Below are positions 1 through 64,000 of a DNA stretch of 64,000 nt, piece after piece. Position 1 is the stretch's first letter. Every line of letters begins with the position of its first letter. The translations under genes and the position numbers were made by a program. The notes below the pieces were generated by a model, which had not been told where the DNA came from, made no database searches, and was given only the letters and a program-made list of their open reading frames with translations. The stretch comes from Mytilus galloprovincialis (taxonomy: Eukaryota > Mollusca > Bivalvia > Mytilida > Mytilidae): contig NC_134843.1 in assembly GCF_965363235.1 (NCBI RefSeq), positions 89,437,795-89,501,794 on the forward strand. The letters are read 5' to 3'.

Positions 1-114
1 CTTAGTGCTTGATATAAGTAAGTCATAAATTGACACAAAGACATTTTGTTTTTGTATTTTTACTTTAAAAAAATAGTGCATACCATATTCAAACTATTTT
101 TTTTTATTATACAG

Positions 115-1178
115 GGTTCTGGACTAGCTCCAACAGTTGCCTTTGTTAGACGACAACCAAAGGACTATAAATTTGGTTCTATATTAGTTTCAGTCTTTTG
201 TTTCTTTCCAGTAGGTCTAATTGCATTGTACTTTTCATATCAGGTAAGCTAGAATTTAAGAACATGTATTATATGTTAGCACTATCAAAACATCGGGTGT
301 ATTTTTCCTTTGATCTTTTTTTGTGATAATTTTTCATCTTTTGCTTCTTGCTTCAGATTGAAAGTTATTGTTAAAACTATGGATAATCTATAAGTCATGA
401 TGGTATTTAATTCCTGTCAAAAAGAAAACTTTCCTATGAAAAAATTGAAACATAGAAAAAACTTTTTGTCAGATACTACTTTTATTACAGTGGAAAAGCC
501 AACTTGCATAATGTCAGTAGTTTAATTTAGCTTTATTCAGTTATATCTCCAACTGCTTTCTGAGCACCTTCACTTGCCAAGGGTTAGTTTCAATCAGATT
601 AATTATTTGAGTTGTGGAAAAGCTGGATTATTTTACTTCAAACAAAGACAATGATAGTGTCTAAATAAGATAATGTTGCTATCTCTGGAAAAGTTTGCCA
701 TTTGAAACATAATAGAACTTGACATGCATCATGTGTTACTTTTTAATATAATTGTGTGAAGAATTAGGTTTTAATATACAACATATGTCCCTTGACTTAT
801 ACCATGATCAAACAGTTTTAATTCCAAACCTTAGCAGGTATATTCTTATAGTGTTAGAAAACACTCTATGATATAAACTTGATTTATTGACATTTATTGA
901 AAAAAAATATATATTCTGACTAATGCGAAGATACTTCCAGTTAACCAACTAAGATATCTGTGAAGTCTATGGTATATTTTTTAATTATTTTGTACCCTGA
1001 TCTTAAGGAGTAACAATGTTTTCTAATATTTCAGGTTAATAAATTCTATATCAGAGGAGACCTAAATAGATCTGTGACATCATCAGAAAGAACAAAGTTT
1101 TTAATACAGATAACTGTTGTGATAGGCTGTTTGATATGGTTTGGGGCTATTTTTGGACTCTTATACACTACATATTGA
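115..1178 (+). CDS. CD225/dispanin-family membrane protein, last two exons
   Basis: Two exons, 115-243 and 1035-1178, joined in phase 0 across an intron with consensus acceptors (TTATACAG, ATTTCAG) and a GTAAGC donor. The visible 90 residues carry the CD225 fold: a first membrane segment with the family signature FCFFPVGLIALYFSYQV, a short polar loop with a GDLNRS stretch (usual family form GD..xA), and a second hydrophobic segment ending GAIFGLLYTTY before TGA. CD225 proteins (IFITM, PRRT1/SynDIG, TMEM91 groups) are small dual-segment membrane proteins acting in vesicle fusion control or synapse organisation. The loop and the C-terminal end directly after the second segment look closest to the PRRT1/SynDIG type. 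The 5' exons, normally a Pro-rich cytoplasmic part, lie outside the window. An AATAAA at 1263-1268 is a plausible polyadenylation signal. Confidence 0.75.
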
Positions 1179-1262
1179 TACAATTTTGGAAATTGTTAGG
1201 TTTTTGTTTTCTCAAACACTAAAGGGACATAAAATTCTTTTAAGTAACAATGTTCCAAAAAC

Positions 1263-1268
1263 AATAAA
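1263..1268 (+). promoter_or_regulatory. Putative polyadenylation signal of the CD225 gene
   Basis: AATAAA lies 85 bases after the stop codon of the CD225-type gene, in a region with no other gene. Position and sense fit a 3' end signal; nothing else confirms it. Confidence 0.4.
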
Positions 1269-1584
1269 AGTCTTCTACATTTACATGTATACATGTGCTT
1301 GTAAAAGGTCTATTTCTATCGGACGTCGCTCATGTATTGATATATTGTTCAAGTCTTTCAATTTTTATATGAGGTATAACATAAAATTGTTTGTTGTTTT
1401 ACATACGACTTTGCTAGATATGATCATATTGTATGTTAACCATATTTCTCATTTGTTCCATCTTTAGTTGATCTTGCCATACATGTATACTCATTTCTTG
1501 AATTTAATGGTTTAGATGTTGCAGATGTGAATATGGATTGCGTTTATAAATTTTCTGTTTACAAAATTTTTAATTTTTCGAAAA

Positions 1585-1795
1585 ACTAAGGATTAATTTT
1601 TCTTATCCCAGGCATAGATTACCTTAGCGGTATTTGGTACAACTTTTTGGAATTTTGGATCCTCAATGCTCTTTATCTTTGTACTTGTTTGACTTTATAA
1701 CGTTTTTGATATGAGTGTCACTGATGAGTCTTATGTAGGCGAAATGCGCGTCTGGCGTACTAAATTATAATCCTGGTACCTTTGATATTAAATAC
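1585..1795 (+). repeat. Mussel hammerhead-bearing repeat, family H1, copy 1
   Basis: About 210 bp beginning with ACTAAGGATT and ending with CCTGGTACCTTTGATA. The same order of blocks (CTTATCCCAGGC, CTTTTTGGAATT, TCAATGCTC, CACTGATGAGTCTTATG, CCTGGTACC) returns at 8144-8335 and in part at 33985-34065, so it is an interspersed repeat. I recognise it as very common in mussel sequences. The 3' half holds a hammerhead ribozyme fold, listed separately. Confidence 0.75.
1713..1760 (+). ncRNA. Type I hammerhead ribozyme motif (H1 copy 1)
   Basis: All core parts are in order: stem I 5' strand 1713-1720, core CTGATGA 1721-1727, stem II 1728-1740 (GTCT/AGGC around a 5-nt loop), GAAA 1741-1744, a very short stem III, the GTC cleavage triplet ending at 1752, and stem I 3' strand 1753-1760. 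Stem I pairs TGGCGTAC with GAGTGTCA at seven of eight positions counting wobbles. Predicted cleavage is after 1752. Stem III is only about 3 bp with a 2-nt loop, as in the minimal hammerheads of animal retroelements, which often work as dimers. Confidence 0.7.
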
Positions 1796-2985
1796 AAAAA
1801 AAAAGTCTTTTTTTTGCAGTATAGCTGTAGGACATATGAGATAGTCATAGTAGAGTAGAGCAGTGCATGTGTCCCTATAAAAGTTGCCTTTTTATGCCGA
1901 CTTTTGCTCCTTTCTGAAACATATATTTTTAAATATAAAGCTTATCTGCTTCTATAAAAGTTATTTTGATACTGTAACATTCAGCATATTTAAGAATTTT
2001 AACAGAACACACAAAAGAAAAAAAATATGTGCTTCTTTAATACTTATAGTACATATATTATTGATAAAAAACATCTTCATTTTTCATTTCTCTTTTATAA
2101 AAAATAAAGGAAATATACCATATATTCTTCTTCTCTTTTTCACTGAATCTGAAAACAGGATGACAGAAGTCATATGCAGTCCCTTCTCCATAGGAAAATC
2201 AAAATTATTTAAGTTCTGAAAATTATGAAGAATGAAGCCTTCTTTCTTATTAAATTGATTTTGTGATTATGTTAAGAAATAACTCATAGTCAGGAATTTA
2301 ACTCTCAAGATCTCAGGGACTACTGACAATCAGATCTTTTCATGTTGTACTGTTCAATTCAATAGCAATCATTTGTTGTTTTGTAAAATTACTTTTTAGC
2401 TTACCAACCCTGAAGGTGACTTTGAATCAATTAGCAATGTTGTGCGTCCATCAGTAGTTGCAGATCCAGAAATTTTAAGAAAAAGTGGGGGAGAGGGGGG
2501 AAGGGGGTGACTACCAAAGAGGCGGTCGCTCCAGTCATGTTTTAGTGATTCGTTTACAGAAGGGGGACAGGGTTGTCTTTTTTCATATTTTCTATTGAAT
2601 AACTTCAATCCTACTGATACCAGATCTATATAAATAAAGTGTTACTATTAATCCATCTTTTTTCCCCTGAAGAAGGTTGGTGGAGGAGCCAGTCAGTTTA
2701 TGAATCATTATCAGACTCTGTTAATTATGTGTTTTGGTATATCTTATATTTAATATGCTACATATTTAAAGACAGTAGTTTATAAGAAGATAAAGCAGTA
2801 TGACATTTCAATAGATGATATGTTCATTCAAATGTAAAACAGTGTTTACTTTGAAATTGCTTGACTCATATTGTTATTGGTTTAGTTAGACTTGTTTTAT
2901 ATCTATTGGTGTGTTTAACACTGTTAACAAGGCATTTAAAGATTGTTTACTGCATAAGCAACATTAGATAGAAATACATTTGTTT

Positions 2986-3230
2986 CATATATATATATAT
3001 ATATTTATATATACAACTCGTCTAAACATCAACCCAACAATGTTAGATCTGTAAATTTGCTTTCGCAAATTTTTGGTTCTTCCCTCGCCGGGATTCGAAC
3101 CCATGCTACTGTGATATCGTGCACTGCAGCCGTCCCGCTAGACCACACGACCACCTGGGCTCTCGTAAAAAGAGCTTTCGCTGGCTGGGTGTTACCTTTC
3201 CTCGTCAGTTTTAATCTATATATATATATT
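2986..3230 (-). mobile_element. tRNA-derived SINE
   Basis: On the minus strand a tRNA-like head carries an A box TGGTCTAGCGGGA (3145-3133) and a B box GGGTTCGAATCCC (3102-3090) at normal spacing. The acceptor stem cannot be paired, so it is not a working tRNA. The head is followed by a body with ACATTGTTGGGTTGATG and AGACGAG and a (TA)n tail at 2986-3010, with a second TA run at the other edge. This layout is that of a SINE; the body resembles conserved central domains of mollusc SINEs, but I cannot name the family from sequence alone. Confidence 0.7.
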
Positions 3231-3842
3231 GAGTAAAGAAATAAGTTTAGATATTTATTTTTGTTAAACTGTGATCATATAAGATAAGTTTTTGATGATA
3301 TAAATATGTACAGCTTTAAGTGTCCGTAGGTATATTCTGTTATCTGGTAAAAGATAATTAATGTACATCCTGAACATCTATACAAACCTATCAGTTATAA
3401 TTTTTTAATTCATATACTTTTTAAAGTATTGAGTTAATCCCTGGATAAACATAACATGAAAAAAAACAAGTGATGCCACAAATGTGAAAAATGAAAATGT
3501 TCTTTTTTAGTAATGGTAACCTTGAACTTTAATGTCTTAGACCTATTGTAATTTGACCAAAATCCATAGATTATTCCCCTTCCCTATATCTTCAATCTAT
3601 AAAAGATGCACTCCTACCAAGCAAAGGGAACTCTTTATATTATAAGCACATTATCCATTAACCTAAGGATAGCAAAAGTAATCTTGAACTTTGAGTCTGA
3701 ATTTTTGACACTAACATCAATAGCTTCTTTCACTTCCCTTAGTCTGTCAAACTAATCTTATAAGCATTAGTGATTTGTCAGTGACTGACAATCATCAGTG
3801 AAATACTTTTCGATTGTTGAAATCTTGGATAAGTCAACGTTT

Positions 3843-6252
3843 TTTAGCTCACCTGTCCCGAAGGGACAAGTGAGCTTATGCCATCACTTGGCGTCCGTCG
3901 TCGTCCGTCGTCTGTCGTCGTCGTCTGTCGTCGTCGTCTGTCGTCGTAAACTATTTCAAGAATCTTCTCCTCTGAAACTACTGGGCCAAATACTTTCAAA
4001 CTTTAACTGAATGTTCCTTAGGGTATCTAATTTATAAATTGTATCCGAAGTTTTGATCTATCAACAAACATGGTCGCCATTGCTAAAAATAGAACATAGG
4101 GGTCAAATGCAGTTTTTGGCTTATAACTCAAAAACCAAAGCATTTAGAGCAAATCTGACAGGGGTAATATTGTTTATCAGGTCAAGATCTATCTGCCCTG
4201 AAATTTTCAGATGAATCAGACAACCTGTTGTTGGGTTGCTGCCCCTGAATTGGTAATTTTAAGGAAATTTTGCTGTTTTTGGTTATTATCTTGAATATTA
4301 TTATAGATAGAGATAAACTGTAAACAGGAATAATGTTCAGCAAAGTAAGATTTACAAATAAGTCAACATGACGGAAATGGTCAGTTGACCCCTTTAGGAG
4401 TTATTGCCCTTTATAGTCAATTTTTAACCATTTTTCGTAAATCTTAGTAATCTTTTACAAAAATCTTCTCCTCTGAAACTACTGGGCCAAATACTTCCAA
4501 ACTTTAACTGAATGTTTCTTAGGGTATCTAGTTTGTAAATTGTATCCGAAGTTGTGATCTATCAACAAACATGGTCGCCATTGCTAAAAATAGAACATAG
4601 GGGTCAAATGCAGTTTTTGGCTTATAACTCAAAAACCAAAGCATTTAGAGCAAATCTGACAGGAATAATATTGTTTATCAGTTCAAGATCTATCTGCCCT
4701 GAAATTTTCAGATGAATCAGACAACCTGTTGTTGGGTTACTGCCCCTGAATTGGTAATTTTAAAGAAATTTTGCTGTTTTTGGTTATTATCTTGAATATT
4801 ATTATAGATAGAGATAAACTGTAAACAGGAATAATGTTCAGCAAAGTAAGATTTACAAATAAGTCAACATGACGGAAATGGTCAGTTGACCCCTTTAGGA
4901 GTTATTGCCCTTTATAGTCAATTTTTAACCATTTTTCGTAAATCTTAGTAATCTTTTACAAAAATCTTCTCCTCTGAAACTACTGGGCCAAATACTTCCA
5001 AACTTTAACTGAATGTTTCTTAGGGTATCTAGTTTGTAAATTGTATCCGAAGTTGTGATCTATCAACAAACATGGTCGCCATTGCTAAAAATAGAACATA
5101 GGGGTCAAATGCAGTTTTTGGCTTATAACTCAAAAACCAAAGCATTTAGAGCAAATCTGACATGGAATAATATTGTTTATCAGTTCAAGATCTATCTGCC
5201 CTGAAATTTTCAGATGAATCAGACAACCTGTTGTTGGGTTACTGCCCCTGAATTGGTAATTTTAAAGAAATTTTGCTGTTTTTGGTTATTATCTTGAATA
5301 TTATTATAGATAGAGATAAACTGTAAACAGCAATAATGTTCAGCAAAGTAAGATTTACAAATAAGTCAACATGACGGAAATGGTCAGTTGACCCCTTTAG
5401 GAGTTATTGCCCTTTATAGTCAATTTTTAACCATTTTTCGTAAATCTTTGTAATCTTTTACAAAAATCTTCTCCTCTGAAACTACTGGGCCAAATACTTC
5501 CAAACTTTAACTGCATGTTTCTTAGGGTATCTAGTTTGTAAATTGTATCCGAAGTTATGATCTATCAACAAACATGGTCGCCATTGCTAAAAATAGAACA
5601 TAGGGGTCAAATGCAGTTTTTGGCTTATAACTCAAAAACCAAAGCATTTAGAGCAAATCTGACGTGGGTAATATTGTTTATCAGGTCAAGATCTATCTGC
5701 CCTGAAATTTTCAGATGAATCAGACAACCTGTTGTTGGGTTGATGCCCCTGATTTGATAATTTTAAGGAAATTTTGCTGTTTTTGTTTATTATCTTGAAT
5801 ATAATTATAGATAGAAATAAACTGTAAACAGCAATAATGTTCAGCAAAGTAAGATCTTCAATTAAGTCAATTTGACCAAAATTGTCAATTGACCCCTTAA
5901 GGAGTTATTGCCCTTTAAAGACTTTTTTCACAATTTGTTCATCATGTTGACTTACTTTAAAAAAATCTTCTCCTTTGAAACTGCTGTATCAATTTCAGCC
6001 AAAATCAGGCTAAATGAGTTTCAGAGTATCTAGTATAAATTTTATATTTTATTTCCTTGTATGTCAAGAAACATAGCTCCTATGGCTAAAATAGAACATA
6101 GGAGAAAATGATTATTTTTTTTGGCTTTTGAAGAAAATAGGACGATCCAAAAAACATTTAAATAAATTGAAAAGCCAAAATAATCATTGATGAGAGATTT
6201 AACCAAAAGAATTAAGGTGAGCGATTCAGGCTCTTGAGAGCCTCTTGTTTCA
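3843..6252 (+). mobile_element. Mollusc AGCTCACC...GCCTCTTGTTT element with internal tandem array
   Basis: Starts with AGCTCACCTGTCCC, which folds back on GGGACAAGTGAGC (3846-3875), followed by a (CGT)n-type run at about 3890-3948. Ends with GGTGAGCGATTCAGGCTC and the small palindrome GGCTCTTGAGAGCC just before CTCTTGTTT at 6250. I recognise both ends from many bivalve sequences. There is no coding capacity. The body is a tandem array of about 501 bp units, starting near 3961, 4462, 4963 and 5465, plus a diverged fifth start at 5964. A non-autonomous Helitron-like element is possible because of the 3' hairpin, but this is unproven. Confidence 0.65.
3961..5963 (+). repeat. 501-bp tandem repeat, four units
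   Basis: The block AATCTTCTCCTCTGAAACTA recurs at 3961, 4462, 4963 and 5465 (period 501-502), and a degraded copy starts at 5964. Each unit contains the same landmarks: CATGGTCGCCATTGC, CAAATGCAGTTTTTGGC, CCTGTTGTTGGGTT and GGTCAGTTGACCCCTTTA. Units two and three are nearly identical, so at least one duplication is recent. No frame is open across a unit. Confidence 0.9.
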
Positions 6253-6669
6253 TTGACTTTTAATGTAAATTTAGAAGAAATAGCTGGGAACAAATGTTTT
6301 TCTTTAGGTTCTTACTTCGTTTTGACAATCACATCATATCATTGTATGACGTCAGAGGGGTGAAACTACAGGATTAATTTCATATGTAAAATATAGTTGT
6401 TTAATTTGTCTCAGACTTTCATTGCAACAGATGTAATACACAATATACCTGTAATATAAAGAAACACATTTTCAACTTGATTTATCTCATTTAACTTGAA
6501 TAGATTTTAAATCAGTTATTCAATGTATGTTATGTGGATCTGGTACACTAATTTTAGTTTTTGATATTACTCTGTCTATTTTACTGCAAAGACTAATGAC
6601 AGAATTTTGTAGAAACAATCTTTACAGTGATGTTTAGTCTTTAGTTTTCTTTGTTGTGTCTTGTTATAA
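6253..6669. other. Intergenic, no gene seen
   Basis: AT-rich sequence between the 501-bp array element and the H2 repeat. I see no open frame with domain features, no RNA gene and no recognised repeat. Confidence 0.5.
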
Positions 6670-6875
6670 CATTAACGGTTCCAATTTTTCTGCAACAGAT
6701 GCGCATTTCAACAATACATGTCTCTTCAGTGATGCTCGTGGCCAAAATATTCGAAATCCAAAGCTTAGCTAAAAGATGAAGAGCTATAATCTAAAAGGTC
6801 CAAAAAGTTTAGCCAAATCCGTGAAAGGAATCAGAGCTTTGCATGAGGGAGTTACATTCCTTAATTTTTATAATT
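6670..6875 (-). repeat. Mussel hammerhead-bearing repeat, family H2, copy 1
   Basis: Shares TTTCTGCA.CAGATGCGCAT, CAATACATGTCTCTTCAGTG, GATGAAGAGCTATAAT, CCAAATCCGTGAAAGGAATC and GAGCTTTGCATGAGGGAG with 23700-23890 and partly with 24040-24105. The hammerhead fold lies on the minus strand. Confidence 0.7.
6692..6735 (-). ncRNA. Type I hammerhead ribozyme motif (H2 copy 1), slightly degraded
   Basis: Read on the minus strand: stem I GCATCA, core CTGAAGA (6729-6723), a stem II hairpin closed by a G-T pair, GAAA (6709-6706), short stem III TGCGCA, cleavage triplet ATC (6700-6698), and stem I 3' strand TGTTGC with one mismatch. Predicted cleavage is between 6698 and 6697. Confidence 0.55.
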
Positions 6876-6879
6876 TCTA

Positions 6880-7680
6880 AATTTAGTAGTGTTAACTATT
6901 ATTTGTCTGTCTGTCTGTTTTTTCTTTTTCTTTTTTAGCCATGTCGTTGTCAGTTTATATTCGATCTATGAGTTTAACTGTACCTCTGGTATCTTTCACC
7001 ACTCTTTTATACCTTATTTTGTTTTTGTCTATTGTATAGTAAATGATTGAAGTAACTTGATGAAAAAATATTTTAAAACATTCCTTGCCTATTTTAAATT
7101 CTCATGGTTTACCTTTAATAAATCATGTATATACATATCAGAATAAATGAAGTTAAAGTTTATTTATTATCTTTTCTATTTTGATAACATTGTTGTCAGA
7201 AATTATGTTAAACTCAGTAATTAAGTAATATATGCATGATAAAAAGAACCAACAGTAGATTTAATGAAAAATTGCTTGAATTGGAAAAAACATTTATGTT
7301 AATCTATGAATGTTGTCAGTTTATTAGTTTAACTATCCCTCTGTTACTAGTATCTTTCACCACTCTTTTGTACGTTATTTTCTTTATGTCTATTGTATAT
7401 AGTAAATGATTGACGTAACTTGGTGAAAAAATATTAACATTCTAGCCTATTTTTAATCCTCATGTTATACCTTTAATATATCATGTATATACATATCAGG
7501 ATAAATGAAGTTTATTATTTATCTTTTCTATTTTGGTAACATTATTGTCAGAGATTATCTCATACTGAGTAATAAGTTAATCTATGCATGATAAAAAAAT
7601 ATCTGTAGACTTCAAATAAAAATGCATGAACTGAAAAAAATTATCTTACCCAATCTATGACTGTTTTAAATGAATTCAAG
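6880..7680. repeat. Diverged ~355-bp tandem duplication
   Basis: Blocks ATCTTTCACCACTCTTTT (6991 and 7352), ATCATGTATATACATATCAG, TATTTATCTTTTCTATTTTG and TATGCATGATAAAAA (7231 and 7583) recur in the same order at a spacing of 352-361 bases. The left part (TTTTTAGCCATG, GTTGTCAGTTTAT, GAGTTTAACTGTACCTCTGG) belongs to a widespread mussel repeat also seen at 42120-42180 and, inverted, at 38030-38095. Confidence 0.7.
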
Positions 7681-8143
7681 AAAATTTATTCATAAGCTTT
7701 GTTTTTTTGTTTTAAGTTCTACAGTCCCTACCTAGCAAAAAACACTTGCTAAATTATTGAAAATGATAGCATAAAAATTAATTTATTTAAAAGGCTTGTG
7801 CACGTATATGAGTTTTCAGTATTGAGATATTACGTTTGCCTTACGACATTGTTTGTGTATAATTTTGGGAGTGATCAAATTATACTACATTATTTCATCA
7901 AAGAGTTTCTAGTCTTGTTTAAAAGTTATTGAATTTGAATTTGAATTTTCGTTCATTAATTCACATGCACATCTTTTTCTAAACAAAATAGTAAACAGTC
8001 CTTTAGCGTACATATGTGCTTTGTATTCTTTTTGTTGTTTTGATTCGTTCATCGTCTCTTTTCTAGGTTCTTTGTTGTCACTATATGAATGTATATCAAT
8101 TATATGGTCATTTTTAAACTGTTTGCAAAAGTATGAATTATTG

Positions 8144-8335
8144 TAAATACTAAGGATTTTCTTATCCCAGGCTGATAACCTTGGCCTTATTTGACAACTT
8201 TTTGGAATTTGTGGTCATCAATGCTCTACATTTTTGTTTGGCTTTCTTTACCTTTGGACCTGAGCGTCACTGATGAGTCTTATGAAGACGAAACACGCGT
8301 CTGGTGTATTAAATTATGAGCCTGGTACCTTTATG
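8144..8335 (+). repeat. Hammerhead-bearing repeat H1, copy 2
   Basis: Begins TACTAAGGATTTTCTTATCC and ends CCTGGTACCTTTATG. It matches 1585-1795 block by block and contains a hammerhead fold. Confidence 0.75.
8262..8309 (+). ncRNA. Type I hammerhead ribozyme motif (H1 copy 2)
   Basis: Stem I GAGCGTCA 8262-8269 with TGGTGTAT 8302-8309; core CTGATGA 8270-8276; stem II GTCT/AGAC (8277-8289) fully paired; GAAA 8290-8293; short stem III; GTC ending at 8301, the predicted cleavage site. Differences from copy 1 in stem II are compensatory (AGGC to AGAC). Confidence 0.7.
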
Positions 8336-8529
8336 TCGTTATTTTCTATTGTAATGTTAATTTGTGTATTTCTCTGTCCAGAATGTTCTTCCTTTTATTT
8401 GTATTTTAGTCATGTAATATTGTCATTTTAGTGTTATTTAATGGCATTTTTATTAACATTGCCATAAAAGCTGAAGGTTTCGCTAGCTACAAAACAGACA
8501 AGTCAGGAAAATGGCAATTGCTATCTTAT

Positions 8530-8950
8530 AAATAAAGGCAACAGTAGTATACCGCTGTTTGAAATTCATAAATCAATTGAGATAAAAAGCAAACTAAAAC
8601 TGAGGGAAATGCATCAAATATAAGAGGAGAAATACGACACAACAGAAACACAGCATTAAAATGTAACACACACAGAAACGAACTATAATATAACAATTGC
8701 CATTTTCCTTACTTGGACAGGGCATTTTAAGACAAAAAATGGTAGGCTGAACCCGGTTTTATCTTGTAGTTCGTTTCTATGTATGTTGCATTGTCGTTTG
8801 GTTTTTTGTTGCACTTTAGTGTTTCTGTGGTTTCGTTGTTTTCCTCTTATATTTGACGTGTTTCCCTCAGTTTAAGTTTTCAACCCGGATTTATTTTACT
8901 TAATCGATTTATGGCTTTCGAACAACGGTATACTACTGTTGCCTTTATTT
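8530..8950. repeat. Long inverted repeat of mussel repeat R2
   Basis: The left arm starts AATAAAGGCAACAGTAGTAT (from 8530) and runs to about 8685. The right arm (8766-8950) is its reverse complement, ending ATACTACTGTTGCCTTTATT. Arms are about 155-185 bp and diverged, separated by about 80 bp. Single-orientation relatives lie at 31255-31455 and 40915-41640, so this is an interspersed family that here exists as a head-to-head pair. Confidence 0.8.
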
Positions 8951-9185
8951 AGAGAAATGAAGTATAGTAATACCAAGTACTTAATAATTTACCTGAAGGC
9001 AGGATTTTTGCTGAACTATCATATTTTCTAGCGAGAAATGAGAAATGAGTTTTGTATCGTTTTCGTGTATTTTTAACAAAACAATTATAAGAAGACATAA
9101 ATACACCTATGTTAATTTATGATCACATTAGTACTCATGCATGATAAACCGTTACAATAGGAAGTATCCAAGATACATGTTGAAA
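8951..9185. other. 3' flank of HSPA12-like gene
   Basis: AT-rich, holding the presumed 3' untranslated part of the minus-strand HSPA12-like gene. I find no clear AATAAA on the minus strand within about 180 bases of the stop. Confidence 0.4.
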
Positions 9186-12100
9186 TTATAATTTGAATTT
9201 TGCCTTGCATGGTGTTAAGGACGGAATTTCCACTGCAGTAACACTTAGTTCAGTATTTCCAAAGTGAAACTCCACGGCCAATTGGTGTTCTGAAGGGGAT
9301 GGGTTAGGTACAGTTACGTCCAATTCGCCAAGAAGAGTACACCCATCATCATCAACATATTTTGGATCTTCGAGTGATGTACAGTACACACGCAATCCCA
9401 TTTGTGTTTGAAAGGGTGTGGAAGTGGCATAGCCCTTAATAATCTTTTGACCTGCTAGTACAGACGTGTCAGCTTTCATGAAACTACTAAAAATGTCATT
9501 ACAATGTGCAACATTTCCCATTCTGATCATTTTTCTTTCATCGTGTTTCGCTGGATCGAATTCTTCCGCAATCTTAACACCGTATGTATATCTTGCAATA
9601 CGAGACGAGATGAAATCTGGTCTGTGACCAAACAAAACAGCTCCTTTCAGAACGGAAATACCCGAATCTTCTGGTACGATTACTCGTGTATTCGGAAATG
9701 CTTTTCGGATTGCTTCTTGTATCATTGGTGATTCGGAAAATCCGCCAACAAGCAGAAAAATGTCAACATCGCCTGATTCTTTCTTTCGAAGGACATCCTT
9801 GACATGCGTTATGATGTTATCGATTGTTGGTTTGTAAAGGGATTTCATAAATTCAGCATCGAAACGTATCTTATCGCCGAGAATAGATAACTTGTCTGCA
9901 AGTGTTGATGCCTTTACTGTTTTTGGAAAATCTTCGTCCAAATTTTCTTTACATATTTGATCCAAAACAACGTATGGAACTGTAAAATTCACTTTCCCCG
10001 ATGTGCTATTTTTAATAGTTCGTTTCAATGTCTCAAACTCTCTAAATAGATCCATATAAGACGATGTGTACTCTTTCTGTAGTATTCTCATTACTGGACC
10101 ACCAAGAATTTTCACAAATGTTTGGGAGAATGCATTGTCAACTGATGTCCCTCCACAGGCATCTCCTGAGGCTTTACATAATTCCTTCAGTCTTGTTCCA
10201 TCAAGTTTTTCATGGACAGTTATGTCAGCAGTTCCACCTACAAGAAAACAATGTCGTTGATTTGTAATAATTGGGAAAACATCGAAAAAATGTACAAGAA
10301 AAGATTGAAATCACAGTTGTTCTCTGGAAAAAAAACAACATTAAACTATGTTAGTGTACAAAAAGAGATACAATATTTGCTTAACCTACTAGACAAAGAC
10401 GGTATGTAATGCAAGTTTTAGCATATCGTTACATTAATCAGATAAAGATTGTATTAAAAACAGCTACTTCTATTTTTTAATGGAACGGTGATACTTATCC
10501 AATCTTTGTAGAGTTACTTTTGATACAAATTTCATAAGTTAAACATACCGCCTAAATCAATTATCATGAATTTTGTTCCTTTTTTGGTCATTGAAAATCC
10601 AGTTCTTGCCCCTTGAAGTTTCTCTATAGGAAGATGTTGACAATATATAGATGCGGCCTCTGGTTCTAATGCTATCAACAGTCGTTCTCCTGGAATTTCT
10701 GCCTATAAATATAATGCGTAATAGCTATTAACAACTGTGAATCGTTCATTATAAACGACATAAAATAGTTTTTCGTTTCGACATTTTCCGTAAACATTTT
10801 AAACATGTTATATGTAAACAACAAATTAAATTTAAAAGTAGCTGATCAGTGACATATTCTGTACTTCAAAGAGTAAAACCTACCTAAAATATTACCCATA
10901 AGGTTCAAGCGTCCGTAAGATATATGTTTAAACACGAATGTGTCCACAGTACACGGATGGCCCATCCGCACTATCATTTCTATGTTCAGTGGACCGTGAA
11001 AATGGGGTAAAATCTCTAATTTGGCATTAAGATTAAAAAGATCATATAATAAGGATCATGTGTATTAAGTTTCAAGTTGATTCGACTTCAACTTGATCAA
11101 AAACTACCTCGATCAAAAACTTTAACCTGAAGCGGGACAGACGGACGAACGAACGCACAGACCAGAAAACATAATGTCCATAAATGGGGCATAAAGTTTT
11201 TAACACCAATTGCACCCAATCTCTAATAGTTTTATCATTAGGGGAAACTGACTTTCGGGTATAACAGAGGCAGATGTTTAATGAATAAAATCCAAATCCT
11301 GCTTATTTACAGACAACATAACTGATTAAGATAAATTTACCGCACAATTTCTATGATTACAAATGACTAGAACATCACGCCATTTTTTTTTAACAATATA
11401 CCTTTTCAGCACTGGCACGCATGAATTGCTTTGCTGAATCCGACCAAATTGCAGGTACTGTAAGGACCCATTTTATTTCATCAACCTTCAATCCTGTTCC
11501 TTGCTTCTCTAGTTCCTCAAGTAAGTGGTCCTTTAATGCTCTGATAGACAGAGAGAATACATCAATTGCTGGTAATGTTCTTCCAGTTATATCTTCCACA
11601 GCCATGTCGCTGGTAATATGCTAAAAAGAGTTATCAACTTTTCAATCAATTAAATATTTGTTTTTCAGTTCCCCATTCAGGATTCAGTGTTTTTAGAGGA
11701 GGGGTTGCATGAGAATTAGGATTGATATTGACACAAAATTAGCTGTATTTTTATCTGGATTTCATATTTTTTCATATTGAATGAAGAGTTTGCTGGGTGC
11801 GTCCCATTTGAAAATATATATATGCTGGATTTTTATTAAAATAATCCACATTAATAGAAAACCTACAAGCATACAACTACATTTTTTTTACAAAAAAAAT
11901 ATATTCAACCTGGGGAAACTAAGTTATTCCTTTATTTGTATAAATAACCTTAACTTCAACCATTAATTTATCAACCGCCAAAATATGTTCATCAATTTTA
12001 CCTTATTTTTATGTTGTTTCATCTTATTTCTTTAAATGACCTTAGGTTCAACCATTAATTAATCATTCGTAAGAATAAGTTCATCAATTTTACCTTCTTA

Positions 12101-14727
12101 TTATGGAGTTTCATCTTATTTGTATAAATGACCTTCGCAGTGTATATAAAGTGCGAATCCAGCTAGTTCATTTTTACTGTTATATGCGGGTATGTCTATT
12201 GTAGAATAAAGGATCATGGGAAAACTGTATTTGTTTACGTTTTGAAAATATCAAGTTAAAGGATTTTAAGTTAAGTTTTAACATATTTTCATTGTGATAT
12301 GTCTTTATAATATACAAACATAGCATTAAACTTCAAATAAGTGTTATATATAAAAGCATCATAATATAGCATATCGATTATTGAAAGCGATCCATTTTAA
12401 CTATAGATGCGACGAATTATCACTGTTAGTGCAGTCATTATTAATGTAGAATTTTCAAAGATGCGAGGAATTTTTATTGTAGAATTATGTGATAAATGCA
12501 TTTGCAACAAATGAAAAAAAACTTAGTTGATGACTTTAGGATTTATGATACATGTATTTTCCAATTGAAATACAAACTCCTCATTCATTCTTCATCAAAT
12601 ATATAGCTTTTCAAACTTGTAACAAAAGCGATTCTCAAAATGTCATATTGTATTCTTCAGATTACGTTTCTCCTTGATTTTAACTTATATAGTGAATCAC
12701 TGGAGCGTGACAGCAGCGGGCCCTCTTAAGCAGTCAGTGGGCCCCTACTTATGAAAAATTCTAGATCCGCGAATGGATACTACCACAGAGGTAAAACCAT
12801 GCACATTTGGGTTATTGTACACGAAATGCATGCTACAATTCATTTTTGTTGATTTTAGACCCTTTGGAACTCTATGTGGGCTATTTCAGCAACTAGGCAA
12901 AAAATCCCCAAACTTGATACATGGTCAGATTCAGCATGTCAACGAATTCCAAATATCTATATTAAAGGACTTTTGTCTATAAATTTGGACCCCACAAAAT
13001 TGAAAAAGGGACCAAAAATATGAAAAAATGAATGCATCGGATACTTTTGTTATTGAAGGCATGACTGTAACAATAAGATGAATATACAAAAATATCTTTT
13101 TCTGGGGTCTCCTTGGGGGGTTCTGATCCCGGATCCCGCTTACTGTTTGGGCAGATTCCCGTATTCCGCTTATTGTTTTGTCAGATTCCCGTATCCCGCT
13201 TATACTATGCAGTTCTAATTTTTTGTAATTATCCGTGTCCCGCTAGACTTCATTTCCCGTTTTTCTCTACACAATCATTTGACTTTCACCTGTCACGCTT
13301 GCAAAAAATCGGCAATCCGGCGTGACGCTTATACCCAAATGCGACCCACTATTTTACTCTATTTTGACTCATATAAAGCCCATTATAAATATATTAAAAA
13401 AGTAGCGTAGATTTTTTCATCCCTTTTTATCCCGTCTCGTTTCGTTTTTGAGCCATATAGATGTCGTATGTGACAATGAGACAACTCTCCATCCGAGTCA
13501 CAATTTATAAAAGTAGACCATTATACGTTAAAATACGGTCTTCAACATGGAGTCTTGGCTCACACCGAACAGCAAGTTATAAAGGGCTCCAGTGTAAAAC
13601 CTTTTAAACGGGAAAACAAAGGTGCAATCTATATCAAGATGTACGTAATTAGTGGTGAAGTGTCATGGAAATGGATAAAAAAATAAGGATAAAGATCTCT
13701 ATACGCTTTATAAGAAACTAAATGGAATACATTTGAAATAAATGTTATTTCTATTGAATTTAGTAGAGTGTTTTAAAACCAAACTTTTATCATTAAGTTA
13801 AATTTTATCAAATCTTTCTCTTACTTTATCTATTATTTGAGCAAGTCGGCTAAATTAAGGCTTTACAGCTAATTTCCTACTGCATGTAAAGCAAAACTTT
13901 GGTTGGCTTGCTTGCTTTGTTTGTATAATTGTTTATACAAACTTTGTAAATAAGATTGACATTTTTAAACAATATGAATAGGCATAGTTTAACCTGTATT
14001 TTTAATATTTGAATTAAATTGGGTGTTATCATAATGATTATCCAATAAAAAAAGCAAGCAAATCAACTAAAGTCTTGCTCTACATGCTTAAAGAAATGAG
14101 CTGTAATAGATAAAAAAAAAATAATAATTATACAGTGAAAATGCACCGCATATACAATACTAATGATTCGCTCCACAGTTAAAATGAAAGAATAGTATCA
14201 TTATTCGACAGTAAACATGACTAGCATTACGAAATCATCATAGTGGAATTTAGTTAAATATGAAGAAACTGAATGACAAAACATATTCTACGTTAGACAT
14301 TTATGGCATATACAGTAAAAATGATATTTTAGGATCCGCACTTTACATACACTGCTTCGGTTCAACCAATTATTAATCAACCGCCAGAATAAGTTCATCA
14401 ATTTTACCTTATTATTATGAAGTTTCATTTTAAATCTGTAGAAATAGTAATATTTGTCCTGATCTCCGTCCATTGCCAGGTTAGCGTATTCATTTTCTGC
14501 CTCGTATCCAAACGATACAAACTTTTTATTGTTGTCTAGCAGAAGACATGTCGGTGTTTTCAATGACAAAAGCTGCCGACCACCGGCATTCCAAGCCTGG
14601 TTTGCATGGATTTTCAGAGGGTCTTTCTCGTACGTGTGTCGTAGTGAAAATGCGTAGCCAGAATAAGTGGTGCCAAAATCTATTGCTGCGACTAACATAG
14701 TCTTGTCTGAAGCCATATTGAATATAA
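9186..14727 (-). CDS. HSPA12-like Hsp70-family ATPase, complete, four coding exons
   Basis: Exons on the minus strand: 14727-14408 (ATG at 14716), 11620-11402, 10702-10549 and 10237-9186. All have GT-AG borders and matching phases (0, 0, 1), giving 577 residues. It is an actin-fold ATPase with Hsp70 nucleotide-binding motifs: phosphate-1 AAIDFGTTYSGYAFS (res. 10-24), KWVLTVPAIW in exon 2, phosphate-2 IDLGGGTADITVHE (224-237), and the adenosine motif FLLVGGFSESP (388-398). Blocks FKMKLH, LIALEPEAASIYC and LKGAVLFG are the ones that mark HSPA12A/B. Human HSPA12A is about 675 residues, and this protein is shorter mainly at the N terminus. No substrate-binding domain or EEVD tail is present, as usual for HSPA12. 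The family is strongly expanded in bivalves and tied to stress and immunity there; the role of this copy is inference. An acceptor-like TTTCTAG ends at 14728, so an upstream non-coding exon is likely. Confidence 0.92.
10238..10548 (-). other. HSPA12-like intron 3
   Basis: 311-bp intron with donor G|GTATGT and acceptor TTTTCTTGTAG. No repeat or gene seen inside. Confidence 0.8.
10703..11401 (-). other. HSPA12-like intron 2
   Basis: 699-bp intron, donor AAG|GTATAT and acceptor ATTTATAG. Around 10960-11220 the words GGCCCATCCGC, GAAAATGGGGTAAAATC, GGGACAGACGGACGAACG and GGGGCATAAAG suggest a mollusc repeat; no gene is seen. Confidence 0.6.
11950..12135 (-). repeat. Two tandem copies of the HSPA12-like exon 1 end plus donor
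   Basis: On the minus strand, blocks matching the exon 1 end (AAGATGAAAC..CATAA.AAG) followed by the donor and intron start GGTAAAATTGATGAAC occur twice, about 90 bases apart (donors near 12095 and 12005), in addition to the real one at 14407. The following intron words (GGCGGTTGAT, AATGGTTGAA) are also shared. They look like old tandem duplications of the exon-intron edge. Confidence 0.7.
13105..13330. repeat. GATCCCG-type low-complexity mussel repeat
   Basis: Repeated words CAGATTCCCGTATCCCGCTT and GATCCCGGATCCCGC. A related stretch rich in ATCCCGAAAT and GATCCCGA lies at 56575-56730. No coding potential. Confidence 0.5.
13447..13640 (+). repeat. Mussel R1 repeat, diverged partial copy
   Basis: Contains ACAATGAGACAACTCTCCAT, AAAATACGGTCTTCAACATG, AGCAAGTTATAAAGGGC and AAACGGGAAAAC, the block order of the R1 family, whose best copies are at 15984-16420 and 62817-63245. 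Confidence 0.65.
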
Positions 14728-14891
14728 CTAGAAATGAAAAAAGATAAAATCATAAATGATAAAAGAAAGCTGTTGCATTATCTTACTCGTGCTTGCGCGT
14801 TTGCTTTCTATTGAACTGGTATGTTATAGTTAAACTGATTTTCTGAACTGTATGTTTTCATTAAACATTCGTCTTCCTTGAAGTAAAAGAT

Positions 14892-14925
14892 GGGGGGGGG
14901 GGGGGGGGGGGGAGGAGGGGGGGGG
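14892..14925 (+). repeat. Poly-G run upstream of HSPA12-like gene
   Basis: Twenty-one G in a row, then GGAGG spacers and a further G run, starting 176 bases upstream of the HSPA12-like start codon. It can form G-quadruplexes; on the gene's strand it is a C run. Run length is likely uncertain in sequencing. Confidence 0.8.
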
Positions 14926-14946
14926 CAGAGTCTTCAAAAACTAGTT

Positions 14947-15045
14947 CAACATCAGTCTCTGAATTGTCATATGAATGTCCAACATCAGTCTCTGTATTGT
15001 CATATGAATGTCCAACATCAGTCTCTGTATTGTCATATGAATGTC
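14947..15045 (+). repeat. 33-bp tandem repeat, three units
   Basis: CAACATCAGTCTCTG followed by .ATTGTCATATGAATGTC is repeated exactly three times at period 33 with one base difference. The period keeps a short frame open, but there is no sign of a gene. Confidence 0.9.
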
Positions 15046-15983
15046 AAAGTCAGTTGGAGTAGTTATATTTTAAAAAAATAATAACATTTTATTTTAAGGA
15101 ATTATTTAGTCTATATTAAAACCCATCTGAACTTGTCTACAACATTGTGATTTAGAGCACTGTTTTATTCAAGAATTTAGACCGTACGTTGACCTCTATT
15201 ATATATTTTTTATGTTTTAAAAAAATAATATTTAGATGATGTGTACAGTGTTTCTAGTCGTTTAAATACATGACGATTCTTTGTTGTGTTTTATAGGTAA
15301 TAAATGAAGTAAGCTTAGATATGCCCTGAAATAAACAAATAATTTAAATATTCAATTCATGCATTTTTTTATGCAGTTATGAATGGCTAACCAAATGCAT
15401 CATTCTATAAAACGATATAATGTTGCTTTTAATCAAAAAGGTTTGAAATTTTGATTCCATATCTACCAATCGAACCTTACAGAACACGGTCGTTGCCAAT
15501 GACACAAATATAAAGGGAAGTTTATACAAAGGCATCCAAGTAATACTGTAACATGTGTAAGGGGTGTCTACACATTTTATACGTAAACTGAAAGTACCAA
15601 GTGTCAATACTGTCATATCCAACTTATCTTGTACGTTATTACATGTTGACTGCCAATAATTAGCGTTTGTTATACTAGTTAGTTGAATATGTAAATGTCA
15701 ACTGAGGCAATGGATGAGAAAAACAATCAGACTTCGGTAAACCTACCTTAACTTGTTTACAGTTAACCAGGAAGTTAAATACCTGTTATCATAGTTGATT
15801 TACTTTATCATTCATATGTGACGACTGACTGATCAAATATAAATTTACAGGTGGTAGAAACACGTCTGACTGGTCAAAATTAAAACAAAATTCGCAGGAG
15901 AAGGGACTCCTGAGCAATAGACAAGCCCTTTTCACTTTCAAAAGGGAGAGGGACTATGTAAGTTACAAAAATAATATTGTATT
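15046..15983. other. Intergenic, no gene seen
   Basis: AT-rich upstream region of the HSPA12-like gene. No open frame with domain features and no recognised repeat. Confidence 0.5.
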
Positions 15984-16420
15984 ATATAAAAAAGAAGATG
16001 TGGTATGATTGCCAATGAGACAACTGTCCACAAGAGAACGAAATGACACATACATTAACAACTATAGGTCACCGTACGGCCTTCAACAATGAGCAAAGCC
16101 CATACCGCATAGTAAGCTATAAAAGGTCCCGATAAGATAATTTAATGTAAAGCAATTCAAACGAGAAAACTAACGGCCTTATTTATATAAAAAAAAAAAT
16201 GAACGAAAAAGAAATATGTAACATATAAACAAACGACAACCACTGAATTACAGGCTCCTGACTTGGGACAGGCACATACTTAAATAATGTGGCGGGGTTA
16301 AACATGTAAGCGGGATCCCAACCCTCCCCTAACCTAGGACAGTGGTATAACAGTACAACATAAGAGCAAACTATAAAAATCAGTTGAAAAAGGCTTAACT
16401 CATCAGATGGAGAAAATAAC
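15984..16420 (+). repeat. Mussel R1 repeat, near full-length copy
   Basis: Starts AAAGAAGATGTGGTATGATT and runs through GCCAATGAGACAACTGTCCA, GGTCACCGTACGGCCTTCAA, GCTATAAAAGGTCCCGATAA, AACTAACGGCCTTATTTAT, ACAGGCTCCTGACTTGGGAC, GGCGGGGTTAAACATGTAAG and GCTTAACTCATCAGATGG. The same blocks in reverse occur at 62817-63245 and 19945-20330. It is among the most abundant repeats I recognise in mussel sequences; its class is unknown to me. Confidence 0.8.
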
Positions 16421-16692
16421 CTACCAAAATAATGTGTATAACTTAAAATGCTTGCTTCTTTTAAGACTGGTAAACATTCTCTTCAAACTCAAAAGTATCT
16501 GCCATTGCCATGGAATAAAATAAAGAAAATATATATATTCTGCCAAAAAGTCAGAACCCTCAAGCTGCAGTTAAAGATGTGGGAAAAGTTATATTTTTAG
16601 TTGTATGGTGTATAATGGACAGAAAAAAAATTCTAATAGTTTCAAATAAAAATGTTTCATTGTATATTGTATAAGAAGAAATGGATATATAC

Positions 16693-16834
16693 ATTATACA
16701 ATTATTGCCTTTGTATGAGGTCGATACAAGGATATATTGACATGAATGAAGTATATTGACTGAGGACGAAGTCGACATACTTTTTTAGTTCGATATATAC
16801 TGTATTGACCTCATAAATAGGGTATAATTGTTAT
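16693..16834. repeat. Imperfect hairpin element
   Basis: The left arm ATACAATTATTGCC..TATGAGGTCGATACA (from 16693) is the reverse complement of the right arm TGTATTGACCTCATAAATAG..ATAATTGTTATA (to 16834). Arms are about 45 bp with an asymmetric centre containing GAGGACGAAGTCGACATAC. Probably a small foldback element. Confidence 0.6.
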
Positions 16835-17109
16835 ATCAATTATTTCCAACCATATTTGTATCAAAATCGTCATTGAAAGGGTGTTTTGTGTTTTTTGTGT
16901 GTCTTTTTCAGTCAAGTTTGTTCATGATGTCAACCAGACGAGTCAATCCATTTCCAACTTTTTTTTTACAGTGTGTATCTGTATCTGTATCTCTATGGGT
17001 ACGTCGTAGTTACCAATTCTTTTATACAACTGGAGTGAAGGCGCCGTCGTTTTACTGACGTTCCGCGAGAGCATATTTCAAGCTCCCTACACTTGTTGCG
17101 CGAACAATA

Positions 17110-17935
17110 GTGTCTTCTAGGTGGTTTCAGTTTATTATTGTGGATACAAAGAATGAATTTGAATGTTGCGGTGTTTTACTGATAGGAATGTCAAAACATA
17201 TAGTATTGTTCCTCGCTTGTTTTTCAACTATGTATATTGACTGATTATTGTCAAACTTTTTAGCTGTGATTGTTCGTCTTGCTCTTGTTGATTTAAGGAA
17301 GTTGTCTGGATCAATAGCAGGGACCAGCCCCCCCCCCCCCCCCCCAACAACAACAACAACCTTGTACAAAAAAATAAGGTTTTGGCTTCTGCGTCTCAGT
17401 TGTAGTTCATGTAGCTCTAATTTTGTAAGCATGTTTGTTATGCAGGCATCTTCTCAAATTCTGTAATCGCCTGTTATAAAGCATGCTGCTTGTCGTTGTA
17501 TTCGTTCCAGCTTGTATGAGTCTGCTATACTGTAGAGGTCTCACACTGTTGCTGCATATTCCATTGTTGATCTTACTGAGGAAATGTAAGGGGTTTTCCT
17601 ACATTCCTGTTGACAGTATCGTAAATTCCTTCTGAGGAAGCCTACGCTTGATTTTGCCTTTTTTCAACGTTTGTAACGTGCGTGCTCCACTTCCGGTCTT
17701 CTGATATCTGCACCACTCCTAGGTATGGGTTACTCTGCACGTGTTGGAGTATGTGGCTTTTGTTTTTAATGCTTAGTATGTAGCATCTTTTTAGTGTTAA
17801 ATGGCATAACCCATTTATTTGCCCAATCTTCTAGGCTAGCTAGGTCTTCTTGTAGCAGTTTGTGATCTTTCTCTGTTTTGATGGTTCTGTATATCTTCCG
17901 CTGTTATACAACTCTGTCCTAGCTCTGGGTTTGGG
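17110..17935 (-). mobile_element. LINE remnant, C-terminal half of reverse transcriptase
   Basis: Minus-strand translation gives, in shifting frames, LLQEDLASLEDWANKWVMPF, SNPYLGVQISEDRKWSTHV, GFLRRNLRYC, MEYAATVWD and RIQRQAACF, then LQLRRRSQNLIFLYKVV and PAIDPDNFLKSTRARR. This is the thumb and post-RT part of a Jockey/CR1-type non-LTR retrotransposon, where YLGV..s..L.W..HV and a late RR..RL.FLYKIV block are usual. At least two frame changes separate the parts, so it is dead. An 18-C run with (CAA)n at 17328-17360 sits inside the FLYKIV-GLVP region. The N-terminal half is missing. Confidence 0.75.
17328..17360 (+). repeat. C18 run followed by (AAC)5
   Basis: Eighteen C followed by AACAACAACAACAAC. 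On the minus strand it reads (GTT)n G-run and lies inside the LINE frame between FLYKV and GLVPAI. Confidence 0.9.
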
Positions 17936-19944
17936 GTAGTGGGAGGGTATACGCGTAAAAAAACGTTGAATCCTGTACATTCTTTTTGTGACTGTCCCAA
18001 ATTAGGAGCCTTTAATGGTCATTGATTTGTTGATTTTAAATGATAATAAATAAGAAAAGCGTATTTAGGTCTCTAGTTTTGTCGTTTGAATTGATTCACA
18101 ATTTATCTATCTATGCCTTATGTGTTATTCACTGTGGAAGTAGAACGGACGGAATTCTGACGGTTTAAGTTGTGTCCTTATGTGATCTTCAATATATCGA
18201 CCAGATAATACACCAATATTGTCCGTGTGACTGTATTGGGTTGTCATTTTTATAGACGGTCAGAGTTGTTTCAAGCCTAGTTTTCTTGTACTCGGGCCCG
18301 ACTGGGTTGGATTTTTTTTAAAATTGAGTTCCACAGGGTTGTATACACAATTAGTGGCAAGACACATAAAACTTATTCCTGAATAGCCTCAATATTTGGC
18401 GGAACATGATGTGTATACATATTTGTAAATTGTTCCTGTATATAACGTGAAATGAATTGAAGTTGTGCATATTAAATACAATTTTTAACGACAACTCTCA
18501 AATGATTTTTACTTTATATAGTATTTAGAAGGTGTTATCGTAATTTGGAAGATATACAGATAGGGTTGTTTTTTTTCATGAAAAAAAACTTCGATAAAAG
18601 ATGCTCGTAATAATGTTATACTGAAATGTCGATGACTTACGAGTTTTCATTTTTTGTAATTTTTATAGGAGAAAAGCAAAAAACTCTAGCATCTCAATAG
18701 ATCACTAAAGAAAACGGGGAAGGGCTATCAAAAACAAAAGTCGAAAGTCAATACAAGGACAAATTATAAAACAATTGTGCTTGCACCGACAAATTACAGA
18801 AATCACATAAAATCTTCAAAAAAAATGATGAGCAATACGACCTTAACTTTGTCAAGATAAATGGATGATAATTACTTGCTATCTAAAAAATGGCGTACAT
18901 CTGAACTTTTTCTATATATAACTGGAAAAAAGTTTACTTCTCAGCGCCCCGTTAGTTTACTACATTTTTGTATCCGTGTTATTTTTATTTAATTCTAAAT
19001 TATATACTTAAGTTTTGTAAATGTTTTTGTAAAAATTATATGTTTTTTTATTGTCTTGCCCGTGACAAAAGTTGCAGTATGCGAGACAAAGGGATTACTA
19101 TCCGGCGGCGTCGACGTCCACGTAAACTATTTGTATAAAGCTGAATACATTTATGAAGTTAGACCTGTTTGTTTCACAACTTGTATGCAGATACCTTGTA
19201 TCACCAAGTTTCTGTCTGTAATTAATTTGTTCATTGTCAATAACCTCATGGTTCAGCGATGCTTGAAAAAAATACAGTTTGTGTTAGTCATGTGAATTTT
19301 TCACTTATTATAACTAACAGGATAATCATATTTGTTATATTGGTTCCTTGCAAAGTCTACCTGTCCGTCAGATAGAGTTCATCTGACCTCGACCTCCTTT
19401 CATGGATCAATGGTCAAGATTAAAGTTACGCGATTCAGTCCTTTTCTATGATACTATTAGAATTCTTAAATTAAGGAATACTTTTTACAAACAACAAAGT
19501 CGAGAGACGATAAACATTTAAAAGGGGTCGTCTCGAAAGACAATTTGATTTTTTCAATCGTTAAAATAATGCATTATGTGAAGTCAAATGAAACATGATA
19601 AAGTAAAGATTTCATTATTTTCAGCTAGAAGTCAGTTAAATTATGCACTCTTTCTACCAAACCTGCGCAAAGTTTAACACATTAATTTTTTAACATTTAA
19701 AACTGCGACATTAACTCGCATTGGATAACAAAAACATATATATTATCCAAATTATAAGTCTAGTACCTTTGATAACTATTATCCGCTAATATAAAAATGT
19801 TCTCTATGAAATCAAGTTGAAGTCCGTGTCCTGTTTCTGGCATCGAGTTGAATTGTTGTGCATCATTGTGGAAACCACAGCATACAAGTCGAATGTGGTT
19901 TAAATTCGGTTGTCAATTAAAACCTGTTCGGTATCGATCTGATG
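17936..19944. other. Intergenic, no gene seen
   Basis: AT-rich sequence. At about 17975-18020 the words GACTGTCCCAAATTAGGAGC and GGTCATTGATTTGTT are a short diverged relative of the R1 repeat. A 79-codon frame at 19056-19295 has no recognised domain. Confidence 0.45.
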
Positions 19945-20330
19945 TGTTGTCAACTTATTTTTATAGTTTGTTCTTATGTTGTGTTGGTACCCCTGTCCAA
20001 TGTTAAGGAAGGGTTGAGCACTCACAAACATGTATAACTCCACCACATTCTTTATGTGCTTGTTCTAAGTCAGGAGCCTGTAGTGCAGTGGTTGTCGTTG
20101 GTTCATGTCTGTCATGTTTGTTTTTCGTTTATTGTTTAGTTATAAATTAGACCGTTAGTTTCCCCACTTGAATTGTTTCAGGTTGAGGCTTTTTATAGAC
20201 GGCTATACGGTATGGGTTTTTCTTTCATTGTTGAAGGCCCTACGGTTGCCTAGAATTACTTACATTTACTTTATTTGAACTTTGGTGGATAGTTGTCTCA
20301 TTGACAATCATACGTCATCTCGTTATTTTT
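19945..20330 (-). repeat. Mussel R1 repeat, diverged copy, minus orientation
   Basis: Contains TTGGTACCCCTGTCCAATGT, CTAAGTCAGGAGCCTGTAGT, AGACCGTTAGTTTCCCC, ATACGGTATGGG, TTGTTGAAGGCCCTACGG and GATAGTTGTCTCATTGACAA, the reverse order of the R1 blocks. Confidence 0.7.
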
Positions 20331-21439
20331 CTACTGGGTGTGAATAGAGTTAATGTCTGTGTACGGAATTAAACTGTTCCTTTGGCTCATTTTGTGGGCG
20401 ATAAATTACATGAGCTGTACCGTCTACTGCCATCACTGCCTTTTGCAGTCCTGGCCATCAGACTTGCAAGGACAACCACTCGTTATACGACGGTCAATCC
20501 AATGGAGAATATATTTGCCCCAACAACGGTACTACACATATACCGTCAATTGTATATGACATAGTGAATGGAGAAATACCAAACAACATAGACAAAATCG
20601 AATAACACGACTAATATTAAGTTCTTAGCCACAAAATTACCATCAAAAGGCGATTTCTTTTAGACCGGTTTCATATATGACTGATTCGTCAGTAGGAAAT
20701 TTCCAAAATGTTGATAGGCTTTTGGTATTGACCAAGAATATGATTCTGATACATATTAAAATAAACAGAATATCCTAGTATATGAGTTATTTATATTTGA
20801 TAATATATCGCTATTTCTAAAAAAATATATATAAATATAAATACAGACGTTCTTATTCATAAATGTATTTTGACTCTGTTCTTTGAACTGCAAAAAATTA
20901 TCGTCGAGTGAGGTGTGGCAGATCCAGGGGCGTGTTCCGGTGTTAGAACACCCTTTTACCTTCCAATTTCTTTTCAATTATGTGAACGTTTCATGGTGTT
21001 CCGGGTATTTTTTAAAATGGCTGGATCCGCGTCTGTGTAGCAATGTTAAAAAATTATTATTGAACCGAGTAAATAAATAATTAGTTCTACGCTTTTGAGA
21101 TGGACCCTCATTTAAATGTCTCAATAATAGACTCTCGACCATCTATTGTAAACAATAGTTATTTATCTAAGATGTCTATAAGCAGTAGGTCAACTACATG
21201 TGGTGTATTGAATTATTGTAATGAGGGTATCATATAATACAGATATTCTAGTAAATAAAACAATTGAAAAATTTATCAAAAATTGAGATCAGCACATATT
21301 CTTCTTCCTGCTAGAACATTAAAGCTAGCAAATATATTGAATTTTGATAATTTGAAATTTTAAGAGGTTAGAAACTGATCTATGTGCATTGTAACAATCA
21401 GAAGACATTTCAAATCTAGATAAGAATGGTTGATACTCT
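20331..21439. other. Intergenic, no gene seen
   Basis: No convincing gene. At 20915-21030 the words GGCAGATCCAGGGGCGTG and GGCTGGATCCGC belong to a common mollusc low-copy repeat motif. Overlapping short frames at 20353-20564 show no domain. Confidence 0.45.
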
Positions 21440-22150
21440 GTTTTTTATCATGTGTACAGGTACACAGAGAAACAAGTAGTCAGTATGCTTAAGTTTCTTA
21501 TTGACAAAATATTTGTTGAATTTGGAGGTTCAATTTTTTAACAAATTATCGGCATTCCTATCGGCACGAGCGGTATGCCTCTCCTTGCCGACCTATTCTT
21601 ATTTTCATATGAATCGGAGTTCCTTCAGACACTTGTAAAAAAGAAACCAGGTCATTTAACTTCTTATTCAAATATATGTTGTTCTTTCCATTCTTTCAAA
21701 CTTTTCTGATGTGTTCCATTAATATATCCCCAGAACAAGAAATGAAGGAAACAACAGACACAGCTTCTTATGCCTTATTCTTAAACTAATATCTCGAATA
21801 TACACGGTCATCTCAGTTCCAGAATCTATGACAAACGAGACGATTTAATTTTGAAATTATCAATTGCCCACACCATAGTAGCAATATACCAGCTTCACCT
21901 TCATATGGGTTAAACATTTCCCAACTTATTCGGCATTGAAGAGCCTGATGCTCCTACTCAGTCTTTGTGAAACGTCACCGGTGTCTGAGCAGAAGGTTGA
22001 TGAACCAGAAGTATATCGAAGAAGTTTATCGGAAGGTCCCAAGACCTTGTTGATAAATATTCAGTATCAACATCACAAATAATACATGATGGTCTTGAAG
22101 TATAGATTCTGGATACTGACGTTATTTACCATCTAATTAATTTGTATTTA
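21440..22150 (+). mobile_element. Penelope-like retroelement remnant
   Basis: Plus-strand translation shows pieces of a reverse transcriptase typical of Penelope-like elements: a GIPxGT..PLLADLFLFSYE block near 21550-21615, a YDKRDDFN block near 21825, and a SNIPASP / NISQLIRH run near 21870-21935. The copy is old and broken in several places and covers only part of the family's RT. Sequence to about 22600 (GATATCCATTTGACTTGGC, TTATACATCCCGCCAG) may be its 3' non-coding tail. Penelope-like elements are known to carry hammerhead ribozymes in their terminal repeats, which fits the hammerhead repeats nearby. Confidence 0.6.
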
Positions 22151-22609
22151 TATTCTTTTTTAAAATGTCTTCATGGATATTACTTTTCATGTTGAGTCTG
22201 TTTTTGGTGATATCCATTTGACTTGGCTCTGTACTTCGCCATCTTTCCAATGTTATTTTTCTATGATGATTTTTGTAAACTTGTTTTTGATATCTGTTAA
22301 TCTGCTTTGTATGTACACCTTTTTGTGTTTCTTTGTTATATATGGCTTGGCTATGTAGTTATACATCCCGCCAGTGTGTTATTGCGCTATGGTACATTTT
22401 TGTATTCTTGTCTTTCATTTTTGATAATGTGCTATGTTTAAATGCCTTTTTTATGTTCTTTGTTTCATATTTGTTTTTTAGTGATTAAAATTATACCACA
22501 TTATTGACTTCTGTACCCCTATTTTTGACATTTTCCACTATTGTGTCTAGTTATTTTGTTCACACATCGTTGTCAATATATAATGGACTTTTATGCGACT
22601 GTCCTTCAA

Positions 22610-22800
22610 GTGAAAAGTTTAACTAGCTAAATCAGGTTTTTGCCACAATTTCTACATAAGAATATGCCGGACACAGGTAAAGAATATCCCAGTTGTTATC
22701 CGTTTGTTTGATGTGTTTGAGCTTTTGATTTTGCCATTTGATTAGAGACTTTCCGTTTTGAATTTTCCTCGGAGTTCAGATTTTTGTAATTTTACTTTTT
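22610..22800 (+). repeat. Interspersed repeat TGATGTGTTTGAGC
   Basis: TTTGATGTGTTTGAGCTTTT, GATTTTGCCATTTGATTAG and TTTTCCTCGGAGTTC return at 44690-44765 with the same spacing. Confidence 0.6.
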
Positions 22801-23021
22801 ATACTCTTTTCAATTAAAAATACGTTTTATCAATACGTGCTCCCATAAAGCCAGGAGCTCTGAAAGGGTTCGCACATATTTTTTACTTCAAAAACAAATC
22901 AGTAAACATAGTAAAAAATCAGCTAAAATAAAATTACCTAATAGGAAAGGGAACCAAATCAGAACTTATACATAAGTTGGCATTTGAAATCAATAAGAAT
23001 ATAAACCAAATAGATCTTTTT

Positions 23022-23027
23022 TTTATT
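23022..23027 (-). promoter_or_regulatory. Putative polyadenylation signal of the acyl-CoA synthetase gene
   Basis: AATAAA on the minus strand 152 bases beyond the stop codon at 23180. Confidence 0.4.
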
Positions 23028-23179
23028 GCACTCTGTTTCCTTGTAGAATAACTAAATAATTAATATACAATATACAGTTTTATAGTGATATAATTGAGAC
23101 TGATATAGCAAATTACTATAATTGCAGTCCCGTTAGATAATCTAGTAACATACTACAAATTGTATTCTAAACATCATTT

Positions 23180-26100
23180 TCAATAAGAACTTTTTAAAAA
23201 ATCTTGTCTTAGAGTACGTCTAAGTATTTTTCCACTCGGTGTTTTTGGAATAGCTTCTGTAAATCGAATTCCTCCCCTAAACAACTTAAAGTCGGCAACA
23301 TGATCTACAAAGGAACCACATTAAGTTTTTTTTTTCAAATGAAGCTATGCAATTTCATCTATAGTTCATCTAAACGTGCATGCATTATGTGAAAACAGAT
23401 TTCCGAATAAACTGCATCTTTTTAAACAGAACCCAAGGTTTTCCAAATCATGAAATAATCTCTTCAAGATGACACTGCTTTTAACATGAAAGTTACATAG
23501 GAAACAGAAATTAATTGGTGTCTCACGCTAAAGTGCGATCGTTGTTTGTTTGCTAAAGTATGATGGTCTATCATGCTAAAGTGCGATGCACCAAAAGGGC
23601 TTAAAACTTTTAAAAACACGGATGTTAATAAATATTCTTTTTGCAAAAGCTAGTATGCTAAGGTTTTATAACATATGTGATAGGCTGTAATAACAATAAC
23701 GGTACCATTTTTTCTGCACCAGATGCGCATTTCGACAATAAATGTCTCTTCAGTGATGCTCGTGGCTAAAATATGTGAAATCCAAAGCTTATATAAAAGA
23801 TGAAGAGCTATAATCCAAAAGTTCCAAAAAGTATAGCCAAATCCGTGAAAGGAATCAGAGCTTTGCATGAGGGAGATACATTCCTTAATTTATAATAATT
23901 TCTAACATTTTGTAACAGCAAATTTTAATGAAACAAAAAATCTGTATTTTCATGCCAGTACCGGAGGACTGGCTACTGGGCTAGTGATACCCTCGGGGAC
24001 TAACAGTCCACCAGCAAAGGCATCGACCCAGTGGTAGTAATAACAATAACGGTTCCATTTTTTCTGCACCATATGCGCATTTCGACAATACATGTCTCTC
24101 AAATGTATCGGCAGGCTTAAGTCATTGTTTCTGAATTGAAAAGACCGACCACGTGATTATTGTTAAAATGGTAACTTAGGTGTGATAACAAATTATATAT
24201 CCTGTGTATGATTTTTTTTTAAATTCGGGCGTATCACATATTTTGATAATTAGTGTAGCTTATTGTTTACATGTAGTCTATCCCTTAAGTGAACATCTCC
24301 CTTTAAAGTCGTCAACGAAAATTACAAATACAAAATTCGTTCATTGTGTAACATTTATTTGTTTAAATCTTAGTTAAAATGAGGGAGAAATGCAATAATC
24401 TCCTAGCTTTCTCCTTTTCAGCAGCGAGTACAAATACAGGTTGTATTTTCCTACAAGGTACAAAATAATGTTTTAGCGGACAATTTATGATTTCGCATGA
24501 AAACATGTACCTTTATTTTACCGACTTTTATTTTCAATAAATTGACGATATTTTAACGGGGACCGCAAAGTAAACTACAATATAAACAATGATTGCAATG
24601 TATCCGTTAGGTTCTAATAGAAACAAAACAAAGGATACCTATGCTTATAATTTTGCATCTTTATAGTAAAATGGTCGACTGCAGGACACAAGTCCTTCTT
24701 CCAGCATCCGAAAAAAAAACAACATTTGCCTTAGCCGACAAATAGATATAGGAAGATGTGGTGTGAGTGCCAATCAGACAACTCTCCATCCAAATAACAA
24801 TTTATAAAAAAGCATTGTTAGGTTTAGATTAAGTAAGTCATGGACATTTGGTTTAAAATTGTTAATCAAATATTCTACATTTATCTTTCGGCATGTTCAT
24901 TTTTTTTGAGTGTATAAACGACTGTTCCCGTCATAATCCATAGTACGTTTATTTCGTCTATACATTCGCGGACCATCGCACTCTTGCATGTGTAAGCATC
25001 GCACTTTAGCGTATACCATCGCACTTTAGCGTGACCATCGTACTTTAGCGTCCCCATCGCACTTTTGAGTCCTACATATATATGTGCAAAAAATAACTGA
25101 TTATGGGTATGAACGTATATATTAAGAACAAGAGTTTTATTTAGTTGAGCATGTTCATTAAAATTCTTAAATCAGAATTAATTGTACGAAAATGAAATAT
25201 GTTAGTTGTTCTTAGTGTCGTTCCTATGTCGTGCTGTTATACTACAATCAATGATAGGGAAAGGTTTAACACTTGTCATCATTTTAAATTAGACATTGGC
25301 TATTAGAGGAGACATTTATAGTTTTGTCACTCGCTGAAGTAAACTGCTCCCTTCCACAAAAAGAAACCCCACTCGAAATACAGTCTGTCAAAATCTTGTG
25401 GGTGTATGCTATCTGCCATTATAAGTTTCATGACATTTTCCCGTCCTAGATTAAATCTGGCATTTCAAGTGGATTTATTTCTTTCTGATGGATTCATATT
25501 TTCATAGTAGGTCCTTTTCAGTACAGAGTTTTTAACAAGTATTACTTTTGTTTACTCGCAAGGAGTGATACCACCATTGGTTTCCCCCTATTAAATCTTA
25601 CTAAATTTACATTTCTCAAAAACTTGTGCAAAATTTATCTTTGTTTTGAATAAGTTTCAGATAAAACTTCACTGCATATTACTTACAAGTAATAAACATT
25701 ACAAGTTTGAAGTAAATTATTCAGAATTGATGTTCAGCTCTTTTTTCTTTCGTACAAGTTTTAAACCCATGTTATATCAAGTTTCCAAAATATTCCATAG
25801 AAACAAAATAAAAAATAAAAACCATCTCCGAGAAATGTCCTTCACCGAAAAAATCGTTAATTATTCATTTACCAGATAGATGGGATCGCCTGTTTCTATG
25901 CACTTTCAACGTTCATCAATCGCCTAAGTGATCATTTTGTGCAGGATAAACTAGAATTAATGTTTGTTACGTATGAACTTATTCTAATGACAGCCGGGCT
26001 GATTGTCAATGAAAAGAATTTAATTTGCCGAATAATTCGTTTTATATAGCATCATATTTTTCCAACCACTCGCTCAATATTATTACGTAAGTGGCAATGC

Positions 26101-29100
26101 CCCTAAACGCCCGAATGCTGTTCACTAAAAGTTGAGTTTTGAAGGAAATGAATCGAACTCAAAAGTTGTATTTTGTTTCTTTGAAACATCAATTAAAGAT
26201 ATATGTTTTTGACTTTGACAAAACTATTTGTTCTTCAAAGAAATCATGCAGGGTTCATTTCGTACTACTGTCAAATCCAAGGGAATATTATATTTTTTTG
26301 TCCTAGTTTTTCGTATGAAACCGGATATGTCGCGCTATGATTTGGTGGTATTACACCTTGAAGATTCAACTACATTTCGCGAAGTACTACGAGTTTATGA
26401 GCCTCGGTATTCGCTTGGAAGCTGTTTTTACGATGGCATGTTGTTGTTAACAGCCAAGTCCGTTGGTGGATAATTGACTTGTTGGTTATCATACCACAAC
26501 TATCTTCTTTACAGTAAGATCTAACAAAGAAGTCTTGATAAAAAGAAACACTATGTTAAAATATTGATATTATACCTTTCATGAACCTCCGTATTTGGTC
26601 TTCTTCAACATGACAATTTGGTTTTCGCACTACATATGCTCTCGGTACCTCTCCAGATCTTTCATCAGGAATACCTATTACAGCTGCATCCTGAACTTCG
26701 GGATGCTTTAATAAAACGTCTTCCAGTTCAGCAGGAGCAATCTAATATCAATGAACTATTACTACTTATTAAAGAAATATATTCTCTATAAAATCTCGCT
26801 GTTGCTTCACACGTTAAGATAGTCTGTAAGATAAATTCGTTACATAGTGTGCTAGTGACGTAATACGGTATATATTGGGTCAGTAAATTCCATATGGAAT
26901 TTTCTGACCCCATATATATCGTATTAGGTCACTAGCACACTATGTAACTTATATTATTTGATATTCAGATACATTTGATCAAATCCTAAATGTACAAAAA
27001 AATTATAAAAATCCGAATAATAAGCTTCCCAAATAATTATTGCTTAAAACAGAACAGCAAAGTTGTATAATAGTATCAAACAACAGCACCTTTTGCCGAA
27101 GAAGATATGTCCTAGTGAAAGAAAAAATAAAGTATGTTATGCATAATCTTCTAAATGACTATTTCCTAATCTTGATGAATTTCAACAGGTTAAAATTAGA
27201 TGCGTAACAGTTTCCAAAACATGCCATAAAGTCATTTTTCTGGACAATTATACTAACAATACTTGTCGAATACGATGCTGTCATTGAACTGTGGTCGCCA
27301 GAGGTCATTTGCTATTTTTCCGCTGCGCATGCGACATTGAAGAGGAAACCAAAGATTTAATGGTCGGAATAACTGTTACCGTATGAATTGTTGCAGCATA
27401 ATTAAGCACTATAAAATCTTACTGAACGTGTCAGATTTAGTACAAATAGAGTATGATATACATATATCGTCAACATGTCCTTGTCATAAAGTGCATGCAA
27501 TATTTGCCTCTGGACTTTTAACACCAAAACATCAACCCATGATAATTAAGACTTATATATGTTGACGAAACTTGTAAATAGACTTTATTGTCGGCCACGG
27601 AATAAGGCTTTCGTTGTTCCCCAAAACGCCAAACTTTAAATAGTAATTAATGCTATGCATTGACTGATGGTATTCATATGTGCAGGTTTCATCATAAAGT
27701 AGGTGAGAAAAAATGAAAATCAAATGCAAAACATCCTTTATAAATGTTATGCGCGTCCAAAACGTTTTTTTGGATTTACCTTTATATAGAACGTTCAAAG
27801 CCAAATATTTGAAAACCTAGGATGTACAAGGAATAAAAGAGTTAGCTAGCTATATAACCAAAAAAGACCTTAAAGTGATAGGCAAATTGATCCAATATCA
27901 ACTTTGTCTGATTGTTTGATACCTTAGTTTCTTTCTTAATAATTAATAAATTCATAAACGGACAATTCAAAAATCGCATAAGGGTTCATCTGTTGGTGAA
28001 CAACGAATCATAATTTTAAGGAATTGTTTCAGGACTATTCCTTTTACTTGTAAAAGCTTATATATTTTATTAGATCCTTAGAACCTCGGTCACACATTAA
28101 CGGATAGCTCGAATGGATGCCTAACGAATAACTTTTTTCAATCCGTTCATGTCCGTTAGACGTCCGTTCTTATCCGTTAGACGTCCGTCCATATCTGTTG
28201 CATGTCCGTTTAGCGTTTGTTTTATCCGTCGACGTCCGTTCTGTCCGGTGGAATATTTTGAGCATGTTCAAAACTTTGAACGGACATCCAACGGATAAAA
28301 AGTCCTTTGAACGTTCGGTATGCGTCCGTTTTGTACAGAGTTCGTCCTTTTCGTTTCCGTTATACATCGGTTGGAGGTCTGGCAGATAAATTCACCGACG
28401 GACTTCTAGCGGATAAAACGAATGTTGAACGAATGTGAAACGGACTTCTACCGGATGTATAACGGATAAAACGGATGATGAACGGATTGGTCCGAATACA
28501 CAGTTATTGTCCTTTGATATTCGTTGTCCGGGACAAATATAGTCCCTAGTGTGGACAGTTTGTTACTTGTCAATTTTTGTAAACCCCTTCCAAATTTATT
28601 TTTTCATGTTTTATACCTTAAATAGCAAGTAGGGGGATGAAATTACACTGTAAATAAATTTGGGTCATGAATTTGAAAGTCAAGTAGTGATTTGGTCCAG
28701 CTAAAAAACGTTACAAAATAGCATTTCTGAAGCTGTCAAAAGATTTCAAGACCCCTTAACATAAAATTGTCCATATTTTGAGTTAGAGCTGATGAAGTTT
28801 TCTATAATTTTAATTTGTTTGTCCCAAAAGTACTACAACATACTGTGAAAATATTTTTTAGAAAGCGCAGGTGGGATTTTTTTTAATTTTTCATTTATTG
28901 TCTAAAGAAAATGCACTACGAAATGACTGTGGTCTTGGACCTGCCAATTGAAAATTTCGCGTCAGAAATGCCAATTAGATTTCTTAAAGTTCATGAATTC
29001 TTATTATTCATAATTGATCTTAGAGTAAGGGCACGTCTTCACAATCAAGCTCGTATTCAGGCCAGACAGTGCCCTTTGGTGACATTTTAAAGAACAAACC

Positions 29101-32100
29101 AAAACCAGTTACACAGAAACATTTTAAATATTCATACGATTTACATGACTTATTATTGTCGCTTTTAATTTTTCCGTATATCTTGTTCATCCGTTTTATC
29201 CAGTACGCTTCCGTTATGGGTCCGTTTTATGCCGTAATAGTCCGTTGGATGTACGTTCGGCATCCGTCCTGTCCGGCACGTTTCCTTTTCTCGTACGTTG
29301 CATATCCATTGCGAGTTCGTTATGCATTCGTTATGCGTCCGTTTTATTTGGTCAATATATCAACGGACTCCCTACGGATAACAATTTTGTCAACGGACAA
29401 CTTTTATTTTCCTCTGTTAGTCGTCTGTTCGTGCTATCCGGTAAGTTTTGACCGAGGATTTACTCTTGTAAAAAAAGTGGCATAAAGACGAAGCACAAAT
29501 TAATAAAAAATGAATGGTTACAAAATGACCACAGCACAACAACACATTAGTGAAATGCATAGGTAATGAACTACACTAAAAGGATATTTCCAACTATGAA
29601 CTAAACAGTAAAGATGAATAGTTTACAAAGGCAAACAAAAGAACACTATAACACGTAATTAACATGACAAAAAAAACGCCAAAGCCTAACATCAAAAGAT
29701 AATAATGTAGCATTCGCGAAGTTGATGCGAAATATTAACCAACAAGGCTTTGGTAATAAGCGCTTCTGTGTTGACATGATTATTATTGATATTGTCATAG
29801 TTATAATTTACCGGCACCAGGGGCGGTTAGATTAACATTAACCCTGGCGTAGAATTGCGCGTTTGACGACATACAGGTAGATTTAAAAATAATTGTGTCG
29901 ATAGAACATCATTAATATATCTGAATGTGAAATTAAATGATCTCGCATCTTTGATCCTCTGTTTTGACAAGTGTCTGAATGAACTTTGACTCATATAAAA
30001 ATAAGAAAAAGTCGACAAGAAGAGGCAAACAATTCGTTTTCACAGGAATGCCGACAACTTGTTGATACAGTCTACCTCCGAATTCAATAAATATGTTGTC
30101 AATAAGAATTTCAATATCCTAGTCACTTGTATTTTTTGTGTTGCAAGTTTTACCTTTTTGTTCACTATTAACAAGGTATGCCGTCTGGTATACCAAAATA
30201 ATAAATTGATAGCATATGCTTTGTATAGAAAATCATTCATGAACATTGTGAATTATTTTCTTATAGAATATTTCTATAATTTCACATAGGGATTGGTGGT
30301 ACAGGGTTGAAAAAGATCAAACGTTTTGACAGAATTGATTTATGAGAAAGATCGTAATTAAAAACTATCTAGAGGGTTTTTTTCAGAATTCACATATGGC
30401 ATTACCACTACGCGAAGAAACAGTTTCACATTATTACTGAAAACCTCTTTTACTTTTTGTCTATCTAATAGACAGTTCATTTGTAGAACACACATATTAG
30501 CCGGCAATGTACCTTGGTTGTTCGTAATGTTGTGAAGTCCATGTATCAAATACAAACAAGTTAATAAAACTTTTCCCTTTACATCTTTGTACCTGAAAAG
30601 CCTTATATTTGATCAGGTCTTTTACTCTATCTGTTATAACCACGTTACCATCTTTTCTTATATAACCGATATCCCCTAAACATAAGAGACAGAAAACGTA
30701 TGTCATTATGAATAAATAGAAGCAAGCAATGCATGGATACATAAATGATTGTTCGCTTGTATGATCTATATCAATAGTTAATACGGCCGACGTTGACACA
30801 GAAAAACCACTCGCATAAGACTGTTACTTTTAGGCTAAGAGTCGATTCAGTAAAACAAAGATGTTAAGATTACAAGATATTCTCAAACTCATAATTATTT
30901 GGTGTACCAGTGCTATATTTGACTTTATTAAGTTAAGATTTGATGAACTTTGCATTGGTTTGACCTGGTATCATCTTTATTGTTAAAGAGACATCTTACA
31001 TGCTAAATTGATATTGCATACTCTAGCAGTTGAATTAAAAGAGGACTCCAAACATATACAACATAAATTATCAAGCTTGAATGAGTCTAATTATATAAAT
31101 CTTCATTTGCTAATTCAATAAATATTTTCATAGATTATCAAAACCGCTACGTGCAAAAGACTAAGTGAAAATAACAGGAACTTGTAGCCTGTGATTTTTT
31201 TTTTCTATTTTTTTTTTCTTTTCTTTTAATATTTGTTACCAAGTTAGGAATATGGCAGTTGATATTAAATAGTTCGTTTCTATGTATGTTTAATTGGCGT
31301 TTGATTTTGTTGCACTTCAGTGTTTCTGTTGTTCCGTTGTTTCCTACGTATGGTTGATGCGTTTCTCTCGGTTTTAGTTTGAAACCCGGATTTGTTTTCT
31401 CTTTAATCGATTTAAGACTGTTGAACGGTGCTATACTATGATACTACTGTTGCCAAATTATGACGTCTTGAAAGGCTATTACAATACTCACCTGTGTGTA
31501 TCCAACCTTCTTTGACAATCTCATTTGTAGCCTCTTGGTTGTGTAAATATCCTTTCATTAACTGTGGTCCCTTATGGCATATCTCACCTGATTCGCCAAC
31601 ATTTGTGATTAAGTTGGTAGTTCCTGGGTGAACTATCTTAGAAAATCAAAGTCATTAGTTTAATGTTTGATTTTTTTCTCGGAATATATTCTGTTGTATT
31701 TAGTGTATAAAACAGTTGCATTGAGTGAAGACTTTATACTTCATAGCCTAATAATTAGACTCATTTGTATATCTGTGAAAGTAATCGGTATAAATTTCTC
31801 TGTTTCTTTTTCTTATGCAGATATGACTAACTGTGATATATCCACAGTCTGTATTGAATGTTGAAAAACTGTAAAATTAGGTTTGAATTTCCATAGAGTT
31901 AACCTCCGTTTACGTTTGGCCGTAACAATTTCGTGAAAGAAAAAACCATGTTTTATTGTACTTTCTCCAGCAAAACAGAGGACAAGGAGACATTTTCACG
32001 TTCTCAAAATTGGAGGAATATATGACATAGCCCTCTTAAGTTCTCACTGTTGTTAATTTGTAGTTTAAAATGATAAAGTATACCATCCATATAATGGTGT

Positions 32101-35100
32101 TTATAACCTTACACACTTTCTTATAATATCACTTTGAAGAGTAAAATCACTGCTAACCCTATTTTCCGGCTTGTTAAAACATGTCCTATGTTTCTTCCCA
32201 ATACGTCTCATGAATATTTGACCATTATTGCATACACGCGAACTAAATGTAAAATTAATATCTCTTACTTATATACAAGAAGACTAACCGAAATAAAAGG
32301 TTTGCAAATGGCAAATAAATGAAATGTCAGTAAATTAGCAAGAGAAAGTGAATATAAAGTATAAAAACCAAACGAGACGATTCCTAGTACCCCGAAGAAT
32401 AAAGGACAAGAATGTCAACATCTGTATATTACTGTTGGACTTTCAACAGTATACTTTAAACCAATGTATTTTCGCGAATATTTTATTTCGTGTTTAGCCC
32501 GTTTAAGACGTGAAAATCTCAAAAATAAGTTGGTTTACAGTAGTTGACATAAGTTTGCACTATTGTATCAAAACCTTTGACCATGTTTTATATTTTTACC
32601 ATGTAAGAGAGCTATATAAGCAATGAAGATTTAAAATGCCAATATTCAAACATATCTAACATCAATCATGTTTAACTGAATTACAAATAGGGTTTATAAA
32701 ATTCAAATCGAATATGTTACCTTGCACAAAGTATTGGGTACTGGTTTTCCTACTGTGCCGATGTTTGATGGAATTTCATCACAAAGGGCAGCTGGTCCAA
32801 ATTCAGTCATGCCATAACCTGAAACACCATCATCAACATCATCGTCAAAATCTCATTTCACTATGGTTAATAATTTTACAATATAAATTGTAATTCCGGT
32901 AGACAGCTTCTTAATTCATCATTGAAACATTGTAGTTTACAGGGTTATCAATCTTTTAAAAAAAAATTCTAAAACAGTTCAACATAAAGAAAATGTACTG
33001 TTTTGATAAATTATAAGTGTGTTTTCATATTTTCTTTGTAATATTGACAAACATTCGCAAATAATAAAATAATAAAAAATCAAAACCAATTACACTACAA
33101 GTTATTACATTTGAATACCTTGAAATAAATTTATATTTAACTTTGACACAAATTCTTCATGAACAGTTTCGCCAAGGGGTGCAGCGCCACATATGGCTCT
33201 TTGAACTCTGGATAAGTTGAAATCATTCACCATTGGATGTTTAACCATGAAAACTGCCATTGGTGGTACCAAATGAAGGAGTGATATCTAAACAAATACG
33301 AAAAAGTGAAATGTACATAATTGGTTTTCATTGTTAGTTATCAATTTTATTTAGCCATGTAAGTGACCAAAATGTTTTAAACAAACATGCGATTCTGAAA
33401 CTGATATAATTGAACACGTTCAATGTCTTTTAATTTTTCAGCAATTTAAAAATATTTTGAAATGTCTGTAAACATGTTAAAAGAATGAAATAATGCCTTT
33501 ACCTTTTCATTTTGAATTGCTTGAAGAAATAAACCTGGATCAAACCTAGGAAGTGTCACCAGTTTATTACCACCAGCAAAAGCGTAGTATGTTAAGACAG
33601 TTATGCCATATACATGGAACATTGGTAAAACTGCAAGAAAGCTATCATCAGGAGTCGTTTGCAGTGCACAACTGCAATAATAATAAGTGTCGTTAAATGG
33701 ACTTTCAAATCATTGTACTGCATTCTTGGAACATATATTTTTTAAACATAATTGAAATCAAACAAATTGCTCAACATTTCTTATGTTGTTAATATACAAA
33801 AATATGTTTACCCACAATTTGTCAGATTTTGAAAATTTTATAACAGGACAAGACGTATAATGTCGGTGTAATTGTCAATTAAAAGACAGGCGAAAGATAC
33901 CAAAGGTACAAATACCTAACCTAAGTCATATTTGAAAATTTGAAATATGAGAGCAGAAACATATCAGAAGTCTACTACTATAACCCTTTTTTTGGATTCC
34001 AGCGTCACTGATGAGTTTTTGTGGACGAAGCGCGCGTCTGGCGTAAGTACATAATGTTGCCCTGGTGTCTGTGGTGAGTTTTTGTTACTAGAGGACCTGT
34101 GAACAGAGTTAAACATTGGCGCACGTACCTATCACATAACTCAAAAATATATTAATAAACGAGTGCCTTATTTCAAGTATAGAATATTTTACATTGAATA
34201 TATATATAGACGGTTAAAATTAAAAATCCTCGAATCAATGAATGAAAAAAATCGCTTTTAAATACGTCAACAGAAGGAGAAAAATAAACCTTAGTTGTTG
34301 AAGGTTTGCAACCAGACACCGATGATTCAACATAACTGCCTTTGGGAATCCTGTGGTTCCACTGGAAAACGGCAAGACAACGATATCGTTTTCACAATCA
34401 ACTTGTAGATCTTCAGGGAAAGCAGTGCCATCATCTTCCATTAATGTATTTATAGATTTGTAACCGGACACGTGACCCAGAGTGATGATATCCTACATGA
34501 AGAAAAAGAAATGCTATTTTTTTTCTTCATTAATTATAATGTAGTGTAGTCACCTTCTCTCTATTTAACATATGGATTTCAATATTTATTTAGACTCTTG
34601 ACTTTCTAACTTGTAGTTATTAAAATCATAGACTGATCAAAATCATTTACACAAAACTTATAAAACTTCAGATATCTATTTATTATTTTTGTATCGGTTG
34701 ATTTCTATCTAGTAGGTGTTTTTTATACATATTTAAATATTAATTGTCTCTGGGAGATGAATGTCATCTGTCGCAACATATCAATACAATGCCAATTTCA
34801 ACAGAGATTATATAATATGACAATTACAGATATGATCTCAATGAAGCATATTTAGGTAACAGGTACGTAAGAAGGAAAGATGTTCCAGAAATTTTGCCTT
34901 TTCGTTTGATATATAAATATCATATATATATTTAATTATATTCATGCGGAATGTATAAAAAATTTATAACTCGTGTTTAGAATTTGATCAAAATGGAAAT
35001 ATTGCAAACAAAAATCAATGATTTGAACGTTACGATACCTTGATGTTGGTCTGTATTTTAACATTGATTCTAAATGCCTCCATCACTATAGGTAAAAGTG

Positions 35101-37295
35101 TTGGTGTCGTCACGACGCATGAGGCTTCTGTTAAGTCTAACTTTTTGGCAAGCTCCTCTTCAAATAATTGGTAAAGAAATTAATTATCAAAACATAATGT
35201 TGAATTATTGACTAAAGTAAAGCTAGCAAAAAAAACCACCATATAACCGACAAGTAATTGTGTAACCCCCTCCCTCCTTTTTATCAAAACTTTCTTGTCA
35301 TCTAATTATACAATATGATGAATACAGATGCATGTAGAACAAATACATGGTAGGTAAATTGAAAACACAAGGGATTCAAACCATTTTGAATTCAAACGGA
35401 GTGAGAACGAAACTTACTTACATATATTGAACCCTAACAATTATAATATAACTGACAAGAAGACAATATTACATCATACAAACACGAACTGAAAATGCTT
35501 GAATTCATGAACTCTATACTGTGTGCGACAGAGTGTGCCAACAGGACAATATGCATGAGGACTTATCTAACTGTCCTAACACAGAAACGAATGATTTACA
35601 CATTAAAAATATGTAGGAATTATCTAGTTGTCAGTTTTCTTTTTTAAAATCCATATAAGAGTATCTTTAAAAACTCAAACTTCTTATATACCATACACAG
35701 AGAACATCTGATCAAAATGTATCGACCTCAGCAGTTATTCCTTTGTTTGATTGCCAAACGTTTATTGATATTTCTACCGAAACATACCAGCTGTGAAAGA
35801 GGAATTCGATGTTGTCATTGTGATTCCAGCTGCAGGCAGAGCAAGCAGTAATATAGCATATTCTGGACTGTTTGTAGCATGTATTGCAATAATATCTCCT
35901 TTTTTGTAACCAAGCTTTCTTAGAGCACTGGCTATCCGAACAGCATACTCTTTAAGTTGGCTATATGTATAAGATCTTCCACTCTCAAAATCTACCTATA
36001 ATTCGAAATATATATTCAATTATTGATTTTGAATGTAACTATTCTTTAATGTTTTTATTAATTGATAATTAAAAGTAACAAACACATTTAGTTTTTTTTT
36101 CTATTAAAATTGGTTATACCCTGATATAATTTCCTTTTAAATTATTTCACTTGATGCCAAATTTTAGAAAAATGAGTAACAACCAGTCTAATGCTTCTCG
36201 CTAAAATGTTCCCTTTGAAATACTTTTATTCTTGGGGTAATTTTGTTTTAGAAATAAGAGTCATAATTCTTCGTTTACGCTCAAATGTTTTTGGATACTA
36301 ACTTATATCAAATCCATTGCTTTTTATTAGTGATGAGTTGTGATAGATCAATGATATATAGGATATTCAACCGTTCGCTCAACAAGGAAAGGACGTGCAG
36401 ATGCCCCTAAATGCACTAATGATGAACTCGAAAGAGGTTAATTCACTTGTGCATCAACAACAGACTTTAAACGTCGCCACACTACACATTTATATCCTAT
36501 TTAAATGTATTAAACCGCTTTTATTGTATGCATTGTTGTCTACTAAGTACAAAATAAAAACATTTTATTATATCTAGTGATGCATAAATAGATTATTCAT
36601 GTATAATATAAACAGCAGCATACAGCTATATTCATTTGCAAAATTAACATCTAGACAAAATAAAATGATCCGAGCAGTAAAGCAGTAATTTTACATCTTG
36701 TTTACTTTCAATTATATTAAAAATTGAATAAACCACACATAAGTTATACTAGTGTCTTTCGTGACATCTTCTGCATCCTCAGTTTTATGGTTGAAGGTAT
36801 TTGTATCTGTATTTTCACACGAACACAACATCTCCCACTGTTCCAAATATTGAACATACGATGAGTAAGAAGGGATGTAATGACTAATCTATCTTATCAA
36901 AGTATGGAAATGTCCAAGAAACCAATGTCCAAAATTTGACCTCATTTATCTCTCAAAGTAGCACACGAAGGTATACTTTTTATTACACATTTGAACTGAA
37001 TAAGTAAAACATATCGTCCCAATCTCACCGTCGGATAAAAACGTATGCTGTTAACGTATTTTTGTTTGTTATTTTCTACAAGTGACATACTTACTAGCGC
37101 TGTCCTATGCGAGTGTTCATCAACCTTTGAAAACAGATATTCTGGAAGTGACTGTTTTCTTATGTCGAGATCTGGATGTGGACTTCCAATAATTGTTTGT
37201 AGTCTCGTCGATATGCTGAGTTGTCGATGACAAGTTGTTCCGTCTGCTATCTTCCATGTTGATCTTACTAAACTTCTTACAAAACGAGACGCCAT
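23180..37295 (-). CDS. 4-coumarate-CoA ligase-like acyl-CoA synthetase, complete, eleven exons
   Basis: Minus-strand exons: 37295-37095, 35995-35788, 35157-35039, 34492-34290, 33671-33503, 33287-33119, 32818-32721, 31636-31492, 30675-30593, 26741-26576 and 23304-23180. Every border is GT-AG and all phases match, giving 561 residues. The enzyme would activate a carboxylic acid with ATP to an acyl-AMP and then an acyl-CoA. ANL-superfamily motifs: P-loop [11 protein letters not shown] (217-227), LPMFHVYGI (exon 5), GYGMTE (357-362), GDIGY (438-442), ITDRVKDLI (hinge region), [10 protein letters not shown], and [11 protein letters not shown] with the catalytic Lys at 546. The IAPAELE..L and GIPDE.SGEVP blocks place it in the 4CL/luciferase clade. 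The N terminus ([19 protein letters not shown]) is Arg-rich and acid-poor, like a mitochondrial leader. The C terminus KSSY is not a peroxisomal PTS1, unlike many 4CL relatives. Residue 463 is Ala where KYKGFQ is usual. Substrate cannot be told. Confidence 0.92.
23685..23905 (-). repeat. Hammerhead-bearing repeat H2, copy 2
   Basis: Shares TTTTTCTGCACCAGATGCGC, GATGAAGAGCTATAATCC and GAGCTTTGCATGAGGGAG with 6670-6875. Lies in synthetase intron 10. Confidence 0.75.
23716..23761 (-). ncRNA. Type I hammerhead ribozyme motif (H2 copy 2), fully paired
   Basis: On the minus strand: stem I GCATCA with TGGTGC (six of six pairs including one wobble), core CTGAAGA (23753-23747), stem II GACA/TGTC fully paired with a 5-nt loop, GAAA (23733-23730), stem III ATG/CAT with a CG loop, cleavage triplet ATC (23724-23722). 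Predicted cleavage is between 23722 and 23721. This is the best preserved of the six. Confidence 0.72.
23935..24040 (+). repeat. CAGTACCGG..GACTAACAGTCCA repeat
   Basis: CCAGTACCGGAGGACTGGCT and CTCGGGGACTAACAGTCCAC resemble blocks at 48460-48520 and 48780-48840, so this is a dispersed family. Confidence 0.5.
24050..24105 (-). repeat. Hammerhead repeat H2, truncated copy 3
   Basis: Keeps GGTTCCATTTTTTCTGCACC and ATGCGCATTTCGACAATACA but breaks off after CATGTCTCT, so the minus-strand hammerhead lacks its first core strand and cannot be active. The cleavage triplet is also changed (ATA). Confidence 0.65.
26839..26948. repeat. Near-perfect 110-bp hairpin element
   Basis: The left arm GTTACATAGTGTGCTAGTGA (from 26839) is mirrored by TCACTAGCACACTATGTAAC (to 26948); the arms meet at TTCCATATGGAA. 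Only a handful of mismatches over about 53 bp per arm. It sits 98 bases upstream of synthetase exon 10 on the gene's strand. Probably a foldback-type MITE. Confidence 0.85.
28083..29455. mobile_element. Foldback element rich in CCGTT/AACGGA
   Basis: Outer ends ACCTCGGTCAC (28083) and TTGACCGAGGAT (to about 29455) are inverted. Inside, 28135-28260 and 29185-29345 are dense in TCCGTT while 28275-28500 and 29360-29400 are dense in AACGGA, so each half can fold on itself and on the other. The middle (28540-29050) is single-copy-like. No coding frame of note. Confidence 0.6.
29827..30018 (-). mobile_element. Penelope-like RT fragment
   Basis: The minus frame contains [20 protein letters not shown], the RT segment around the catalytic YIDD-type box of the same family as the 21440 remnant. 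It is a short, broken scrap inside synthetase intron 9. Confidence 0.55.
30676..31491 (-). other. Acyl-CoA synthetase intron 8
   Basis: 816 bp. The part 31255-31455 is a single-orientation copy of the R2 repeat (TAGTTCGTTTCTATGTATGT, GAAACCCGGATTTGTTTTCT, ACTACTGTTGCC). Confidence 0.7.
31637..32720 (-). other. Acyl-CoA synthetase intron 7
   Basis: 1084 bp, AT-rich; I see no repeat or gene in it. Confidence 0.6.
33672..34289 (-). other. Acyl-CoA synthetase intron 4 with H1 repeat
   Basis: 618 bp. A partial H1 copy occupies about 33985-34065, preceded by a short piece GGCGAAAGATACCAAAGGTA that is common in mussel repeats. Confidence 0.65.
34001..34045 (+). ncRNA. Type I hammerhead motif (H1 copy 3), variant core
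   Basis: Stem I AGCGTCA (34001-34007) with TGGCGTA (34039-34045), core CTGATGA 34008-34014, a weak stem II, GAAG instead of GAAA at 34027-34030, GTC ending at 34038. The last A of GAAA is replaced by G, leaving a G-U closing pair of stem III; activity is doubtful. It is antisense to the synthetase transcript. Confidence 0.5.
34493..35038 (-). other. Acyl-CoA synthetase intron 3
   Basis: 546 bp, AT-rich, no repeat or gene seen. Confidence 0.6.
35158..35787 (-). other. Acyl-CoA synthetase intron 2
   Basis: 630 bp, AT-rich, no repeat or gene seen. Confidence 0.6.
35996..37094 (-). other. Acyl-CoA synthetase intron 1
   Basis: 1099 bp with a consensus GTAAGT donor right after Leu67. AT-rich; no gene or repeat I recognise. 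Confidence 0.6.
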
Positions 37296-39780
37296 TACGT
37301 AAAAGTTGATTAGACCAGGAAGTTCAATTAACTTGTTATTTAAATAAAATAGTTACATCCGATGTTAAAAATCCATCTATTAAAAGTTACAATTTAAACA
37401 TATAACATTTTGTGTTCGGTTTAACTGGCGGATACAGAAATTTTCATTGGAGGGGGCCGATTCACTGCCTAAGAGGAGACCCGCTTCAGTCATATTTCAG
37501 TGATTCCCTATACAATCAACCAAATTTTTCCCACAAAAGGTCAGGCGGGCAACCTGTGGCCCCTTTGAATTTGTATGGGTTATCATATTGTCATATTAAT
37601 TTCAATTTTAAGAGACGTAACTGTATTTATCATATTCATGAATACAATACAAACCAATATTTTATTAATGTACTTATTTAGTACATATATACCATTATTC
37701 TTTTCATCAAACATATAAATAATTGTAATAATTTCAGCATGTGCATTATATATAAGGTTTTATATGACGAATCAACATACAAAGAAAAAGGAATTACTCC
37801 AATTAATAGATAAATGAAGAAAAGGGGTGAAAAAATGCCCCGACTTAAAAGATAACACTTGCAACTTAGTGAGAACTCCTTTTTTGTTGACATTACTCAT
37901 TAATTAATACCTCCGACAGGTAGTTTTTAAACAATACTCCATATTACAGAGTAGACGAACAACCGGATACAGACAATGGAAATGGGGAATGTGTCAAAGA
38001 GACAAGCTAGTCACATATTTTAAAAGAGCGGCGAAAGATACCAGAAGGACATTCAAACTCATAGATCGAAAATAAACTGATAACGCACTGGCTAAAAAAG
38101 ACAAATAATAGTACATAAGACACAATATAAAAAACTATTAAAGACTAAGCAACACAATCCCCATCAAAAACATCTATTGCTACATTCATTTGTATACATC
38201 AATAAGACAAAATAAAACCAACTAAAAGGTTCTTTTTCATCTATTACGGCTACGATTAGAATTTAAAGAATAAGGTATTCTTGTCATTGCATAATCTACG
38301 AGTTTGTATATCTCGATAGTTTTGTGTTATAATACTTCTAGGTGCCATGGAAAAAAACCCACCATAATTGCTCTAAGCACGTATGTGTGTTTAAGTCATC
38401 AAATTCAATTTATTAATTTTACTAGTTGCATTCGCTTTTATTATTATGTCTATCTAAAAATAACTAGTTAGATATCCGATCTCTGTTACGGTAAAGGTTA
38501 TATATCGCCCATGATGCAAGTTTCATGCTTTGAATACTGTAAAAACAACAGACTTTTTTCTTATGCATTTCTGTTTTCTTAATTTTATTTTCATTGATTA
38601 CATATACCATATCATCTTCAAGTGTTTGAATAGATTTTTCAGCACGTTTAGGATTAGAGCAAAAAGTGTATGACCAATGCTTGGAACAGAATTAAAACCG
38701 TATTATACTGCCAAGACATTTTATTATAAATATGAAATCAAGAGATATGATATGATTATAACTACAGCTATCCAACAAAGACCAACAAAGACCAAGAGAA
38801 AGGGCTGTGAAATACTACAGGTCGTCAAAATAGTGAGTAAACACATAGCGTTAAGTTAGCTATACAAAGCTACGGGATGAAACAAACGTCAAACTATTCA
38901 AAAAGAGAAAATCAACAACCGAAATTAACTTGAAAAATAAAATAAAAATGACGGATTACAAACAACGTATTTATCCATTGGATACAGGCGATTTGTCTTG
39001 TACAGGAACATAACCAATAAGACGGAGTTAAAAGTTTGTGAGCGCTCAGGTTGATGCATGTGAAATACTTCCTCTTATTTTCTTTTTGTTATACTAACTT
39101 TTCTTGGTTTGTAAAACTTAAGAAATTTGAAGACAGAAGAAAAAATATCAAAATGCAATGTTTATATTGGGACCCCCCATTTCAAGGTTTCATTCATCTT
39201 CTCCAAACCTTATGTTCCTAACATAGCATCACTTCTACCAATAGACAACTAAAACACAAACGTATGGTTGTCGACTAGCTTGCTTCTTGTATATTTTCTG
39301 ACCTGCCGATTTTATTAAACAAATATGTACAAATATGTCACATCAATACACATTAAAAATTTAAAAATTGTGGCAATTATAATGACTTCTCATATCTTCT
39401 ACTTATACCTGTGTCCTTTTGTCAATGCCAGGCGAAACCCAAAGTGTTGGACTGCACCTGATATAAGAATGTTAAAAAACATTAAAAAACATTTAAATGC
39501 AAAACATCTGCTATCAGTCAAAAGACTGCGGCTAAATGAAAATAATTTGAAGACAGAAATGAGTCTGAATAAACAAATCCGATAACGTTGTATAGCTATA
39601 TCGCCTATATATGGGTCATTTAAAAAGATGTCGAATTTTGAAATTAAAACATTTATTAAAAGTTACTTATTCAAACAACCCTCTACATAAGCAAATCAAA
39701 ACAAACAGTACTTTAAGAACAACATATTAAAAGATGCAACCTCAATGATGTCCTACAAGAATACCTTGAAACATTTTTTG
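37296..39780. other. Upstream flank of the synthetase and intergenic DNA
   Basis: Presumed promoter side of the synthetase; no TATA box or other site stands out. At 37425-37570 a G-rich repeat resembles 2460-2600. At 37965-38110 the words GGAAATGGGGAATGTGTC, GCGGCGAAAGATACC and ACTCATAGATCGAAAATAAA are the inverse of the mussel repeat seen at 6930-7010. Short frames (e.g. 39325-39585) show no domain. Confidence 0.5.
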
Positions 39781-39798
39781 ATCGGTGGTACAATATTT

Positions 39799-40751
39799 TG
39801 TCTATCCTGTTATCATTTTCAAAAGAAATTTTTGGTTATTAAAAAAAGGTTTAGATAAAATGTTAAGCTTGTTTTACGTAGCAAATTATATGGTTTTCAA
39901 GAGAATAAACTTCTATATATATTCATTCTGTAAAATAATAGATTATTTGCCAATTAATGGTTGTACTGAAAAAATGCCTCTAAAAATTGGTTTTCAAAGG
40001 TTGTTAACACCAGTAATGCAAGTCTAAGATAGCAATTTATACTGTTCGGCATTTCTTCCCCCTTTCAAATAAACCCAACATCAAGTTAATCCCTCATAAG
40101 TTAGTTTACTTTATTTCATTGGTAACAGGAACGTACGTTTCTGATATATCACTATATAAAAGTCTATCCTGTTACCTTTTTTGTCTACCCTGTTACCGAT
40201 ATCAGTATTGCACCTGCAAATGCTTAATTGGGAAGATTAGGACGTATGACCTTAAGATGAGTTCAAACTACGAACTATTTCATTCGTTTTGCACCTATAT
40301 GTTAAGATAAATATATTAATGACGTTTTTGTCTACAATTGTCTATCCTGTTACTGTAACCATAGCAACAATAGTGACAGGATAGACATAACAGGATAGAC
40401 AAATTTCTTCGTTTTTGATTGCTGTTGTGAAGTAACTACTCCCTTTGGTGAAGTGATTATGGTTTTCTATTTTGAATTTGGTTTCAAACACGTTATTGCA
40501 CTTTTTACAAGCATACTGTTGGTGTAATTAATCAAAATCGGTGGTTACAGCATAGACATGAAAAAAATACACTCTATTTTTTTCACTAAATGTCTTGAAA
40601 TTTCTTTTCTCTACACTGTCTTTCAAGAAACGAGGCGTTTTAAATGTAAAGATTACTTTGCACTTTTGAAATCAACACTGACTAATTTAATATTCACAGG
40701 GAGAATAATTTAACGGCTGATTTAAGTAGCGGTAACAGGATGGACATGTAC
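39799..40751. repeat. Cluster of GTAACAGGATGGACA-type motifs in both orientations
   Basis: Copies of GTCTATCCTGTTACC or its complement lie at 39799-39813, 40121-40130 (half), 40162-40176, 40183-40197, 40340-40353, 40373-40386, 40388-40400, 40543-40560 (variant GGTTACAGCATAGACATG) and 40731-40751 (GGTAACAGGATGGACATG). Spacing is irregular and the DNA between is AT-rich and unlike between copies. I do not recognise the family. Confidence 0.75.
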
Positions 40752-40914
40752 GTTGATTGAATTTAGTTTGTAGATAATGTTTTATTGCAATTTTGTGCAT
40801 TTTTCGATTGATCTTTTTTTTTGTGATAATTTGCATATCATGCTACTCGCTTGAGATGGAAAATTATCGCTAGAAACTAAGCATGCCCCTGGCGTTGCTA
40901 ACGAAATTGACATG

Positions 40915-41640
40915 AATAAAGGCAACAGTAGTATACCGCTGTTCAAAACTCATAAATCCATGGACAAAAAACAAAATCGGGGTAACAAACCAAAACCGAG
41001 CGAAACGCATTAAATATAAGAGGAGAACAACGACACAACATCGAAACGCAACACACACAGAAACAGACCAATCATCAGACAAAACACCACGAGAATAACA
41101 AATGTAACATGAAAACCAAATACATGAATTTGGGATAGACAAGTACCGTGCCACGTCTTATCTCAATATCTCAAAAATAAGAGAAAACACAAACGACTCA
41201 ACGTTAAAATGCAACACAAAGAGAAACGAACAATATATAACAATGACCATCTTCCTGACTTGGTACAGGACACTTTTAAAGGGGAATAAAAGGGGTGGGT
41301 TGAACCTGGTTTTAAGGCATGCCAAACCTCGCACTTTAATGGCAAAGTTAAATATAACATTGAAATGACAACATAATATTACAGGACTACAATACAAATA
41401 AATAGGAGAACATATTAGACACAGAAAAACATGATTAATAGATAACAAAAAGCATCAGGTTTAAAATTCAATACGTCAAAAACATGAAATTGACATGAAA
41501 TTGTCAACGTCGTCATAGGTAAAATAGCGATAAAAAGATTATCATTGTTCATCTCAACTCGATTGCCTTTCTCGTTTTCGCCGTCCCGGCTCGAGCGAGA
41601 AAATCAATCTGGTTGAGATGATCACCGATAATCTATAAAT
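40915..41640 (+). repeat. Mussel R2 repeat, long single-orientation copy
   Basis: Starts ATAAAGGCAACAGTAGTATA and includes TATAAGAGGAGAACAACGAC, TTCCTGACTTGGTACAGGAC, GGCATGCCAAACCTCGCAC, TTATCATTGTTCATCTCAAC and TCGTTTTCGCCGT. Its last part is repeated at 57845-57960. Short open frames on the minus strand (40870-41448) come from this repeat and are not genes. Confidence 0.7.
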
Positions 41641-42300
41641 ATACAATGATAAAGAAGCTACGATTTTTCGTTATTGTAATATTTCACGTTTTTAAAAAGT
41701 CCCTTTTGCAGATATCAAGGCGCTCAGAAAATCGGAAAACAATCATTTGAAATGTGTCTTTTGCTGACACTGTACGCACACAAATACCCCAAAATCGGAC
41801 TTAAATGCAGTTTAATTTTATCAAAATAGATGTAAGGTGTGTTTATTATTAATGTTCTGAATCACAAATCCGACAAGCTTTCATTTAAACCATTACAACT
41901 GAAATTTCCATTAGAAATAAAAATTTTAGCATGGGTATACTAAAAATTCGACATGTTTTGAAAATGACCCATATAACAAAAAGTTTTTTAATTTAATGCT
42001 AATTTGAACATACTCATATACAAAATATTTTAAAAAACGTTTCTTAACGTACATGTTGGGATCACCCTAGTTTTTTGGTGGGGTTCGTGTTGTTTATTCT
42101 TTAGTTTTCTATGTTGTGTCGTGTGTGCTGTTGTTTGTTTGGCCTTTTCATTTTTAGCCATGGTGTTGTCAGTTTCGTTAACCTCAGAATTAGCCGCAGA
42201 GGTGGCCCCACCAAACCAAGATTTAACTCTAGAGCAACTAATATCAAACACTTCAGTGTGCATTCTCTAGCTGCGCTGTAGCTGATCGGTTTATTTACCT
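41641..42300. other. Intergenic with mussel repeat piece
   Basis: AT-rich, then 42050-42180 with TTTTTTGGTGGGGTTCGTGT, TTTAGTTTTCTATGTTGTGT and TTTTTAGCCATGGTGTTGTC, a repeat block also seen at 59640-59690 and 6930. Confidence 0.55.
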
Positions 42301-44290
42301 GGATTAAACCAGCCATTTTCTTAGATTTTTACAATGGACAAAACAAATACTTGTCTGAAAAAGTATCTAAATGCGCCATACCAACATATATGTTAATAAC
42401 ATGTCAAATGGACAAGCCATCGATTGACCTTTAGAAACTAAAACTTCATCTCCAACTCTATATTGGTCAGTTTTGCTCTTTTTAATCTTTACCATGAAAT
42501 AGTTTTCGACATCGCGATTTCGCGTTTTCGCCCTATAGAATATGAAGGGCGAACAAGCGAAAACACCAAATGACATTAACCGGCCACCATACTAACTACT
42601 GTTAAATCATTCGTCCCTTGAAACATAGAACATAAACTTATCAAATTATCATTGGAGACAGGATCTTTCTTTACAACTGGAGCTTTAGCAGGACGTTTAG
42701 CCGACTCAACTATATTTAACAAAAAAACATTCTCTGTAGGATCAAACTGACTTGACATGTCATGAGCCATTTAATTGAATAAAACACACTTTTGATTGTA
42801 CTGTGTGTAGCACCTGAATCAAGTAAATGAACTAAATATAAGGAAACATGAATAGGCGATGCTGGCAAATAAGTCAAATTATGTTCTTTCGAAAATGTTT
42901 TCCATTTTTTAAAAGCATAGTTATATTTTCTAACAGTACTGTCACTTCTGGCATCAAGCAGTCTCGACGAAAAACTATCCACCAAATCGTGAAAAGAATG
43001 ATCCTCTCCGATACCACTATCCTCAACGGCTTCTGTTACAAAACGTCCAAGCGTTAACCCTGTACAAAAATACAAAATAAAATCAATCAAATCTGATCTT
43101 AAATGCAATCAAGGAAAATTTCATATATTTCCCAAATACACCATTAGTTCCCCTTCTTGGAACAACAGGACTAATGCTCATTACATGATGCTTGTCTGTT
43201 ATGAAATGTTTCAAATTTCCAAAAATATCATGTAACATCAACTAATAAGGTGAAGACTACCATAATGGATACAACAATGTACTACTTTCCTCAGCACTAC
43301 ACAATTTTCTTATAACTTTACAAACAACATTTGGTAATGGTACTAACCAATAGTTTTCACCAAACCAGTTTTGTAAGAACGCATCAATTACTTCTGTATT
43401 CTTACACCAACACTTATAATTGAATCTCGAACATTTAGCGTTGTAATCTGTAGCAAATCTGTCTAGTGTATGTCCACCCCATAACTTATCAAACATTTGA
43501 TGTGTTAATACCCCAGTCGTCGCAATCTGAATATCTACTCAAACCATCAGCAATTTTATTTTGTTCTCTTGGAATCCAATGGGGTTTAATTTTTATATTG
43601 TTCTCTGAACATAAATAATTGAGCTCACAAGCAATATTTTGCAGTTCCGATTTTTTGCTACCATTTTTAACCATACTAGTTACATTCTTATTATCTGTAT
43701 TCAATTTTAAACAATGGTTTTCTGAACATCTTAACGAACTTTTCACTGTGCTGCTTACTGCTTCAAGCTCACGCCATGTTGAACTTTCATCACTTTCCAA
43801 TACTGTCCAACTTCCTACTACAGTATTCAAATTGTTACCTGGTAATTCTAGACCACAGTCAGTTAGATTTCTAACGAGTCACAGACCGACTCGGCACATA
43901 TGCCATCAACTGCGGGCACAATATAGCCCAAAACCTACTTCTGCGGCATCAATGAACGCGACTAAATCACATGCATCTGACTCATGCAGATCCTTTAACA
44001 TTGCTCATTTAACTGCGTTACTGAAATGAACCAGTATCTGAGCTGCTCGACAGCCGGAGCTGTCAGAGCGACAAGTGACTTCCAACTTGCCTTTAACAGT
44101 GATCAGTTATACAATTCTCTAGTTCGAAGCCTAACTAAATTACCTAACACAGCTCGAATTCCTGTAGTTTTATTGAAAACATCCCTTCAATTTGTGACAA
44201 TAAATCATTCTGTGGTTTTCGAATTTCTTCCCCGACAACCCGCTTAACACTATTCTCGATGTCCGGATCCATCGTGGCACTCAGAACAAA
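42300..44290 (-). mobile_element. DIRS-type tyrosine-recombinase retroelement, fossil
   Basis: Minus-strand pieces show an RT-linked RNase H-like region (43489-43830, with KPHWIPREQNKIADGLSRYS as the diagnostic end), a linker, and the N-terminal and part of the catalytic half of a tyrosine recombinase (42716-43108 and smaller pieces down to about 42367). The order RNase H then tyrosine recombinase is that of the DIRS order (DIRS/Ngaro kin). The copy is incomplete and broken in roughly three or more places; terminal repeats are not recognisable. It looks moderately old. Confidence 0.65.
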
Positions 44291-46605
44291 TTTGAAATTC
44301 ACTCAAGTAAGGCAGGTCTATAAATGACCATATATACACCTATCATTTAACACAATGATTTTTCACGCCCAAAAAAATCATACGCCTTCGAACTACCACG
44401 TAAGAAGACAATTAATTCCCGTTACACTACGTGCCACGGAAATTAGGTATTCTTCGTTTGTATGAAATATATTTTTTCGAATGATTTGTTAAATTTTAAC
44501 GGCCTTTGTCAGCTGGGGATGAACTATTCTCAATACAAGGGTGACACATTGTTTCTATGATATAAACCATCAATGTCATACAAGTGAGAGGTTTATAGCT
44601 AGCTTTAAAACCAGGGTAGATCAACCATTGTCTACACAAGAAAATGTTTGTACTAAGTCAGGAATATGACAGTTGTTCTCCATTCATTTGATGTGTTTGA
44701 GCTTCTGGTTTTGCCACTTGATTAGCAACTTTCCGTTATGAGTTTTCCTCGGAGTTCTGAATTGTGCAATAAACTTGAATTTTATCAAAATTGCTGATTG
44801 CACAGGAAAAATAGTTAAATTATCAAAGTTACCTAGTTTCGTTGTCGGTTGTACTTTACTGAATTCAATCAGATGAAAAATTAATCGCTCAGAATTGATG
44901 TCAATATAACCAAATCAAGATAAAGCAGCAAATGACACGTTTGTTATGCTCTATTAGGTTTGAATGGGTGATAAGGACACGTTTGTTATGCTTTATTAGG
45001 TTTGCATGGGTGATAATAATCATGTGCATACACACGAACGAAACAAATACAAAAAAGAACAACAAAGAAAAGATTAAAAACCAATTCTTCAGAGAACAAT
45101 TGAAGGTCTTTCCACCTCGATAATAAGAATGAAATTTAAAAAACGATGTTAGAAAATGTCACTCCTTGTTGAAGTAATTTGGTTCTTCAAATTGATATAA
45201 AAAATAAGTTTAATAGGTATATGCAGAAGACTTAATTGTTTTCAACTGATTTCAAATACATAAGGGGAGAAAACTCCTATAAGGGTTAACCAAAACACTT
45301 CGACTGAAATAGGTTGAAGTTGCGCCTTTTTGTAAATAGTAATTTGGCAAACACATCATATGATTTACTGTCACAGTTTCTGTGGAATAATGATAACAAG
45401 CAAAATTCAAAATTTAGAACATGAGCTTGACCTTTGACCTTGACCTCAATTTCCTTCAAATGGACCAAGGTCTTCCATATCAAAAGAGTGTAGGCCTCTA
45501 CGACTTATAACGTATGAAATTATCCAACAAATAGCCTATCTTAAATTTTCAAAGGGAAATAACTCCCATAAGATGTCCTCCGATCCCTCAAGTCAAAATA
45601 AACCAAATCATTCCCAAAAGTAGACGAACAATTTGGTGAAAACAGTTTGCTAAAATCTTTTTTGGTTTTAGAGATATAGCGATAACAAGAAAAAAGGGGA
45701 CGCGGGGAGATAACTCCTATAAGAATAAGTGTTTGGTCACACAGGGTGAGTTTTGAAACCCCCATTACTGTACAACATCATTGGCCAAAAAATCCATTCG
45801 ATATGTTGTAAGACAAAAAAGCATCTCAGAAGGCAGAAGAAGAAGAAAAATAATCAGAAGAAAAACAAAAGGTCTTTCCACGAAAATTGGAAAGATCTAA
45901 TGACACATGAAAGTTTTAGTAAAAAGTTTCCCAAACAAATTATTTTTCCATCAAAACATAAAAGATAAATGCGAATGCAAAGATATCCTATCAATTACAA
46001 ATTTCTCTATTTTAGTACCGCCATGCTTCAGCACCGCAACTACAAATATTGTTTATAATTCAAATCCAACAAGAAAAAATCCCATCAATTTTTCGTCCAT
46101 AAATTGAAATAAGACGGGTCGGAGTTGATGAGACGTCATTAAAATTCTAACGGACGGGAGACAATTCTGGTGAATAAATAAAATCAAATGATCTTAAAAT
46201 TAATTATTCAAGGATTTGAATCCTCTCTTCCACCTTAATATATACTTTTTAATTTTCAAATATTATGGTCTCTAGCATAACAAAAGTGACATTAACTGCC
46301 AACATGTTCGTCTAGTGAAGAGTTACATTGGTGCCGTTAATGTTTTATGTACATGTATATGCACATTTGAAATCTAATGTTACTGTTATGAAACGGTGTT
46401 TCTTGAGGGAAATACGAGGAACAATTGAAAACGAATTGGTAAGCGGAAAATGTAACTTTACAAACAAGAATCAAGATATAAATTCTTTATTTCTTAACTT
46501 GAAATGTTTTGTACTCATTGAAAAAAGCATTTGAACAAAACCAAATGCAAGGATTATAAATTTTCAAAACATAATATGAATGTTTTTTGTGTTTCCTTTC
46601 AAATT
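44291..46605. other. Intergenic between DIRS fossil and lectin gene
   Basis: Holds a relative of the 22610 repeat at 44600-44765, a 42-bp tandem pair at 44934-45016, and a mollusc repeat around 45290-45740 with CTTGACCTTTGACCTTGACC and repeated AACTCCTATAAG phrases. Short frames show no domain. Confidence 0.5.
44934..45016 (+). repeat. 42-bp tandem duplication
   Basis: GACACGTTTGTTATGCT.TATTAGGTTTG.ATGGGTGATAA occurs twice in a row (starts 44934 and 44976) with two base differences. Confidence 0.9.
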
Positions 46606-47305
46606 CTAAATGCATTTGTATTCCACTTCTAAGTACTTGGTTGTTCCATAGCAAGGATCCCCATAGAGATGATGGTTTGCTGCTACTCTACAAATTCTTT
46701 TGCCATTGCATTGCCTTTTGACCATCCGATCTGAACTTGCTGATCGGCAATGAGTTGTTCTGATTGCTCCAGGGCAAATAGATGCATCAGTGGACCGCCC
46801 ATATATTGCTGACGTCACCAATATTCTCGACGCATATGGACATTTGATGTATCAAGACCTAGCTTCACATACAATTAGGTCACACCCAGAGACTAAAATA
46901 TAAAAAGGTAACAGTCATATTCAAATATCTTAGAAATTCCTGGATCTGAAACTCTAATCCTCCTCTGGCGGCCAATTAGATTACTCCAGTGTAGTGATCT
47001 CTTAATATTTTTGCATTGATAACAGAATAAGAGATGTGTGCTGCATTTTGCCAAAGAGACAGGGACGCACCAATGCGAAACGTTTTGTTTTATTATGTTG
47101 ATTCTCGTTTGACTCTCATTTATTCATTTTTGTCATAATTGTTTTGTCACCTCTGAAGTTGTTCTCTTATTTTTAGTATTTTATTTTTAATAGAACCGGA
47201 AAACTAATGTACAAAAAAACATGAATGAATAAAAAAAAATAAACCTTACCATGTTTAACCAGTACTGCAAAAACAACACAAGTAGCAAAAGTCACAAGCT
47301 GCATC
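46606..47305 (-). pseudogene. SUEL-type (rhamnose/galactose-binding) lectin with in-frame TGA
   Basis: Exon 47305-47250 starts at an acceptor (TTTTCAG), has ATG at 47304 and encodes a signal peptide, MQLVTFATCVVFAVLVKH. Exon 46892-46606 joins in phase 1 and encodes one SUEL domain: a VCE start, YIKCP, AIYGRS, THCRS, QCNGKRICRVAANH, YGDPCYGTTKYLEVEYKCI, with the family's Cys pattern and the GDPC..T.KYLEV signature. Such proteins are secreted lectins binding L-rhamnose or D-galactose, used in innate recognition. At 46854-46852 the frame reads TGA, between EARS and YIKC where family members have Leu. As written the product would stop after 31 residues. Everything else (splice sites, Cys, stop) is intact, so it may be a very young pseudogene, a null allele or a base error. 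Confidence 0.72.
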
Positions 47306-47693
47306 CTGAAAAATAACCCCAATGAAACAAACTATTAATAACAAGTCGAATTAAACTGAAGATGTGTACTATAATTGTACATACAGTTATTGATAATAGT
47401 TCTTCTATGTGCTTTACAGAACCACAACTACATGTTTGGGTTAAGGATTATTCAGATTGAAAGTTATTGATGTGTAAACTGGACCGTTGATTCACAAAAT
47501 TCAAAGTCCTTTAGACTTAATGTTTTTGAGGTAATCGACCGAGTTTATAATACGTCATTAATTCTGGGGGGTGTTTAAGCCCTATATTCATGCAAACGTA
47601 TCTTCAAATGGATATATATCTCAACTTATTAAAACATTTGCCACAAAAGCAGTTTATCCTTCGATTTTCACATTTGACTGAAGCTAGAGTGGG
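47306..47693. other. Upstream side of lectin gene
   Basis: AT-rich. Because the ATG exon begins with an acceptor, an untranslated first exon is expected further upstream; I cannot place it with confidence. Confidence 0.4.
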
Positions 47694-48292
47694 GTGCTCA
47701 TTTTCGCCATATCTTTCCATGTTTTCTTCAGTTTATGTTCAGGTCTTCATGTTTTCGAAGTGTACTGATATTTCTATATGAAGATAACTTCAAATGCAAA
47801 ATATTCTTAGCTTGAAAACGTGTTTGTTTTGAGAAAAATCATCTGAAAAGTTGGATTAAAGGGTGTTTGAAATTTCCTGAGTTTTTGTCAACGGGGACAC
47901 ATTTTCGCCGTTTTTACACATCTATTTAAAACCAAATAACTGCAGATTTAAACAATATTTATCAAATAAATGTCATTATAGATAAATAGCAGACATTTGA
48001 AAGGTGTAAATAAACTGAAATTTAGGTCAATCAGTCAAAGAATTACTAAGAAATACTTCTTTGAAATCTTTTTTTTTCATTCAGGAAATTGGCTGAAAAT
48101 CGTAGTCCGGTTTTCGGTCCTTTGCGGTAAATGCCGAAATTTGGTCTCATTTTCAAAAATAATCATATTTGTTATAAAAATATCATTTATCGGCATATTT
48201 CTGCCATTTCAGCAATCCTTTGAAGTTTTTACACCTCAAAATCATAAAACGGCGAAATTGGGTCCACGGCGAATATGAGCGCCCCACTCTAG
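47694..48292. mobile_element. MITE-like element with 25-bp terminal inverted repeats
   Basis: The left end CTAGAGTGGGGTGCTCATTT (from 47694) and right end ATGAGCGCCCCACTCTAG (to 48292) are inverted over about 25 bp with two or three mismatches. If the outer TA is a target duplication, the element is GAGTGGGG...CCCCACTC with a mariner-type TA site. The 0.6-kb interior repeats ATTTTCGCCGT-like words and has no transposase. Confidence 0.7.
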
Positions 48293-48449
48293 GTGTTTTG
48301 TTCCTTCAATCTAGAAACATCACTATTTGCTATATGTTTTTTTTTACTAAGATTTTGGTGAATAAAGATAGAAGAGTTTAATTCATTTCACCAATGCAAA
48401 ATAAAAAAAATCAAAAATTTATGAAGAGAAAATTTAATAAAGGTTTATC

Positions 48450-49025
48450 TTAAATAATGTCAGTACCGACGTACTGACTACTGAGCTGATGATACTCTCT
48501 GGGACTGATAGTCAACGTTGAGAGGTATCACTCAAATGCCGTAAAGAAAAAAAAGTGCTTTCTAAGGAGTTTTCTGAATTAATCTTCATCAGGAACGCAC
48601 AAACCCGAATACTTTAAAACCACGGATGTATGAAAACCGAAACAGTTGAAAAGCTGTATGACTATAAAGGACTTAAAAATTACAAATACTTCTAAGGTCG
48701 TCTGTGCCTAAGGGAATTAGTTTCCTCATAATTTCAAAAATTTTAAACGGAAAATATGAATAGGTTTGTTATAAATCATGTCAGAACCGAATTACTAACT
48801 TCATTGTTGGTGTTACACTCCGGGACTAATAGTCCACTAGTTGAACTACCGATCCAAAACTGTAAAAAGAGAAAACAACACGTTATAAGTATTGCATGCT
48901 GTCCGAGGCGTTTTTCTAGATTAACCTCCATCAGGAACGCTCAAAGCCGAAAATTTGAAAGCCAAGGATGTAAAAGAACCGAAACAGTTGACGAGTTTAT
49001 GACCATGAAAAACATAAAAATATAG
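48450..49025 (+). repeat. Two diverged tandem copies of a ~300-bp repeat
   Basis: The sequence from AATGTCAGTACCGACG (48457) through GGGACTGATAGTC, CTTCATCAGGAACGCAC, AACCACGGATGTATGAAAAC and CCGAAACAGTTGA returns from 48777 as ATGTCAGAACCG, GGGACTAATAGTCC, CTCCATCAGGAACGCTC, GCCAAGGATGTAAAAGAAC and CCGAAACAGTTGA. The 89-codon frame at 48756-49025 is only this repeat. Confidence 0.75.
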
Positions 49026-49949
49026 TCGATACATTGCTTTCCCACTAAATAGATTAAAGATTATTTTCACTTTTTATTTATTTTCTTTCAGACTTACAGT
49101 CAATTTGCACAAGATGTTTAACCTAAATCATTTTCTAAAATATTTTTCATGTCTATTGTGACAAATGTTATGAAAAAGTTAAGTATTAAACACAGTGATA
49201 TTTCTATATTTTTACCTTAAATCGACTCCACAAGCTTCAAGGAAATGAGAACAATCAACGTAGATATGTCACTTTTATTCAGTAAACATTACCAATTAAA
49301 AGTAATCTTTCCTCAGGAAACGGATGTTTTTTTCAGATATAGGGTTTCCTTATATTTCCGGCATAAATAGGTCGGATACAACCTAATTTTTAGAATTGCT
49401 ACATTTTTTTTTTGATACTTTGTCAATCTTCCTGAAGATTTCCTATCCAGTCATCTTCTGTGTTTGTATGGTTTAAATTTAGAACAAAACTCGTTATAAA
49501 ATTTAGCTACTGACGAAGTTCAAAATGTTATCAAAATGGATCAAAGGGAAGTTTGAGGACATTTTATGTAACATATTTTATTCAAATAAATCAAAACATA
49601 TTATACAATAATTGTATCACATGAAATAGATAGTATTCAGAAGAAAGAAAAAAAAACTTTGCTTTTATTAATCTGTCTCCAGGTATACAGATTAATTTCT
49701 TATATGATCTAAATAAAAATGCAGGACAGGGATTACAACTAAAAAAATGCACAAACTTTTCATCCTAGCCCCCACCCCAATTACAATCAAATGGTAGCTC
49801 TTTATTAATCAAGTCCACTTCCAACTGAATCGGGCATTGTGTTTCTTAAGATGGTGTTTTGTTATATACAATTTTGTGAAAAAGTATTAATCTTTTTGAT
49901 TGCATCTTCTTTCTGACATTTTTTTTACAATTAAGTTTGAATATACAAT
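49026..49949. other. Intergenic, no gene seen
   Basis: AT-rich. A GGTAAAAA donor-like site on the minus strand near 49218 could end an untranslated lectin exon, but this is a guess. Confidence 0.35.
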
Positions 49950-50740
49950 TTATTGATGCTAGTTAGTTTCACGTCTCCTCTCTAACAATTCGAGCTGCAT
50001 CGAGTTGAACGTTCTCAATTTTATTGATTAAACTGATTTTTTTAAAATTCCACACAACGTCTGTATATTCTAACACAGGTCGAATAAATGATACATAAAT
50101 TCTTTCGAGAAAAGACCTGTCATAAATATTTTGCACTTACCTCATTTTGTTTATGTTTTTGTGTGATTTTGTAGAGATATAATATTCAAAATGATAATTC
50201 CAGCTTCCATTATTTCAAGAAAAGCTAGATACCAAGATGTTTATGCTTTTCAACATTTTTAACTCTTCAGTATTTATGTATAGTGATTTGGGGGGGGGGG
50301 GGGGGGTATGGGTAGGAGGTATCATTATGTTGGTTTTTTTTTTAAATTATCATAGTTTCACTCTTTAGTTCGTTGAAATTCACAAGCCATTGCTTGGACC
50401 ATTTGTGCATTTTGTACAGGTCAATATTCAAAGTAGAACCTGATTGTTATGGAATAACAATAACATTTTAAGAAATGTCATCTGCACAGAGTTTGATTTT
50501 AGCTTTGCTATCTTTAACTATCTGGTAGCCATTCAGAGTTTGAACCGTTAAATAGCACTCTTTGGACTCTTCCAGTGGGATAATTTTCAAACTATTTTGA
50601 TAAGAAACACCTGCTTCTCCAAGTTTGAATAAAAACAATTGTACCAAACACGGTCTAAGGCTTTAATTATATCACAAAATACCACCCGTATCTCCTTACC
50701 CCTGTCTTAAGCTTTCCCAAATTTATATATTTCAAATATT
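49950..50740 (-). mobile_element. LINE remnant, middle and C-terminal RT
   Basis: The minus strand reads, in broken frames, EIYKFGKA and RGKEIRVVFCDIIKALDRVW (RT box with the D of the first catalytic motif), LNGYQIVKDSKAKIKLCADD (catalytic FADD-like box), then LNIDLYKMHKWSKQWLVNFN and a final RTFNSMQLELLERRR. This is a Jockey/CR1-type non-LTR retrotransposon; FDISKAFDRVW and FADDTSL are the intact family forms. Several stops and frame changes, plus a G17 run at 50290-50306, show it is dead. It continues upstream (on its strand) into the 75-bp array at 50740-51535. Confidence 0.75.
50290..50306 (+). repeat. Poly-G run (17 G) in LINE remnant
   Basis: Seventeen G in a row, then TATGGGTAGG. It lies inside the LINE remnant. 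Length may be uncertain in the assembly. Confidence 0.85.
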
Positions 50741-51535
50741 TATCAATTGGCTATGATATCAGTAGAGTCCCCCGTGTAAACCCAGACTGATTTTTGTTAG
50801 ACTGTTATGATATTTATCAATTGGTTATGATATCAGTAGAGTCCCCCGTGTAAACCCAGACTGATTTTTTGTTAGACTGTTATGATATTTATCAATTTTT
50901 GGTTATGATATCAGTAGAGTCCCCCGTGTAAACCCAGACTGATTTTTTGTTATAAAAAAGAAGATGTGGTATGATTGCCAATGAGACAACTATCCACAAA
51001 AGACTAGAATAAGTAGACAGCACTCTCACAAGCAAAAAAACCCTAACTGTAAAAATATAAGGGCATACACTACAGGCACAGGGACACATTCTACTGAATC
51101 CACACAGTACGAGTAACAAACCCTGCAGAAAATATAAAAAATGTTAGACTGTTATGATATTTATCAATTGGTTATGATATCACTAGAGTCCCCCGTGTAA
51201 ACCCAGACTGATTTTTTGTTAGACTGTTATGATATTTATCAATTGGTTATGATATCAGTAGAGTCCCCCGTGTAAACCCAGACTGATTTTTTGTTAGAGT
51301 GTTATGATATTTATCAATTGGTTATGATATCACTAGAGTCCCCCGTGTAAACCCAGACTGATTTTTTGTTAGACTGTTATGATATTTATCAATTGGTTAT
51401 GATATCAGTAGAGTCCCCCGTGTAAACCCAGACTGATTTTTTGTTAGACTGTTATGATATTTATCAATTGGTTATGATATCAGTGGAGTCCACAGTGTAA
51501 ACCCAGACTGATTTTTTTGTTAGACTGTTATGGTT
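50740..51535 (-). repeat. 75-bp tandem array derived from a LINE RT segment, eight units
   Basis: The block GTGTAAACCCAGACTGATTT recurs eight times; CCCAGACTGA starts at 50781, 50855, 50933, 51202, 51277, 51352, 51427 and 51502, so the period is 75 in the last five. On the minus strand the unit translates to LTKNQSGFT in one frame and GDSTDII in the next, matching the QSGFRPGDST box that lies just before the RT box of the neighbouring LINE. The array is therefore an expansion of that element's own RT segment, in the right place and sense. Unit three is followed by an inserted R1-type repeat. Confidence 0.8.
50953..51141 (+). mobile_element. R1-type repeat inserted in the 75-bp array with TGTTA duplication
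   Basis: Begins TAAAAAAGAAGATGTGGTAT and ends AAAATATAAAAAA. It interrupts an array unit exactly, flanked by TGTTA at 50948-50952 and 51142-51146; removing it plus one TGTTA restores the unit GATTTTTTGTTAGACTG. Only the first about 60 bp match the common R1 sequence; the rest (ACTACAGGCACAGGGACACA) differs, so it is a distinct subfamily. Confidence 0.85.
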
Positions 51536-51546
51536 TTGTAAATGGT

Positions 51547-52896
51547 TGTATATGTCGTGTACAAGTTGCGATTTTGTACAGGTTATAACATGTACAAAAA
51601 TATTGTACATGTTATAACTTGTATAATGCAAAAATACAAGTTATAACCTGTAAAAAAATATCTCATACATGTTATAACCTGTACAAAATATTGCTTAAAA
51701 CTGATTTTAACTTGTACAAAATTTAAAATTAATCTTAATGAAGTAAAATATACATTTAAATTTACCAATGCATAAGGAACAACAATAAATAGGCCAAAAC
51801 GTGCCTTTTTCTGTAGAGGACAATGATCATAAAGTTTCAGAAATATATGTTTCATGACTTATGTTGGCAAAATGTGGTTTCATGTAATTGTATGTGTTAT
51901 GCAGTCCATCATGGCTTAAATAAGTGTGAAACTATTTACTAAAAGCTTGCATTCCTCAATGACAATTACATAAGATACAAGTAACTAAATTCCTCCAAAA
52001 AATTTAAGAACGATTCCTAATAACTTTTTGAATTACTCCTCCCTCTCGTTTTTATAAAGTAAAGACTAAAACAATGTCTTATTATGCTTACTCTGTAAAA
52101 GTAAGAGAGAGCTGAAATAGTTTTCATTGGACCACGCTTCATTATCAATATCTTTGGATCTACTCTTCAACATTTTTGGCCTTCTGCATGACTTATGTAA
52201 ATTTATAACTCAATTTTGTTTATAAACTATAAAATCTTTGCATGAGGCGAAAGTCATTTTGATGTTTTAAATATATATCCTCTACTTTGAAAGCATGTAT
52301 TTGTGGCCTTTGGATGTTGTCTGCTCCAATGGCGGGTTGTTGTCTTTTAGACACAATAAAGTCATACCCCATTTCAATTCCCAATTTTAGTTGTAGACAC
52401 ATCTATCCTGGCTATCCTCTTATGTCTTTTAGTGTCAACTAGAAAGAAAGTATTTTACTATTGCCTTCAAAGTGGACACTCACAATTATAATTCATCAAA
52501 TAACGATATGTCCATAGATAGTCATAAGAGGATCATAAGACATGTCCTAAGATATATTTTATGACAGGTCTTAGGAATGCTTCGTTACCGACCCCTGGAC
52601 ATTAATTGTATCAAAAAAGGACAAAACACACTAACATGAAGGAATAATACAAAAGTTATGAAAATGTTATTGAGGTCAATATCATCTGTTGCGATATTAG
52701 AAAAATATCCTGATTTTTCGATTTTGTACAAGTTAAAACCATTTTTAAGCAATATTCTGTACAGGTTATAACATGTATGAGGTACTTTTGTACATGTTAT
52801 AACTCGTATTTTTGCATTATACAAGTTATAACATGTACAATATTTTTGTACATGTTATAACCTGTACAAACTCGCAACTTGTACACGACATATACA
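51547..52896. mobile_element. 1.35-kb element with ~185-bp terminal inverted repeats made of GTTATAAC palindromes
   Basis: The left end TGTATATGTCGTGTACAAGT (51547) is the reverse complement of the right end ACTTGTACACGACATATACA (to 52896). Each arm, to about 51730 and from about 52729, holds four or five copies of a palindromic 20-mer of the form GTACAGGTTATAACATGTAC. The 1-kb interior carries no transposase; 52245-52395 is a diverged relative of the 61950-62085 repeat. Class unknown to me. Confidence 0.8.
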
Positions 52897-53130
52897 TATA
52901 TACAGTAACACATCGTTCCATGTATTTTGATACTACACTAAAAAGAAAAACAAGCCTATGGTTTTTCTATTCGTTTTATTTATAACTTTTGAAAATAAAA
53001 TTAACATTTTCTCGTTTCCATTGGTCTGGGTAAATTCATTTATGTAATGACAAGTTAGATAGCTTACATAGGGGGAATTTTAAAACAGAGGATGCTATAT
53101 TTATCCCAGACACTAATGATGGATTTATAA
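52897..53130. other. Short spacer, nothing seen
   Basis: AT-rich; no gene or repeat recognised. Confidence 0.5.
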
Positions 53131-53136
53131 TGTTAA

Positions 53137-53385
53137 TATAAAAAAGAAGATGTGGTATGATTGCCAATAAGACACCGCTCCACAAGAGACCAAATGACCC
53201 AGAAATTAACAACTATAGCTCACCGTTCGGCCCATACCGTATAGTCAGCTATAAAAGGTTCCGAAATGACATATGTAAAACAGTTCAAACTTAAAAACAA
53301 AAAACCTAATTTATGTACAAAAAAAAAAAAAAAAAAATGAACGAAAAACAAATATGTAACACATTTTAATAGGAACATTTGTTTT
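53137..53385 (+). repeat. R1 repeat, truncated copy
   Basis: Begins TATAAAAAAGAAGATGTGGT, keeps GCCAATAAGACACCGCTCCA and GGCCCATACCGTATAGTCAG, and stops after AATATGTAACACATTTT. TGTTAA stands at 53131-53136 and again at 53385-53390, a probable target duplication. Confidence 0.7.
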
Positions 53386-53649
53386 GTTAAATGTTATAAT
53401 ATTACACACACTTAAAAAAAAAATGCCAGCCTCTCTGAAATTAAGATTAATAAGTTTCAACCTTATTCTCTGTAGTTTTTGATTTTGAATAAAATTCATA
53501 AGTATGTTTTAATGAAATTTTGCAAAGAAAATATTTAGAAGCAGATAAATGCTTAATAATGTATCATGATTCCAGCCCCTGTCTAAAATGCTAATATCAT
53601 CATTAAAGTTTAATTTTCCCCACATAAGTTACTGGTATATTGATGCTGA

Positions 53650-53720
53650 GTTCACACGTAATTAGCGAATTCGATTCGCATTCGATTCGGATTCAATTCG
53701 AATTAAAAGTCCGTGTGAAC
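53650..53720. repeat. Small MITE-like unit with GTTCACACG/CGTGTGAAC ends
   Basis: The ends GTTCACACG (53650-53658) and CGTGTGAAC (53712-53720) are exact inverted repeats around a run of ATTCGATTCG-like words. Confidence 0.6.
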
Positions 53721-53744
53721 GAGGCTTTAGGTATGTTGACTTTA

Positions 53745-53830
53745 AAAAAAAAGAAGATGTGGTATGATTGCCAATGAGACAACTCTCAACAAGAGACCAA
53801 AATGACCCAGAAATTAACAACTATAGCCAT
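53745..53830 (+). repeat. R1 repeat, 5' fragment
   Basis: AAAAGAAGATGTGGTATGAT, CAATGAGACAACTCTCAACA and AGAAATTAACAACTATAGCC; only the first about 80 bp of R1 are present. Confidence 0.75.
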
Positions 53831-53879
53831 ATATATAATGTGCAGAAAATATTGGTAAATAATTTAACTTTGGATTTAA

Positions 53880-54485
53880 CACATCTTCCGATTGGCTGAC
53901 GTTGTTTTGTTTATCAGCCCAAAGACATAATTTTGTCATGTGACCGTGACGTCATAAACGGTTTTTCATGGTTTACTCCTGTTTAAAACTGTTTAAAATG
54001 GAATTTAGAATTAAATTATAAGAAATGACTGTAATATTTTTCTGTCTATTCGAAATAACATAAATAATGTGGTGTACACTTCAAAATAACCCGCTCCACA
54101 TCTTTGATATTATTTCTTCAAAGACAGAAAACATATTACAGTCATTTCTTAATAAAAAAATGTACTTCAGTACTGGATCATTAAATGCCATGGATTGATT
54201 GTAAAAAAAACAATTCATTATTATGTCTTTATATAAATACATATCACATACTACTGTGAATTCAGAATTTACTGATTATTTATTATTGCAATTTTACATG
54301 ACCAACCAAAACTTGGGATTAGTTGAAACGATTTCAGGAATGCAATGCATACAGATACATGTAAATTAGAAATCAAAATGTCAGTTCTTATTATTGCAAA
54401 ACTCCCCGAGTTGTATTATTCCAATAAAAAACTTACAGTAATATGTATAATTGTGTATGTATTATATGACATGGCCTTCCAACAG
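53880..54485. other. Intergenic with a ~48-bp inverted repeat
   Basis: TATAAGAAATGACTGTAATA (from about 54016) is mirrored by TATTACAGTCATTTCTTAAT (to about 54155). The preceding part, CGATTGGCTGACG and GTGACGTCATAA, is a common mussel repeat-type block. No gene seen. Confidence 0.6.
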
Positions 54486-57400
54486 ATTTAGGAACATTAA
54501 GATTGTCTAATCGTGTTGTGTCGATGTCATCAGAGGTATCAACGTGCGTCAAGAAAGTACAAATAGTCTTACAGTGGTATGTGTAATATTCTTACAGACC
54601 TTTTGTGTAATTCTTGTAAGCTTTCTTATGTAACTTGTACACAATTACTGAATAAACATAAAAAAAAATGAAAACTTGACAGATTGAGACAAAAATGAAT
54701 CATATCAAAAATATTTATGAGATTTGGAATGTTTTTTCTATATATCTTCTACTATTAAATTTCTTAAAGATAAAACAATCATGAAAATAAAATTGTTTAT
54801 GGAAGACAACCAATTGCTTGATTTTTGTGTTGAAGTGTTTTTATTCATTGCAAGAACTACAAGACATAGATATTTGGAAAACTTGAAATTATTGATTTTC
54901 TATTGCAAGTGTCATTAAAATAGATATGAAGAATAGGTATTATGAGTACATTCCATATGCCAAATTATCAGGCTTAGGGATACTTAATTTCTATTAAGAA
55001 ATGTGAATATTATTTTTAATTACTTTGCAGCCTGTGAAAAAGATGAACTACTTCATGGAACATAGTCAGTCCTCCCCATCCATTCCACCAGTAAATAACT
55101 ATGGAAATACATATACAGGGATGGCACTGGAAAATAAACAAAGTGCTACTGTGTATACTCTGGTAAATAAATCTAATATAGTTTAATTAAATTTGGAAGG
55201 GGAGACATTACTGTATGTATAATCTGTTCTATAAAGATTGTTCACCAGAAGCATGTATTTATCATTTGAATAATGATATTGAAAAGTTCCACAAAGTAGA
55301 AAGGAATTATTATAAGTTGCAAAACTTGTTTCCCAATCCACTATAAATAAATATGTTTAAACTAACTAAAATAAAAACATTATTGTGACAGCATGTTTTC
55401 AAACGTTTTAGTACAAAGATTTGAACTATCAGTACAGATTGTATTCCAAAAGTCAAAATAAGATTAAATACAATGGTTTATATAGATAAGACACAAAATC
55501 TCTACACACTCACATAAAAAATACCAAAAAGCAAAAGATTGTTTCTCATTTTAACATCAGAGTGAGGCCTTCAACTTAGAGCAAACAATATCACAACAAG
55601 TTCAATATTGCTCCTAGCACTGTTTTTAAGTAAACTATGTGCTATATCTGTTCTTTCAAGTACACAGCTTCAGAATAATATAACAAAGATGAATACTTTT
55701 TCTCTAAAACAGTTTATCTGGTCTAAACTTAACCCTTACCCAAGAATCTGTCCTAATTGAACTGATTTATCATAATTAACACACTCAATTTGTTATATTA
55801 AACTCTATCGGTATTAGGCACCTATAGTAAAATGTTTTCTTTATTTCAATTCATTATATAAATCCTCCCAGCTCTAACATGTCAAACGACACATTGAAAC
55901 CAGTCACACCTCCATTTCTACCACCACCCAGCTTTGCTCTAGATACAGTGGGTTCCACCAGGAAACCAGTCAGTGCTAGAGGGCCGGGTTCATCTAGTTC
56001 AGTGGTGAGTAACAAAATCAGATGTGAATTGAGTTTCAAATATAAAACATGGTCTTATGATATAGTTTAGGTTTATTGGTAGCCATACAGTTATATTTAA
56101 GCTAAAAAATCCGGACCTACTCCTTTACTATTATTTATTACTAGAACACACCCGCGAAATCGCGGGCATATACAGCTTGTGAACTGTTGTAGGATGATAT
56201 TTTGTAAAAGATATTATGTACGGAGAATTTCATAAAAGGTATCAAAAGCCTCTCCCTTTTTCCAAAGTCCGATATTTGTTTCCTTTTTGTTAAATTCAAT
56301 TATTTTTTGTGTTTCTGGCCCCAGACTACAATTATTCTTCTCCTTTGCTACAATGCATCGTTTGTTAAATGTCAAATTAAATTAAAAATTTGCATCGCTT
56401 CAAACATGAAATAAATGTAACTGCTTATATATAGACCATTTTTAGTCTAATAAAATATGCTTCTAGAACAATCCATCAGTACTTTTTCTTTTGAGAGCCT
56501 TATTAACATGCCAATGGTTGGATATGAATCTTGTATAAATGACTGAGACCGACTAAGGCTAATTTGAGGGTGGTCGGAGGGGTTCTGATCCCGAAATCTC
56601 GAAATGCAGAATTTAAAGAAATTCATATCCCAAAATCCCGAAATCGAAAAATATATTGAATTTCCCGGATTCCGTAAGGATCAATCCCCAAATCCCGAGC
56701 TTAAAAACACCCGATCCCGACGTCCCGAAACAGACCCAGCCTCCCACTAATCTTTACCCTACTTTCATTTTTTGCCAAATCACTACTTTCACTTTCATCC
56801 GTGTACTATGAACATATTCTTGTTTCCACATGTTTTACTTATTTTAATATATATGCAACTGGTATGACCTTTAAATAATAAACATTTCAAAGAAAAAAGT
56901 AGACAGAATACAGAGAGTGTCTATATATTAAAGTAGTATAATCGTAGTTTACATGTATATAAACGCGAAAAATAATTGCCCTCTCTAAAGAGGTATAAAA
57001 TAATAAATGCAAATTAGCCACAAATATACATATTTTGAGTGGTATATGATTTTAAATGGTATATTTTAAAGATGTAAATTGTATTATCTGGTTCTGTCCT
57101 GGCCTCTTATAGCATTTTTAATAGTATTAAACAATGTTGTTTTCTTATATTATTTGACTCTAATTTATGTCTAATCTTACGTACTTGTATGTAATGTCAT
57201 GAAAGCTCTTTATAGGGCCCTTTAATTGGAAATAAAAATATTCTTATTCTTATAATAGTTGTGGTTTTTGCGATCTAAACACCATGACATGGAAAACGCT
57301 CTGATTGGCTTATTTATTTTTCATTTTTGTTATATATCATACGATTGGTTGTACTTGTGCTATTTCAAACCAGAAGTCTTATATTTGACTAAAAGTCAGT

Positions 57401-58449
57401 CTGATGACGGAATCAATATCCGGACACCTTTTTTGTCGTTTTTCTCCAAAAATAACTCAATCTGAATAATCATAAGAATGGATGACAAATGCAACCATGC
57501 ATGTTACCTATAGAACACAGAGGCACGATGATTAATTTATCTGGGAAGGAAGAGAAGCGACACACAAAAAGAGGTCTTCTCGTTTAATAGTATAAATGTT
57601 ATGACAGTTGTATTTATCATATGATGATTATTTACTCAATAGCTATGTCATGCAAGTATAAGCTTTAAAATCTGACTATTTAAAATTTCAGACTTCACTG
57701 CTAGGAGGCAGGTCTCACACCCACATGAGTGCTAGTCCAATGATCCATGCAAGGTCTTCGTCAAGGCTTACTAATGGTACCACAAGTAGTTCGGGTAATT
57801 TAATTATCATTAAGAAATAACATGTATTACAGTATAAACTTCTCATTGCTGTGGTCAATGAAATTAACATCGTTGTCATTGGTACAATAGCAATAAATCG
57901 ATTATCATTGTTCACCTCAACTATCTTGCTTTTCTCAATTTCGCCGTACCGGCTCATATGATACATTTTTTTTGTAAATGCTCAGAACAAATTTAAATGG
58001 TGAAAAATTGTCTAGAGCAAACTGCACAACAATTTTACCATGCAGTTGAGTCTGTAAACCACACAGAACTAGTTGAAGGCATAGTTAGTTAAAGAGCATT
58101 GCTTACCTTTGCATACAGAAGTAGACGAATATTGTTTGTCTTTTGCAGAAAGCACCATCATCATATATACATGTACATATCATATGAGACATGAAAACTA
58201 GAAGTAGACATTTATAGTTTCATTGCATCTATTTCCTAACTACATTTTCATGTGAAAGTTAAATTCATGTATCTGTTGTCTATGTGTACATGTACATGTA
58301 TTTATATTTTCTGCATGTTTATATTGTCTTTGTTTTACAGCTGACTATCATACTAGTTTGTTTTCATCAGAGTCTTCCAGCACTCCAAACAGACCAACAC
58401 CAATATTTGTACAACCATACACACCGACTAGACAAAACCTGATGACAAG
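54486..58449 (+). CDS. Unrecognised Ser/Thr/Pro-rich protein, internal exons
   Basis: Five exons with good borders: 54486-54535 (LGTLRLSNRVVSMSSE), 55031-55162 (PVKKMNYFMEHS...), 55872-56004 (MSNDTLKPVTPPFLPPPSFA...), 57692-57794 (TSLLGGRSHTHMSASPMI...) and 58341-58449 (ADYHTSLFSSESSSTPNRPT...). Phases fit from the first to the second, and from the third through the fifth. Exon two ends in phase 0 while exon three must be entered with two bases pending, so an exon between 55163 and 55871 is missing from my reading, or exon three starts an alternative transcript at the ATG of 55879. About 175 residues are visible: polar, low-complexity, probably disordered, with PIFVQPYTPTRQ as the most distinctive run. 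No domain, signal or membrane segment. The gene continues in phase 2 past 58449. I cannot assign a function. Confidence 0.6.
55163..55871 (+). other. Intron(s) of the Ser/Thr/Pro-rich gene
   Basis: 709 bp between exons whose phases do not match directly, so a short exon may hide here. I found no candidate with acceptor, donor and the needed phase that I would defend. Confidence 0.45.
56005..57691 (+). other. Intron of the Ser/Thr/Pro-rich gene, repeat-bearing
   Basis: Contains one of the GAACACACCCGCGAAATCGC ends at 56138-56169 and a GATCCCGA-type low-complexity repeat at 56575-56730. Otherwise AT-rich. Confidence 0.6.
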
Positions 58450-59753
58450 GTAGGGGGAGCAGTTATACTTAATGTTCATTACAATTTATAAGATACTGAT
58501 TTTCCAGGGATTCTTTGATTAAGGAAGTAAATTGCAATATCATGTTGCGTTAATTCAGAAATTATTGTGATGTTTTTAATATTGCGAAAAATGCAACAGA
58601 GTTATAATTGCAATAATAATTTTATATGAATTACACGGTATTTTTCTCAATATCGCAAAATTTAAAATCGAATTTTAGATTGAAATGACAAAATTGCAAT
58701 AAATTCTAAATTCACAGTAATTAAAACAAACGACAACCACTCAATTACAGGCTCCTGACTTGGGACAGGTACATGCATACAGAATTTCAGGGTTAACATG
58801 TTAGCGGGATCCCAAATCCTATCCCTAACCTGGGACAGCGGTGTAACATAACGAACTATAAAAATAGTTGAAAAAGGCTTAACTCATCAGATGGATATAA
58901 ATAGAAATACATCTAACAAAAACAGGTGGACGTGGCCGGGTACTTGTATATCCCAAAAACCAAAAGACACTAAGTTCTGATCTGAGAGTACTCGCAGTTA
59001 CTGACAGCCAGATAAAAGCCACTAACTACTAATAAAAAAAATCATGCATTTAAGACTAAATCATAAATCAGTACACATCCTATATATAATGTTTTTAGAG
59101 CCGTCATAAACAGTCAGAGAAAAAAATGACTTTGTGCAAGATGCTAGCTTTTGATTATAAACAAGATTCTGTTCAAGTTTGGTACAAGAATAGTTAAAGA
59201 AATCTAATAAGTTTTAAAAACTTTAACCACAGAGTGAAAGTAAAGTTTCCTGGCAAAAAAATTGTCAGTAAAATACGAAGAAGAAAGTCTTTTTTTTTTT
59301 TACTAAATTTACTTCTGGATACTATCTTATGATTATAAACAAGCTTCTTTCCAAGTTTGGTACAAATTCAAGATAGTTTAAGAAAATTATTAAAATTTTA
59401 TTAAATTTAACCACTGAATGAATGTTATGTTTACTGGCATAAAACTAAGTCCATTTATAAGTAAAACACGGAAAACAGAATTTTTTTTTACAAATCAAGG
59501 ATAGTTTAAGAAAGTTATTAAAATTTCAAAAAGCTTTAACAGAGTGAATATTTGTGGACGCCGCCGCCGACGACAACAACGACGACGACGAGGAATGAAG
59601 GATGTACCTTTCCAAAGCACATGAGATCCCCCCCTCCCCCAGTTTTTGGTGGGGTTCGCGTTCATTAGTCTATTTTTCTATTTTTGACTGTCCATCTTGT
59701 ATCTTTCGCGCCTCTTCTCTAAATGCACGCGATTTCGCGGGTGTGTTCTAGTT
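56138..59753. repeat. Inverted 31-bp ends flanking two exons
   Basis: TTACTAGAACACACCCGCGA (56138-56157) continues with AATCGCGGGCAT to 56169. Its reverse complement occupies 59723-59753 (GCGATTTCGCGGGTGTGTTC, then TAGTTA). One mismatch is visible. The ends may belong to one 3.6-kb unit or to two separate insertions. Confidence 0.75.
57795..58340 (+). other. Intron of the Ser/Thr/Pro-rich gene
   Basis: 546 bp. The part 57845-57960 (ATTATCATTGTTCACCTCAA, TTTCGCCGTACCGGCTCAT) is the tail of the R2 repeat, also seen at 41520-41600. Confidence 0.6.
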
Positions 59754-59960
59754 ACTTATTATTTTATGAAAGTTTTTGATAATTGAGCACTCGATTTATC
59801 AATATTTGACTGTGAAGCAAAATACATATTGAATTCGTTTGACTTTTAGTATCACCAAATATAAAAATATTCAAACAGGACACTTGTTTGATTAATTTAA
59901 CCAATCGGTAATAGAAGATTTGCTGTTTTAATTTAATTTCAACAAACATGATAATGGAAT
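58450..59960. other. Downstream intron or intergenic DNA with repeats
   Basis: Holds the 3' half of an R1 repeat (58720-58920: AAACGACAACCACTCAATTA, GGCTCCTGACTTGGGACAGG, GGCTTAACTCATCAGATGG), then 59100-59600 with twice-repeated GATTATAAACAAG..TC.AAGTTTGGTACAA, ending in a (GAC)n-like run at 59560-59595, a combination I recognise from bivalve elements. Confidence 0.6.
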
Positions 59961-59969
59961 TGGGAAAAT

Positions 59970-60545
59970 GTCAAAGAAATAGCAACCCGACCTAAGAGCA
60001 GATAACAGTCGTAGGCCACCCGACCTATGAGCAGATAACAGCCGTAGGCCACCCGACCTATGAGCAGACAACAGCCGTAGGCCACCATCCCGACATAAGA
60101 GCAGATAACAAAGAAACAGCAACCCGAAATAAGAGCAGATAACAGCCGTAGGCCACCAACCTGACATAAGAGCAGATAACAAAGAAATAGCAACCCGACA
60201 TAAGAGCAGATAACAAAGAAATAGCAACCCGAAATAAGAGCAGATAACAGCCGTAGGCCACCAACCTGACATAAGAGCAGATAACAAAGAAATAGCAACC
60301 CGACATAAGAGCAGATAACAAAGAAATAGCAACCCGACATAAGAGCAGATAACAAAGAAATAGCAACCCGACCTAAGAGCAGATAACAGCCGTAGGCCAA
60401 CAATCCTACCTAAGAGCAGATAACAAAGAAATAGCAACCCGACATAAGAGCAGATAACAGCCGTAGGCCATCATCCCGATATAAGAGCAGATAACAAAGA
60501 AATAGCAACCTGACATAAGAGCAGATAACAGCCGTAGGCCAACAA
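59970..60545. repeat. Two-letter composite minisatellite, about 16 units
   Basis: Every unit begins TAAGAGCAGATAAC or a close form and then takes one of two tails: A (AAAGAAATAGCAACCCGA) or B (AGCCGTAGGCCACC..C). From left to right the tails read B B B A B A A B A A A B A B A B. Units are about 34-38 bp. The three long open frames on the minus strand (154-169 codons) exist only because the repeat lacks stops. Confidence 0.85.
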
Positions 60546-61529
60546 TTGGTATTTAATGCAGCAAAAAAATCCCACATCCGGAGGTATGCTTTAGCTGTCC
60601 CCTTAATAAAGATGCGTATTAGTTTAGTGAAAAATGGACGTCAGACAAAACTCCAAAACATATAAATTAACTAAAATCCAAAAACATTTGAGACTAACAA
60701 AGGCCAGGGGCTCTTGACTTGGGACAGGGGCAAAATGCAGCGGTTGACACATGTTTTTTTCAGAACTCCCCCATACCTCCAAGTTATTATAAAAATTTTC
60801 CTTAGATTTATAATAGTTTAATTGAATAGAATAAAGTCTTTCTGAATTTAACATGCAAATATACATTCCATGACGACACAAGTCAGATATTCATTAAATT
60901 TGTCCTTGTCGCTTTACGTTTGCTTTGTTGTTTAATAACTTTTAGATAATTTATTAAATCATGTATTGGTCAGTTGAAACAATTTGAAATATAATATTTT
61001 TGTTTCTATTAAAAGTACTGTAGACTTACAAAGCTTACGTGCATACATTGATTTACATTTGTAAATTTACTTAATGATTAGTTATATTGTCTTTTTTTTA
61101 AACTAAAAATAGGGGATCGCCCATTTAGGATAGAGCGTGCTAAAGTTATGGGCTCTTCCGGTGATAAATGTTTGTAATCAATTTTTTGATCAGTGTGTAA
61201 AAACTACAAAAAAAAATGAAAACAATGAATGTCGAATGCATCTAATTGTGTTACTACATGGTTGAAATGTTATGGGTTCAGTATAGGAATTTCATGTCAA
61301 TGTACATAAAGAGTGTTAGAAACCAATGGCACAAAAATGCAGCATGGCTCTAAGTTTCTAATGTTATGTTGTAAAAGATGGGGCTATATTTTTACTTACA
61401 TTTATGTTATATGAATGCTTGGGTTATGTTCTTCTCATATATCTTATGATGGTATGATACTAAACCCCTCAAGGGGAGGATTGTGCTTGATATTCATATA
61501 ATGAAGACATAATTTTTCAATCAGTTTAA
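60546..61529. other. No gene seen
   Basis: At 60640-60745 a piece of mussel repeat (ACATTTGAGACTAACAAAGG, GGGCTCTTGACTTGGGACAG) is the inverse of the 61740-61800 block. The rest is AT-rich. Confidence 0.5.
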
Positions 61530-62090
61530 TTGAAGTCCGGAGCTGGCATGTCAGTTAACTGCTAGTAGTCTGATGTTATTTATGTATTATTGTCATTTTG
61601 TTTATTTTCTTTGGTTACATCTTCTGACATCAGACTCGGACTTCTCTTGAACTGAATTTTAATGTGCGTATTGTTATGCGTTTACTTTTCTGCATTGGCT
61701 AGAGATGTAGGGGGAGGGTTGATATCTCACAAACATGTTTAACCCCGCCGCATTTTTGCGCCTGTCCCAAGTCAGGAGCCTCTGGCCTTTGTTAGTCTTG
61801 TATTATTTTAACTTTTAGTTTCTTGTGTACAATTTGGAGTTTAACCCCGCCGCATTTTTGCGCCTGTCCCAAGTCAGGAGCCTCTGGCCTTTGTTAGTCT
61901 TGTATTATTTTAACTTTTAGTTTCTTGTGTACAATTTGTTTAGGGGCCAGCTGAAGGACGCCTCTGGGTGCGAGAATTTCTCGTTGCATTGAAGACCTGT
62001 TGGTGACCTTCTGCTGTTGTCTGCTCTATGGTCGGGTTGTTGTCTCTTTGACACATTCCCCATTTCCATTCTCAATTTTATTCTGATTTC
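61530..62090 (+). repeat. Mussel repeat with an exact 102-bp internal duplication
   Basis: Blocks AAGTCCGGAGCTGGCATGTC, CATCAGACTCGGACTTCTC, CTGTCCCAAGTCAGGAGCCT, TGGTGACCTTCTGCTGTTGT and TTGACACATTCCCCATTTCC form a repeat I recognise from mussels. Inside it TTTAACCCCGCCGCATTTTT starts at 61739 and again at 61841 with 102 identical bases to each copy, so this duplication is recent. Confidence 0.8.
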
Positions 62091-62693
62091 TAAAGGTAAA
62101 CCAGGTACGAATTAAAGGATTATGTACCCTTCTGTTGATTCAATGCTAAACATATGGAAATTTTATAGAAAATCCACAGCCTTTCTCCTTGTACTATCAT
62201 ATTTGGCAATTTGATGACTGATAGATATAGGATAATTGCATGCAACTGCTAGTGTTGATTTCCTTAAAGCAATTTTAATGTAGTTATTGGTTAAAACAAA
62301 TAAAAATATGGACCAATTCAAGTACACCTTTTAGGGTGCGCTCAACTTTAGTGACTCAACACAAGGTATTTTAGAATTTACAGGTTGGTTAGAACTTTTT
62401 TGTAAAAAATTAACACTAGCACATCATAGAAAAGCAAGTGAGAAATCGGTGTTTCAAATTTTGTATCAAAAATATCTGTATTAAAGGCTGTGAATTTTCT
62501 ATAAAAATCTTGGTTTATTTGCCACAAACTACTCTTTTTCTTTTAAATGCATGAAACAGTAAATTATAAGTTTTCCCCCTAGTATATGTACAAAATGGCT
62601 TGTCTCTATTATTCATTATATCTGTAGTTTTGATACAATTGATGTTTGAAAAATTCGTACAAAAAGGGCTACTGAAGGGGTCATAAACCTTAA

Positions 62694-63830
62694 GGTTCCA
62701 CTAAAGTAAAAATATAGGACACTTCAATAACAGCTAAACTTTGTCTGTATTTTTCAACCTATAATGAATAAAGTAAAAAACTATGGGAAAATATGTTCAT
62801 TTAAGCATACTTTAACTTGTATTTTTGTCCATCTGATGAGTTAACCTTTTTCAACTGATTTTTATAGTTCGTTCTTCTGTTGTACTGTTATACCACTGTC
62901 CCAGGTTAGGGGGAGGGTTGGGATCCCGCTAACATGTTTAACCCCGCCACATTATTTATGTATGTGCCTGTCCCAAGTCAGGAGCCTGTAATTCAGTGGT
63001 TGTCGTTTGTTTATGTGTTACATATTTGTTTTTCGTTAATTTTCTTTACATAAATAAGGCCGTTAGTTTTCTCGTTTGAATTGTTTCACATTGTCTTATC
63101 GGGGCCTTTTATACCTGACTATGCGGTATTGGCTTTGCTCATTGTTGAAGGCCGTACGGTGACCTATAGTTGTTAATGTCTGTGTCATTTTGGTCTTTTG
63201 TGGATAGTTGTCTCATTGGCAATCATACCACATCTTCTTTTTATATTAACATATACACACTGTGAAAATTAGTATAAAACTTCAAATTTTTATCTTGTTG
63301 CCAAACCGGTTATGGGGGTGAACACTTCATTTTCAAAAAATCTAGAAGCTTGCGAGATGACTTAATTTGTTTAAAAATGGTATGAATGAAAACTGTAACA
63401 TATAATGCAGTACAAGCTAGTGTTGATTTTTAAGAAAATGTATTGATTTACGAGTTTCAGTTAATTTCGTGTATCTAAGTGAACGAATATCGAAGGTACA
63501 ATACAGAAATTGGACAAAAATGTCATTGAAACATATTTATTTGACAAATAAACAATAGTTTGTACTGCATTACATGTAACAGTATTCGTCCATACCAATT
63601 TTAAACAAATTAAGTCATCTCACAGGCCTCCAGGTGTTCACCCCCAAAACCGGTTTGGCCACAACATAAAAATTTCAAGTTTATTTACAATTTTCACAGT
63701 GTGTATATGTTAAGAATGTTTACATGAACATATGTTCCCATAGTGTAGTACTTTATTCATTATAGATTGAAAAATACAGGCAAAGTTTGTATATTTCTGT
63801 AGTGTCTTATATTTTGACTTTAGTGGAACC
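62694..63830. repeat. Large palindrome interrupted by an R1 repeat
   Basis: The outer left arm 62694-62811 (GGTTCCACTAAAGT.AAAATA, TATAATGAATAAAGTA) matches in reverse 63724-63830. The inner left arm 63251-63450 (CACACTGTGAAAATT, GCCAAACCGGTTATGGGGGT, GATGACTTAATTTGTTTAAA) matches in reverse 63515-63715. The right arm is continuous, but the left arm is split by an R1 copy at 62817-63245. Arms total about 320 bp with a spacer of about 65 bp. Confidence 0.85.
62817..63245 (-). mobile_element. R1 repeat, full-length, inside the palindrome
   Basis: Minus orientation, from TATAAAAAGAAGATGTGGTA (63245 downwards) to CTCATCAGATGGACAAAAAT. TTAAC flanks it at 62812-62816 and 63246-63250. No coding frame. 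Confidence 0.8.
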
Positions 63831-64000
63831 ATAATAGATTTGATTTGATTTTTGGTGTTTTAACGCCAATTTCAAGTATCGCATTTAGGGCCACAATTAA
63901 AAATATTTTGGTTTGCCCAAACCCTACCCAAGGTTAAGACAGTGGGTAGGTAGGTAGGCATTTTCTTTTTTTTTTTCTCCTAAAGAAATTGAAGTAGCGG
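63831..64000. other. Right edge, repeat-like, no gene seen
   Basis: TTTAACGCCAATTTCAAGTA and CCCAAACCCTACCCAAGG followed by TAGG repeats look like another bivalve interspersed repeat; it is cut by the window end. Confidence 0.4.

Follow-up and report, generated by a model that had tools for sequence, protein, structure and literature searches.

Retrozymes and hammerhead-bearing Penelope-like elements

Non-LTR retrozymes have been described in Mytilus galloprovincialis as two families of similar sequence with type I hammerhead ribozymes (Cervera and de la Pena, 2020; PMC7229834), and a similar relation between type I families is seen here. They are reported there as low-GC tandem repeats of about 350–390 bp in thousands of copies; compared by this description, the elements analysed here are alike. 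For mussel elements of the same size both circular RNA and self-cleavage have been published (PMC7229834). Against the two published families, at least three standard families (H1, H2 and H3) and a hammerhead-like one (H4) were found here. The additions to the known story are a shared domain of about 90 nt with compensatory changes, a fixed 3′ end, scattered 5′ ends and H4; the shared domain and fixed 3′ end are described for the elements here and not in the sections of PMC7229834 consulted. Metazoan non-LTR retrozymes in general are low-GC tandem repeats of about 150–450 bp, ranging from dimers to multimers, that hold a single hammerhead in each unit and encode no protein; their circular RNAs are joined at the cut, and any target duplications exceed 4 bp.

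Plant LTR retrozymes resemble those here in being non-autonomous and in forming RNA circles by means of their hammerheads. They differ in having type III hammerheads, LTRs, a primer-binding site and 4-bp target duplications (PMC7229834). According to a 2020 review, the repeats of animal retrozymes hold no conserved motif from which an autonomous partner could be deduced (PMC7761336).

The Penelope-like element Poseidon of Anolis (PAc; PMC11167929) can be likened to the retrozymes here by its features, not by sequence homology. It carries a hammerhead and has tandem or partly tandem genomic copies, as here. Its reverse transcription starts inside the RNA, in a stem-loop 3′ of the hammerhead, and its genomic 3′ ends lie at the start sites, of which two adjacent ones are reported; the arrangement here is similar. 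The commonest distance between start and cut is about 85–92 nt in PAc (calculated from a cut at +26 and starts at +111–118; PMC11167929) versus 35–41 nt here, and PAc encodes a reverse transcriptase with a GIY-YIG endonuclease, whereas the retrozyme units here have no long frame.

Hammerhead sites in the window

The window is the whole 64,000-nt stretch of M. galloprovincialis DNA that was analysed. The first-pass annotation had claimed six hammerhead sites in it. A covariance model (R1) built from 31 hammerhead sequences, with the window's own copies left out, returned exactly these six at E ≤ 1 (E 2e-16 to 2e-6):

1715–1758, plus strand: H1 type I hammerhead; R1 61.7 bits; full core; 7 Watson-Crick and 5 G.U pairs; predicted cut between 1752 and 1753
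6692–6735, minus strand: H2 hammerhead; R1 58.5 bits; full core; a single U.U mismatch in stem I
8264–8307, plus strand: hammerhead in an H1-type copy; R1 58.0 bits; full core; 12/12 pairs (9 Watson-Crick, 3 G.U); predicted cut between 8301 and 8302
23716–23759, minus strand: H2 hammerhead, apparently intact; R1 69.6 bits; predicted cut between 23722 and 23721
24066–24109, minus strand: H2 hammerhead remnant; R1 32.1 bits; 5′-truncated, CTGANGA half gone
34002–34044, plus strand: H3 hammerhead; R1 51.2 bits; GAAG, that is, G at position 15.1

Judged from their sequence, the sites at 1715, 8264 and 23716 look intact, that at 6692 is weakened by its mismatch and that at 34002 is probably impaired by the G at 15.1. 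The remnant at 24066 is presumably not functional because its CTGANGA half is missing. The shared CTGANGA...GAAA core claimed earlier for all six sites therefore holds for four of them, 34002 (GAAG) and the truncated 24066 being the exceptions; at 6692 the pairing of stem I is interrupted by the U.U mismatch. All type I features (CUGANGA...GAAA...NUH core, three stems, open end at stem I) were found at four of the six sites. A loose core pattern was counted six times in the window, where 0.39 would be expected; none of 100 shuffles reached six.

With the Rfam model RF00163 (gathering score 34) two of the six window sites were listed, both under that score (8264, 27.4; 34002, 26.3), and the other four were absent from the matches even at E ≤ 10. 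Genome-wide, the best 74 of 224653 candidates gave 66 matches at E ≤ 1; 29 of these 66 exceeded the gathering score, versus none of the six window sites.

The earlier description as minimal hammerheads of the Penelope-like kind does not suit the motifs here: stem III has 2–3 bp, stem II 4 bp and stem I 6 bp, and they lie within retrozyme repeats. Among 74 distinct hammerhead sequences covariation was seen in all three stems and 95.5% of 888 cells were paired; RNAalifold recovered stem II alone on the 44-nt hammerhead, and covariation was counted on the named structure instead. Together with the R1 matches, this covariation supports the proposal that these are type I hammerheads whose fold is under selection. 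The claimed difference between H1 and H2 at nearly all paired bases was overstated, since of the 12 pairs in the reference motifs seven are the same, four are changed on both sides and one on one side.

That tandem dimers would be needed for efficient cleavage is doubtful. A published mussel repeat self-cleaves as cloned, with a kobs of about 0.1 per min (PMC7229834), and a review passage gives monomer self-cleavage for most invertebrate type I motifs, yet adds that a weak helix III prevents it in many cases. No two intact hammerheads stand in tandem at the window's H1–H3 loci, and release of a circle by double cutting should therefore not be expected from them.

Retrozyme families, units and arrays

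The copies that surround these hammerheads, and a further family, are as follows:

1543–1787, plus strand: H1 retrozyme copy; single 5′-truncated lap, unit positions 109–347
6663–6888, minus strand: H2 retrozyme copy; single truncated lap, unit positions 123–350
8089–8332, plus strand: H1-type retrozyme copy; single truncated lap, 80% identical to H1
23687–24099, minus strand: H2 retrozyme array of 1.2 units
24036–23687, minus strand: full 350-bp unit of the H2 array
24099–24037, minus strand: 63-nt 5′-truncated piece of the H2 array, preceding the full unit
33987–34085, plus strand: H3 retrozyme remnant of about 100 nt, boundaries approximate
48440–49030, minus strand: H4 family, degenerate tandem copy of a repeat of about 350 bp

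The H1 copy at 1543–1787 stops just before the expected place of the structured domain described below. The hammerhead at 34002 had been read as a member of H1; this was dropped after family searches placed it in a third family, H3. A search with the H3 remnant gave 40 rows; leaving the self match aside, the other 39 start at query positions 7–29 and end at 120–131. The H4 core is hammerhead-like, with stems that differ from those of H1–H3, an unusual stem II and A.A at 10.1/11.1.

The reference units measure 353 bp (H1) and 350 bp (H2). Start-to-start spacing is 351–358 bp in H1, with up to 17 matches in a row at 354 bp, about 349–352 bp in H2 and 366 bp in H3 (one array, three matches). GC content was 0.380 over one H1 and one H2 unit. 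The longest ATG frames in these two units, each set head to tail, were 34 and 72 aa, and no frame above 72 aa that could encode a reverse transcriptase with GIY-YIG was found in them. Units are more alike within than between arrays (H1, 0.973 v 0.929, 12 arrays; H2, 0.967 v 0.952, 8 arrays), and one fetched piece carries seven identical units. Single-lap dispersed copies make up 30 of the 49 kept H1 insertions.

Tandem units of about 350–366 bp, each holding one hammerhead and lacking a long reading frame, taken with the published circular RNA and self-cleavage work on mussels, strongly support the earlier suggestion that the repeats are retrozymes, with H1, H2 and H3 as genomic copies of mussel non-LTR retrozymes whose anatomy matches the published ones by description. 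The copies in the window are broken ones, of a kind already known from mussels.

A structured RNA domain shared between families

A structured domain is common to H1 and H2 and is present also in H3 (loci L001 and L024) and H4. Its copies in the window are:

23948–24037, minus strand: structured RNA domain with a nested long stem and an 8-bp hairpin, directly 3′ of the units' insertion end point
48453–48541, minus strand: structured domain of the second H4 unit; 49.5 bits, E 3.3e-10
48774–48863, minus strand: structured domain of the first H4 unit; 33.8 bits, E 2.9e-6

The domain spans about 90 nt with 31 pairs; 95.8% of cells are paired and four pairs are changed on both sides. Its GC content is 0.556 versus 0.319 for the rest of the unit. 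No tRNA gene was detected in two loci searched for a tRNA-like domain, and the domain's sequence string had no match in a literature search.

Fixed 3′ ends and scattered 5′ ends

Loci entered the sample through long matches or matches that include a hammerhead, and the best candidates alone were scored, which would miss copies of about 40 nt that start at the cut as well as single-lap copies that end before the hammerhead. The sample comprises 88 unique arrays, a number somewhat inflated by likely segmental duplicates (L070 and L075, each occurring twice, and the pairs L087/L088 and L048/L059); 77 of the 88 end at unit positions 338–353. This fixed end lies 35–41 nt 3′ of the ribozyme cut and abuts the structured domain on its 5′ side. 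The other 11 arrays end elsewhere, and several of them are fragments, nested insertions or chain breaks. The copy at 8089–8332 was excluded from the 88 for its low identity. Of 30 further chains outside the 88 (identity <85%), 19 end at the fixed point and 11 do not; two of these 11, L006 and L077, stop no more than 5 nt from the cut.

Of the 88 arrays, 36 lie in loci retrieved with RF00163, a query in which no end of the element is included, and 29 of these 36 have the fixed end. The 3′ limits of rows in the H1 and H3 searches were excluded from this evidence because these queries are themselves insertions that stop there. By eye, the H3 copies in L001, L024, L093 and at 34002 in the window stop just short of the domain's place, and H4 apparently follows the same rule.

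None of the 88 arrays has its 3′ end within 5 nt of the cut. The fixed end lies beyond the cut, and therefore the RNA that was reverse transcribed was probably uncut, either circular or multimeric, with copying begun internally, which has been reported in vitro for a Penelope-like element. A shared internal end point of genomic copies, placed 3′ of the hammerhead and beside a structured domain, is a Penelope-like trait.

The 5′ ends of 72 kept insertions did not differ from a uniform distribution (KS p 0.40, n = 49; p 0.12, n = 23). Target duplications of ≥5 bp were counted in 13 of 63 insertions versus 3.6 expected and of ≥6 bp in 9 of 63 versus 1.15 expected; with flexible boundaries the latter became 8 of 63 versus 7.1 expected. 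With no excess at flexible boundaries, most insertions are taken to lack a clear target duplication.

Search for an autonomous partner

At least 147 matches to GIY-YIG, among the best 150 of 1001 candidates, were obtained, with open frames of up to 911 aa. Four pieces from two families were compared with the retrozymes, L092, L094 and L095 for family A and L093 for family B. The structured domain was not found in these four pieces, and the H1, H2 and H3 units matched them solely at an H3 copy in L093. This copy, some 1.2 kb downstream of the open frame of family B, was treated as incidental because H3 is dispersed. In family A 31 of 48 rows reach the query's last three bases, inside a TA repeat, and in family B 41 of 44 rows extend as far as the final query base; the rows thus do not show the true end of either family. 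A tail or domain shared with autonomous elements was not seen in L092–L095, and no partner is named.

Discussion

The best explanation of the whole, to which we give a probability of about 0.73, is that these are mussel non-LTR retrozymes on whose structured domain a reverse transcriptase docks, starts internally and runs laps. Retrozyme transcripts would self-cleave and become circularised, as others have shown for M. galloprovincialis. The reverse transcriptase would dock on the domain in circular or uncut multimeric RNA. From a nicked target it would begin copying just 5′ of this domain and continue for one or more laps until it falls off and leaves a 5′-truncated array. Penelope-like enzymes, for which internal starts downstream of a hammerhead have been reported, are the likeliest candidates; this is the weakest step of the model. 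Insertion in vitro by PAc was unaffected in hammerhead mutants and its start site is farther from the cut than the end point here (PMC11167929), both of which count against the model.

Fixed 3′ ends with variable 5′ truncation are typical of LINE and SINE insertion. They would fit equally well if a LINE-type enzyme copied from a true RNA 3′ end, made by a host nuclease or by termination just 5′ of the domain. The position of the end, at the edge of a structured domain like a processing site, is also in keeping with this reading, which we nevertheless regard as unlikely: no tRNA gene was detected in the two loci, and a second cut should give subunit pieces, whereas the main published RNAs are unit-length circles and linear RNAs (PMC7229834).

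We consider it quite improbable that the elements are SINE-like, with an RNA polymerase III promoter in the domain and the hammerhead secondary. The GC-richness of the domain speaks for a promoter, as does the GGGTCGATGCC that it holds, which we take to resemble a B box; against it stand the lack of a tRNA match in the two loci and the report that retrozymes seem promoterless (PMC7761336).

Tandem arrays of very similar units would also suit a satellite DNA spread by unequal crossing-over or by reinsertion of extrachromosomal circular DNA, the hammerhead being a passenger. Reinserted circles predict random break points, and the one 3′ end shared by 77 of the 88 arrays already disfavours this origin; many copies are dispersed single laps and the stems are conserved by compensatory change, which leaves it very improbable indeed. 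Chance hammerhead-like strings, for which the low or missing Rfam scores of the six sites might speak, are refuted by R1, the shuffles, the 29 genomic matches over the Rfam score and the covariation of the stems.

Under the preferred reading of internal initiation at the docking domain, a more specific proposal is that retrozymes carry a dedicated module of about 90 nt for docking and start of a Penelope-type reverse transcriptase, with multi-lap copying of circles that begins at the module's 5′ edge; four families or more, H4 among them, would have retained it. This proposal is tentative and we would put it somewhat below even odds. If it is true, metazoan retrozymes would possess the conserved motif that they are said to lack, and this motif would name the enzyme class. 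A fixed internal 3′ end beside a covarying domain, in several families, is such a motif. It bears on how animal retrozymes insert and by whose enzyme, and opens a direct assay with one protein, one 350-nt RNA and one start site to map.

The six hammerheads

The window, at C6:89437795-89501794 of a 1.38-Gb genome in 331 contigs, was searched with R1, a hammerhead covariance model built from 31 sequences with those of the window excluded. In the window R1 returned the six sites proposed in the first-pass annotation and no others at E ≤ 1, with coordinates shifted by a few bases (about ten, on one side, for the site at 24066). By start, these are:

1715, plus strand: full core, 12 of 12 stem pairs Watson-Crick or G.U
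6692, minus strand: single U.U, in stem I
8264, plus strand: full core, 12 of 12 stem pairs Watson-Crick or G.U
23716, minus strand: full core, 12 of 12 stem pairs Watson-Crick or G.U
24066, minus strand: CTGANGA half absent
34002, plus strand: GAAG instead of GAAA

The catalytic core said to be common to all six is thus complete at 1715, 6692, 8264 and 23716, altered at 34002 and incomplete at 24066. The assignment of 34002 to family H1 had to be abandoned, and this copy is placed in a further retrozyme family, H3. RF00163, the hammerhead model of Rfam, is less sensitive here than R1; it found two of the six sites, both below its gathering score, and at least 66 matches genome-wide, 29 of them above that score (among the best 74 of 224653 candidates scored). 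The sole H1-H3 tandem locus of the window, 23687–24099, combines an intact ribozyme with a truncated one, and therefore circle release by two cuts would not be expected from any H1-H3 locus of the window.

For covariation, copies were collected by alignment to a unit, pairing not being required. The 171 distinct units gave 152 without motif insertions, 149 of them also gap-free, and hence 74 distinct 44-mers (four from the window). In these, 95.5% of 888 stem cells are paired, compared with 85.3% after shuffling. Covariation scores 0.348, which none of 500 shuffles reached, vs 0.179 for the shuffles. Neither pairs changed on both sides (5 vs 4.2; 95 of 500 shuffles reach 5) nor further pair types (15 vs 14.5; 240 of 500 reach 15) exceeded the shuffles. 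Stems I and II had been noted to change together between copies. Between H1 and H2, both sides differ in four pairs, of which stem II holds two and stems I and III one each; one sequence adds a fifth. Because the copies are related, these double changes are mainly between-family events and not 74 independent ones.

Retrozyme units and a shared structured domain

The units read, 5' to 3', a structured domain of about 90 nt, an AT-rich body, the hammerhead, and a tail of 35–41 nt past the predicted cleavage point (cut). Matches are spaced 351–358 bp in H1 and about 349–352 bp in H2 (reference units 353 and 350 bp), and 366 bp in H3 (window 34002; locus L093), of which one array with three matches was found. 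Similarity between H1 and H2 spans the whole unit (domain 81%, body 66%, hammerhead 72%, tail 59%; about 50% for a shuffled body control). The domain is also present in the H3 copies of L001 and L024 (E 5.5e-12 and 3e-12).

The predicted fold of the domain comprises a long nested stem plus a hairpin of 8 bp. In an alignment of 32 sequences, hand-picked among 70 distinct ones with length variants excluded, 95.8% of 992 cells are paired and four pairs show both-sided change. Covariation is 0.146, a value attained by none of 500 shuffles, which give 0.088; slid versions give no more than 0.061. Because the structure was taken as the minimum-energy fold of a single H1 sequence, the comparison with slid versions is biased in its favour. 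Among the same 32 sequences, neither double-change pairs (295 of 500 shuffles have as many) nor additional pair types (482 of 500) outnumbered those of the shuffles. RNAalifold gave 25 pairs, with the inner stem and hairpin identical and the outer stem shifted.

R2, a model of this domain, also matched the minus strand of the window at 48453–48541 and 48774–48863, within a fourth tandem family, H4 (repeat of about 350 bp, 106 rows). Its window locus and other repeats are:

48440–49030, minus strand: H4, domain and hammerhead-like core
50720–51591: 75-bp tandem array
51547–52896: 182-nt inverted pair, 94% complementary, with weak microRNA matches
59977–60601: 34/37-bp tandem array

The H4 core reads GCGUUC-CUGAUGA-AGG..CCA-GAAA-..-GGACGC, with stems I and III pairable; an A.A occupies what we take to be the place of the conserved 10.1-11.1 pair, usually the first of stem II. 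H4 was not detected in the R1 search. The exact core pattern occurs 899 times genome-wide vs 0 for the reversed control, and ten sequences among the matches listed are all identical. The window copies are degenerate. Eighteen of the 106 rows end at query positions 158–167, just before the domain, and are read as array ends; another 18 end at 461, within the second query unit's hammerhead, where the query has diverged.

Elsewhere in the window, 27766–27845 resembles the H4 body (68%), and 3934–5968 holds about four copies, 86–99% alike, of a 501-bp tandem repeat. A SECIS-like element at 61438–61500 (plus strand; AUGA, UGAU and a CUAAACC stretch) may mark a selenoprotein 3' UTR; at 32.7 bits it falls below the gathering score, 35.

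Insertion ends

Chains of unit matches (145, from 91 loci and the window) were reduced by 30 with a unit below 85% identity and by 12 at a locus edge; the remaining 103 represent 88 unique arrays. In 77 of these the 3' end lies at unit positions 338–353, as it does in 29 of the 36 arrays from loci found with RF00163, a query that contains no element end; the seven exceptions (L003, L008, L018, L023 and three in L030) are mostly fragments or nested insertions. The cut falls at position 312 in H1 and 315 in H2, and none of the 88 arrays has its 3' end within 5 nt of it. Among the low-identity chains, 19 of 30 have their 3' end at 338–353, and two (L006 and L077) have it within 5 nt of the cut.

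The 5' ends were analysed in 72 arrays (16 of the 88 dropped), a set that is no test of the 3' end because arrays were kept only with a 3' end at or beyond position 335. They do not depart from uniformity (KS p 0.40 and 0.12), and the two that fall no more than 5 nt from the cut are close to expectation. Copies of roughly 40 nt starting at the cut would have escaped retrieval. This polarity, fixed at 3' and ragged at 5', is that of target-primed reverse transcription. Since the fixed 3' end lies 35–41 nt past the cut, the usual template was probably not a linear monomer ending there but a circular RNA, a religated one or an uncut multimer.

With flexible boundaries, target duplications showed little excess (mean longest match 3.93 vs 3.58; ≥5 bp in 26 of 63 vs 18.9; ≥6 bp in 8 of 63 vs 7.1). 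A stricter test held the 5' boundary within 3 nt, allowed tail overlap and took its expectation from flank swaps between arrays; nine of the 72 arrays lacked an anchor, leaving 63. At least 5 bp were then common in 13 of 63 vs 3.6 expected, and at least 6 bp in 9 of 63 vs 1.15. Short duplications therefore accompany a minority of insertions, with none visible in most. In L019 an H2 array has inserted into an H1 unit. It is flanked by ATAGATTAC on one side and CTTAGCC on the other, both from the H1 body, and no target bases appear to have been lost.

Units are more alike within arrays than between them (H1, 0.973 vs 0.929, 12 arrays; H2, 0.967 vs 0.952, 8 arrays), and the seven full units of L091 are identical in an array of 17 matches at 354-bp spacing. 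This is consistent with several laps round one circle, and also with later homogenisation.

A possible Penelope-like partner and published systems

GIY-YIG frames are abundant in the genome (at least 147 matches among the best 150 of 1001 candidates scored), and of three fragments, two had the GIY-YIG domain confirmed by Pfam. Pieces of two GIY-YIG families, whose 3' ends lie beyond the pieces, held no structured domain, and one H3 copy was the only retrozyme sequence; the Penelope assignment is therefore based on analogy of anatomy, by which a Penelope-like enzyme may serve the retrozymes. By eye, a hammerhead-like motif with a very short stem III was seen at L092:440-490 and L094:390-440, in the 3' region of a GIY-YIG family running into a TA repeat, and a hammerhead-like string with an extra core base and complementary flanks at L093:560-625, 3' of a GIY-YIG frame of about 900 aa.

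For a Penelope-like element, Frangieh et al. (2024; PMC11167929) showed that reverse transcription begins at internal sites of the RNA that lie 3' of the hammerhead, and that genomic ends coincide with these start sites. Cervera and de la Pena (2020; PMC7229834) reported some 5000 type I hammerheads for M. galloprovincialis; these form two similar families and are usually found in repeats of 350–390 bp. Self-cleavage proceeded at about 0.1 per min, and circles were abundant. In searches of open-licence full text we found no retrozyme paper mapping such ends or such a domain. The six hammerheads are real and belong to elements of a known kind; what this analysis adds is the map of insertion ends and the shared domain.
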